Assembly: GCF_032884065.1 (NCBI RefSeq)
Contig: NC_088868.1
Coordinates: 7,274,758-7,338,757, forward strand
From: Artemia franciscana
Taxonomy: Eukaryota; Arthropoda; Branchiopoda; Anostraca; Artemiidae
DNA: 64,000 nucleotides
Direction of reading: 5' to 3'
The position numbers were made by a program, and so were the translations under genes. Shown piece by piece: positions 1-64,000 of the stretch. The number at the start of each line of letters is the position of its first letter. Position 1 is the stretch's first letter. The notes below the pieces were generated by a model, which saw only the letters and a list, made by a program, of their open reading frames with translations, was not told the origin of the DNA and ran no database searches.

Positions 1-769
1 AAAAGTCATGTTATAACGGGAATAGTATACAGTAGTATAACAATCGCATAACAGAAGAAAATAAAATCTTATTTTAGAGACAACCGTAAAATGCTGAACA
101 TATGGCTTTCCAACATGGGGGTTCCCCGAAATTCATTTAATCTTCTTGGCATGGGAATTCTGTGAGTTCCCTAAAATCTAGCTCCCTCAATTCATATGTA
201 GAGTTTTTAGAGACATTCGATCACTTTGTTCCGGTGGCTATCCTCAATTTAACCACTGCACGAATTTTGCACGTAAAGGTAAGTCCTGGTAAGTATTGGA
301 TGTATAAACTAGCTTTCATATTCCGATTAGCGCTTATCTTTGATGAATTTTTTGTTCATGTCTGAAAACCCTGGACTGAGTGATGAAAAAGGTAACTGAA
401 AAAAATGAGATTTATTTATTAGACAAATAAGCTCTTGGCGAGCAGTTCTGGTTTAAGCTGTATGAGAAGAAAATATGACAAAGGACAGTTCTTTTTTTTA
501 TTCTTTTTTCTTTTGTGTTATTTTTATAGTCGTTTAGCTCAATCTAAAACATTAAGTTGTACTCAATAACGATTCAATGGTGAACTGAACCAAGCAGATA
601 CTCACGAAAGGATTGGGTTCCTGTCATATCCTTTAATATTCTTCATTCAATTTCCTTATTCTGAAATGCCGAGAAAATCCCTCCCTTGACCTAATCCCCC
701 AGAGCTAATCCACCAGCTTTGCCGTTTTTATCCGACAATTCCAGGTTCCACAATATTACCTCGGCATAG
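1..769. other. AT-rich DNA without recognisable gene
   Basis: No coding exon, RNA gene or known repeat family was recognised here. The open frames are short and look like chance. The stretch lies beyond the 3' end of the small heat shock gene, which is read on the minus strand. Confidence 0.5.
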
Positions 770-1000
770 AGAAATATAGTAACTAATAAAGAAATAAGAA
801 AAAATAGAGAAATAAGAAACAAAAGAAAAATAGTAACTAATAAAGAAATAAATAAAAATAAAGAAATAGAAACATAAAGAAAAATAGTAACTAAAAAAGA
901 AGTAAGAAAAAATAGAGAAATAAGAAACATAAAGAAAAATAGTAACTAATAAAGAAATAAGAAAAAATAGAGAAATAAGAAACATAGTAACTAATTTCAA
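770..1000. repeat. A-rich minisatellite, about 55-bp period
   Basis: Four to five imperfect units each contain ATAGTAACTAATAAAGAAAT followed by GAAAAAATAGAGAAATAAGA. Unit starts lie near 776, 830, 885, 938 and 983. The two overlapping minus-strand reading frames across it encode only Phe/Ser/Leu/Ile low-complexity sequence and are artefacts of the repeat. Confidence 0.8.
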
Positions 1001-1287
1001 AGACAATTGGTCTTTCCATGTGAAATGGAGTAAAAATTCAACCGAAAAACGTAGAGTAATTAACAGCCTAAGATATTTGGATAGTTACGAGATTGATTCT
1101 CAAGCTTAATAAAACAAAAATGTATTAGGCTTTGGAAAAATATTTGCCCTTTCCATCAAAATCTTATAAAGTAGGTCTGCATCTAACTGATTGTCTCTCA
1201 AAAAGAAATCGATACTTAATCAAAACAATTGACCTAAAACAGATTTTCTGCAAGGAGGAACACTTAGTTCCTTAATTATATGAGTCT

Positions 1288-1314
1288 AATTAATTAATTA
1301 ATTAATTAATTAAT
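1288..1314. repeat. TTAA-type microsatellite
   Basis: Uninterrupted TAAT repeats (about 6.5 units). No gene was seen between 1000 and 1540 apart from this simple repeat. Confidence 0.9.
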
Positions 1315-1540
1315 GCCCTTAGTTCCTTAATTAATTATGATCGTCATATGAAAAATGACGATCCCAAATAAAACCACTTTTAATATCTGTTAATGACCCA
1401 TTACTTTGGTGTGTATAGATTTTGGATATATCGCATTAGTTTCTATCCATCACTTAAGCATATTATCATTACTAGTTTATCAATAAATTTTCCTGACTGT
1501 GATAAGAAAGAAAAGGATAAAAAAGAGAAAAAAGAAACAA

Positions 1541-1546
1541 TTTATT
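1541..1546 (-). promoter_or_regulatory. Candidate polyadenylation signal of the small heat shock gene
   Basis: On the minus strand this reads AATAAA, about 45 bp past the stop codon at 1592-1590. The position is plausible for the 3' end of the transcript, although AT-rich DNA gives such hexamers by chance. Confidence 0.45.
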
Positions 1547-1589
1547 CGACAAATACAATAAGGAGTAAAAAATAAAACAGATGGATGAT

Positions 1590-1991
1590 TTACCCTGATT
1601 CTTCACTTGATCCTTCTGAACTGTTGACAGTTGTTGTCTCTGTTTCTTGTGAGACTAAGCTGGGTTTCGTTTGTGACTCCTCAGTTTTGCTAGAATGACT
1701 TGGCAACGCTGGTTGATTTGTTTGTTGAATGCTAATAACCTTCTCTTTTTCAGAAGCATCCTCACTTGCTTTCCGAGGGCCTTCGATAATTAAAACGCCA
1801 TCTGAAGAGATACTCCCTCTTATTTCCTCTGATTTAACTCCTTCTGGGATGTCATAGATACGTTTGAAATGTCTGAATACTCTACCGTGTTCATCGGGCT
1901 TTTCTTCGTGTTTGCCTTCGACTGTTATTACTTTGTCTGTGGTCTTGACAGTCAACTCTTCCGGTTTGAAATGATGAGCGTCAAGCGAAAT
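1590..1991 (-). CDS. Small heat shock protein, exon 2 (last exon)
   Basis: The exon opens right after the acceptor TTTTTTAG (AG at 1993-1992) with ISLDAHHFKPEEL. It encodes 133 codons and ends in TAA at 1592-1590. It supplies most of the alpha-crystallin domain, the I-x-I motif and the acidic Ser/Thr tail. A start at the TTG codon (1955) would cut the conserved first beta strand, so the exon is extended to the acceptor. Confidence 0.9.
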   Translation of the reverse strand: MSLDAHHFKPEELTVKTTDKVITVEGKHEEKPDEHGRVFRHFKRIYDIPEGVKSEEIRGSISSDGVLIIEGPRKASEDASEKEKVISIQQTNQPALPSHSSKTEESQTKPSLVSQETETTTVNSSEGSSEESG

Positions 1992-4900
1992 CTAAAAAAT
2001 GAAAAATTTTATGAGGAAAAAGTGTTCTCAATGTCACCTGATCGAACTGTAAGTAAGGAACGATGTGGCTAAATAGTAACCGAAACTCTACAAATGAAAT
2101 TTTGATAGCAATAGCCACATTAAAAGAATTGGCTAATTATGCTCATTTCAAAGATGTAAGTTTAATAAGTTTTACATATCAAAGGTTACGAGCCTGAAGG
2201 AATTTTCCTGACTTTTCAAAAAGAATAGGAGCCGCCCACCCCTAAAATATTTGAGAATCTGAATGAATCTTAGAGAATCTTTAAGAATCTTAATGAAAAT
2301 CACACCATTAGATTCAGCTTATTAGAGAACCTTATTTCAGGCTTCAATCTCTTATCTGCAAACATGTGGATTTTCCTATATTTTGCTGGAAGAAAGATCA
2401 CAGTGGGTGTTTATTTGTTTCTGTTTTTTTTCGTTTTTTTTTAATGGGTGGTTTTATCGACCCAAAGGTACTAGAATATCGAGATAGAGCTCATTTGAAC
2501 GTAAAAAAAGTTATAGTGTCCTTTTTTAAGTGACCAAAAAGATTGGAAGGCAACTAGGGCCCCTCCCCCACTCCTTGTTTCTCAAAATTGTCCGATTAAA
2601 ATTTTGAAATAACCATTTTGTTCATTATAATTCAAAGGCCTAAAAAATAAACCTTTGGATATAACATACCCCCCCCCCCTTCACAACCCCAGAGAAAGGG
2701 TCTTAAGTTATAAAATTTGCCCAATGTTTACGCATAGTACTTGTTACTGGGAAGTATCTTCAACGCCTCAACACCTCACTCTTTATACTAAAGTTTGAAT
2801 TTTGTCCCAATTCTTTAAGAACAAATCCTGAAACACAGGGTCCGTTTGATTAGAACAAGAAGAAACTTTTTTAAAAGTGCTAAAAATTTTAGCGTAAAGA
2901 GCGAGGCGTTGAGGAAAGGGCAACCCCCTTCATATACGTAATGTATAAAAACTGATGTCATTTTGACTTGTTGTTGGATTATGTCTATTATTCATCCATC
3001 CATCCTAGGGTAAAACTAAGGTAGTTAGCCATAGACCCAAGGGATGATGTGAGATTTTTGGTTTGACTCATGACGGACAATGTTGACAGGACTTTCATGC
3101 AAAGGGGGGGGGGGCTGAATTTGCCTGGACTCACAAACGAACAAGAGTCCTAAGCCTAATAGGCTTTCCCACTTAGTCTCAGGTGGACTACCGTGTTTTA
3201 GGATTGAAAGATGACAGACAAGACCCCTTGACTCGCAGGCGAACAGGAAGACGTATAGTGTTCCAAGTATTTTGTTCTATGGCACGGGCACTGAAAGGCA
3301 CGGGCACTGGCAATCCTGAAAGACTTATGCCAGCTTTGCCTCGCACTCAGACTACCTGTCTTGGCTTTGAATTAAAATCAAGTTGTCATTCAGCCATTGG
3401 CCAATTGGAGACGAAGCCAAAATGGGTAATCCGAGCAAGGGGCATAGCTGGCATAAGCCTTTTTCAACCCCTAAGTTATAGTAATTTGAAGTTTGAACTC
3501 TTTTGAACAAAATAGCTATCTCAAAATTTTATCGGATGCATTTGGGAAATAAGGCGTAGAGAGGGGGAGGGGGGTATATATCCCCCAATCACTAATGACT
3601 CTTAAAAAGGTAAATATAACTCAATTTCCAATCAAATAAGTCATCTATAAAGTTTATACAACCACCCCTTGCATAAAACCTTATATGCCCTTCGGGTGTA
3701 GCTTATAACGCTTGCCACTGACTAAGTGGTTCTGTCTACCCCTAAGTTTTGTTATTTGATCTTTAAACTATTATGAACAAAATAATTATCTCGATTTTAT
3801 TTTATTGGATACATTTGGGGAAAAAGAGTCAGGAGGGGGGGGGGGGCTAGTTGCCCTCCGATTCTTATGACTCATAAAGGCACTAGAAATTCTGATTTAC
3901 AATCCAACAAGTCCCCTACGAAGTTTATACGACTATCCCTTCCAAAACAATCTTTTATGCTCCCAGGGCACATTTTACAACACTTGCCTCTGGATTCTGG
4001 GGGCTGTTTTATCCCTGGGGTTCCTTTTAAATTATCTTTCGTCTATTTTGAACAAAACAGCTATATAGAAATTTGATTAGACGCATTTTCGGAAAAGATG
4101 GTCAGGAGGGGGTGCTAGTCGTCATCGAATCACTTTTGACTCTTAAAAGATGAATTAGAACTTTCAAGTTCTAATCATTTAAGTCCCCTCCAAAGTTTAT
4201 ACGACCACCTCATCCACAAAAAAATTATGTGCCCCCGCGGCATACGTTAAAACCCTTCCTAGGGCTCTGTGGGGGGGGGGATATATTAACGACGAAGTTT
4301 TGTTATCTGATCGTTGGACTATGTTAAACAAACCGACTATCTTAAAATCTTCATTAGATACATTAGGGAAAAAGAGGGTGTGTGTGTCAAGGGGAGGGGT
4401 AAATGACCTTTGTTAAATTTCAACTCATAAAAAGGTATCTAGAACTTTCAATTTCCAAACAAATGAGCAACCTTCGAAGTTTATACGACAACCCCTTACA
4501 TAAAAACCATACACGACTATGGGGCATAACTTATAATACTTGCCCGCGGGCTCTGGGAGGGGGGTATCGACCCCCGTTTCTGTTATGTTTAAACTGTTTA
4601 AAAATGGCTATCTCAAAATTTGTATCGGATGGGTTGAGGGAAAAGGGGTGTTTGGGAGGCGACAGTTGCCCTCGGATCTCTTTTGACTCAAAAAATGAAC
4701 TAAAAGTTTGAATTTCCAAATAAATGAACCCTCTATGAAGTTTACATGAGCTTACACAGCTTTTACGCAGCTCTTCCATAAAAACCATATATTTACCTCA
4801 GGACATAGCTTTGATCGCCTGCCCCTAGGCCCTGGGGGGGGGGGGGTCAGTACCGGCGTTTTTGTTATCTGACCATTGAAACTATTTTAAAAAAAAATGG

Positions 4901-7900
4901 CTATCTCAAAATTTGTATTAGATGGGCTTGGGGAAAAAATGACTGGGAGGTGGGCTAGTTGTCCTCCTGTCTCTTTTGAATCTTAAAAAATGAACTAGAT
5001 CTTTGAATTCCCTATCAAATATGCCCTCTCTGGAGTTTATACTAGCATCCCTTCCATAAGACCTATGAACTATTTTTAACAAAACAGCCATCTCATAATG
5101 TTTACTCGGGTCGGTTTGGGGTAAAAAGGGTGGGGGGGGGTCTAGTTTACCTTCGATCTCTCTTTTGAATCTTAAAGTGAACTAGAACTTTAAATTTCCA
5201 ATCAAATGAGCCATCTCTGAAGTTTATACGAAAATACCTTCCATAAGAACCATATATCCCCCCATGGCATAACTTAAAATGCCTACCCCCAGGGCATTGG
5301 GGATTTATCGATACTGGAGTTTTTCTTATCTTACTTTCGAACTATTTTGGCCACTTGGCGATCTCAAAATGTTTATCGGTTGGGTTTGGGAAAAAAGGCA
5401 TTGGAGGGGGGAGACTAGTTGCCCTTGGACCTCTTTTGACTTTTAAAAATTGAACTAGAATTTTCAATGTTCAATTTCCAGTCAAATGAGCCCTCTCTGA
5501 AGGTATACGAGCATCGCTTCCATAATAACCATATATGCCCTCAGAGCATAACTTACAACGCCTACTCCTGGGCCCTGCAGGGTTGTGTCGTCACTAGTTT
5601 TTGTTATCTGATCTTTGAACTTTTTTTTTTACAAAATGGCTACCTCAAAACTTTTATCAGATAGATTTGGGGAAAAGGGGGTGTGGGGGCTAATTGCTCC
5701 CTCATCTGCTATGACTCCCAAGAAGTAGATAGAACTTTCGATTTCCAATCAAATGATCCCTCTCTGAAGTTTATACGACTATCTCTTCCGTTAAGAGCAA
5801 TATGTGCCCCCATGGCATAGCTAACAACGCCTGTACCAGGGCCTTGGGGGGGGGATGTCGACACCAAACTTTTGTCATCTGATTTTTGGACAATTTTTAG
5901 CAAAAGAGCAATCTCAAAATTTTTTTGGGGAGCATTTGAGGAAAAAAGGGTGTGGGTGTGCTAGTTGCCCTCCGATCACTTTTGACCGTATCCGTATGAA
6001 GTTGCTCTGTGGAAAAAAATGAAAAAATTATAAAAATGGAGCTGTATGACCTATAGACAACTATAGCGTTGACAACTTATAGACAACTTATTGACAACTA
6101 ATAGACAACTTATAGATTACTATAGACAACACTATAGCGTTGTCTCTTACAAGAAACCGGTCGACAAGTACCATTTATTCTGCCAGTGTGTGCCACAAAA
6201 ATTTAGTTTTAGCCTGAAAACCACCAAAATAACTGTGAACGCCTATTCTAAGATAGCCTAAAGATTTTCCTTTGTCTGAAACCTCTAACTCATGGTCATG
6301 AGCCCCCATCTTGGAAAACGAGAAAGTGAGGCTGTTATTTTTTTTTTACTGTCGGCTGTTCTCATCAATTTAAAATTATATACCCTTTAATGGTAACAAC
6401 CTTCAGTTTGATGAGGTGGAGCTGGAACAAGAGCTAAGAGCTCATATGGCACTTGTGACAACGTCGGAAGAGCCAAGAGCTCTGCAAAATTGCATTGCAT
6501 TAGCATTACAATAATGCATTTAGCATTATAATGCATTGCATTAGCTCTAGCAAAATTCTAAGAACCAAAAGACTGATTTAAAAGGGAAATCAGAGGCTTA
6601 ATGCCTGTCAGGATTTAAAATTAGAGCTCTGAGACACGAGGGCCTTATAGATATCAAAATTCATTAAGATCCGATCACCCACTCGTAAGTTAAAAATACC
6701 TCATTTTTCTGACTTTTTTCTCTCCCTTCAGCCCCCCAGATGGTCGAATCTGGGTGGTCAAGGATGGTCAAGTCAATTTGTACAGGTCCCTGTCACGCCT
6801 ACCAATTTTCATCGTCCTAGCACGTCCAAAAGCACCAAACTCGCCAAAGCACCGGACCCCCACCCCTTAACTCCCCCAAAGAGAGCGCATAGTCTGGTTA
6901 CGTCAATCACGTATCTACGATATTTGCTTATTCTACCCACCAAGTTTCATCCCGATCTCTCAACTCTTAAGCGTTTTCCAAGATTTCCGGTTTCCCCTCC
7001 AACTCTCCCCAATATCACCAGATCTGGTCGGGATTTAAAATAAGAGATCCAATTTGCAAGGTCCTTCTAGATATGAAATTTTATTAAGATCTGATCACTT
7101 CCTCGCAAGTTAAAAATATCTAATTTTTTCTAATTTTCCAAAATTAACCCTCCCCCCAACTCTCCTAAAGAAATCGGATCCGTTCCGGTTATGTCAATAA
7201 TGTATCTAGATTCATGTTTTTCAAGATTTCCGGTCCCACCCCCTTAATGACACTGGATTCGTTCGGGATTTAAAATAAGAGATCTGAGTTTTGAGGTCCT
7301 TCTAAATATGAAATTTCATTAAGATACAATCACTCTTTCGTAAGTCAAAAATACCTCATTTTTCCTAATTTTTTAGAATTCACCTTCCCCACAACTCCTC
7401 TTAAGAAAGTAGATTCGTTCCGGTTATGTCAATTCCGTATCTAGGACTTGTGCTTATTTTTCCCACCAAGTTTGTTTAAAATTTAAATTTCTCAGATATT
7501 TCATTCAGATCAAAAACTTAAGTGCGTTCTGGATAATTAACAAGTACCTATACATCTTTCTTAATCTTTTTAAGAAATATATAATTCTCTGAATTTTCAA
7601 ATTATCAATTCAAACAATAAGATTCTATTTTCAGTGACATTTGTACTGTAGCCAAATAATATGTTTCTATTATTTTGATTAGAAAGAGATTTTGGCAAAA
7701 TTTTTCTATATCTTTGGCAACACTGCGAAAATTGTTGTGTTATTTTGATGCTTAAACAATCCATGTTGAAAGAAATATGTAGCGTAAGCTAAAATATGGA
7801 AAACTCGGGAATCTGACAAACGATAACTGAAAGTATATGTCAATTAAAAGTTAATTTAAATACATTTAAATACATCTAAGTATAATAAATGAATTTAATA

Positions 7901-10621
7901 TATAAATATAATTGATTGAATTTAAACAGGTAATAAACTATTAAACAAATATTTAATAATTAAATACATTAAATATAATATATATGAAATATATTCAACT
8001 TAAGAGAGAACAAGAGCTAATGGCACTTGTGACGAGGTCAGAAGAGCCAAGAACCAAGAGCTCAGGTGGTATGACTTCTAGCAAGATTTTAAGAATCAAT
8101 AGGTTGCTTTAAAAGGAAAATCAGAGGCTTAATGCCGGTCAGGATTTAAAATAAGAGCTCGGAGTCACGAGGTCATTCCAAATATCAAAATTCATCACCC
8201 ACTTGTAAGTTGAAAATACCTCAATTTTTCTAATTTTTCCTCTCCCTTCAGCCCCCCAGATGGTCGAATCGGAGAAAACGACTTTATCAAGTCAATTTAT
8301 GCAGGTCTCTGACACACCAATTTTCATCGTCCTAGCACGTCCAGATGAACGAAACTCGCCAAAGCACTGAGCCCCGCCACCTAACTCCCTCAAAGAGAGC
8401 GGATCCAGTCCGGTTACGTCAATCACGTATCTGAGACTTTTATAAGCGTTTTCCAAGATTTCTGGTTTCTTCTCCAACTCCCCCCAATGTCAACAGATCA
8501 GGTCAGGATTTGAAATAAGAGCCCCGAGACATGAGTTCCTTCTAAATATAAGTTAAAAGTTGAAAATACCTCGATTTTTCTGATTTTTCCAAATTAACAA
8601 CCCCCATATCCTCAAAGAAAACGGATTTGTACCAATTATGTCAATGTAGTATCTATAGCTTGTGCTTATTCTTCCCATCAAGTTTCATCCCGATCTCTCC
8701 ACTCTAAGCGTTTTACAAGATTTCCGGTTTCCAAGATTTCTGTTCCCCCCTACAACCCTCCATGTCCCTGGATCTGATTCGAATTGAAAAGGGAGCATCT
8801 GAGACAAAAGATTCTTCCATATATCAAGTTTCATTTAGATCCGATCACCCATTCGTAAGATACCTCGATTTTCACGTTTTCCAAGAATTCCGATTTCCCC
8901 CTTTTATTTAAAATGAGAGTTCTAAAGCACAAGATCCGTCTAGATATAAAATTTCATTAAGATCTGATCACCTGTTTGCTAGTTACAAATACCTCATTTT
9001 TTCTAATTTTTCCGATTACTCCCCCCCCACTCCACCAAAGAGAGCAGATCAAGTCCGGTTATGTCAGTCACCTATCTTGGACTTGTGCTTATTCTTTTCA
9101 CAAAGTTTCATCCTGATAATACCGCTATAAGCGTTTTCCAGGATTTCGGATCTCCCCCCTTAATGACACTGGATCCGGTTGGGATTTAAAATAAGAGATA
9201 GATCTGAGTTTTGAGTTCCTTCTAAATATGAAATTTCATTAAGATACAATCACTCTTTCGTAAGTCAAATAAATCACTTTTTCTAATTTTTTAGAACTGA
9301 CCCTCCCCACAACTCCTCCGAAGAAAGCAGATCCGTTTCGGTTATGTCAATTCTCTATCTAGGACTTGTGCTCATTTTTCCCACCAAGTTTCATCCCGAT
9401 CCCTCCACTCTAAGCGTTTTCCAAGATTTTAGGTTCCACCCTCCCCCAACTTCCCCTTCGCCAGATCCGGTGGGGATTTAAAATGAGAGCTCTGAGACAT
9501 GATATTCTTCAAAAAATCAAATCTCATTAAGATCTGATTACTCCTTCGTAAGTTAATAATACCTCATTTTTCTAATTTTTCAGAATTACCCCCCCCCCGA
9601 CCCCAACTCCCCCAAAGAGAGCAGATCCGTTCCTGTTATGTCAATCACGTATCTAGGACTTATGCTTCTTTGTCCCACCAGGTTTCATCCCGATCCCTCC
9701 CCTCTAAGCGTTTTCCGAGATTTTAGGTCCCCCCCTCAATTCCTCCCCAATGTCATCGGATCCAGTCGGGATTTAAAATAAGAGCTCTGAGGCACGATAT
9801 CCTCTCAAACTTTAAGTTTGATTAAGATCCGACTACTTTTTCGTAAGTTAAAAATACCTCTTTTTTTATTTTTCAGAATTGACCTTCCTCCCCCAGACTC
9901 CAAAGAGAGTGGATCCATTCCAGTCATGTCAATCACGTATATAGGAATTACGATTATTTTTACCACCAAGTTTCATCCCGATCTCTCCACCCTAAGCGTT
10001 TTCCAAGATTTTAGGCTCCCTCCTCCAGCTCCCCCCAATGTCACCGGATCTGGTCGGGATTTAAAATAAGAGCTCTGAGACGCGATATCCTTCCAAACAT
10101 CAAATTTCATTAAGATACCATCACCCATTCGTAAGTTAAAAATACTTCACTTTTTCCAAGTTAACCGGCCCCCAACTCCCCCACCTCAGATGGCCAAATC
10201 GCAAAAACGACTATTTCTAATTCAATATGGTCTGGTCCCTAATACGCCTACCAAATTTCATCGTCTTAGCTTACCTGGAAGTAGCAAAACCGGGACAGAC
10301 CGACATAATTTGCGATCGCTATGTCACTTGGTTAATACCAAGTGCCATAAACAGTGGCATAGTTTCTTTGTTGCTTGTTTTGTTGACGGAAAAGAGCGAT
10401 TTGGCATCTCGGCCACTCATATAGCATATGTAATTTCTTACCTTAAATCTGTCTTTTTCAAGGGACAGTTCTGAAGCACCCGTTCCCTCTCTTGCTTTTA
10501 GCGGCATACCAAAAAACTGATCGAAAATTTTATTTGGGCGACTCAATGCATATGTGAGATCTTGCATTCCAGAAAACGGGCTTCGATAATAGTAGGGTCT
10601 CGATACAGGAAAAAGGGACAC
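1590..10621 (-). CDS. Small heat shock protein (alpha-crystallin/Hsp20 family), two exons
   Basis: An ATP-independent chaperone that binds unfolding proteins and forms oligomers, usually cytosolic. Joining 10621-10442 to 1991-1590 gives 193 codons; the intron is 8450 bp, GT-AG, phase 0. The N-terminal region (1-52) is Phe/Tyr/Pro-rich as in this family. The alpha-crystallin domain runs from about 53 to 132: DRFKISLDAHHFKPEEL crosses the exon junction (57-73), VEGKHEE is at 84-90, and Arg104 in the RHFKRIYDIP stretch matches the conserved arginine equivalent to alphaB R120. The G-V-L motif is at 125-127. The tail carries an I-x-I motif (I146-S-I148), then NQPALP, and ends in a Ser/Thr/Glu-rich stretch longer than in many sHSPs. 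The intron is packed with A and B family repeats. Which paralogue this is cannot be told from the window. Confidence 0.9.
2048..2960 (+). mobile_element. Diverged family B repeat copy in the sHSP intron
   Basis: Sequence order matches the younger B copies elsewhere in the window: GAACTG with AAGTAAGGA near the start, the ATAGTAACC and AAAACTCTA-type words, the stretch with 'agtgtcc...aagtgaccaaaaagattgg', the poly-C segment, and near the end the TTTAGCGTAAAGAGCGAGG motif. It starts only about 55 bp upstream (in gene sense) of sHSP exon 2. It lacks a complete terminal foldback and is visibly older than the copies at 23840 and 60085. Confidence 0.7.
2961..3479. other. sHSP intron, no gene recognised
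   Basis: Contains a short run of duplicated words (GGCACGGGCACTG twice near 3281-3310) and G-rich homopolymers. The 107-codon open frame at 3183-3506 shows no family features I recognise. Confidence 0.4.
3480..5995. repeat. Tandem array of about ten B-derived units, about 270 bp each
   Basis: The word ACAAAATGGCTATCTCAAAA and variants recur near 3505, 3773, 4050, 4325, 4601, 4890, 5080, 5350, 5630 and 5895. Each is followed in the same order by a G-rich stretch, CTAGTTGCCCTCCGATC, AACTAGAACTTTCAATTTCC, ATGAGCCCTCTCTGAAG and a poly-G or poly-C run. The same words in the same order occur once in each full B element (for example 48950-49090), so the array looks like an amplified internal segment of family B, in the orientation opposite to the B copy at 2048. 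One spacing (4890 to 5080) is short. Confidence 0.75.
6048..6142. repeat. Short tandem repeat TATAGACAACT type
   Basis: Variants of TATAGACAACTTAT recur about six times with small changes. The copies at either edge also contain CTATAGCGTTG. The rest of 5996-6424 shows no gene. Confidence 0.7.
6425..7472 (+). mobile_element. Family A element, 3'-truncated copy
   Basis: Begins with the A-type 5' end (AACAAGAGCTAAGAGCTCAT, then GGCACTTGTGAC) and continues into internal units: TTAAAATAAGAG-type starts, ATTAAGATCCGATCACCC, GATTTCCGGT and poly-C runs. It stops within a unit near CCACCAAGTTTG, so the terminal hairpin of the other end is missing. It lies in the sHSP intron. Confidence 0.8.
7473..8008. 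other. Very AT-rich intron segment
   Basis: Dominated by AAATA/TTTAA words (especially 7850-7990). No exon or repeat family was recognised. Confidence 0.5.
8009..10351 (+). mobile_element. Family A element, full-length copy (about 2.34 kb)
   Basis: Complete by structure. The 5' end AACAAGAGCTAATGGCACTTG lies at 8009. Several tandem internal units follow, each with TTAAAATAAGAGCTCTGAG, CATTAAGATCCGATCAC, AAAAATACCTCATTTTTCT, AGAGAGCAGATC, AAGTTTCATCCCGATC and GCGTTTTCCAAGATTT. The 3' end is the hairpin CACTTGGTTAATACCAAGTG followed by CCATAAA at 10351. The element ends about 90 bp from the splice donor of sHSP exon 1, within the intron. No protein is encoded; it would need enzymes supplied in trans. 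Confidence 0.85.
10442..10621 (-). CDS. Small heat shock protein, exon 1
   Basis: ATG at 10621-10619 opens 60 codons (starting MSLFPVSRPYYY) that end at ...DRFK just before the donor GTAAGA (10441-10436). DRFK joined to ISLDAHHFKPEEL of exon 2 restores the conserved alpha-crystallin start, and the phase (0) agrees on both sides. An in-frame reading past the donor soon loses all family resemblance. Confidence 0.88.
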
Positions 10622-10870
10622 ACCTCCATCCCCTGTAAAAATTGATCAACTCTTGAAGCATAAAATGTTTTTAGAACATTAATATAAAACATATTATTGA
10701 TATGTAAAAGAACACCGATATTATACAATACCAATAATACAACACCGAATGACATAATGAGGCATAATATAAGCACTGTAATATGAAACGTAAAAATTAA
10801 TTTAAATATTTTTGAAACAACACTGACTAAGCATAACAAAAGGAAAAAGACACAAACGAAGAAAAAACGA

Positions 10871-10878
10871 GAATATTC
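10871..10878. promoter_or_regulatory. Possible heat shock element half-pair
   Basis: GAATATTC fits the inverted GAA-nn-TTC pattern bound by HSF, about 250 bp upstream of the sHSP start codon. Only one pair is visible and it would fall downstream of the candidate TATA box, so this may be chance. Confidence 0.25.
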
Positions 10879-10899
10879 ACAGCCAATGAAAGAAGAATT

Positions 10900-10906
10900 C
10901 TTTATA
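10900..10906 (-). promoter_or_regulatory. Candidate TATA box of the small heat shock gene
   Basis: Minus strand reads TATAAAG about 280 bp upstream of the start codon. Heat shock genes usually have a TATA box. The 5' leader it implies is fairly long and there could be a further 5' exon. Confidence 0.35.
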
Positions 10907-10977
10907 AGACAATTTTATTTTGCAATGGATTTTCCATAACTTTGCTGGAGTCCAGTCCATTATGGAAAAAAAAATAT

Positions 10978-11033
10978 TTTAAGAGGCAGAAAATTAAGGA
11001 AAAAATATTTTAAGAGGCAGAAAATGATACACA
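10978..11033. repeat. Two-copy tandem repeat
   Basis: AAATATTTTAAGAGGCAGAA occurs twice in about 60 bp. The surrounding 10910-11700 holds no recognisable gene. Two similar blocks at 11440-11520 and 11560-11680 share words such as CCAAAT(C/T)AGGATTTC. Confidence 0.75.
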
Positions 11034-11717
11034 AAAAAACAATACCCAACTGAATATGTCTTTGCGGTGGGTGATAACAAAAATTTTACTTTATTACCCC
11101 AAAGGTTAGGGGTAACTTACAAGAGGGGGAACAGGGACTTGTGTCGGCAAAAAAAACCTTTTAAGTCATTTAGCATTTGGCGACATTACATTTTTTTTCA
11201 CTGTAACAGTAAGAATAATTAATTTTATTAGTGCAACAAGTAGTAACATGCATCTGATCTCAGATCCTGTCAAGTGTTGCCGAACGCTAGAAAGCGTTGA
11301 CGGTTCTTTTTGCCGATGCTAAACTAGTATCAGCATAATGATTTTAAGAAGCCTCATAACCACTGCTCTTTTCTTCCTTTAATGACTTAAGATGACTAAG
11401 AAGGTTTAGCAGAGACCCTCAGAGCAAGAAGCAGGTATTAATTACATAATATTGGGTATCTCCAATGAGATGCAGGTGCTTGTTACGTAATTGGGAATGT
11501 TCTGTAAGAGATACAGGTGCATGTTACACAATAGTTTCTTTGATTCTTTAAAAAACCTTCAGGTCCCCCGCCAAATCAGGATTTCTATGGCTGTTATGTA
11601 ACAGGGTTTGGGTGTTTCATAATAGTGTTTAAAAAACCATCAGGGAGCCACCAAATTAGGATTTCCTTGGTTGCTACGTAATAAAACATATAGCCTTCGT
11701 TCTTCATATAATATCTG

Positions 11718-11885
11718 AATTCCTCCTACCCCTACTATTCGATCAGATTTCAACCACTTCATTGCTTGTCAACAGGTCTGGAATTCACTACCTTCTTCAG
11801 TACAGAGATGCCTCTCGTTCTGTACTTTTAAAGGGATTCTTAATGACTATTTAGTTAAGAATCAAACAGATAAGCAATTTTTATT
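11718..11885 (+). pseudogene. LINE reverse transcriptase C-terminal remnant
   Basis: The plus strand encodes a stretch around QQVWNSLPSS, then VQRCLSFCTFKGILNDYL. This has the pattern (V-W-N-S-L-P...; S..TFK..L..YL) seen at the very C-terminus of many CR1/L2-type LINE polymerases. Only this tail is recognisable, with nothing of the catalytic domain nearby, so it is a dead 5'-truncated insertion or its relic. Confidence 0.6.
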
Positions 11886-12004
11886 TTCTTTTTCCTCTGA
11901 ATTGACGTCCCCTGGGTGTTTGTTTCATGGTGTATGGTCACGTATGGTGTGTATGGTGTATGGTGCATATTACACAGTCACGATGGCGTTAATACACATA
12001 GTCT

Positions 12005-12590
12005 TGGCTGGAAAAAACGTGGCACTTTCATTAAAACCTTTCAAAAATAACCGAATGTAAAAATCAGTGTTTTCTTCATTTGCATGTTTCATTTAGTGTA
12101 ATGCGATTTTGCTAGTATCAAGATTTAAATTAATGGAATGCAACAGGCAGGTGTAGTAAAGCAATGGAAACGATTCATTTTCATTAAGCCCTCTCAGAAA
12201 CATCTCTCAATATGGCTTAAATTTTTCTCTAATAACAATCCTTACCTCTCTAAAATTGCTTGCTAGGGCAGGCTAGCCTTGTATTGCCCCAGTTGCGTGA
12301 ATATCAAATTCTTGGGTCAAACAAAACGTGGCATTTTCATTAAAACTTCTAAAAAATAATCGAATGCAAAAATCTGTCTCTTTTTTCTTCGTTTGCATGT
12401 TTTATTTTTTTAAATGTGATTTTGCTAGTATTAACATTTAAATTAATGGGATGTAAGAGGCAGGCGCATCGTTTAGAGCAATAACACAAGGCATTCTCAC
12501 CTCCCAGTAATATTTCTTAATATGGCTTAAATTACATCTAATACCAACCCTACACCCCTTCCTCCCTCGAAGTGCTTGCTAGAACCCCCG
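12005..12590. repeat. Tandem duplication of a unit of about 315 bp
   Basis: Two copies start near 12010 and 12325. They share ACGTGGCA(C/T)TTTCATTAAAA, GATTTTGCTAGTAT, TTTAAATTAATGG, a GGCAGG(T/C)G word, AATATGGCTTAAAT and end near TTGCTTGCTAG or GTGCTTGCTAG. The copies have diverged noticeably, so the duplication is not recent. No coding capacity is seen. Confidence 0.8.
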
Positions 12591-13474
12591 CCTTTCTTTA
12601 ACTCACGCTCGTTTTTGCTTCCATTTTATCGTATGTCAGCTTTTTTGAGTTTTCTCCATTTGTTGAATTTTATATAGTTTTTTCTGTGTTTTTTTTTAGA
12701 ATGCTTGTAAATCTGTTTTATTAATAGAACTTGTATGTACAACAAAAGCCTTAATTCTTTAGATTTCTTGCTCAAGGATAAAACTCTGATACGTAATCGT
12801 TTACGCAATTGAAGCATCTTGTGGGCTATGTACATAAGTATACTGATTCAAGATCCGACTCCAATATAAGTACTGAATTCTGTTTAGTAAAGAGGAAAAG
12901 AAATACTTTTTATCATATATAAAGGTGTACCATAAACTAACCATAATGATGCTCTCGCTTTTATTCAATCTCTGATAGTCCATCCAAGTTGCAATTGATT
13001 AAAAGACTACTACTAAAAAATACACAGTGAACAAACTCTAATATTACCTGATAATGCCCTCCAAAGCATTACTTAAAACGCAGGTGAAATTCAAATTTAA
13101 CTAATTTCTAGTAATAGATTTTCTCCCCTGTATGTCAATTATTGCATTCATAGGAAAACAAGCGATCCATTAAATCATTTTACTAAGCGAGACTGGGAAT
13201 TCTCTGTGCGTCGAATAAATTATAACGTAGAAAGTATTATCAAAATAATAACGATAGGAAGGCTTTCATAATTCCACTGTCTTGCACTCCATTTCATTGG
13301 ATGAAAATTTCTTTCGGATCCTAATGTGGACAAAAATCTTTAGGTTATAAAGGTTCCCTCAGAAAAACGTCTTGAAATAAAATGAAATCTAAGAAAATGC
13401 CTTGGAAGAAAAAACACAATGAAAGAAAATAAAATCCTGAAGAAAAAGCGTCTTGAAAAAAAAATCCCGAAGGA
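12591..13474. other. AT-rich intergenic DNA
   Basis: No gene recognised. The reading frames on the minus strand (12626-12983) are Lys/Arg/Leu/Tyr-rich and fit AT-rich chance. Near 13350-13470 there are several imperfect repeats of a CTTGAA(A/G)AAAA word. Confidence 0.45.
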
Positions 13475-14303
13475 AACAAGAGTCAGCTCATATGGCACTT
13501 GTGAGGAGGTCGGAAGATCGGTAAAACGAGTGTTATCAAGTCAATTTGTGCAGGTCCCATGCACGCATACCAATTTTCATCGTCCTAGCACGTCCAGAAG
13601 CACTGGACTTACCAAAGTAGAGAAATCCCCCCTAACTCCCCCAAAGAGAGCAGATCCGATCTGATTATGTCAATCATGTATCTAGAACTTGTGCTTATTT
13701 TTCCCACTAAGTTTCATCCCGATCTCTCCACTCTTACTGTTTTCCAAGATTAACGTTTCCCCTTCCACCCCTTTATGTCCCCGGATCCGACCCGAATTGA
13801 AAATGGAGCATCTGAAACATGGTATTTCTATATATCAAGTTTCATTAAGATCCGATCACCCGTTCGTAAGATAAACAAACCTCAAGTTTCAAGATTTCCA
13901 GCCCCAACCCCCCCCCCCCACGTCACCGGATCCAGTCGGGATTTGCAATTAACACTCTGAAGCGTGAGATCCTTCTAAATGAAAAAATTCATTAAGATAA
14001 GATCACCCATTCGAAAGTTAAAAATACCTTATTTCTTCTAACTTTTCCGAATTAACCGTACCCCCCAATCCCCCCCAGATGGTCGAATCGGGAAAGAGAC
14101 TATTTCTAATTTTATTCCCACTGCTCCCTGATATTGACTCTCATCGTCCTAGCTTATCTGGAAGTGCCCAAACTAGCAAAGGCGAGGCCGATAGACAAGA
14201 TAGACAGACCGACAGAAATAGCAATCACTATATTTCACTTGATCATACCAAGTGTCACTGATAAATTCCAAGTATGTCACTTGGTGAATATTAAGTGCTA
14301 TAA
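13475..14303 (+). mobile_element. Family A element, short copy
   Basis: 5' end AACAAGAG..., GGCACTTGTGAGGAGGTCGG; about two internal units; then the 3' end region with GACAGACCGACAGAAAT and CACTTGGTGAATATTAAGTG. The terminal hairpin appears twice (a degenerate one near 14237-14260 and a second near 14278-14300), so the 3' end is partly duplicated. It has far fewer internal units than the full copies. Confidence 0.8.
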
Positions 14304-15506
14304 AAACTCCGAAAGAATTATGTAACACTTGTGTGCGTACCACGTAACATCCGTGAATACCGTCATTACGTAGCACCCACGTATGTTCTGTCATTATGTA
14401 TGCTCTGTTATTACGTATCATCATAGTGTGGCCCCGTCAATAACTAACATCCACTTGTGCACATTCATGTGTGTACTGTAACTACGTCATTCCCAATAAA
14501 TCTACCAAGTCGTGAGAGATTACGTCACCCCAATAAATCTACCATTCACGCGAGATACGTCGTCCTTAACACTGGAAACCTTTTCTGTGTCTTGTAAAAA
14601 AAAGTGTGGGATCGGGATTCGGAGGGATTTGGCACCAAATAAAACTGGAACTTTTCACCAACTTGACTTTACCCCCTTAATAATTAGATTGGAGAAATTA
14701 CATTTGTCATAAACTCAAGTTTTTACAATAAAGTTTACAACATATAGGAAGAACAATTTTAAAACTAAGTGATTTTTCAAACCTAAGAATAAAAGTGTAA
14801 AAAATTCCGTAACTAATGTTTTCTCCAAAAATACTTATCGGAGAGACAAAATGAGTAATTTAATCTCCCATGCATTACAGCTCCATCGAATAAACTCAAA
14901 CTTTTCCAAAATATCAACTTTTTTATTTTTTTTTCAAAAATATTAACTTTTTTCCAAAATATCATAAGAAAATGTAAGAAAACAGTAAAATGATCACATT
15001 TCCGCCCCTTTTATTCAAAAACTATCAGAAAAAGTAAGCTCACAGCCCTTTAAATCGTGTCTTGTGCGCGGTTTCTTGGCATTCCTAGGGGATCATTCAG
15101 GCTCTGGAATCATTCCTGGGGATCTGGAATCATTCCTGAGGATCAGGAATCACCTGGAATCATGTGAAAAGAGAAGCATGGGGTATGGAGGAACGATTTT
15201 TTTTCAGTTGTGTAGAGCTTTTCTTTTTTTTTTTTTTTTTTAAGTTAGTTGGCTCTGAACAACTGGGTAGAAGAGGAACAAACTGCTGTGCAGTGATGGT
15301 GCATTCATTTAACCTCACCTTAAACGCCCCAACCCTTAAACGGCTTGCTGCAGTATAATGATGTGCTGTTACACAAGAATAGAAATCTGAAATATCTTCA
15401 CTAGATCGCTTGATTCAAAATACTCAAAAGCCAGTGTTTGTTTGTCCAAAAGCAATATACAAAATCCAAAAAATGCCTAAAAGCTAAAAGCACAAACTAC
15501 GATTAC
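14304..15506. other. Intergenic DNA with small repeats
   Basis: Contains direct repeats such as CCAATAAATCTACCA (twice near 14490-14550) and GATCTGGAATCATTCCTG variants near 15100-15160, plus a poly-T tract at 15223-15242. No exon was recognised. Confidence 0.45.
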
Positions 15507-15616
15507 CATTTTTTCTCCTCAAGAGCAGCAATTGTGCATTAGTACCAGTATTTGGGCTTAGGTTGAATTATGATTTTAAGGGTATCTATTTCTTAGCTAC
15601 CTCAATATGCAGTTAT

Positions 15617-16234
15617 GGTAAAATTCTAGTTAATTGACTTCTTGCTACCTCAGAAAGGGTTTAGGTTAGGAAAATGAAACTTTCAGCGATGGGTCTACAG
15701 GCTAAAGTATGTCCCGGGAAGGTATTTTGAAGTACCCACCTCCAATCCTTCTCCCTCTAGAGGGCCTTGAAATTTGCCTACATGACAGGTCTATACCTTT
15801 TGAAATTTTGACAGAACAACATTTTACCTTAATTTTCAGTTACTAGTTGCTTTTTCTCTGCCTTTAGTTCTGAAAATCCAATTCCTGTTATTTGAGTAGA
15901 ATTTTGAGCCCTATCAATGTTTTTTTCAAAATTTAGGAAATGTATTTGCATATCTTTAAAACCTTATGAAATGGAATTGAGCAAAGTTATGAAGCTGAAA
16001 ACAATTTTGTTGTACTTCAATTAAGCAGAAGATCTACTTTGCAAGGTTCCATCTTTATAACACACACATTTTTAAAGGTCATCAAAGGTCAGGGCCCTCT
16101 AGAGGGAGAAGGAGTTGCTTCAAAATACCTTCCCAGGACATACTTTAGTCTGTAGAGTCATCCCTGAAAGTTTCATTTTCCTAACCTAAACCCTTTCTGA
16201 GATAGCAAGAAGTCAATTAACTAGAATTTTACCA
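15617..16234. mobile_element. Family C foldback MITE, copy 1, with 8-bp target duplication
   Basis: Starts GGTAAAATTCTAGTTAATTG and ends in the inverted complement, ...CTAGAATTTTACCA. The two halves are inverted over roughly 200 bp each (TAGGTTAGGAAAATGAAACT against AGTTTCATTTTCCTAACCTA; CTCTAGAGGG in both). It is flanked by GCAGTTAT at 15609-15616 and 16235-16242, so the insertion boundary is clear. No protein is encoded. An 8-bp duplication fits hAT-like transposases among others; the superfamily is not settled. Confidence 0.85.
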
Positions 16235-16242
16235 GCAGTTAT

Positions 16243-17346
16243 TTCTAAAATTAATTTACCATTTTTGTATTTGACACAAAATTATGAGTAATGTGATGGA
16301 ATAGGAGGAGCAAAACAAACTGAAATGTTGCCTTCTTTATGTATTGTAAGCAGTTTAGTAGGGAATTCGTTGATTATTGCCATTTTAGGCTAAAGGCAAA
16401 AACAAACAGTTGCTAATCATTACTCATAGATCAGTTTTGGAAAACACCCCATAGTTACTCATTAATTTCAATAATCAAAAATGCGAAGAATAAATCAAGG
16501 TACACTCTACTTCCGTATTATGCCAAAACGCAGTCGAGAAGTTTGCTGTATGTAAGATCTGAGAAAACCGGTTTCATGGTCACAAAGACAATTAACGCGT
16601 GACAGAATGCATTTGGACTTATGTAATTTGGGCTATATATTTGCACATTAGGGGGTGTGGGTAAGGCTATTTGCCCCACCCGCTAATGTGCAAAATGTAG
16701 CCCACATTATATTAGCATATAAACTAGTGTTATATTTTCATCATATTTTGGTATATTACATAATGATTATCCTAACTTCACTTCTTGAGTGTATTTACTA
16801 TAGCACATAAGTACCTAAATCAACAATCAAAAAGACAAAATAACTTACAAAGCTGTCCATTTACATTTGCGCAAACTAAAGCCAAAAATATACAACTAGC
16901 GATTTTCATCTTGCTTTATAACTCGTCTTATACAATATGACCTGATATTAAATTTTTCATCATAGGTCGCTCATTTCAACGTTGAAGAATCGTCATTTGC
17001 GGTTTCCTACATTTTATCAAAAGGGAATGTCGATCAATTTCATCATGTACACCATTTATTTCTTTTTTTTACTTGAACAGGTGATCACGATTGTAGATAA
17101 GGCGGGTAGGCTGTGACGCATAGAGGAGGAAGGGGATGTCTCCCCTAATGTTTCCATTCAGTGAGTAAAAAATTGAGTCGGTAGTATTGCGGCATGAAGC
17201 CCCACTATTTTACTGGCTCAAGTAAGTTTGTGTTAGAAGGAAAGGCAGTGGCGTAACTTGCTATGGGACAGGGAAGGGGCGACTATCCCCCCAAACCCAG
17301 TTTTGCTCCCTCCCCACCTGAAGTTTAGTTTCTTCAAAAATCTGGT
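16243..17346. other. Spacer between two C elements
   Basis: No coding exon recognised. It includes a hairpin at about 16628-16708 (GGGCTATATATTTGCACATT against AATGTGCAAAATGTAGCCC). Confidence 0.45.
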
Positions 17347-17354
17347 CAAAATAA

Positions 17355-18123
17355 GGTAAAATTCTAGTTAATTGACTTCTTGCTATCTCAGAAAGGGTTT
17401 AGGTTAGGAAAATGAAACTTTCAGGAATGGGTCTACAGGCAAAAGTATGTCCTGGGAAGGTATTTTGAAGTACCCACCTCCACTCCTTCTCCCTTTAGAG
17501 GGCCCTGAAATTTGTCTACATGACAGGTCAATACCTATTGAAACTTTGACAAAACAACATTTTACCTTAATTTTCAGTTACAAGTTGCTTTTTCTCTGCC
17601 TTTAGTTCTGAAAATGCAATTCCTGTTTTTTGAGTATAATTTTGAGCCATATCAATGTTTTGTTTTCAAAATTTAGGAAATGTATTTGCATATCTTTAAA
17701 ACCTTCTAAAATGGGATTGAGCAAAGTTATGAAGCTGAAAGCAATTTTGTTGTATTTTAATTAAGCAGAAGATTTATTTTGCAAGGTTTCACTTTTATAA
17801 CACACATATTTTTAAAGGTCATCAAAGGTCAGGGCCCTCTAGAGCGAGGAGTGGAGGTAGGTACTTCAAAATACCATCCGGGGACATACTTTAGCCTGTA
17901 AACCCATCCCTGAAAGTTTCATTTTTCTAACCCAAACCTTTTCCGAGATAGCAAGAAGTCAATTAACTAGAATTTTACCATAACTGTATATTGAGGTAGC
18001 TAAGAAATAGAGATACCCTTAAAATCATAATTCATCCTAAGCCCAAATACTGGTACTAATGCACAATTGCTGCTCTTGAGGAGAAAAAATATATAGCAAG
18101 AGTCAATTAACTAGAATTTTACC
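17355..18123. mobile_element. Family C element, copy 2, carrying captured flank
   Basis: Flanked by the 8-bp duplication CAAAATAA at 17347-17354 and 18124-18131. The first ~626 bp are a normal C element ending ...ATTTTACCA at about 17980. The next ~110 bp (17981-18090) are the reverse complement of 15507-15616, the DNA next to copy 1. The last ~28 bp (about 18095-18123) are a second C terminus (AGTCAATTAACTAGAATTTT then ACC). The target duplication encloses the whole composite, so it moved as one unit. Confidence 0.8.
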
Positions 18124-18539
18124 CAAAATAATATAAGCCTGCATAATTCCAGCATCCACAGAAACGAGTAAGTTGTTTTTAGTATGTCTTTACCTTTATC
18201 GTACTACAAGGCCCATTTTTCAGTATTCACTGTTATTTTCACTTGATCGAGAAAATTGGCTCCAACTTCGCCACCCCCTCACGATTTTGAAGAAATTACG
18301 CAGTGATTCTAATAGCAATATCACCGAAATCAGTCGGCAGAAATGACCAGCCAGTCGATAAGATCCGTCCCCTAGTAATCAGCTTGGTTAGTGGCACCTC
18401 ACCTCTAGGCGGGGGGAGGAATTAGGTTCATCAGTAATGTGAGTCAGAGGGCCAGTTGTCCCCCTTTCAAAGTTGTTTTTGCATCTGGGGCTTATCACAA
18501 CCAAACATAGCCATAAGTCAAAATTTCAAGGTAACTATT

Positions 18540-19090
18540 ACCATACTACTAACAACTCACTACAGTACTAAGCCGCCTGAGGCAAACACACCTAAGCACG
18601 CTCCTCCTCCATCCCAGTATGTTCAAAGCTGCCCTCTTTACACCCTCCCAGGATGTTCCGATTTTTCTTAAATCTTTCTTTCTGACATCCTCCCTTCCCT
18701 AGCCGTGGACAACCTGCTTTGCAATTAGCCCTTGACGGTTGAACAAAAAGGACAATCTTCGGCAATCTGTTAAGCTTCATCTGCATAACGTGCTGGAGCC
18801 ATCTCAACCTTTCTCTCATAATAGCCTTAGAAAACAGTATAGAACCACATTTTTCGTACATTCTACTATTTGAAATACGGTTAGATAGCCAGGTACCCAG
18901 AACAATCCGTAGGCAATTTCTCTGGAAAACATCTAGCAAATCTTCATCCGCTTTTCGGAGCGCCCATGCTTCAGAACCATATTTGACCACTGTCATCAAT
19001 GTATCGTCCAATTTTCTAACCTTGCTTTTCAGACTTATCTTCCTATTCTTCCAAACTTTTTTCAACTGTGAAGAAACACTCTGAACCTTT
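18540..19090 (-). pseudogene. LINE reverse transcriptase C-terminal fragment
   Basis: The minus strand is open from 19065 to 18592 (157 codons). It encodes a LINE-type C-terminal region: KYGSEAWALRKADEDLL, FQRNCLRIVLGTW, then RERLRWLQHVMQM. This is the typical segment after the RT thumb (Y-G-S-E-x-W, C-L-R-x-I-L-G, R-R-L-R-W-x-x-H-V-x-R-M). No catalytic RT motifs are present, so it is a 5'-truncated or decayed copy. The last ~100 bp (GGAGGAGGAGCGTGC..., CCTCAGGCGGCTT..., GTGAGTTGTTAG) recur inverted at 19680-19745. Confidence 0.75.
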
Positions 19091-19469
19091 TATTCAACTG
19101 TTAACGTCTTCACTACTCCCACCATTTTTACTAATAATACTACCAAGTTAAGTGAAAAAAGATTGCAGCATTACAAAATTGATTCTCATAAATTGAGCAA
19201 TCAGTGCAGTCTCTGGGATAGTGTCACCCAAATTTGCCGTGCAGTACTCATTTGTTCAAGGATTGTTCGAGAAACCACCACAAGCAGGGATAGGGCTCAT
19301 CCCTGCCACTAGCAAGGGATAGGGCTAATGCCCCCTGATCCTTCTAAAGACCAGAACGTCATTTGCGCTTTACAGAGAACAACTTTGCTTCGAAAGGCTT
19401 GTTTTTAATTATCGTAATATAAATACGGAATATAAATGAAAAGTGTGGTTCAATCCCACTTTATTGGGC

Positions 19470-19750
19470 TGTAATGAGGGAATGGTTGAGGTGGGTAGTG
19501 CACATTCTGCGGATGAAGGATGACAGATTACGGATGATTGTGCTCTTCAGAAAACCGTCTAGGGCTAAACGGAAAGCGGGTCTTCCATGGTTGGAGTGGG
19601 AGGTTGTTATAAAGAAAGATTTAGAGGAAATGTGAACTTCCTGGGAGTGTGTAAAGAGGGAGGCTTTGGACAGATTGGGATGGAGGAGGAGCGTGCGTAG
19701 CTGTGTTGACCTCAGGCGGCTTGGTGCTCCGGTGAGTTGTTAGCAATAGC
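19470..19750 (+). pseudogene. Second LINE C-terminal fragment, inverted to the first
   Basis: Plus strand encodes LRMKDDRLRMIVLF, RKPSRAKRKAGLPWL and, after a TGA, SWECVKREALDRLGWRRS. These match the end of the fragment at 18592-18800 in the other orientation. The 3' words GCCTCAGGCGGCTT-type and GGTGAGTTGTTAGCA are shared. The DNA between the two fragments is also partly inverted (19310-19380 against 19925-19990). Confidence 0.7.
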
Positions 19751-20010
19751 AGGAGTAATATAAACAAAAAAAGAGAATCAAAGTCACTGTAATAGCCAAA
19801 ATTACTGAAAAATACTAATAAATGCAGGTCGAAAGTTTAGTGTACATCGATATTTAATCCTGAAAGCCTCATCAATTTCAAATTTATCGGTGTTATAAAA
19901 GAGAAAATGTTTAAAATTTATATTGTTTTCAATAAAGCACAAATGACGTTTTTGTCTTTAGAAGGCTAAGGGGGCAGTAGCCCTACTTCCGTTTGTTGCA
20001 GTTTCTATTT

Positions 20011-21875
20011 TTAAGGCACTTGGTATTAACCAAGTGACATATAGCGATCGGAAATTCTGTCGGTCTGTCGGTCTATTTGTCTGTCGGTCTGTCCCGGTTT
20101 TGCTACTTTAGGCACTTCCAGGTAAGCTAGGACGATGAAATTTGGCAGGTGTATCAGGGACCAGACCATATTAAATTAGAATAGTCGTTTTTACCAATTT
20201 GGCCATCTGGGGGGAGTAGGGGGCCAGTTAATTCGGAAAAAAATAGAAAAAATGAAGTATTTTTAACCTACGAACAGGTGATGGGATCTCAACGAAATTT
20301 GATGTTTAGAAGGATATCGTATCTCAGAGCTTTTATTTTAAATCCCGACCAGATTCGGTGACATTGGGGGGAGTTGGAGGGAGGAACCTAAAATCTTGGA
20401 AAACGCTTAGAGTGGAAGGATCGGGATGAAGCTTGGTGGGAAAAATAAGCAGAATTTATAAATACGTTATTCACATAACCGTAACGGATCTGCTCTCTTT
20501 GGGGGAGTTGGGGGGAGGGTTAATCTGAAAAATTAGAAAAATGAGGTACTTTAACTTACGAAGGAGTGACTGGATCTTAATGAAATTCCATATTTAGAAG
20601 GACCTCGAAACTCACATCTCTTATTTCAAATCCCGACCGGATCCAGTGTCATTAGGGGGGGAACCGGAAATCTTGGAAAACGCTTAAAGCGGAGAGATCA
20701 GGATGAAACTTGGTGGAAAATAATCACAAGTCAAAGATATGTAACTGACATAACCGGACCGGATCCGCTCTCTTTGGCGGAGCTGGGGGGGGGGAAGAGT
20801 AATTTGGAAAAAGTACAAAAAATTAGGTATTTGTAACTTACGAACGGGTGATCAGATCTTAATGAAATTTGATATCTAGAAGGATCTTGTGCTTTAGAGC
20901 TCTCATTTTAAATTCCGACCAGATCCGGTGACATTGAAGGGAGTTGGAGGGGGAAACCGGAATTCTTGAAAACGTGAAAATCGAGGTATCTTACAAATGG
21001 GTGATCGGATCTTAATGAAACTTGATATATAGAAGAATCTTATGTCTCAGATGCTCCATTTTCAATTCGAATCGGATCCGGGGACATAGAGGGTTGGAGG
21101 GGGGAAACAGAGATCTTGGAAACCGGAAATCATGGAAAACCCTTAGAGTGGAGAGATCGGGATGAAACTTGATGAGAGGAATAAGAACAAGTTATAGATA
21201 CGAGATTGACATAATTGGTGCAGATCCGTTCTCTTTGGGGGAGCTGGGGATTTGGAAAAATTAGAAAAATTTAGGTATTTTTAACTTAAGAACGGGTGAC
21301 CGGATCTTAATGAAATTTGATATTTAGAAGGAATTCATGTCTCAAAGCTTTTATTTCAAATCCCGACCAGATCTGTTGACATCGGGGGAGTTGGAGGGGG
21401 AAACCGGAAATCGTGGAAAACGTTTATAAATGTCATAGATACGTGATTGACGTAACCGGACTCGATCCGCTCTCTTTGGGGGAGTTAGGTGGTGGGGTTC
21501 AGCGCTTTGGCGAGTTTGGCACTTCTGGACGTACTAGGACGATGGAAATTGGTAGGCGAGTCAGGGAGCTGCACAAATTGACTCGATAAAGTCGTTTTCC
21601 CCGATTCGACAATCTGGGGGGCTCAAGGGAGAGGAAAAATTAGAAAAATTGAGGTATTTTTAACTTACGATTGGGTGATCGGATCTTAATGAATTTTGAT
21701 ATTTAGAAGGACCTTGTGTCTCAGAGCTCTCATATTAAATCCCGACTGGCACTAGGCCTCTGATTTTCCTATTAAATCAATCTATTGATTCTTAGAATTT
21801 TGCTAGAGCTCATACCATATGAGCTCTTGGTTCTTCCGACCTTGGAAAGTGCCATATGAGCTCTTAGTTCTTGTT
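20011..21875 (-). mobile_element. Family A element, minus orientation
   Basis: Reading on the minus strand it runs from the AACAAGAACTAAGAGCTCAT-type 5' end (21875) through several tandem internal units to the 3' hairpin. On the plus strand that hairpin reads CACTTGGTATTAACCAAGTG near 20017-20036, followed by GTCGGTCTGTC repeats. About 1.86 kb, with fewer internal units than the 2.3-kb copies. Confidence 0.85.
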
Positions 21876-22165
21876 TAACCTGACTTTCATTGCATTTTCT
21901 GTACTCCTATAGACTAACTCCTATAGACTTACTCGTGTTTGGTCTATGGTATCTCATTACTTTATTCTAAAAAATTTCTTTTGTGGTAAAAGTTATTTAT
22001 AGAATTAAATTTGGTTTATTTTTAATTGACATTGCTGTTTCTTAATTGGGTAATGAAAGAAATATTTATAAAGATTTTACAAACAGAATCGATATTTTAA
22101 GTTAGGTAAAAGTAGTTAAGAGCAATAGTAGACAAACAAGCTAATTGTAACAAATAATTATACCA
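21876..22165. other. Unassigned AT-rich DNA
   Basis: No gene or repeat family recognised. It lies just outside the left end of the EMG1 palindrome and has no mirror-image partner in the DNA beyond 54400. Confidence 0.45.
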
Positions 22166-22317
22166 AAAGCCAAGAGCTCGTATGGCACTTGTGACGTGGT
22201 CGGAAGAGCCAAGAGCTTCTTGCCACTAAGTTTCATTATAATCTCTCCACTTTAAGCAATTTCCAAGATTTTCAGTTTCCCCCTCCAACTTTCCCAATGT
22301 CACCGGATCCGCTCGGG
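22166..22317 (+). mobile_element. Family A fragment at the palindrome boundary
   Basis: Carries the A-type start (CCAAGAGCTCGTATGGCACT, GTGACGTGGTCGGAAGAGCC) and then jumps into an internal unit (AAGTTTCATTATAATCTCTC ... CACCGGATCC). It is therefore internally deleted. Its end coincides with the left end of the large inverted repeat. Confidence 0.75.
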
Positions 22318-22676
22318 AAATTTGGAATTGGTGAGCTTTTAGGAATTAAAATCATTATACATAAAATATCCAATTTAATTAGTTCTTTCCACAACTGTTC
22401 ATGACAAAATATAGTTTCACTAAAAACGAGAGTTTCCATACTGCCCCCTTCCTTAACTGTATAAGTCTAAAGCCTACTGCATCATTGGTGCTTCACTGAA
22501 AACGAATAATATTACAAATGTTTTCTTTTCCAGTTATTACAGCTTTGAAGACGAAAAAAACAAATTACTGTGAAATAGAATCTTGAACTGATCATCTTTC
22601 AACAGTTAATATAATTATATTTCAAATATTGAGTTTGATTTTATCTGTACTTTCCGAGACTGTTGACACATATAAT

Positions 22677-23505
22677 CAAACAGTTCGTGGTAACGAACTG
22701 TAGTAAGGAGCGATCCGGCTCAATAGTAACCAAAACTCTAAAAAATTGAATTTTGATATCAATAGTTACATCAAAAGAATCGCATTTTAATGCTGATTTT
22801 AAATATATAAGTTTCATCAAGTTTAGTCTTAGCCATCAAAAGTTACGAGCCTGAGAAAATTTGCCTTATTTAGGAAAATAGGGGGAAACACCCCCTAAAA
22901 GTCGTAGGATCTTAACGAAAATGACACCATCAGATTCAGCGTATCAGAGAACCCTACTGTAGAAGTTTCAAGCTCCTATCTACAAAAATGTGGAATTTCG
23001 CACTTTTTGCCCGAAGACAAATCACGGGTGCGTGTTTATTTGTTTGTTTTTTTTTTGTTTTTTTTTCCCAGGGGTCATCGTATCGACCAAGTGGTCCTAG
23101 AATGTCGCAAGAGGGCTCATTCTAACGGAAATGAAAAGTTCTAGTGCCCTTTTTAAGTGACCAAAAAAATTGGAGGGCATCTAGGCCCCCTCCCACGCTC
23201 ATTTTTTTCCCAAAGTCAACGGATCAAAATTTTGAGATAGCCATTTTGTTTAGCATAGTCGAAAATCATAATAACTATGTTTTTGGGGATGACTTGCTCC
23301 CCCACAGCCCCTGGGGGTGGGGTTGCAAGTTACAAACTTCAACCAGTGTTTACATATAATAATGGTTATTGGAAAGTGTACAGACGTTTTCAGGGGGATT
23401 TTTTTGGTTTTGGAGGTAGGGTTGAGGGAGGGGGCTATGTGGGAGGATCTTTCCTTGGAGAAATATGCCATGGGGGAAAAAAATTCAATGAAAAGGGCGC
23501 AGGAC
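22677..23505 (+). mobile_element. Family B element, truncated copy
   Basis: Starts at the B terminal hairpin (CAGTTCGTGGTAACGAACTG then TAGTAAGGAGCGA) right after the host word ATATAAT. It follows the B sequence through GACCAAAAAAATTGGAGGGC to the G-rich stretch near 23400-23480 and then stops. The following 23506-23839 is not B sequence. Confidence 0.85.
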
Positions 23506-23839
23506 GAATCTGGTCACGTTAGAAAAAAACGTCAAATTAAGAGCTTAATATACAATTCTGGGTGTTCGGAGCCTCTCTATTATGGAGTATAATTTGAAAA
23601 TAACACAACTATACGAGCGATAAAACATATATACCACAACCGTAACTCAACTAACGAAAGAACTGCTAAGAGATAACACAACTATAAAGCGAAAACAGGT
23701 GAAAACTAACGGGAAAATAAACGAACTAAGAGGTGGAAGGGGCCCAGAGAAAAAATATAATCCTTTTTCAATTTTGAGCCTAACTTCCGCAAAGGAGTAA
23801 TAATGTCAGAAGCCCCGAAATACCGAATTATTTTCTTTT
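23506..23839. other. Orphan segment between two B copies
   Basis: About 330 bp that match neither family B nor the opposite arm of the palindrome. No coding feature recognised. It must have arrived with, or between, the two B insertions. Confidence 0.45.
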
Positions 23840-25582
23840 CAAACAGTTCGTGGTAAGGAACTGTAGTAAGGGGCGACCCGGCTCAATAGTAAACGAAACT
23901 CTAAAAAACGGAATTTTGATGCTAAAAGATACATCAAAAGATTCGAATTTTTACGCTGATTCTAAATATTAAGTTTCAATTAATTTAGTCTTTGTCATCA
24001 AAAGTTACGGGCCTGAGAAAATTTGCCCTATTTTGGAAAAAAGGGGGAAACATCCATTAAAAGTCACAGAATCTTAACGAAAATCACACTATCGCATTCG
24101 GTATATCAGAGAACTCTATAGCAAAAATTTCAAGCTCCTATCTAAAAAATGTGGAATTTTGTATTTTTTGCCAGAAGACAAATCACGGGTGCGTGTTTAT
24201 TTATTTATTTGTTGTTTTTTTTTGTTTTTTTCCCAGGGGTCATCTTATCGACCAAGTGGTCCTAGGATGTCGCGAGAGGGCTCATTCTAACGGAAATGAA
24301 AAGTTCTAGTGCCCTTTTTAAGTGACCAAAAAATTCGAGGGCAAATAGGCCCCCTCCCATGCTCATTTTTTTCCAAAAGTCAACAGATTAGAATTTTAAG
24401 ATAGCCATTTTGTTCAGCATAGTCGAAAACCATAATAACTATGTCTTTGGGAATGACTTACTCCCCCACAATCCCTGAGGGAGGGCTGCAAGTTACAAAC
24501 TTTGACCAGTGTTTACATATAGTAATGGTTATTGGGAAGTGTACAGACGTTTTCATGGGGATTTTTTGGTTTGGGGGGTGGGGTTGATGGGAGAGGGCTT
24601 TGTGGGAGGATCTTTCCTTTGAGGAATATGTCACGGGGGAAGAAAAATTCAATGAAAAGGGCGCAGGATTTTCTAGCATTACTATAAAAAAACAATGAAA
24701 AAATAAACATGAAAACGTTTTTTCAAATGAAAGTAAGGAATAGCATTGAGATTTAAAACGAACAGAGATTATTACGCATATGAGGGGTTCTAAAAATACT
24801 TTAGCATAAAGAGCGAGGTATTTAGGAGGAGATAGATACCTCGCTCTTGATGCTAAAATATTTTTAGTGATTTCAACTATTTATTCTACGGCCTTTTTGA
24901 TTCAGGGGTCATTCTTAAAGAATTGGGACAAAACTTACGATTTAGTGTAAAGAGCGAGGTATTAACGAGGGTACAAACCCCCTCGTACACATAATAAAAA
25001 TATAAGAATATAAAAGTTTGTTACGTAAGTTAATTCTTAAGTTACGTATATTTTTTACTAATAAAAACGTTCGTTGAATATTAAAAGTTCTAGTAGCCTT
25101 TTTAAGTAACCGAAAAATTGGAGGGCAGCTAGGCCTCCTTCCCCACCCCTTATTTCTCAAAATCGTCTGATCAAAACTAAAAGAAAGCCATTTAGCCAAA
25201 AAAAAATTAATATACTAATTTCATTTCAATAATTTATGTGCGGAGAGCCAAAATCAAACATGTATTAATTCAAAAACGTTCAGAAATTAAATAAAAAAAA
25301 CTAGTTTTTTTAACTGAAAGTAAGGAGCGACATTAAAACTTAAAACGAACAGAAATTACTCCGTATATGAAATGGGTTTTCCCCTCCGCAGTCCCTCGCT
25401 CTTTACGCTAAAGTTTTTAATTGTTTTAAAAAGTAGAATTGTGGCAAAGAGTCAAACTTTAGCGTAAAGAGCGAGGGACTGCGGAGGGGACAACCCATTT
25501 CATATACGGAGTAATTTCTGTTCGTTTTAAGTTTTAATGTCGCTCCTTACTTTCAGTTAAAAAAACTAGTTTTTTTTATTTA
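23840..25582 (+). mobile_element. Family B element, full-length copy (about 1.74 kb)
   Basis: Begins CAAACAGTTCGTGGTAAGGA and ends ...AAAAAAACTAGTTTTTTT, TATTTA before host TTTTCAGTAG. Near the end lies a foldback (25293-25577): arms of about 125 bp, loop about 40 bp, each arm with GTAAGGAGCGACATTAAAAC, GAACAGAAATTACTCCGTAT and CGCTCTTTACGCTAAAGTTT. A second hairpin built on AAAGAGCGAGGTAT is at 24800-24862. AGTAAGGAGCGAC near the start is inverted at the end, giving a subterminal inverted repeat. No protein is encoded. Confidence 0.88.
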
Positions 25583-27760
25583 TTTTCAGTAGAGCGCCAA
25601 TGATGCAGTCAGTTTTAGACTTTTACAGTGAGAGAAGGAGACAAAATCCAAACTCTTGTTTTTAGTGATTTTTGTTCGTTTCAAGCTTGATCTGTATGTT
25701 CAATTTAAGTTTCAGTCGTTTTAAGATTTATTTACTCCTTTATATTAGTACCTATTGTATGTTTGTTTGTTATGATTGTTTATTTAATTTCTGTTCGTTT
25801 TGGGTTTTAATCATACTTCAATAAAAAAAAATATTTTTGTTTGTTTTAAGCTTGATCTGCATATTCAACTTGAGCTTTTCCCGTTTTAAGGTTTATTTAT
25901 TCATTTATATTACTACCTGCTGTATATTTTTTTGGTATGATTGTTTATTCAATTTCTGTTTCTTTTGAGTTTTATTTATCTTTTAATGGTAATTTCTGAT
26001 CGTTTTGTGTTTGGATTTTAATATTTATTTATATCTGCCAATCTCAAGTTTAATATGGTCTTTACTTGTCTTTGAAAATCTTCTTTTTCAGATTTTTTTT
26101 TTAATTACTCTACATTTAACTTTTAAACGACTCTATGTCAGTGAAAGAGGCGAATAAAAGTTTTTCTAACAGCTAAAAGCCCGTCTTATTTGGTGTAGAG
26201 GCTTTTCTTAATTGACTGATAACGATAATAAGAATCCTTCATTGTTAGGCATTAGCATGAACAAGGCAAATATCACTAATAATGTTTAAGTAGAACACCA
26301 TTCCATTTTTCTTAATTATCTTAGACTTGGAGTAACTCACGACAAAAATAATAAAAAATAGTAAGGAAAGCTATGTATTCTTCTAATCGTCTTATACATG
26401 AATTAAAACAAGGGGGGATGTACAGGGAAACACCCTGTATCATCTAAACCTTACATCTTTTCCCTCCTTTTTCCTAGAGGTGACCAAATCGTGCCAGGGT
26501 CATAGAATATTGGGAGAAGGTTCATTTAATGAAAATTCTGCCCTTTTTAAGTAATTAATTATAAAAAACTTTCCGAAAAAGATATTTTCTAAAGAAAAGT
26601 AAAGGCCATATTAAACTTGAGATCAGAAGAAACAAAATCTTTTGAGACAAATTTTGGAGATTCCTTTTGAAATCTCTCGAAACGAAAAAAAATCTCTACA
26701 AAGAAGAGTTTGGGTTTTACCTCCTTCTCTAACTGTTAAAGTCTAAAACTTACTCCGAAATTGGCGCTTTACTGAAAACTATATGCGTCTTGAACAGTCT
26801 TGGAAAGTACAAATAACATCAAACTGAATATTTTATGTATCATGATATCAATTGTTGAAAAATAATCAGTTAAAGATTTTATTCGCTGTATTTTTTTTCA
26901 TTTTCAATACCATAATAACTGGAAAAGAAAACATTTGTAATATTATTCGTTTTCAGTGAAGCACCAATGATGCAGTAGGCTTTAGACATTTACAGCTAAG
27001 GAAGGAGGCAGTATCCCAGCTTTTGTTTGTAGTGAAACTATATTTGTCTGGAACAGTCTTGCAAAGAACTAATAAAATTTTACTGAATCTTTGATATGTA
27101 ATTATATTAATTGTTGAAAGCACATCACTTCAAAATTTAATTCTGCACTAATTTTTAAGTTTATTTTCAATGTTGTAACAAGTAGCCTACAAAAGAAAGT
27201 AATCGTGATCAAGTCGTTTTCTAAGGCGCCAATGACGCAGTAGGTTTTAGACTTTTACAGCGAGAGAAGGAGACAAAACCTTAACTCTTGTTTGTAGTGA
27301 TTTTTGTTTGTATCAAGCTTTATTTGCATATTCGAATTACGTTTCACTCGTTTAAGATTTATTTATTCATTTATATTAGTAACTATTGTATGTTTATTTT
27401 CTATGCTTGTTTATGTAATTTCTGTTTGTTTTGGGTTTTATTTATTCTTTTATAGTAATTTCTTGTAACTTGTTCATTTATATTAATACTTGTTGTATGC
27501 ATTTTTGCTATAATTGTTTATTTAATTTCTCTTCGTTTTGGTTTTATTTATTCTTTATCAGTAATTTCTTGTCGTTTCTAGTTTGAATTTTAACTGGCAT
27601 TTGTATCTGCTAATCTCAAGTTTAGTATGGCCTTTATTTTTCTCCGAAAAACTTCTTTTTCGGAAAGTTTCTTTTTTATTAATTTTTGTTCGTTTTTGAT
27701 TTTTAAAAGTTTCAAAGTTTTTAAAAAGTCCCTTATTACCAGTGGCAGATCCAATGAGGG
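25583..27760. repeat. Intronic repeat family D, left arm
   Basis: A module containing GCGCCAATGA(T/C)GCAGTAGG, TTTTAGACTTTTACAG, GAGAGAAGGAGAC and CTTGTTTGTAGTGATTTTTG recurs near 25590, 26960 and 27225 in one orientation and near 26710-26790 in the other. Mirror copies are in the right arm at 51890-54560 and one more is at 22410-22510. T-rich spacers resembling TTCTGTTCGTTTTGGGTTTTA lie between modules. It predates the inverted duplication because both arms carry it. Confidence 0.65.
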
Positions 27761-29049
27761 GGGTCTGACGTAGTGGTGGATTTGCGATTTGGACCGCTTG
27801 CTCTGGTTTGGGACGAAAGTTATTTTTTTAATTTATTTTTAATAGTTGAGTTTTTAATGGGTTTTTAATTATTAAGAATGTTACTTTTGGCAAACAAGTT
27901 TGAAACAAGGTTTAGTTACTTTGTGCGGTCTCTGTTAGATTTTATTAATGACGCATATCGCCAAAAAGTATTTAATTAAATTTAGGTTTTGTCAAGGGAA
28001 TCTGTTCGGATTACCACAGAAGCCAACTGGGAGGCGAAAATCTTCATTTCGTAATAACAAGGAGGGGAAATTTAAAATCCTAACCTCTTTAGGCTGTCAA
28101 AATGATATTTCGGGATTGCGCTGCCACAACGGGGCTGAAAAACAAAATATTTACTACTTTTTACTGTCAAAATTTTACTTTCGAGTCTTGCTTTGTCACT
28201 GAGGTGAAGAAATTGATATTATTACTTTTTTCGGTTGCCTGTTTTGGTTTTTTGGATTTACTTTTTTGCGATGCGGGGTGGTTTTTACAAAATTGTTGTT
28301 TTTTAGGGGATTTATATAATAGAAAGTAAATGTATAAGAAATGCAAAAATTTAAGTTTTGGATTTTGGTGAGCAAATGATGGCCACTTTACTGCCTCTTT
28401 TAATCAAATTAATGCTCTGCGTTATATGACATATCACCTCCTTTGTTCATCCTAAAACATTAAAATAAAGGCCGAACTTTTTAAAACTTTAACAAAGGTT
28501 CGTATAATTCTATGCTTAAAACTAAGTATATAAGTCAAAATACTCCTTTAAAGGTCGGAGTAGGCTAATCATTTAAGAAGAATAGATTTTCAAAAAATTG
28601 TTTATAAAGGAAGGCAAATAATAATGTGTTTTTTTTCTAGCTGGTTTAGATGGGTCTCGGAATTCTCTGTTTAATCAATGGAATGGCATCGATTGTTTTT
28701 CAAACATCTACTAATAAAATGTCGATAAAAAGTGGAAAATCACACAGCTTGAGTTAACCACGGAAACGGAATCAACTACAATATCACTTCAGAATTTCTC
28801 ACCTTCTCAATACCAACCAGTCACAAAATATAGTTATGTTTTTGTATTGTGATTGCATATAATTGTCCATTAAATTGTCTAAACTGCTATATATACTGCT
28901 GAATATTTTTATGCTTATTTTGACACATGCCATCCAATTATATTTTTATTTTTGTGCTCAACAGACATATCAAGAGTTAACGTTTGAGATTAATATCTGG
29001 AAGTCTCAAGAATAATAATAATAAAAAAAATGGAAATATCTAACACAGC

Positions 29050-29165
29050 AACATCAGTATAAAATTTATCCTATTAAACAAAAGACAAGTAATCAGCTCT
29101 CACGTATTTATAAAGCTACCAAAGTTTGGAATAGCCTGCCATTTGAAGTAGTAGAACCACCTAAT
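29050..29165 (+). pseudogene. Old LINE tail remnant in the EMG1 intron (left arm)
   Basis: Plus strand encodes [20 protein letters not shown], the pattern of a LINE polymerase C-terminus. It is mirrored in the right arm near 50395-50500, so it was in the intron before duplication. Confidence 0.5.
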
Positions 29166-30748
29166 ATGCAGGGGCACCAATTCATGAAAATGTAGGGGAG
29201 GGGGACAAAATACATTTTTCCAGGGAATGCTAATTTTGTCTTTTTCTGGTTTTCAAATGAAAATGTCAAAAAAGGTATTTCTCAAAACATGTAGAGGCAA
29301 ATACTGTAAACTGTAGACTACACAAAGAATCAAAACTAGGGTGACCTAATTGAAGGTGGTATATTAAAAATTTCTGGAGTTGGTTACACCTCTTAACTAA
29401 ATCCACAGCCTTGACCATACCTGTAATGAGCCAGCTCTATTCAATGGGGAGTCCATCAGCATCAATAAGCACCGGTGAGTAATATCAGGACGAAATGTGG
29501 CAGGATCTCTGTTATTCTTCTGAAGGATACCAATATGATCATCACAGGTCATCACAATTCGAATTCGTCCTACCAAGAAAAATATTAATTAATTTGATTA
29601 AACGCTTTCATTTAATTTCAGAGGGTTTTCTCAACGGCCCATGTCTTACTGGTAAAAAGGCTATTTGAAAAAAAAAACAAAAAAAAAACAAAACAGAAAA
29701 CAATGGAAGTAAAGCTGGCTTATACAACTGCAAAGGTGGATCTAAAGCAAAATCTTGGGGGGTCCTAATGTGACAAGGGCCCCAATAACTGACCAAATTA
29801 GAAAAGGGAATTTTATCTTATTTTAAAATAGGAAAAATGTATTTTTAAATTTTATTTTTGAAAAGGAGTAAGCAAGAGAAAAAACAAATGAGGTCACCAG
29901 AAAAATATTAGTGGGGATCCCCTGCCCCCTGGATCCGTCCCTGTACAACCGGCTAGGGAAAAGCATACCATTAACTCATAAATAGTGAGTGAATATTCAA
30001 TTTTACAAACTGACTATACTTTCACTGTTTAAATCAAAAGTTATGTTTCAACCAGTGTTAATTGTTGTCATTCTCTTGCAATATTTTTTTCATAAATACT
30101 GCTAATTTCTTGAAGTAAATGATAACAGCATAAAGAAAAAATGTCATTAGTGTAATAATTAGAATTCAATGCCAAATACCGCTAGCCATAAAGACTTTCC
30201 ACTAGCAGAGAAGATTTTCTTTCCATATCTAGCCAGCCAATCCTTGTCTTCTTGCAAATAATTGCTAGGCAGCTTGAAGCAAGCCATGAATCATGGAAAT
30301 AAGCTAAGGAAAGCTAAGCTGGATATTAGGGTTAAATATTTAGCAGGAATATAAGTAAAACTTCTAAAGCAAACATTATAAAATCAAACCCAAACTTTAT
30401 AATTTGCAGGAAGTTTCTATCAATCACATTCCTTGTTCTTTTTTATTTAATTTACAATTTTAAATAATATACTTATCTAATTCTGATCATTCTTTCATAA
30501 TGGCATGATGCTAAACGATGAATAAAGGATGAATTGCACCATTTTGAAAAGATATGGTAATAACATCAGCAATGAAAAACATTAGATAAACATATTATTT
30601 AAACATATACATTCAGCCCTTTAAGGAAGAGGAGGAGGGAGGTTCATAAAGATGGCTAGACTTAAATTTGGAAAGCATATAGTGGGAAATATAACAGTAC
30701 TACTCTTTTATTATTATAATAAAATTTTTATTTGCAAATGATCATACA

Positions 30749-33053
30749 AACAAGAGCTAAGAGCTCATATAGCACTTGTGATGAGGCAAGAAGAGCTAAG
30801 AGCCAAGAGATCATATGGTATGAGCTCTAACAAAATTCTATGAATCAATAGATTGATTTAAAAAAGAAAATAAGAGGCTTAATGCCGGTAGGGATTTCAA
30901 ATAAGAGCTCTGAAATACGAGGTCCTTCTAAATATCAAAATTCATTAAGATCCGATCACCCACTCAAAGGTTAAAAATACATCAATTTTTCTAATTTTTC
31001 CTCTCCTTTCAGCCCCCCAGATGTTCGAATCTGGGAAAACGACTTTATCAGGATTTAAAATAAGAGCTCTGAGTCACGATGTCCTTCTTAATATCAAAAT
31101 TCATTAAGATCCGATCACCCACTCGTAAGTTAAAAATATCGAATTTTTTTTCATTTTTCCTCTCCCTTTAGCCCCCCAGATGGTCGAATCTGGGAAAACG
31201 ACTTTATCGTTGTGCAGCTCCCTGACACGCCTATCAATTTTCATCGTCCTAGCACGTCCAGAAGCACCAAACTCGCCAAATCACTCAACCCCTCCCCCCT
31301 ACTCCCCCAAAAAGAGCAAATCCAGTACGGTTCTGTCAATCACGTATCAAGGACATTTGCTTATTCTATCCACCAAGCTTCATCCCGATTCCCCCACTCC
31401 AAGTGTTTTCCAAGATTTCCCCCTGGTCGGGTTTTAAAATAAGAGCTCTGAGACAGGAATTCCCTCTAAATATCAAATTTCATTAAGATCCGATCACCTA
31501 TTCGTAAAGTTTCCCCCTCCACCCCCCCCCCCCCAGTGTCACAGGATCTCGTCGGAATTTAAAATTAGAGCTTTAAAGCACAATATCCTTCTAAATATCA
31601 AATTTCATTAAGATCTGGTCATCCTTTCGTAAGCAACAAATACCTCAATTTTCAAAATTACTCCCCCCCCCCCAACTGCACCAAGAGAGCAGATCGGGTC
31701 TGGTTATGTTAATCATGTATCTAGGACTTGAGCTTATTCTTCCCATCCAGTTTCATGCTGATCTCACCGCTTTAAGTATTTTCTAAGTTTTAGGTTTCCG
31801 GTCCCCCCAACTGCCCCCCCAATTACGTTTGATCCGGTTAAGATTTAAATAAGAGATCTGAGTTACGAGGTCTACGAGGTCCTTCTAAAAATCAAATTTC
31901 ATTGAGATCCGATCACCCATTCGTAAGTTAAAAATACCTCATTTTTTAAATTTTTCAGAATTACCCCCCCCCCCAACTACCCCAAAGAGAGCGGATCCGT
32001 TCCGGTTATTTCAATCATGTGTCTAGGACATGTGCTTATTTTTCCCACAGTTTCATCCCGATCCCTCAACTAAGTGTTTTCCAAGTTTTAGGTTCCCCCC
32101 TCCCAACTCCCCCCCAATATCACCAGATCCTGTCGGAATTTAAAATAAGAGCTCTGAGACACAATATCCTTCTAAATATCAAATTTCATTGAGATCCGAT
32201 CACCCGTTTGTAAGTTAAAAATACCTCATTTTTCTAATTTTTCAGAATTAACCCCCCCAAGTACCCCAAAGAGAAGGAATCGTTCCGGTTATGTTAATCA
32301 TGTATCTAGGACTTGAGCTTATTTTTCCCACCAAGTTTCGTCCCAATCCCTCCACTCTAAAGTGTTTTCCAAGTTTTAGGTTTCCCCCTCCCAACTCCCC
32401 CCCCCCCCCAATGTCACCAGATCCGGTCGGGATTTAAAATAAGAGCTTTGAGACACGGTACCATTCTAAATATTAAATTTCATTGAGATCCGATCACCCA
32501 TTCGTAAGTTAAAAATACCTCTTTTTTCTAATTTTTCAGAATTAACCCCCCCCCCTCAACTACCCCAAAGAGAGCGGATCCATTCCGGTTATGTCAATCA
32601 TGTATCTAGGACTTGTGCTTATTTTTCCCACCAAGTTTCATCCCGGTCCCTACACTCTAAGGGTTTTCCAAGATTTTAGGTTTCCTCCTCCCAGCCCCCC
32701 CCCCCCCAATGTCACCAGATCCGGTCGGGATTCAAAATAACAGCTTTGAGACATGATATCCTTCCAAACATCAAATTTCATTAAGATCTGATCAACCGTT
32801 CGTAAGTTAAAAATAATTAAATTTTTCTATTTTTCCTGAATTAACAGGCACCCCCCCCCCACCCCCAGATGGTCAAATCGGAAAAAAGACTATTTCTCAT
32901 TTAATCTGGTCCGGTCTCTGATACGCCTGCCAAATTTCATCGTCCTAGCTTACCTGGAAATGCCTAAAGTAGCAAAACCAGGACTGACAAACCAACAGAC
33001 CAACAGAATTTGCAATTGCTATATGTCACTTGGTTAATACCAAGTGCCATAAA
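30749..33053 (+). mobile_element. Family A element, full copy inserted after the duplication (2.3 kb)
   Basis: 5' end AACAAGAGCTAAGAGCTCAT at 30749, a run of internal units (poly-C runs near 31520, 31660, 31965, 32400, 32545, 32695 and 32850 mark them), and 3' hairpin CACTTGGTTAATACCAAGTG plus CCATAAA ending at 33053. The right arm has an uninterrupted site at about 49597-49606 (TTTATGATCA), so the boundaries are defined within a few bases. No duplicated target of more than a few bases is visible. Confidence 0.9.
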
Positions 33054-33744
33054 AAGAAAAAAGCAGAGTAATAGAAAAGAAGAAAAAGGAAAACAGGAAC
33101 ACTTAAACAGCAAAGACCAAATAAAAAAATCCATATGCACTGATTAATCAGGTGTAAAGGCAAAGACTTCAATAAAATCTCAAATGCCTTTTTTCAGCAC
33201 TTTTTTCAACAAATGACTCAATAAAAATTGGGCCTATCATGTTTTGAAATATTATGTTCACTGTCTAAGTTCTGGTCTGGTCTCTTGTGGTTTTAGTGTA
33301 TCAACAAAAGTCAATAACTCTATTATTCAATATCTGTGATTCAGTTCTATCCATATACCTAATTACGTTTTTGAAAATTGGTGTACAGGGTTTGTTAGAT
33401 TAAAAATATATCAAAAATCGGATCAAAATTAGCAAGTCTAGATCCTTCCTCAAGGTAAAGCCAAAACTAATATCATAATTCTGGCTTAGTGTAATAGATA
33501 TCAGTTTGGGTGAGACAGTCCCAAAATTGTGAATGACAAGTTTTTTCAACTGGAAGAAAGAAGCAACACTTGAACTTATAGCAAACAAACCCGAATTATT
33601 CAGTACATAAGGGGGGCTACCCCTTCCTTGACCCTTGCTCTTTAACTAAAATATCTTAAGGTTCTTTAAGAAAACTTCTCATTCGAATTCCATAGACCTG
33701 ACATTGAAACACAAGTCAAATACCTCGTCAGAGAAGAACTAAAA

Positions 33745-34230
33745 GTGTTGAAGGAAACCCTATCAAACGAATTCCATGCCGAGCTCGCAGCCATTAATAA
33801 GGCTGACAAATCAGAAGCCCGCGAAGAAGTGAGACATGAAATAAGAAGAGACCATGATAGGCAGCGCCGAAGGCTAAATATCATAGCTCACGGAACTCCC
33901 GAGCTAGAGCGGGGTACAAGCCAGGAGAATGAACAGGTTGATATAATGTTCATCAGCGAGCACCTAGTAACATCCTATAAACTTTCAGAATTTCATCTCA
34001 CAAATGTAAAGCCCTTGATACCTAAGAGTAACCAGATCGTTGCCGGACAACAGCCACAAAGAATAGCGCCAGTGATATTTACCATCCCCAACATGATGAT
34101 AAAAAGGAAATCACTAGAATCTCCTTTTTGAAAAAGGAGACGATTCAGTACCGAAGTGATGTAAGCAGGGAGGACAGAGAGAAGCAAGCGAAGCTTGTGA
34201 AAGAATTAAAGGACTGGCTGCAAAATGGTT
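33745..34230 (+). pseudogene. LINE ORF1-like fragment
   Basis: Encodes a charged, helix-prone segment (SEAREEVRHEIRRDHDRQRR) followed by RRLNIIAHGTPE, a phrase common in LINE first-ORF or linker regions ahead of the endonuclease. After a stop near 34129 the resemblance resumes in another frame (YRSDVSREDREK, ELKDWLQNG). The exact role is uncertain. Confidence 0.5.
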
Positions 34231-34459
34231 AAAAAGACCTTGTTATCTGTAAGAGTTGCATTGTCCCAAAAAACCAGCAGTGAGTGGGGTTGAGAACTTT
34301 CCCTTCCCCACTAGTGTAAATAGATCCGATAGTTCAAAATATTTAGACTCTAGTGACAATAGATGTACAGATTCGGAACTGGATACAGTATCCACGAGTT
34401 ATGAAGATGTCCAAACAGCTAGTGAAATAAGTGATAGTAACCCAAGTGATCTAGTACAA

Positions 34460-35340
34460 AACATTAAAAGTCATTGCTCTAAGTTTCTTCAAGTGCTGAG
34501 CACAAACGTAGACTCCTGGTCAAATAAACTAACGGAGTTACGGATCTTAGGAGCCAAAAAGGATTATGATGTGATTTGTGTTGCTGAAATTAAGCCGAAG
34601 AATGCAAATAACCCCTTGGATGATACCCACATTCGAATTGCTGGATATTTTCTATTTACAAACTTACAAGATGGCCCAAGAAGAGGAATCGCAGACTATG
34701 TGTAGGCAACCTTATTGGTAAGGAGAATCTCTCTTAATAAAGTTTTGGATTGGGTTGAATATTTAGCTATAGAGATTGTGCTACACTAAGAAAGTCTAGT
34801 TTTAGCCACTTTTTACCAGAGCCCCAGTTGCCCAAACCTAATAGAGTCTGAACTGGCACTTTGTAAGGCCCTGCAGTTGCTACAAGATAAGAAGCCAAAG
34901 AACCTTTTAATAAATGGAGATTTTTACCTTCCTCAAGTCAGCTGGGTTGATGGCTTAGGGTATTCCCTGCAGTATCACGAGGGTCATGGTATGAATTCTG
35001 CTTTCCTCACTTACCTAGCAGAAAATACGCTATATCAATCCATTGAATCACCAACAAGGTTCAGAGATGGACAAATACCCTCGCTACTTGACCTAGTAAT
35101 CACAGACAACCCAGATCAAATTCTAAGTATAGATCATTTACCACCAATTGGTGCAAGTGATCATGTATGTCTCTTAGAAACTCTCCAACTGTCACCACCC
35201 TCTTCCAACCATATTTGCAGAAGATATATCGATTATGAGAAAATCCGCAAGGAACTAAGAGAATGCAAAATGGCGACTGGGAAGCACTGTTTGAGCACAA
35301 GTCAAGCAACGACAGCTGGAATCTCTTCAAGGAAATAATG
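34460..35340 (+). pseudogene. LINE apurinic/apyrimidinic-type endonuclease domain
   Basis: Visible motifs: LSTNVDSWSNKLTELR (N motif), DVICVAEIKPKN (catalytic Glu motif), LLINGDFYLPQVSW (GDFN-like), SLLDLVITD and GASDHVCLLETL (SDH motif). The first two and the last three are in the same frame but separated by stops at 34703 and beyond. This domain nicks target DNA in the LINE copy cycle. Confidence 0.8.
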
Positions 35341-37390
35341 CTAAAGCACAAGGAGACATGTACCACTGTCTCATATATCAAGAGGCCATGCACCCTACCT
35401 TACTTGACAAGGTCCATAAAACGGGAAATGAACAGAACGAAAAGATACTGGGCAAAATACAGGCGAACCAATTCTCGAGAACAGTGTGATAAATTCAAAA
35501 AAGCAAGGAATAGACTGAGAAAGATTACACGATACTCTATAAAAAAACATGAAGATATAACTGCTACAGAAACTAAAACTAATTCAAAGAATATCTGGAA
35601 CTACGTATCATCAGCAAAGCCAAGACGACATTCCATCCCCTACCTAAACACGCCATCTGGCAAAATCACCAATCATGCAGAGATAGCAGAAACCTTAAAC
35701 AAACAATATTCCTCAGTCTACACAGTGGAAAAACTCTAGAAGCATCCCAGATACCCAGGAATATCCTGTCAATCTAACTATGCCAATGGTTGTCATTTTT
35801 GAGTCAGATGTCCCAAAACGACTGAAAAAGCTTGACGCATCAAAGTTGAAAGGACCAGATGGTATACATCCAAGACTACTCAAAGAGACTGCTGAACTAA
35901 TATCCTCACCTTTAGCAAAACTCTTCAAGAAATCACTGAAGGAAAAAGCTGTCCCCTCTGACCGGAAAAAAGGTACTGTTATACCATTACACAAGAAAGG
36001 CTCCAAAGACAAAGCTGAAAATTATAGGCCAATAAGTCTAACATCAAATTATAGGCCAATGAGTCTAACATAATATAGGCCAATAACTTCAAAGATTCTC
36101 AAGGGAATCATAAATGATGCTGTCACTAAGCACTTGACATACAACAACATCATGGCTCCAAATCAGCATGGTTTCCAAAATGGCCATTCCATGGACACAA
36201 ACCTAATACAGTCATACAATGAAGTCACCAAACTACTGGAAAAAGGGACACCTGTGGATATGATTTTGTTGCATCAAGCAAAAGCATTTGACAAAGTCAC
36301 ACACCTAAGGCTGAAAAGAAAGCTTAAGCTTGTCGTGTCCACTTGGACATTATTGAATGGATTGTAGACTTCCTGGGAGAATGAACCCAAAGAGTTACTG
36401 TCATTAATGATAAAGGAGTACCTGTACTATCATCACCTATACCTGTTCTTAGCAGAGTTCCCCAAGGAACCGTGCTTGGGCCATCACTTTTCAACACATA
36501 TATCAATGGTGCTCCTGAAATACTCCAAAGCCTTCTCACACTCTATGCAGATGATTCTAAGCTCATTGGGGCAGCATAATCTTGGGCGGAGGCTGCCTCA
36601 ATCCAAACCAATCTCAACAAGCTGGATGACTGGGCTAGACAATGGCTACTTGAATTTATTTCAAGTAAATGTAAAGTTTTACATTTTTGCAATAAAAATC
36701 AAAAACATATTTACACCATGCAAAACCAAAAAACTGGTCGAAGAGAACCCCTAGTTGCAGTTACAGAGAAAAGAGACTTGGGAGTCATAGTTGACTGCCA
36801 GTTAAATTTTCAAAGTCATACTGAAAACATTGTAGCTAGTGCAAACTGCGCTTTAGGGACAATTAAGCAAACATTCACGACTAGATCTCCACAAACAATC
36901 ACCAAGCTATACAAGAGTCTTGTCAGACCAAGGCTAGAACCTGGCATGTCAATTGCATCTCCCTTCTACAAAGTGGACAAGGACATGATAGAGAAAGTAA
37001 AAAGGAGAGAAAAAAAGATAGTAGACGGATGCCAACATCTTCCTTACCCAAAAGAGACTACAAACTCTGAACTTATGCAGTATGACTTACCAAAGAAAAA
37101 GGGATGACATGATTAACACTTACAAATTGATTCACAACAATCCAATTCATGGTCTCTTCTTCATTGATTCATCACAGTGGACAAGGGGTTATTCTAAGAA
37201 GCTCACAAAGGTCAACGCTCAGAGGAGGGAATGGCATCACTTCCTAACCAACCGGGTAGTAGACCAGTAGAACTCCCTGAGCAATCATACTGTATCCAGT
37301 AAGACCATCAAAGAATTCAAAGTCTCACTTGACAAGGAGTGGAGCAATAAGGAATGGAGGCTGGAATGGGACACCTTGGAGTCCCAGACC
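35341..37390 (+). pseudogene. LINE reverse transcriptase region
   Basis: Segments in alternating frames: KARNRLRKITRYSIKK linker; LKGPDGIHPRLLKE; KKGSKDKAENYRPISLTS; NQHGFQNGHSMDTNL; VPQGTVLGPSLFNTYINGAP; and LYADDSKLIG (YADD at 36544-36555). The tail includes RDLGVIVD and RGYSKKLTKV...FLTNRVVDQ, the pattern of CR1/L2-type ends. Oddities: the first catalytic Asp of the YLDFxKAFD motif is replaced (LLHQAKAFDKV), and the words for NYRPISLT are repeated three times (36018-36085). Stops and frameshifts abound. Confidence 0.85.
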
Positions 37391-37545
37391 AGAACATAAA
37401 CCCTAGTCAATAGAACCAACTCAATATTCAAAACAATTCTGAATTGATCCACATGGCAATTTTTGAAGAAATGCTGAGCAATGCTACAGGATGGAAAATC
37501 CTTCCATTACTCCAAGTTGCAATTTAAGGTAATTTTAAGGTTATA

Positions 37546-40500
37546 ACTGTTGTTTGATGAGTCTTTCCTAAAGAATTATGACTAAACATCCAATTCTAGT
37601 GTAAAGACTGAATGTCAAGAAAGGGGCAATCCCAACCCCTACTCATATATGGATAATTTCCATTTTCTGTAAGTTCTGATGTTCTTCCTTATTTTCAGTT
37701 GAAAAAACTTATTCCTTTATTTAATTTCTGATCTCTTTGCAAATAATGCTGGGAATTTCCTTCCCCTACCATAGAAAGTTCCCCAGTAAAATTTCACTCC
37801 CATGAAAAATCTCCTCCCGAAATAATTTCTAAACATTTTCTAATAAAAAAATACTATTTGTGAACAATAGGCAAACTGCTAACTGTCACCCAATCTTTTG
37901 GTCACTTAAGAAGGACACTAGAACTATTGATTTCCATTGAAGTGATATTCAAATTACATTCAAATGAAAACTGCATTTTTGTAGAATAGAGCTTGAAACC
38001 TTTATTGTAGGCTTCATTGCTATGCTGAATTTCATGGTGTAATTTTCTTTGATTGCCTTTTTTTTTGGGGGGGGGGGGCTTTCCCTCATTTACAATCAGG
38101 TAGGTTTTGTCAGACTTCTAACTTTTGATGGGTAACATTAATCTCAATGAATTTTGTATATTTGGAATCAATAAAAAACGAAATTATTTTGGTGTACCTA
38201 TGCTTATCAAAATTCCCTTTTTGGGAGTTTTGCTTACTACTAGGATGTTACTCCTTACTTGAAGCTTGTAACAACAATTGAAACAGAAAGCATATGAGGG
38301 AGAGCCAATAGTTGTGTAATTTTTTGCAAGAATCATCCTGATCAAATTAAAGTTTGGAAAGACAAGCTTACCAGAACTTGAGCAAGCACTGTTGGTAATT
38401 TTCTCAATCATCAGTCAACAAAAAGAATTGATATCCTGCCCACATGTGATTCTATGAATTAACCAGAATAAATCTTTATTCATTCTACCATCATATATGC
38501 AAGATCATTACTTTACTGCATGCTTTCAAAGGGAGTACCTCATACCTACAAACCTGAATACCTCAAACAAATCTAATCAGTCTGCTTTGGATATCCCCTG
38601 CCAGTGTCACTGTCACCAAGCCAGTTGAGTAGCAGAAAAACAAAAATACTACAACATGAGCATTAATCACACACCTGAGCATTTTCAGGGACATCAGAGA
38701 CTGCATAACTGAGTTGAATACAGCTGAGGCATCTATACTGCATATAAAGGAAGAGGGTAATATTCTGTGGGCTTTATTAATAATGTTCTTTAAAAGTTTG
38801 TGTACAAATGTGCAACTCAGGTTCCAGCAGAATCTTAATTGACAATATTAGAATGCAACACTACCTAAAATTTAATTGTTAAGTAATTCTTAAGCAGAGG
38901 GCCTCATCTGAATAAAGCCTTAAAGGATCCTCAAACCTATTCTTAAAAACCATAAATAATTACTTATCTCATTGCTATGAACATTACTTCTTCTTACCTT
39001 CACCCCTTCCACTGATGGATATTAAATAAAAAAGAAAGTGTTTTCTACTGAAAGCAAAGAGCAATATTAAAACTTAAAACAAACAGAAATTATTACATAT
39101 ATAAGGGAGTTGCCCACACCTAAACACTTTACTGTTTACACCAAAGTTTGCATTTTTGTTCTAATTATGTAAGAATGAATCTGGAAACACAAGGGTTGTT
39201 TAATTAAAAAAGATTTTTTTGTAGTTTTGAAAGACTTTACTATTTAGCTGCACTGCTCCTTACTTACAATTTGTTATCACAAACTGATGATAATATATAA
39301 TAGGTTGTCCATTACAAAAGTTCAATATAGCAAAACATAATAGGCTGTAAGTTTATCCACCAGAGTGAAAGGGATAAAGTTAAGCAATGTGCTTTTAAAA
39401 ATGTAACAAGTAAGCATTTAGGATTGTTTTAAATTAGTTTTCAGACAGTTTTTTCTTGTTCCTGTGGAGATAAATACATAATGTGCATAAGTCCCTGTGC
39501 AGAAGAACCCACTGCTCCCTTTACAGGGGGGAGGGGGTTCTATTTATAGGTACACAAATTATCCTTGTATTTTGCTTGATTAAAGTATAATTAATGAGTG
39601 CTACAGCTATAAAACTAATTTAAGGTAAATTTGCAAAATCTTACTGTGGTTGACTATATCTAAAGGAAGAACATTGGCAAAATAAAAGCAGAATCATTAG
39701 ATTCCTTAATTTCTGTTAGTTCAAAATATTGTGGTTGCTTCTCCCCCCCCCCCCCACCATACCTATACCCTCCCAATGGTCCTTTTAGGAATGATATAAA
39801 TATGTATTTTAGTATTTTTATTGTTGTTTTCAGAATTTTATAATGTTATATTTTGAAGGGACTAATACTTTATTTTTACTTTATTGGCATGTTTCTTTTA
39901 AATGAAGTTGTTCCTTTAGAAAAGACTTACCAAAATATGAAGCAAGACAAGCTTTTTAAGAAAACAATTCTTATCCTGTAATATGCAAAAAAATTATAGT
40001 TAATGCATTTTGAAGGCACTTTTATTATGCTTTACCCTAACTCCCCTAATTTGCAAATATATGCTACAGCCCAAATGCTAGCCTAAATATTTTCTATGCA
40101 TCAATCTAGTTTTGTCCCATGTACCTGTAGGCTAAACTGAATGAATGCTGACAGAACCAAGAAACAAAACATGGGAAACATAGCCTATGATTTTTGCTAT
40201 ATTTAGACATTAGGGGGGGGGATAATAAGTTAGATAGCTAAAAAACAAACTTATCTCTAGGACCAGAATCCTAGGAGGAGGGAGGGGGTAAAATATTGTG
40301 GAAGCATTGTTAAATGTGTTTAATAGGCTACAATATTTTGGTAGACTGTATTATGAAAGAAGAATTGTTTTCTTAACATTTCCTTTCTTAATATCCTTAA
40401 TTGCCAGCTAATATCCTAGCTAGGCATATGTGATGATTGGGAGTCAAGGCCTGGAGGAAAATTAAGAAAAAATAGATAAATAATTTTATCTATTTAAATA

Positions 40501-40565
40501 TTTGGTATTTATATACTATTTCCATAGGGTTTTATGCCCTTAGTCTGTCTTCAATTAGAGTTAAA
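37546..40565. other. EMG1 intron DNA, left arm
   Basis: No exon recognised. It matches 44373-47280 in reverse complement throughout, including GCATATAAAGG, CCCCTAATTTGCAAATATA and AAACTTATTCCTTTATTTAA. The G-rich and C-rich homopolymers at 38068 and 39743 differ in length between arms. Confidence 0.6.
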
Positions 40566-41074
40566 GGTAAACTCTAGCTTAGCTACTTTTTGCTATCTTG
40601 GAAAGGATTTAGGTCAGGAAAAATGAAACTTTCAGGAATGGGTCTACAAACAAGAGTATGTGTCAGGAGGTTAATTTGAAGTGCCTACTGCCATTACTTC
40701 TCTTACTAGATGGCCCTGACCTTTGATGACCTTTAAAGATCTTGATTATAGAAGTAAAACCTTGTAAAATAGATTTCCACTTGAATGAAGCACAACAAAA
40801 CTGTTTTCAGCTTCAGAACTTTGCTCAATCTGAATTTATGAGGTATCAAAATCCAAAAGTACATTTCCTAAATTTGGAAAAAAAACTCATTGATATGGCT
40901 TAAAATTCTACCCAAATGACAAGAATTGCATCTTCAAAACTAAAACCAGAGAAAAGGAAACTGATAACTGACAAATAAGGCAAAATATATTTTTTTCAAA
41001 GTTTCAACAGCTATAGACCAGTGAAGTAGGCACCCTTTCTAAGATAGCAAAAAGTTGCTAAACAAAAATTTTAC
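40566..41074. mobile_element. Old family C copy present in both arms (left)
   Basis: GGTAAACTCTAGCTTAGCTA at one end and GCTAAACAAAAATTTTAC at the other, with C-type interior (GAAACTTTCAGGAATGGGTC; CCTTTGATGACCTTTAAA). Its mirror is 43147-44372. It is more diverged from the C consensus than the copy next to it. Confidence 0.75.
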
Positions 41075-41075
41075 T

Positions 41076-41702
41076 GGTAAAATTCTAGTTAATTGACTTC
41101 TTGCTATCTCAGAAAGGGTTTAGGTTAGGAGAATGAAACTTTCAGGGATGACTCTACAGACTTAAGTATGTCCTGGGAACATATTTTGAAGCAGCTACCT
41201 ATACTCCTTCTCCCTGTAGAGGGCCCTGACCTTTGATGACCTTTAAAAATATGTGTGTTATAAAAATGAAACCTTGTAAAATAGATCTTCTACAAAATTG
41301 AAGTACAACAAAATTGTTTTCAGCTTCATAACTTTGCTCAAATCCATTTTATAAGGTTTTAAAGATATGAAAATACATTTCCTAAATTTTGAAAAAAACA
41401 TTAATATGGCTCAAAATTCTGCTCAAATAACAGGAATTGCATTTTCAGAACTAAAGGCAGAGAAAAAGCAACTAGTAACTGAAAATTAAGGTAAAATGTT
41501 GTTTTGTCAAAATTTCAATAGATATAGACCTGTCATGCAGGCAAGTTTCAGGACCCTCTAGAGGGAGAAGGAGTGGAGGTGGGTACTTCAAAATACCTTC
41601 CTGGGACACACTTTAGCCTGTAGACCCCTCCCTAAAAGTTTCATTTTCCCAACCTAAACCCTTTCCGAAATAGCAAGAAGTAAATTAACTAGAATTTTAC
41701 CA
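41076..41702. mobile_element. Younger family C copy, left arm only
   Basis: A standard C foldback (GGTAAAATTCTAGTTAATTG to ...AGAATTTTACCA) close in sequence to the copies at 15617 and 17355. It sits exactly at the terminus of the older C copy, and the right arm runs straight from ...AACTA into GGTAAAATTTCTG there. It therefore inserted after the duplication. No clear target duplication is visible because the site is itself a C terminus. Confidence 0.8.
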
Positions 41703-42180
41703 TTTAACCTAGTTAAGGACTATTACACAAGCATAGGCTACTCACCTTGACACATTCTGGCTGTGTTCCTTCTAAAACAACAATAAGCCTTTTTTCTTGG
41801 TTGACATGAGAAAATCTTAAATTATCATGGGGAAGACTGATCTCATTACTTTCTTAAGGATTTGTCTCTATCTCTTTCTTTTCCCCATATTGAAACCCTA
41901 CTGACAATGTGCCGCTAAATCACGTTTTAAAATTTGAAATATTCTTATTGTCACTGCTAGCTCAACAATAAGTTATGCTAGTTCTGCTAGTTCCAAGAAA
42001 AGGCCTTTGTGTCGAAATCTAGCCCAAAATGGGACAAAATTTTAAAGAAAAGAATTTCCAATGAATCCTCAAATCTCTTTGCATTTACTTTCATTTTAAA
42101 CAAGAACTACAATTTTTTGTGTTCTAGACCTTGAAAGCAATATCTGACTATTGTAATTTAGGTATAGGATATAATTTTTT

Positions 42181-42682
42181 TCAAACAGTCCGTTGTAACG
42201 AACTGTAGTAAGGAGCGACCCGGCTCAAAAGTAAACGAAACTCTAAAAAACACAATTTTGGAAAAAGAATGGATATTTCGTTAAAAAGATCCCCGCACCA
42301 ATTTTAATGTTAAAAAAGAATATAAAAGAAAAATCATTGTTATATTTCTCTTTGTATGTTTGTTTCATAGTCACTCTCTCCATTTATACTCACTAGATCT
42401 GTTTTTTTACTGTCTTTTAGTGGTCTTTCATTATTTTTGTTCGTGCGCATTGAAGTCCTGGTGTTTTTATTTTTTTTTTTTACTTTTTGAGTGTTGAAGA
42501 AAGATTGGCTGCAATACTTGTTGATAAATCTTTCTTGTTTCGTATTTCCCTTCCAATATCTGAAAATAGCCAATCTTGTTTTGGCTTTTATCTGATTTTA
42601 TTTTCATTTTTGTCTTTGCTTTCTTTTTTATTTTGTATCACATTGAACGCTACTAAAAAAAAGTCAGTTTTAAATGATAAAA
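42181..42682. other. Palindrome spacer between gene and pseudogene
   Basis: Unpaired centre of the inverted duplication. It opens with an ~80-bp piece of family B in plus orientation (CAAACAGTCCGTTGTAACGA, GTAAGGAGCGACCCGGCTC). The rest is AT-rich with no recognised coding content. It lies 280 bp upstream of EMG1 and of the pseudogene on either side, so whatever promoter EMG1 uses is here or in the duplicated flanks. Confidence 0.65.
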
Positions 42683-42964
42683 AAAAATTATATCATATAC
42701 CTAAACTACAAATAGTCAGATATCAAGGTCTATCAAGATCTAGAACACAAAAAAATGGTAATTCTTGTTTAAAATGAAAGTAAATTCAAAGAGGTTTGAG
42801 AATTTATTGGAAATTCTTTTCTTTAAAATTTTTTCCCATTTTGTGCTAGATTTCGACACAAAGGCCTTTTTTTGGAACTAGCAGAACTAGCAGTGACGAT
42901 AAGAATATTTAAAATTTTAACACGTGATTTAGCCTTAGCCACACATTGTCAGTACAGGTTCAAT

Positions 42965-43105
42965 ATGGGGAAAAGAAAGAGAGAGAGAAATCCTGAAGAA
43001 AGTAATGAGATCAGTCTTCCCCATGATAAGTTGAGATTTTCTCATATCAACCAAGAAAAAAGGCTTATTGTTGTTTTGGAAGGAGCACAGCTGGAATGTG
43101 TCAAG
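42965..43105 (+). CDS. EMG1 exon 1 (start codon exon)
   Basis: ATG at 42965 in the context AATATGG. It ends ...GAATGTGTCAAG before donor GTGAGT. An upstream in-frame ATG at 42872 would add 31 residues without family resemblance, so the MGKRKRER start is preferred. Confidence 0.9.
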
Positions 43106-46100
43106 GTGAGTAGCCTATGCTTGTGTAATAGGCTAGTCATTAACTAGGTAAAATTTCTGTTTAGCTGCTTTTTGCTATATTGAAAGGGGTAAGCTAGGAA
43201 AATGAAACTTACAGTAATGAATCCAGGGTCAAAACATAGCCTACTCTGGGAATGTAGGCTATTGCTAAGCCCTCATGTTAAATCTGGTCTGATTTCTAAG
43301 TCTTATGAATTTGCCTAATTCACTGGTCTATGACTGCTAAAACTTTGGCAAAACAATATTTTACCTTAATTTTCTGTTATCAGTTTCCTTCTCTCTTGCT
43401 TTAGCCTAGTTCTGAAGATGAAATTCTGGTAAAATTATAGAAAATTGTATAACTGCCTTTTATATAAAGTGAATATACCACTCAATGCCTTTTTTATGTT
43501 CTTTATAAACATAATAATTGCTTCTACCTTAAATTGAGATTTAAGCACTTTTTTAGCTCTTAAAAATGACAAATTTTCAAAATAATGACAGATAACCAAC
43601 TTACCAATAAAAAGTGAACATACCTCTTGATGCCTTTTTTCATGTTTATTAAGAATATAATAATTGTTTCAATTGCAAATTCAAATTTAAGCACTTTTTG
43701 AGCTCTTCAAAATGACAGATTTTCAATTAGAGTATAACTTATCACTTATTTTCTGCAGAGTAATATTATGTTTTCTATCTTTTCCATCAAAAATGATGGA
43801 AAAGTGCCATCTTTTCCATCATTTTTGAAAAAATAATGCTACATTTTCTCAGTGCTACAATTATTTATAACAAGGTGAGGCTAGGTTAAAAAGTGCTTAA
43901 ATTTAAGGTAGAAGTGATTATTATATTTGTAAAGAACATAAAAAAGGCATCAAGTGGTATATTCACTTTATACAAAAGCCAGTTATATGTTTTGCTATAA
44001 TTTTACTGAAATTCCTGTCATTAGAGTAGAATTTTAAGCCATATCAATGAGTTTTTTTCCAAATTTAAGAAGTGTGCTCTTGGATCTTTGAAACTTCATA
44101 AATTTGGATTGAGCAAAGTTTTAAAGCTGAAAACAGTTTTGTTGTGCTTCATTCAAGTGGAGATCTATTTTGCAAGGTTTCACTTCTATAACCAAGATCT
44201 TTAAAGGTCATCAAAGGTCAGGGCCCTCTAGTAGGAGAAGTAATGGCAGTAGGCACTTAAAGCTACCCTTCTGACACATACTCTAGTTTGTAGACCCATC
44301 CCTGAAAGTTTCATTTTTCCTAACCTAAACCCTTTCCAAAATAGAAAAAATTGGCTATGCTAGAATTTACCCTTAACTCTAATTGAAGACATACTAAGGG
44401 CATAAAACCCTATGGAAATAGCATATAAATACCAAATATATTCAGTAAGTAGGCCTATAGGCCTATGTAAAATTATTTATCTATTTATTCTTAATTTTCC
44501 TGCAGTTCTTGACTCTCAATCATTACATATGCCTAGCTAGGATATTAGCTGACAACTAAGGATATTAAGAAAGGAAAATGTTAAAAAAACAATTCTTCTT
44601 TCATAATACAGTCTACCAAAAAGTTATAGTAAACACATTTGAGAATGCTTCCACAATGTTTTACCCCTCCCTCCTCCTAGGACTCTGATCCTAGAGATAA
44701 GTTTGTTTCTTAGCTATCTGACTTATTATCCCCCCCCCCTAATGTCCAAATATAGCAAAATCATAGGCTATTTTTCCCATGTTTTTCTTTCTTGGTTTTG
44801 TCAGCATTCATTCAATTTAGCCTACAGGTACATGGAATGAAACTAGAGTGATGCATGAAAATATAGGCTAGCATTTGGGCTGTAGCATATATTTACAAAT
44901 TAGGGAGGTTAGGGTAAAGCATAGTGAAAGTGACTTCAAAATGCATTAACTATAATTTTTCTGCATATTATGCCATAAGAATTGTTTTCTTAAAATGCTT
45001 GTCTTGCTTCATATTTTGGTAAGTGTTTTCTAAAAGAACAATCTCATTTAAAAGAAACATGCTAATAAAGTAAAAACAAGGTATTAGTCCTTTCAAAATA
45101 AAACAGTATAAAATTCTGATCATTCCTAAAAGGACCATTGGGTGGCTATAGTATCAGAAAAGCAGCCACAATATTTTGAACAAACAGAAATTAAGGAATC
45201 TAGTGATTCTACCTTTATTTTGCTAGTGTGTTTCCTTTAGATATAGTCAACCACAGTAAGATTTTGCAAATTTACCTTAAATTAGTTTTATAGCTGTAGC
45301 ACTCATTGATTATACTTTAATCAAGCAAAATACAAGGATAATTTGGGTACATAGAAATACAGAAATACATAGAAATTCCTCCTGTAAAGGGAAAACTGGG
45401 TTCTTCTGCACAGGGACTTATGCACATTGTGAACTTATCTCCACAGGAACAAAAATGTCTGAAAACTAATTTAAAACAATCCTAAATACTTACTTGTTGC
45501 ATTTTTAAAAGCACATTGCTTAACTTTATCCCTTTCACTCTGGTGGATAAACTTATGGCCTATTATGTTTTGCTATATTGAACTTCTGTAATGGACAACC
45601 TATTATATTTTATCATCAGTTTGTGATAACAAATTGTAAGTAAGGAGCAATGCAGCTAAATAGTTAAGTCTTTTAAAACTTCAAAAAAATATTTTTTTAA
45701 TTTAACAGCTCTTGTGTTTCAGGATTCATTCTTACATAATTAGAACAAAAATGCAAACTTTGGTGTAAACAGTAAAATGTTTAGGTGTGGGCAACTCCCT
45801 TATATATGTAATAATTTTTGTTTGTTTTAAGTTTTAATATTGCTCTTTGCTTTCAGTAGAAAAGACTTTTCTTTTTTATTTAATATCCATCAGTGGAAGG
45901 GGTGAAGGTAAGAAGAAGTAATGTTCATAGCAATGAGATAAGTAATTATTTATGGCTTTTAAGAATAGTTTTGAGGTTCCTTTAAGGTTTTATTCAGATT
46001 AGGCCCTATGCTTAAGAATTACTTAACAATTAAATTTTAGGTTGTGTTGCATTGTAATATTGTCAATTAAGATTCTGCTGAAACCTGAGTTGCACATTTG

Positions 46101-49100
46101 TACACAAACTTTTAAAGAACATTATTAATAAAGCCCACAGAATATGACCCTCTCCCTTTATATGCAGTATAGATTCCTCAGCTGTATTCAACTCAGTTAT
46201 GCAGTCTCTGATGTCCCTGAAAATACTCAGGTGTGTGATTAATGCCCATGTTGTAGCATTTTTGTTTTTCTGCTACTCAACTGGCTTGGTGACAATGACA
46301 CTGGCAGCAGATATCCAAATCAGACTGATTAGATTTGTTTGAGGTATTCAGGTTTGTTGGTATGAGGTACTCCCTTTGAAAGCAAGCAGTAAAGTAGTGA
46401 TCTTGCATATATGATGGCTAGAATGAATAAAAATTTATTCTGGTTAATTCATAGAATCACATATGGGCATGATACCAATTCTTTTTGTTGAGTGATGATT
46501 GAGAAAATTACCAACAGTGCTTGCTCAAGTTCTGGTAAGCTTGTCTTTCTAAACCTTAATCTGATCAGGATGATTCTTGCAAAGCTTTACACAACTATTG
46601 GCTCTCCCTCATATGCTTTCTGTTTCAATTGTGGTTACAAGCTTCGAGTAAGGAGCAACATCCCAATAGTAACCAAAACTCCAAAAAAGGGAATTTTGAT
46701 ATGAATAGGTACACCAAAATAATTTCTTTTTTTATAGATTCCAAATATATAAAATTCATTGAGATTAATGTTACTCATCAAAAGTTAGAAGCCTGACAAA
46801 ACCTGCCTGATTGTAAGAGAGGAGAAGCCCCCCCCCCCAAAAAAAAAGTCAATCATAGAAAATAACACCATGAAATTCAGCATGTTCTAAATGTTCATCA
46901 AAAGTTCTAGTGTCCTTCTTAAGTGACCAAAAGATTGGGTGACAGTTAGCTGTTTGCCCATTGTTCACAAATAGTATTTTTTATTAGAAAATGTTTAGAA
47001 ATTATTTGGGAAGGAGATTTTCCATGGGAGTGAAATTTTACTGGGGAACTTTCTATGGTAGGGGAGGGAAAGTCCTAGCATTATTTGCAAAGAGATCAGA
47101 AATTAAATAAAGGAATAAGTTTTTTTCAACTGAAAATAAGGAAGAACATCAGAACTTAAAGCAAACTGAAATTATTCTATATATGAGTGGGGGTTGGGAT
47201 TGCCCCTTTCTTGACACTCAGTCTTTACACTAGAATTGGATGTTTTGTCACAATTCTTTAGGAAAGACTGATCAAACAACAGTTATGGAATTCGAATGAG
47301 AAGTTTTCTTAAAGAACCGTAAGATATTTTAATTAACAAACAAGGGTCAAGGAAGGGGTAGCCCCCCTTATATACTGAATAATTTGGGTTTGTTTGCTAT
47401 AAGTTCTAGTGTTGTTTCTTTCTTCCAGTTGAAAAAACTTGTCATTCACAATTATGGGACTGGCTCATTCAAACTGATATCTATTACACTAAGCCAGAAT
47501 TATGATATTAGTTTGGCTTTATCTTGAAGAAGGATCTAGACTTGCTAATTTTGATCCAATTTTTGATATATTTAAATCTAACAACAAACCTAACAAACCC
47601 TGTACACTAATTTTCAAGAACGTAATTAGGTATATGGATAGAACTGAATCACAGATATTGAATAATAGAAAGTTATTGACTTTTGTTGATACACCAAAAC
47701 CACAGAAGACAAGACCAAAAGTTAGACAGTGAACATAATATTTCAAAACATGGTAGGTACAATTTTTATTGAGCCATTTGTTGAAAATAGTGCTGAAAAA
47801 AGTGTTTTCAAAAGTGTTGAAAATAATGCTGGAAAAAGGCATTTGAAATGTTATTCCAGTCTTTGCCTCTACACCTGATAAATAAAAAAAAACAAGTTTT
47901 TTTAAATGAAAGTAAGGCAACATTAAAACAGAAATTACTCCGTATATGAAAGGGGCTTTTCCTCCTCAACGCCTCGCTCTTTACACTAAAGTTTGACTCT
48001 TTCTCTTAACTCTATTTTTAAAACTGTAAGAAACTTTAGCGTAAAGAGCGGGGCAATGAGGAGGAAAAGCCCCTTTCATATACGGAGTAATTTTTGTTCG
48101 TTTTCAGTTTTAGTGTTGCTAGAATTTGTTAGTGTTGCTAAAAACTTTCATTTAAAAAAACTTGTTTTTTTATTTAATTTCTGGACATTTTTGAATTAAT
48201 GCATGTTTTGATGTTGGCTCTCCGCGTATAAATAATTAAAACGAGATTTGCATATTAATTAATTGCAATTAATCAGAAGATTTTGAGAAAAAAGGAGCGA
48301 GGGAGGAGGCCTAGTTGCCCTCCAATTTTTTGACTACTCAAAAAAGCAACTAGAACTTTTAATTTTTATACAAACGTTTTCATTGGTAAAAAATATACGT
48401 AACTGACGAATTAACTTACATAACGAACTTCTATATTCGTATGTTTTTATTGCATATATGAGGGGGTTCAAACCTCGTCGATACCTTGCTCTTTACACTA
48501 AAGCTTAAATTTTGTCCCAATTCCTTAAGAATGACTTCTGAATCACAAAGGCCATAGAATAAATAGTTAACATTACTAAAAATACTTTAGCGTAAAGAGT
48601 GAGGTATAACAAGGAGGTAAATCCCTCATATGCGTAATAATTTTTGTTTGTTTTAAGTTTTAATGCTGCTCCTTACTTTCAGTAGAAAAACCTTTTCATA
48701 CTTATTTTTTCATTGTTTTTTACAATAATGTTAGAAAATCCTGCGCCCCCCTTCATTGAAATTCTCTTTCCCCATGAGAACTTTCTCTGTGGAAATATCC
48801 TCCCACGTAACCCCCCTCCCCCAACTCTCCGCCTAAACACAGGTCAAATTTTGTTACTTGCACTGCCTCCCACGGGGACTGCGAGGAGTAAGTCGTCCCT
48901 AAAGACTTAGTTATTAGGTTTTTCAACTATGGTAAATAAAATGGCTATCTCAGAATTTTGATCCGGTGACTTTTGGGAAGAAATGAGCGTGGGAGGGGGC
49001 TAGGTGCCCTCCAATTTTTTTGGTCACTTAAAAAGGGCACTAGAAATTTTAATTTCCCTTAGAATGAGCCCTCTCGCGACATTCTAGGACCACTCAGTCA

Positions 49101-52100
49101 ATACGATCACCCCTGGGAAAAAAAACAAATAAACACACATCCATGATCTGTCTTCTGGCAAAAAATGCGAAATTCCACATTTTTGTAGATGGGAGCTTGA
49201 AACTTCTACAATAAGGTTCTCTGATACGCTGAATCTGATGGTGTGATTTTCGTTAAGATTGTATGACTTTTAAAGGATGTTTCCCCCTATTTTCTAAAAT
49301 GAGGCAAATTTTCTCGGGCTCGTAACTTTTGATTGGTATAACTGATCTGGATAAAACTTATATATTTAAATCAAAATTAAAATGCGATTCTTTTGATGTA
49401 ACTATTGGTATCAAAATTCCATTTTTCTAGAGTTTTGGTTACTATTGAGCCTGGTCACTCCTTACTACAGTTTGTTACTACAAACTGTTTGATTAGTCAT
49501 TGCATATGGATTTTTTTATTTGGTCTTTGTTGTTGAAGTGTTCCTGTTTTCCTTTTTCTTCTTTTCTATTACTCTGCTTTTTCCTTTTTTTTTATGATCA
49601 AATAAAACTGTTAATATAATAATAAAAGAGTAGTACTATTATATTTCCCATTATATGCTTTCCAAAAATTTTCTGGTGACCTCATTTTTTTTCTTTTGTT
49701 TACTCCTTTTTAAAAATAAAATTTAAAAATATATTTTTCCTTTTTTAAATAAAATGTAATTGCTTTTTTTGATATGGTCGGTTATTGGGGCCCTTGTCAC
49801 ATTAGGACCTCCCAAAGATTTTGCTCTAGATCCACCTTTGCAGTTGTATAAACCAGTTTCACTTTCCATTGTTTTCTGTATATTTTTTTTTGCAAATGGC
49901 CTTTTTACCAGTAAGACATGGGCTGTTGGGAAAACCCTCTGAAGTTAAATGAAAGTGTTTAATCTAATTAACTAATATTTCTTCTAGGTAGGGTACGAAT
50001 TCGAATTGTTGAACTGTGATGATCACATTGGTATCCTTAAGAAGAATAATAGAGATCCTGCCACAGTTCGTCCAGATATTACTCACCAGTGCTTATTGAT
50101 GCTGATGGACTCCCCATTGAATAGAGCTGGCTTATTACAGGTATGGTCAGGGCTGTTGAGTTAGTTATGAGGTATAACCAACTTTAGAAATTTTTAATAT
50201 ACCACCTTTAATTAAGTCATCCTGGTTTTGATTCTTTGTGTAGTCTGCAGTTTCCAGTATTTGCCTCTTACATGTTTTGAGATATACCTTTTTTGACACT
50301 TTCAGTTAAAAATCAGAAAAAGACAAAATTAGTACTCCCCTGAAAAATGTGTTTTGTCCCCCTCCCCTGTATTTTTATGAATTGGTGCCCCTGTATATTA
50401 GGTGGTTCTACTACTTCAAATGGCAGGCTATTCCCAACTTCAGCAGCTTTATAAAAACGTGAGTGCTGATCACTTGTCTTTTTGTTCAATAGGATAAATT
50501 TTATACTGATGTTGCTGTGTGTGTGTGTGTTTTTTTTTTTAATCTTGAGACTTTCGGATATTTCAGACGTTAAGTCTCGATATGTCTGTTGAGCACAAAA
50601 ATAAAAACATTAAATTTGACCCAGATTTAGCATTAAGTAAAATAATTGTCTGGTAAAAATGTTGATTCATAAGCAACTAATCATGGAAATACAATTGGAT
50701 GGCATGTATCAAAATAAACATAAAAATATTCAGCAGTTTAGACAATTTTATGAACAAAAAAGTGCAACCCCTATACAAAAACATAACTATATTTTGTGAC
50801 TGGTTGGTATTTAGAAGGTGAGAAATTCTGAAGTAATATTGTTGTTGATTCCGTTTCCAGTGGTTAACTCAATTTGTGTGATTTTCCACTTTTTATCGAC
50901 ATTTTGTTAGTAGATGTTTGAAAAAAAATCGATGCTATTCCATTGATTAAACAGAGAATTCCGAGACCCATCTATACCAGCTAGAAAAAAAACATATTAT
51001 TATTTGCCTTCCTTTATAAACAATTTTTTGAAAATCTATTCTTCTTAAATGATTAGCCTATTCCGACCTTTAAAGGAGTATTTTGACTTATATACTTAGT
51101 TTTAAGTATATACTTATACGAACCCTTATTAAAGTTTTAAAGAGTTTGGCCGTTATTTCAATGTTTTAGGATGAACAAAGGAGGCGATATGTCATATAAC
51201 GCAGAGCATTAATTTGATTAAAAGGTGCAGTAAAGTGGCCATCATTTGCTAACCAAAATCCAAAACTTAAATTTTTGCACTTCTTATACATTTACTTTCT
51301 ATTATACAAATCCCCTAAAAACAACAATTTTGTAAAAACCACCCCGCTTCGCAAAAAAGTAAACCTAAAAAACCAAAACAGGTAACTGAAAAAAGTAATA
51401 ATATCAATTTCTTCACCTCAGTGTCATAGCAAGACTCGAAAGCAAAATTTTGACAGTAATAACTAGTAAATATTTTGCTTTCAGCCCTGATGTGACAGCA
51501 AAATCCTGAAATATCATTTCGACAGCCTAAAGAGGTTAGGATTTTAAATTTCCCCTCCTTGTTACTACGAAATGAAGATTTTCGCCTCCCAGTTGGCTTC
51601 TGTGGTAATTTGGGCAGATTCCCTTGATAAACCTAAATTTAATTAAATACTTTTTGGTGATATGCGTCATTAGTAAAATCTAACAGAGACCGCACAAAGT
51701 AACTAAAACCTTGTTTCAAACTTGTTTGCAAAAGTAACAGTCTTAATAATTAGAAACCTATTAAAAACTCAAGTACTAAAAATCAATTGCGAAAAAAATA
51801 ACTTTCGTTCCAACCCAAACCAGAACAAGCGGTCCCAATCGCAAATCCACCGCCACGTTAGCCCCACTTCCCATTGGATCCGCCACTGGTAATAAGGCAT
51901 TCTCTAAAAAGTTGAAATTCTTAAAAACAAAAACGAGCAAAAATTAATTAAAAAAAAAACTTCCCGAAAAAGAAGTTTTTCAGAGAAAAGTAAAGGCCAT
52001 ACTAAACTTGACATCAGCAGATACAAATGTCAGTTAAAATTCAAACTAGAATCGACAAGAAATTACTATTAAAGAATAAATGAAACCAAAACGAACAGGA

Positions 52101-55100
52101 ATTAAATAAACAATTATAGCAGAAACACATACAACAAGTATTAATTAAATGAATTAGTTACAAGAAATTACTATAAAAGAATAAATGAAACCCAAAACAA
52201 ACAGAAATTACATACACAATCATAGAAAATAAACATACAACACTTGCTTATGTAAATGAATAAATAAATCTTAAACAAGTAAAACGTAATTCGAATATGC
52301 AAACGAAGCTTGATACAAACAAAAATCACTACAAACAAGAGTTTGGGTTTTGTCTGCTTCTCTTGCTGTAGAAGTCTGGAACCTACTGCTTCATTGGCGC
52401 CTTAATAAAAACGACTTGTATTGCAAGTACTTTCTTTTTTACTTGTTACAACATTGAAAATAAACTTTAAATTAAAGTAGAATTAAATTTTTAAGTGATT
52501 TGTTTCATCAATTAATATAATTACATATCAAATATTCAGTAAAATTTTATTAGTTCTTTCCAAGACTGTTCCAGACAAATATAGTTTCACTACAAACAAA
52601 AGCTGGGATACTGCCTCCTTCCTTAGCTGTAAATGTCTAAAGCCTACTGCATCATTGGTGCTTCACTGAAAACGAATAATATTACAAATGTTTTCTTTTC
52701 CAGTTATTACGGTATTGAAAATGAAAAAAAATACAGCGAATAAAATCTTGAACTGATTATTTTTCAACAATTGATATCATGATACATAAAATATTCAGTT
52801 TGATGTTATTTGTACTTTCCAAGACTGCTCAAGACGCATATAGTTTTCAGTAAAGCGCCAATTTCGGAGCAAGTTTTAGACTTTAACAGTTAGAGGAGGA
52901 GGTAAAACCCAAACTTTTCTTTGTAGAGATTTTTGTTCGTTTCGAGAGATTTCAAAAGGAATCTCAAAAATTTGTCTCAAAAGATTTTGTTTCTTCTGAT
53001 CTCAAGTTTAATATGGCCTTTACTTTTCCTTAGAAAATATCTTTTTCGGAAAGTTTTTTATAATTAATTACTTAAAAAGGGCAGAATTTTCATTAAATGA
53101 ACCTTCTCCCAATATTCTATGACCCTGACACGATTTAGTTACCTCTAGGAAAAAGGAGGGAAAAGATATAAGGTTTAGAGGATACAGGGTGTTTCCCAGT
53201 ACATCCCCCCTTGTTTTAATTCATGTATAAGATGATTAGAAGAATACATAGCTTCTTTCCTTATTATTTTTATTATTTTTGTCGTGAGTTACTCCAAGTC
53301 TAAGATAATTAAGAAAAATGGAATGGTGTTCTACTTAAACATTATTATTTATATTTGCCTTGTTCATGCTAATGCCTAACAATGAAGGATTCTTATTATC
53401 GTTATCAGTCAATTAAGAAAAGCCTCTACACCAAATAAGACGGGCTTTTAGCTGTTAGAAAATCTTTTATTCGCCTCTTTCACTGACATAGAGTCGTTTA
53501 AAAGTTAAATGTAGAGTAATTAAAAAAAAAGATTCTGAAAAAGAAGTTTTTCAGACAACTAAAGGCCATTTTAAACTTGAGATTAGCAGATATAAATAAA
53601 TATTAAAATCCGAACAAAAAACGATCAGAAATTACCATTAAAAGATAAATGAAACCCAAAAGAAACAGAAATTAAATAAACAATCATACCCAAAAAAAAT
53701 ATACAGCAGTTAGTAATATAAATGAATAAATAAACCTTAAAAGGAGAAAAGCTCAAGTTGAATATGCAAATCAAGCTTAAAACAAACAATTTTTTTTTTT
53801 AATGAAGTATGATTAAAACCCAAAACGAACAGAAATTAAATAAACAATCATAGCAAACAAACATACAATAGGTACTAATATAAAGGAGTAAATAAATCTT
53901 AAAACGACTGAAACTTAAATTGAACATACAAATCAAGCTTGAAACGAACAAAAATCACTAAAAACAAGAGTTTGGGTTTTGTCTCCTTCTCTCACTGTAA
54001 AAGCCTAAAACTTACTGCATCATTGGCGCTCTACTAAAAATTATATGTGTGAACAGTCCCGGAAAGTACAGATAAAATCAAACTGAATATTTGAAATATA
54101 ATTATATTAACTGTTTAAAGATGATCAGTTCAAGATTTTATTTTACTGTAACTTTTTTTCATCTTCAAAGCTGTAATAACCGGAAAGAAAATATTTGTAA
54201 CATAATTCGTTTTTAGTAAAGTACCGTTGACGTAGTATCCTTTAAACTTATACAGTTAAGGAAGGGGGCAGTATGGAAACTCTTGTTTGTAGTGAAACTA
54301 TATTTTGTCATGAACAGTTGTGGAAAGAACTAATTAAATTAAATTGGATATTTGATATATAATGATTATAATTGCTAAAAATTCACTAATTCCAAATTTA
54401 ATTTTACTGTAATTTTTATTTTATTTTCAATGTTTTTAAAAAATATAAAAGAAAATATTTTCCTATAATTCGTTTTCAATAAAATACCAATGACGCACTG
54501 GGTTTAAGAATTTTACAGTGAGAGAATGAAGCAATAACGAAGGTCTTGTTTGTAGTGATTTTTGTTCGTTTCAAGCTTGATTTGTATATTAAGTTTCAGT
54601 TTCACTCGTTTTAATATTTATTTATTCTTATATATTACTACCTATTGTATATTTGTTTGCTATGATTATTTATTCAATATCTGTCTGTTTTGGGTTTCTT
54701 TTATTCTTGTCGTTTCCAATTTGAATTTTAACAGGCATTTGCATCTTCTGTTCTTAAGTTAAGTATGGCCTTTACTTTTTTTTGAAAAATTTCTTTTTCG
54801 AAAAGTTTTTTTAATTGATTAAGAAAAAGAGCCGGAAAAAGACCCGCAAACTTGACGTCAAACTGAAATAATAAGTACAGCGTGAAATCGCCACTGTCGG
54901 AAAACCCTTAACACGAGGCTGTATGTCATCTGGAAAAAACGCAAAAATAATATTTTTCCGCAGGGTACAGGCGCAATAGTAGGTGGCTGGAAAATCTTAG
55001 AAATATGGTTAATAACGAGGGACCGCCCACTTTATGCCACCTGGTGTACATGAACGAGAGTCACATGTACCGCAGAGGTCCGCCAAAGGTGTCTCAGAGT

Positions 55101-55893
55101 TCCCCATCGATTGGTACAGTCCCCGCCACGTTCTTTCCAAACCTAAAGCTCATATCTACATGTTTTTCTTATTCGCAAAAATTGCTTGCGACACAGTGCT
55201 GGGTCTCGATTCAAACTTTGGGAAACGCTAATATATACAACAACAAAAAACTAGTTAAGTTAACTATACTTCCAAACGCTAAAAGACCAAAACAGTAGAC
55301 TACCGAAAACTCTGTTGGGAGCACCAAAGAATGACTTTTACTCTTTTAAAATTTCTTGACATTTTGTAAAAATGAAAAAAAGCCGAATTTCCAAGATCAA
55401 AGGAAAAAGTTACAAACTAAAAAAAAAAAAATCACCAGAGAAACCCTTGAGAAGAAAAAAAACTATTCATTCTGTTTTGTAAAGGTGTGACTACAAAAGT
55501 CTGTAAGTAACTTATACCATGTACCTAAAACATATGAATAATAAAAAAAAAGTAATCAACGATTTTTTATTGTGATTGACAACAATTTGTTTTTACTTTT
55601 ATTATTCACTTTTTTTTATCATTATTTTTCACTTTAATATTTTTCAGCAACAATTTTTTATTTGTTTTTGACAATTTTATTGTGGTCAGTTAACAAATTT
55701 TTATTTTCAAAATTCTTAAAATATTTTAGGGTATAGTTAAAATAGTTCACTTGTGTAATAAATTTTTTTTTATCATATCCTAAAATTATTAAATTTTTTC
55801 AGGTTTATATTCACACGAGCAAGAATGTACTAATAGAAGTAAACCCACAAACACGGATACCGAGGACATTCAAACGGTTTGGGGGCCTCATTG
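42965..55893 (+). CDS. EMG1/NEP1 18S rRNA pseudouridine N1-methyltransferase, 5' half
   Basis: EMG1 (Nep1) is a SPOUT-fold, SAM-dependent enzyme. It methylates N1 of a pseudouridine in 18S rRNA and helps assemble the small ribosomal subunit in the nucleolus. Three exons are seen: 42965-43105 (47 codons), 49988-50140 (51 codons), 55803-55893 (30 codons plus 1 nt). Introns of 6882 and 5662 bp are GT-AG, phase 0. The joined product runs from [12 protein letters not shown] through [52 protein letters not shown] and [20 protein letters not shown] to [10 protein letters not shown]. These are hallmark EMG1 stretches in the correct order. The remaining exons (SAM-binding knot) were not found before 64000. 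The basic Lys/Arg N-terminus fits a nucleolar protein. This copy has no stop or frameshift. Confidence 0.93.
43147..44372. mobile_element. Old family C copy in the right arm, split by a second foldback
   Basis: Mirror of 40566-41074, interrupted by the 580-bp element at 43427-44006. Confidence 0.75.
43427..44006. mobile_element. Foldback element E with 8-bp target duplication, right arm only
   Basis: Runs from TGGTAAAATTATAG to CTATAATTTTAC. The halves are inverted over more than 150 bp (GTGAATATACCACT against AGTGGTATATTCAC; AGGTAGAAG words), and there is a second hairpin at its centre (TTTTCCATCATTTTTGA and complement, 43779-43829). It is flanked by TGAAATTC at 43419-43426 and 44007-44014. 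Its tips resemble those of family C (GGTAAAATT-TAG), so the same transposase could act on both. Confidence 0.85.
44373..47879. other. EMG1 intron 1, right arm
   Basis: Mirror of 37546-40565 plus the segments that flank the LINE site. No exon recognised. The open frames are short chance frames. Confidence 0.6.
47880..49491 (-). mobile_element. Family B element, full copy, minus orientation, in EMG1 intron 1
   Basis: On the minus strand it starts CAAACAGTTTGTAGTAACAA (49491) and ends in the foldback (47885-48175) with AAAAAAACTTGTTTTTTTTA. The left arm shows the unfilled site CACTGATTAATCAGGTG near 33139-33155, which places the boundaries at ...AAT and TCAGG or CAGG. About 1.6 kb. It lies between EMG1 exons 1 and 2, about 500 bp upstream of exon 2. 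Confidence 0.88.
49988..50140 (+). CDS. EMG1 exon 2
   Basis: Acceptor TTTCTTCTAG then GTAGGGTACGAATTC ([13 protein letters not shown]). It encodes the highly conserved [20 protein letters not shown] and ends at CAG before GTATGG. It is 153 nt, the same length as the mirrored pseudogene exon. Confidence 0.93.
50395..50500 (-). pseudogene. Old LINE tail remnant, right arm
   Basis: Reverse complement of the remnant at 29050-29165, with further changes (the W-N-S-L-P word is now altered). Confidence 0.4.
51890..54560. repeat. Intronic repeat family D, right arm
   Basis: Mirror modules near 52330-52410, 52590-52680, 52850-52930, 53960-54040 and 54210-54300, plus one unmirrored module near 54485-54560 beyond the arm end. 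Each carries the GTCTCCTTCTCT...TGCATCATTGGCGC type words or their complement. Confidence 0.6.
54561..55802. other. EMG1 intron 2, single-copy part
   Basis: Outside the palindrome. AT-rich; no exon other than the one starting at 55803. The 97-codon open frame at 55005-55298 has no features I recognise. Confidence 0.5.
55803..55893 (+). CDS. EMG1 exon 3
   Basis: Acceptor TTTTTTCAG then GTTTATATTCACACG ([30 protein letters not shown]) and donor G|GTAATT. It leaves one base over (phase 1), as expected before the next G-initial codon of the family. It is outside the palindrome and has no pseudogene partner. Confidence 0.92.
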
Positions 55894-56140
55894 GTAATTA
55901 TATGTATTTTATTTAATTTAACCAATTATGCAGCTTATCTTGTTAATTAATTTTTAAAGCTTAATTAAAAAGTCTAATTATTTAATAATTAGTATTATGA
56001 TTAACTCTTATGTATAACACATGTTCCATGAAAATATTACCGGTCCATATTATCAGATGCTTCCCCTTTCCCTTTCACTGTGCTGGTGACTAATGAATTT
56101 ATGCTTCTATAGCTAAGCACGTGTGACAGAAGGGCTTCAA
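55894..56140. other. EMG1 intron 3, AT-rich
   Basis: TTAATTA-rich DNA with no exon recognised. Confidence 0.5.
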
Positions 56141-56392
56141 CCAATCATTGTACTACTGCTGCAAGCTCATACCAACATATAGTTAGCAACTATTAGTATA
56201 CCAAATATAGTATAGCAACATATACCAATCATTGTACTACTGCTGCAAGCTCATACCAACATATAGTTAGCAACTATTAGTATACCAAATATAGTATAGC
56301 AACATATACCAATCGTTGTACTACTGCTGCAAGCTCATACCAACATATAGTTAGCAACTATTAGTATACCAAATATAGTATAGCAACACATA
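56141..56392. repeat. Three near-perfect 84-bp tandem units
   Basis: Units start at 56141, 56225 and 56309 with CCAATC(A/G)TTGTACTACTGC and end ...AGTATAGCAACATATA. Almost no divergence between units points to recent duplication. Confidence 0.9.
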
Positions 56393-56947
56393 CCTCGAGT
56401 GCGTTTGGGCATCTCTAATCCGACTTATCCAGTTAATTTTAACTTCCCCGGATGTAATCCGTGAAAGATAACAGCAAACACCTATCCAACAACTTTTCGA
56501 CTAGGCAACTAGGCGAGTGACAACATCAATACACTACGTGTACTCCAGTAGTGTAGGGGGCATTCTACAGAGGCGACATCCTTATTTGGAAATTATAAGT
56601 TCTCTATTCTACTGATTGCAAACTCTTATTTGCGCACTAAAACTTGCCTATAATACAGACTCCGCCTTCAGACTACGCCTGAGGCTTTTCCTAGTTAAAT
56701 GCTAGATAGACAGAATTTGAAAAACAAGAATTGTGGAAAGTGTTCATTGACATAATTTTTTTGTATATAAGATTCGTTTCTCTGAAGGGGAAAAAAACTC
56801 CACTTACATAACTATTGGAAGTAATAAAGAATGACATAGTAAGAAAGACACAAGAAAATATCCTCTAATATCATCATTTGAAAATTCGATGGTTGAGCGT
56901 TTGACACTGCTGCTTAACAGTGTTATATATGATAATTTTAAAGCTTT

Positions 56948-57057
<110 letters not shown>

Positions 57058-57259
57058 TGATGTATTATAACCCTTCCTGTATAATCAATACATAAATTGG
57101 AAACTACTTTAAGTTTGACTCCACATTGTTGTAGACAGAATCAAGGAATTACCTTTTCTTCAAAACATCACTTAGGCAGGCTTACCAATTTCAACCCGGT
57201 TTGACAGTTAACGCTCTTATCATATTAGTCCGTCTAAAAGCCTTTAAGTAGCTTCATAT

Positions 57260-58110
57260 GCTAATCCGAGGTAGTTATTCTTGACAGCAGAACTGAGTTA
57301 AATGAAATGTGTATCTACTAAGCTTCAAACTTTTGATTTTTTTTAAGGTTTTTTGAATTTCTGTAAACCTGTTGTTCAAACATATACAGATATTTTTTGC
57401 AATTAACAACCATGCTAATCTAATCCGAGATCGGATTAGATAATCTAATCGGATAATTTTAATCGGATGCTAATCCAAGGTAGTTATTCTTGACAGCAGA
57501 ACTCAGTTAAATTAATTGTTTTACATAGATAATTTCTCAAGTAGAATGAAAAATGTTGTTTTTAAAGGAGGGGGTAAAGTAAATGCTAATATGAAAAAAA
57601 GGTAGAAAACATATTAGTTAATGGTGAAATATGCTTAATAAAGAGGGTGAAAATTGAACCTTGGTACATAGCGTTGTTAGAAATCGGACTAGCTTCAATG
57701 CTCAAATATCTTTGAACAGACTCCAGCATAAAAAGATGTTAAATTGCGTAAAGAGCAAAATACTAGTGATTGCAAAAAATATTTGTACTTACCTCAGCAA
57801 GGGCTTACAACAATTCAAAAACCTTAAAAAACAAAAACCAAAAGTCTGAAACTTAGTAGAAATCGTTGTCAGAAATTCAACGCCGCGTGCTGAGTCCCAG
57901 GGCCTGGTGGTTGTTAATTGTAAAAAATATGTGTGTATGTTTGAACAATATAGGTTACAGCAAATCAAAAAACCTTAAAAAGAAAATCAAAAGTTTGAAG
58001 CTTAGTAGATAACGTTGATAGAAATCAGACTTTCCTTAATAATTAAATATCTTTGAAATAACAGCCCTATGAAAAAGACAGCAAATTATCTGCGATCAGC
58101 AGCCTGTCAC
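57260..58110. repeat. Cluster of direct and inverted repeats
   Basis: GGTAGTTATTCTTGACAGCA occurs at about 57271 and 57479. The segment 57310-57415 is inverted at 57913-58005 (AAACTTTTGATTTTTTTTAA against TTAAAAAGAAAATCAAAAGT). AAATCGGAC/AAATCAGAC blocks with ATATCTTTGAA recur at 57680 and 58020. No gene recognised. Confidence 0.65.
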
Positions 58111-58569
58111 GTGCCGAGTGCCGGGCGGCTATGTGGCTGGTACTTGCAAAAATATATATATATAGTTTGAGAAGAGGGCTATAGGAAATGAAAGGAGAAC
58201 TGGAAAATATCAGTTGGGGGTCTAAGTGGGGGGTTACATACATTTTTATCTTCGTTGCTTAATGTTTTAGACTGGCCCAGATTTTACCCCTCCCCCTTTC
58301 AATTCGGAATAAACCCTGTTTATACGTTTCACTGGGTTTAGGCCTAATGGATAGAATTCCTACAAGGCATATTTATTATAGCCAGATTATTATATAAATC
58401 CCATCGTTTATGAATATGTGAATTGAGTTCCTTGTGAAGCAGGTGCGTACTCATGTGGAAAGCAGTCTTGTCCACTTGGAAACCAACCCAACCTGATACA
58501 AATACTGTTATGTACGCTACTCCATCCCACCCTATTCAGGGCTCTGCAAGTACCTCATAGTGTCTTCAA
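58111..58569. other. DNA left of the second palindrome
   Basis: No gene recognised. If the second inverted repeat continues past the window, its partner would lie beyond 64000. Confidence 0.4.
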
Positions 58570-59480
58570 ATGTTTTCTTATCTTCTTGACTCGTTTGAGG
58601 GGGGCCTTCTTTTTGTTTAGTCCCCTCTGTTTTACATCGTGTATATCGCTTATACTTTAATTTCTCTAGCCTAGAAAATTGGCTATTAGCATTTGTTACT
58701 TCTCAAAAATACTTTTGGATAATTTACCTAGCGAAACATGTAGTCTCTCATAGCCGAGTCGTTAGTATGCCGCAGTCAAAAGTGAATGATAACTTTTTTA
58801 AGTCTGACTGGGGGGGGGCGATTGTTTTGTTTGGGGTGAGGGTTTTGTAGTATTTTCCTGCAACGAAATCCAAATGTCAACTTACTTTTAAATGGATAGG
58901 GTATCTAGGTGGGAAATATAGCAAGTGGAGGAATATTTTATAAGCTTGGGGCGAGAGAAATAATATGACTTTTTTTCTGTTATAACTTATTTTTATTGGT
59001 CTGAAATTAAAAAAAAAGCAAGGCTTTTGAAAACTATGGAGGTAAGAAATTGATATTGAGTTTTACAAAAATCTGAACGATCTTGGCTTAAAAACGCAAT
59101 GAGAAAAAGTAAGGTAAAAATTATTAAAATGAAGGCCTCTGAATAGTGTTATGGTAAGAAAATGGTATTTGGGTTTACATAAACCTGGATAATCTAGAAA
59201 TGGAGTACGACATGCGAAAAATTGATCTGAAATTAAAAAAGTAAGGCTTTTGAACACTATGGAGGTATGAAATTGATATTGGGGTTTCCAGAAAACTGAA
59301 CAATCTAGGCTTAAGAAGGCATTGAGGAAAAGCAGGGTTATAATTATTAAAATATACAAACACATAGAGACAGTCATAGAAAACAAGCAAAACAAAAGAG
59401 AGAGAGAGAGATTTTTGTTCAGGTTTTTGTAAACCCCAATATCAATTTCTTACCTCCTTAGTATTCAAAAGCCCTCCTTT
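58570..59480. repeat. Second palindrome, left arm
   Basis: ATGTTTTCTTATCTTCTTGA at 58570 is matched by the last bases of the window in reverse complement. CATGTAGTCTCTCATAGCCG, AAGTGAATGATAACTTTTTT and TGACATTTGG words follow in mirror order. From about 59000 it becomes a tandem set of roughly 265-bp units (ATTTCAGATCAAT, GTCGTACTCC, GAGGCCTTCATTTTAATAAT on the other strand). Confidence 0.88.
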
Positions 59481-62400
59481 TTTATGGCACTTGGTATTAA
59501 CAAAGTGACATATAGCAATCGCAAATTCTGTCGGTCTGTCTGTCCCGGTTTCGCTACTTTAGGCACTTCCAGGTAAGCTAGGACGATGAAATTTGGCAGG
59601 CGTATCAGGGAACAGACCAGATTAAATTAGAAATAGTCGTTTTCCTGATTTGACCATCTGGGAGGGGGAAGTAGGGGGCCCGTTAATTCGAAAAAAAATA
59701 GAAAAAATGAAGTATTTTTAACTTCCGAACGGTTGATCAGATCTTAGTGAAATTTGATGTTTGGAAGGATATCGTGTCTCAGAGCTGTTATTTTAAATCC
59801 CGACTGGATCTGGTGACATTACGGGAGAGTTGGGAGGGGGAAATCTAAAATCTTGGAAAACACTTAGAGTGGAGGAATCGGGATGAAACTTGGTGGGAAA
59901 AATAAGCACAAGTCCCAGATACATGATTGACATAACCGGAACGGATCCGCTCTCTTTGGGGTAGTTGGAGGGGGGGTGTAATTCTGAAAAATTAGAAAAA
60001 ATGAGGTATTTTAACTTACGAATGGGTCATCGGATCTTAATGAAATTTGATGTTTGGAAGGATATCGTGTCTCAAAGCTCTTATCAAACAGTTTGTGGTA
60101 ACGAACTGTAGTAAGGAGCGACCCGGCTCAATAGTAACCAAAAGTCTAAAAAATGGAATTTTGGTACCAGTAGCTACATCAAAAGAATCGCATTTTAATG
60201 CTGATTTTAAATATATAAGTTTCATCAAGTTTAGGCTTACCCATCAAAAGTTACGAGCCTGAGAAAATTTGTTTGATTTTAGAAAATAGGGGGAAACACC
60301 CCCTAAAAGTCATAGAATCTTAACGAAAATCACACCATCAGATTCAGCATATCAGAGAACCCTACTGTAGACGTTTCAAGGTGCTATCTACAAAAATGTG
60401 GAATTTTATATTTTTTGCCAGAAGGCAGATCACGGATGAGTGTTTTTTTTTTTTTTTTTTTTTTTTCCCAGGGGTCATCGTATCGACCCAGTTGTCCTAG
60501 AATGTTGCAAGAGAGCTCATTCTAACGGAAATGAAAAATTCTAGTGCCCTTTTTAAGTGACCAAAAAAATTGGAGGGCACCTAGGCCCCCTCCCACGCTT
60601 ATTTTTTCCTAAAGTCAACGGATCAAAATTCTGAGATAGCCATTTTGTTCAGCGTAGTCGAAAAACGTTATAACTATGCCTTTGTGGACGACTTACTCCC
60701 CCACAGTCCCCGCGGGAGGGGTTACAAGTTCAAAACTTTGACCAGTGCTTACATATAGTAGTGGTTATTGGGAAGTGTACAGACGTTTTCAGGAGGATTT
60801 TTTGGTTTGAGGCAGGGGTTGAGAAGAGGTGGATATGCTGGGGGAACTTTCCATCGAGGAATTTGTCATGGGGGAAGAAATTTTCCATAAAGGGAGCGCA
60901 GGATTTACTAGCATTACTTAAAAAAATAACAATGAAAAAGTTTTTTTTCAGCTGGAAGTAAGCAGCAGCATTAAAACTTAAAACGAACAGAAATTATTAC
61001 CCATATGAGGGGCTCACCTCCTCCTAATACCTCGCTCTTTACGCTAAAGTATTTTTAGTAATTTCAACTATTTATTCTGCGGTTTTTGTGTTTCAGGGGT
61101 CATTCTTAATGAATTGGGACAAAATTTAGGCTTTAGTGTAAAGAGCGAGGTACTGACGAGGGGGCAAACCCCCTCATATATGTAATAAAAACATAAGAAA
61201 GCAAATGTTCTTTACGTAAGCTAATTTATAAGTTACGTATATCTTTTACTTATAAAAAGATTCGTAAAAAATTAAAAGTTCTAGTTGCCTTTTTAATTAA
61301 CCGAAAATCGGAGGGCAACTAGGCTTCCTCCCCGCTCTTTTTTTCTCAAAATCATTCGATAAAAATTATGAGAAAGCCATTTAGCCAAAAAAAATAAACA
61401 TACAAATTTTGTTTTAATTATTCCTCTGCGGAAAGCCAAAAATCAAAACATGCATTGATTCAAAAACGTTCAGAAATTAAATTAAAAAAAACAATTTTTT
61501 AAATGAAAGCAAGGAGCGACATTAAAACTTAAAACGAACATAAATTACTCCGTATATGAAAGGGGCTTTTCCTTCTCAACGCACCGCTCTTTACGCTAAA
61601 GTTTTTTTTACTGTTTTAAAATATAGAGTTAAGAGAAAGATGCAAACTTTAGCGTAAAGAGCGGGGCGTTGAGAAGGAAAAGCCCCTTTGATATACGGAG
61701 TAATTTCTGTTCGTTTTAAGTTTTAATGTCGCTCCTTACTTTCATTTAAAAAACTTGTTTTTTTTATTTAATTTTAAATCCCAACCGGATCTGGTGACAT
61801 TGGGGGGAGTTTTGGGGGAACCTAAAATCATGGAAAACGCTTAGATTGGAGGGATCGGGATGAAACTTGGTTAGAAAAATAATCGGATTCGCTCTATTTG
61901 GGGGATGGGGTAATTCTGAAAATAAGAAAAAATGACGTATTTTTAACTTACGAAGGAGTGATCGGGTGAAACTTAATATTTAGAAGGACCTTGTAACTCA
62001 GATCTCTTATTTTAAATCTCAACCGGATCCAGCGTAATTGGGGGGGGCGGAAATCTTAGAAAATACTTAAAGCGGAGAGATCAGGATGAAACTGGATGGG
62101 AAGAATAAAAACCTGTCTAAGATACGTAACTGAAATAACCGGACCGGATCTTCTCTTTTTGGTGGAGATGGGGGGGGGGAATTTGGAAAAATGAGGTATT
62201 TGTAACTTACGAAAGGGTGATCAGATCTTAATGAAATTTGATATTTAGAAGGATCTTGTGCTTTAAAGCTCTAATTTGAAATTCCGACCATATTCTGTGA
62301 CATTGGGGGGAGTTGGAGGGGGAAAACGGAATTCTCGGAGAATGTGAAAATTTTGGTATTTTTGTCTTACGGATAGGTGATCTGATCTTAATGAAATTTG

Positions 62401-62997
62401 ATATTTAGAAGGAATTCATGTCTCAGAGCTCTTATTTCAAATCCCGACCAGATCTTTTGACATTGGGGGGAGTTGGAAGGGGAAATCTTGGAAAACACTT
62501 GGAGTGGAGGAATCGGGATGATGCTTGGTGGATAGAATAAGCAAATGTCCTTGATACGTGATTGACGTAACCGTACTGGATTCGCTCTCTTTGGGGGTGT
62601 TGGGGGGAGGGGTTCAGTGATTTGGCGAGTTTGGTGCTTCTGGACGTGCTAGGACGATGAAAATTGGTAGGCGTGTCAGGGAGCTGCACAAATTGACTTG
62701 ATAAAATCGTTCTCTCAGATTCGACCATCTGGGGGGCTAAAGGGGGGGGAAATTATAAAAAATGAGGTATTTATAACTTACGAGTGGGTGATCGGATCTT
62801 AATGGATTTTGATATTTAGAAGGACATTGTGACTCAGAGCTCTTATTTTAAATCCTGACCAGCATTAAGCCTCTGATTTTTCTTTTAAATCAATCTATTG
62901 ATTCTTAGAATTTTATTAGAGCTCATACCATATGAGCTCTTGGCTCTTAGCTCTTCTTGCCTCGTCACAAGTGCCATATGAGCTCTTAGCTCTTGTT
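59481..62997 (-). mobile_element. Family A element with a nested B, at the centre of the second palindrome
   Basis: The plus strand begins TTTATGGCACTTGGTATTAA (3' hairpin end) and finishes ...GCTCTTAGCTCTTGTT (5' end) at 62997. Internal A units are interrupted at 60084/60085 and resume at 61773 in the same unit. Without the B insert it is about 1.83 kb. Confidence 0.87.
60085..61772 (+). mobile_element. Family B element nested in family A
   Basis: CAAACAGTTTGTGGTAACGA to ...TTTATTTAAT, 1688 bp, with the terminal foldback at about 61480-61765. The host A sequence reads AGCTCTTAT before and TTTAAATCCC after, which joins to the A consensus AGCTCTTATTTTAAATCCC with nothing lost or duplicated beyond T's. 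The poly-T run at 60440-60466 is a local expansion. Confidence 0.9.
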
Positions 62998-64000
62998 TTA
63001 ATTTCAGATCAATTTTGTCCCATGTCGTACTCCTAAACCTAGATTATTCAGGTTTGTCACCAAAATTTCTTACCAAATACTATTCAGAGGCTTTCATTTT
63101 AATAATTTTAACCCTACTTTTCTACATTGCGCTCTTAAGCCTAGATTGTTCAGATTTTTGGAAACCCCAATGTCAATTTCTTTCCACAATGCTACTCAGA
63201 GGCCTTCATTTGATAGTTTTTAACTTACTTTTTCATTGCGTTCTTAAGCCTAGATTGTTCAGATTTTTGGTAAACACCAATATCAATTTCTTACCTCCAT
63301 AGTATTCAAAAGCCTTTTTTTTAAATTTCAGACTAATTCTTCCCATGTCGTACTATTAAACCTAGATTATTCAGGCTTGTGTACACCCACATACCAATTT
63401 CTTACCACAACACTATTACGAGGCCTTCATTTTAATAATTTTAAACCTCCTTTTCCACATTGCGTTTTTAAGCCAAGATTGTTCAGATTTTCGTAAAACC
63501 AAATATCAGTTTCTTACCTCCATAGTTTTCAAAAGCCTTCGTTTTTTTAATTTCAGACCAATAAAATAAGTTAAAACAGAAAAAAGTAGTCATATCATTT
63601 TTCTCGACCCAAGTCTATAAAATATTCCTCTACTTGCTAATTTCCCACCTAGATACCCTATCCATTTAAAAGTAAGTTGACATTTGGATTTCGTTACAGG
63701 AAAATACTACAAAACCCTCATCCTAAACAAAAAAAATAGCCTCCCCCCCTCCCCAGTCAGACTTAAAAAAGTTATCATTCACTTTTGACTGCGGCATACT
63801 AACGACTCGGCTATGAGAAACTACATGTTTCGCTAGGTAAATTATCCAAAAGTATTTTTGAGAAGTAACAAATGCAAATAGTCAATTTTCTAGGCTAGAG
63901 AAATTAAAGTATATGCGATATACATGATGTAAAACAGAGGGGGCTAAACAAAAAGAAGGCCCCCCCTCAAACGAGTGAAGAAGATATGATAAGAAAACAT
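62998..64000. repeat. Second palindrome, right arm, running off the window
   Basis: Mirror of 58570-59480 with more tandem units (63005-63560). It contains CCTAGATTATTCAGG and TAAGCCTAGATTGTTCAGAT in alternation. The arm is still paired at the last base, so its true length is unknown. Confidence 0.88.

Follow-up and report, generated by a model that had tools for sequence, protein, structure and literature searches.

Why does a 64,000-nucleotide stretch of Artemia franciscana DNA (hereafter, the window) hold the beginning of EMG1, an essential ribosome-assembly gene, twice, as two copies pointing away from each other across a short centre, and does the second copy need a function? Comparison of the window with itself by BLASTN, followed by chaining, gave inverted collinear blocks running from 22318/54399 to 42181/42681. 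This chain bears out the claim of an earlier note that the window contains a giant inverted duplication with a spacer of about 500 bp, which we place at 499 bp. The parts are:

22318..42181, minus strand: left arm (the copy), from chained inverted BLASTN blocks; reverse complement of the right arm apart from its private insertions
42182..42680, no strand: spacer of 499 bp, the first ~147 bp of which (42182-42328) are the 5′ end of a repeat termed F
42681..54399, plus strand: right arm (the donor, with the EMG1 context), from the BLASTN chain; EMG1 exon 3 then lies outside the arm

The two collinear copies on opposite strands are far beyond chance: in comparisons of the left half of the window with the right half after shuffling of single bases (20 shuffles), the top match scored 35.6 bits, whereas the largest real block reached 4973 bits with identical scoring. 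In the chained BLASTN, the main blocks have identities of 93.0% (25582-28945 versus 54041-50687), 90.0% (38022-40930 versus 46883-44007) and 88.7% (22318-22676 versus 54399-54040). Six chained blocks beyond the arm limits (6426-10351 versus 59481-62997) were left out because they fall within a dispersed repeat, termed S, that occurs in many places and in both orientations. Homology stops at the arm limits given here, since no match to 1-22317, on either strand, starts within 54400-59399 at E 1e-3. Comparing 1-22317 with 54400-64000 at E 1e-3 gave 95 inverted and 37 direct matches, and all 132 begin at position 59400 or later, where repeats F and S stand.

The arms are unequal in size at present (19.9 kb on the left and 11.7 kb on the right), mainly because the left arm has taken up more insertions. 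Removal of the private insertions leaves 10,033 bp and 10,113 bp, and further removal of an inner rearranged zone leaves 9,346 and 9,353 bp; the previously suggested size of about 10 kb per arm, which already set later insertions aside, agrees with this (about 9.3-10 kb). Without the inner zone, arm-to-arm identity is 92.7% (K2P 0.077) over 9,111 aligned columns; with the zone kept, it is 88.8% over 9,818 columns. About 1 kb near the centre is not cleanly comparable, because the arms differ in content there, with a 630-bp repeat (about 41071-41707) on the left and a different, foldback-like stretch on the right:

43427..44006, no strand: self-complementary, foldback-like stretch, in the right arm only

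The repeat on the left belongs to a self-complementary dispersed family of ~630 bp with three copies in the window (15615-16235, 17355-17983 and 41071-41707) at 90-93% identity. Tandem units of ~106, 165 and 262 bp occur at 51944-54822 and 25594-27681 and probably predate the duplication, as they are common to both arms.

The right copy carries the following exons:

42965..43105, plus strand: EMG1 exon 1, codons 1-47, followed by GTGAGT
49988..50140, plus strand: EMG1 exon 2, 51 codons, with AG/GT borders
55803..55893, plus strand: EMG1 exon 3, 30 codons and one base, with AG/GT borders, outside the right arm

Joined across AG/GT borders, exons 1-3 give 128 codons free of stops. The product matches the EMG1 family (Pfam PF03587, E 1.1e-41), and the best of its NEP1 matches in the PDB is entry 7mq8 (E 1.6e-46). 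The sequence of that entry agrees with human EMG1, and it outscores chains that we take to be from yeast. The profile match, the intact frame and the splice sites identify the right copy, over its first 128 codons, as an EMG1/NEP1 methyltransferase gene; with human EMG1 as query, exons after exon 3, encoding the C-terminal part, were not found in the 64-kb window. About 1 kb past exon 3 stands a 111-bp (TA)n run (56948-57058). We take the right arm as the donor because exon 3 continues from this arm only. The duplicated part of the locus (~10 kb) starts 284 bp before the ATG and runs through exon 1, intron 1 and exon 2 into intron 2. The alignment of the upstream side and the intron indicates copying at the DNA level, and a retrocopy is ruled out because the intron and upstream DNA were copied too.

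The left arm contains counterparts of the first two exons:

41746..41888, minus strand: pseudogene exon 1; ATG and donor site preserved, a +2 frameshift, an in-frame TAG, another codon turned into TAA
29421..29573, minus strand: pseudogene exon 2; -2 and +2 indels cancel, so the frame is open and the residues between them are altered

As had been proposed, gene and pseudogene diverge head to head, and the duplication takes in the start codon along with two exons; the 284 bp before the start codon are included as well. Exon 3 is absent from the left arm (0 of its 71 21-mers are present there), and a search of the 22 kb to the left of that arm with human EMG1 gave no convincing exon 3. Gene and copy differ at 13 of 67 aligned residues, a count that starts after residue 31 of exon 1 because the human sequence aligns poorly before that point; gene and copy differ in that initial part too, for example by two substitutions. 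When the 13 differences were polarised by human NEP1, eight lay on the side of the copy (the gene being the same as human), none showed the reverse and five were uninformative; four of the eight informative residues lie within or next to the single stretch displaced by the -2/+2 indels and are not independent, so that about five events are represented. Judged from these changes, constraint appears to act on the right copy, the gene, and the left copy appears to be decaying. Partial unprocessed pseudogenes keep introns and upstream DNA, are truncated and carry frameshifts and stop codons. The left copy, with its disabling changes and relaxed constraint, is one of these in all essentials and differs only in its inverted position beside the parent. 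A functional second EMG1 is ruled out by the disabled exon 1, although exon 2 is open. The best reading is that the left copy is a decaying 5′ pseudogene that was later split by transposons.

Five private insertions separate the arms, each with a clean or near-clean empty site in the opposite arm:

22677..25581, plus strand: left-arm insertion of repeat F in two successive copies (5′ ends near 22679 and 23842); empty site 54040/54041
29905..30666, no strand: left-arm insertion of ~760 bp; empty site 49666-49669
30735..33050, plus strand: left-arm insertion of repeat S, which has a 3′ hairpin and, internally, tandem repeats of ~290 bp; near-clean empty site 49589-49599, with ~9 bp unmatched
33695..37542, plus strand: left-arm insertion of a decayed LINE-like retrotransposon with Pfam endonuclease and reverse transcriptase matches; empty site 47284-47286
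47884..49489, minus strand: right-arm insertion of repeat F, with an F end, in EMG1 intron 1; empty site about 33143-33150

Four of the five, counted as clean insertions, are in the copy, an excess that fits relaxed constraint there, though the number is small. Both repeats recur in the window. Repeat S is found at about 6430-10350, 13517-14295, 20008-21885, 30735-33050 and 59481-62998; it has internal tandem repeats of ~290 bp, and several copies have a common 5′ end and a 3′ hairpin. From these tandem repeats and the hairpin, we presume a resemblance to non-autonomous Helentron-like elements. Sequence patterns of S had no match in viral_contigs or genome_contigs, neither of which is a collection of animal genomes. 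Repeat F, with a palindromic 5′ end, has five matches (22679, 23842, 42184, 49489 on the minus strand, and 60087), and some copies have a self-complementary 3′ part (for example, 25283-25587). In the flank to the left of the arms, an ORF at 1590-1991 on the minus strand encodes an HSP20/alpha-crystallin domain (Pfam E 1.4e-19). Upstream of it on the same strand, the ORF 10319-10645 shows weak similarity to a crystallin N-terminus (E 0.0017, below the cut-off) and may be the first exon of an HSP20-like gene. A third minus-strand ORF, 18592-19089, had no Pfam match above the cut-off; we take it to resemble LINE-type endonuclease/reverse transcriptases at their C-terminal tail. No RNA family reached the gathering threshold in the window, and a tRNA scan of the window using the bacterial code returned none.

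The junctions bear on how the copy arose. At the inner junction, the left arm ends in T7 (42175-42181), directly followed by the 5′ end of the F element, and the right arm starts within a run of nine A (42679-42687). The T7/A9 pair adjoins the F element end in AT-rich DNA and may be due to chance. Matches of the remainder of the spacer within the window are all weak and involve A/T-rich DNA (best E 4e-5). Of the two outer ends, that of the right arm lies inside the tandem units at 51944-54822, and that of the left arm abuts a repeat fragment:

22151..22317, plus strand: fragment of repeat S at the outer junction; it consists of the 5′ end and part of the repeat of S, has an internal gap and is truncated where it meets the left arm

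We consider it very probable that the locus represents an inverted segmental duplication, old and interstitial, that later received independent insertions and that probably arose from a single fold-back or template-switch event. One repair or replication event would have made the copy: at a short A/T tract (T7/A9), a broken or stalled end would have turned back on itself or changed template, the resulting loop would have become the spacer, and the far end would have been joined to a fragment of the dispersed repeat S at 22317. Afterwards, LINE, F, S and other elements would have inserted independently into both arms, more often into the copy. Consistent with such an event, a spacer (499 bp) lies between the arms; in the fold-back mechanism, the loop itself constitutes the spacer, and resection and the distance between microhomologies determine how large it is (PMC9199198). 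The interstitial position, the 0.5-kb spacer and the copied exon 2 that is still open are points against this account. The F element at the inner junction may also be a later insertion that shifted or erased the original breakpoint.

The arms do not behave as a palindrome maintained by gene conversion, which is ruled out by their identity of 92.7%, compared with the more than about 99% taken as the mark of such a structure; identity per 500-bp window showed no rise toward the centre. One segment stands out:

52561..53127, no strand: high-identity stretch with a 149-bp identical run (52561-52709)

Its longest run has p 0.002, and its 3 differences in 300 columns were matched by 0 of 1000 permutations, which assumed one even rate over 8,273 columns from 44330 outward and took in a poorly aligned window (50545-50851, 75 differences in 250), so that the stretch appears somewhat rarer than it truly is. 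It may be a short gene-conversion tract; uneven rates are an alternative.

A different origin can be imagined, in which transposon-mediated capture or repair placed the left arm, as an inverted duplicon, beside its source and the junction repeats (S outside, F inside) mark the insertion. Partial repeat fragments do adjoin both ends of the left arm, and the presumed likeness of S to Helentron-like elements is suggestive because that group is known for DNA capture. However, the S fragment stops inside its repeat at 22317, short of the hairpin end, and the central F consists of the first ~147 bp only, so that neither repeat encloses the left arm. Moreover, proximity and inverted orientation are what a fold-back would be expected to give, and we regard insertion of a duplicon as unlikely. 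Still more improbable is an assembly artefact, in the form of an inverted chimeric read or of a head-to-head join between two haplotypes of the locus. Highly heterozygous animals exist, which would favour the latter, but inverted chimeric reads are expected to give near-identical arms, and the arms here differ at 7.3% and have private insertions in each. A joined haplotype should also have the exon-3 side of the locus as its leftward continuation; the left side lacks it and has the HSP20-like gene instead, and with lenient scoring the matches listed between 54400-56900 and the left side are weak (60-81% over short stretches). The five private insertions with empty sites, the 7% divergence and the absence of the exon-3 side on the left make a read or haplotype artefact unlikely, and the duplication is probably present in the chromosome, as judged from the assembled sequence. 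An allelic misjoin, or a single true arm, was what the earlier note saw as fatal to its proposal; the divergence, the private insertions and the missing exon-3 side on the left leave that outcome unlikely.

Could the copy nevertheless act through RNA? The inverted repeat might serve as a source of double-stranded RNA, with read-through or antisense transcripts folding and feeding a small-RNA pathway that tunes EMG1. Perfect 21-mers of the right copy are present in the left arm for exon 1 (25/121), exon 2 (24/133) and the right arm as a whole (2286/11699), compared with 4/11699 in a control stretch (1-19864); since exons 1 and 2 have such 21-mers in common with the left arm, siRNAs from a hairpin could match EMG1. 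There is also a precedent in natural inverted repeats that can give endo-siRNAs, such as mouse Optn, with a stem of ~300 bp and a loop of ~1 kb (PMC11239679). That locus resembles the one described here in its inverted arms and in a loop of an order similar to the 499-bp spacer, and differs in that a transcript crossing the centre and small RNAs are hypothetical for the EMG1 arms. Against the idea, the two copied putative promoters would face outward, so that both RNAs would be sense and would not pair with each other; a hairpin would therefore require read-through or antisense transcription. The arms are also mostly intron and repeat, insertions of up to 3.8 kb break the helix, and the arms have drifted to about 93%. 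The hairpin RNA as first proposed is thus, given the predicted promoter orientation, not supported as stated, and we give a dsRNA source that tunes EMG1 very little credence. There is an equally slim chance that the copy owes its retention to occasional transcripts crossing the 499-bp centre and forming a hairpin whose small RNAs match exons 1 and 2, and that 52561-53127 reflects continuing exchange between the arms. If true, this would amount to pseudogene-based control of a core ribosome-assembly enzyme. Under the fold-back origin that we prefer, the left copy would need no function.

The architecture is explained by known fold-back duplications and palindromes. Like human fold-back inverted duplications (PMC9199198), the locus has two inverted copies, a short single-copy spacer and possible short homology at the inner junction. 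The cases reviewed there are terminal, with spacers mostly of 1-5 kb, whereas the EMG1 duplication is interstitial, ~10 kb long, old and diverged, with a 0.5-kb spacer (PMC9199198). With mammalian sex-chromosome palindromes, it has in common long inverted arms, a spacer and gene sequence carried in the arms; those palindromes are >99% identical with frequent gene conversion (PMC8981503), unlike the EMG1 arms with their 92.7% identity and private insertions. Taken together, the inverted duplication is in all likelihood genuine, an old rearrangement of a fairly ordinary kind. Each insertion is recognisable by the empty site opposite, which gives the locus its value for dating insertions and for studying how inverted duplications decay. 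It is a well-preserved inverted duplication at a housekeeping gene and calls for no new mechanism.
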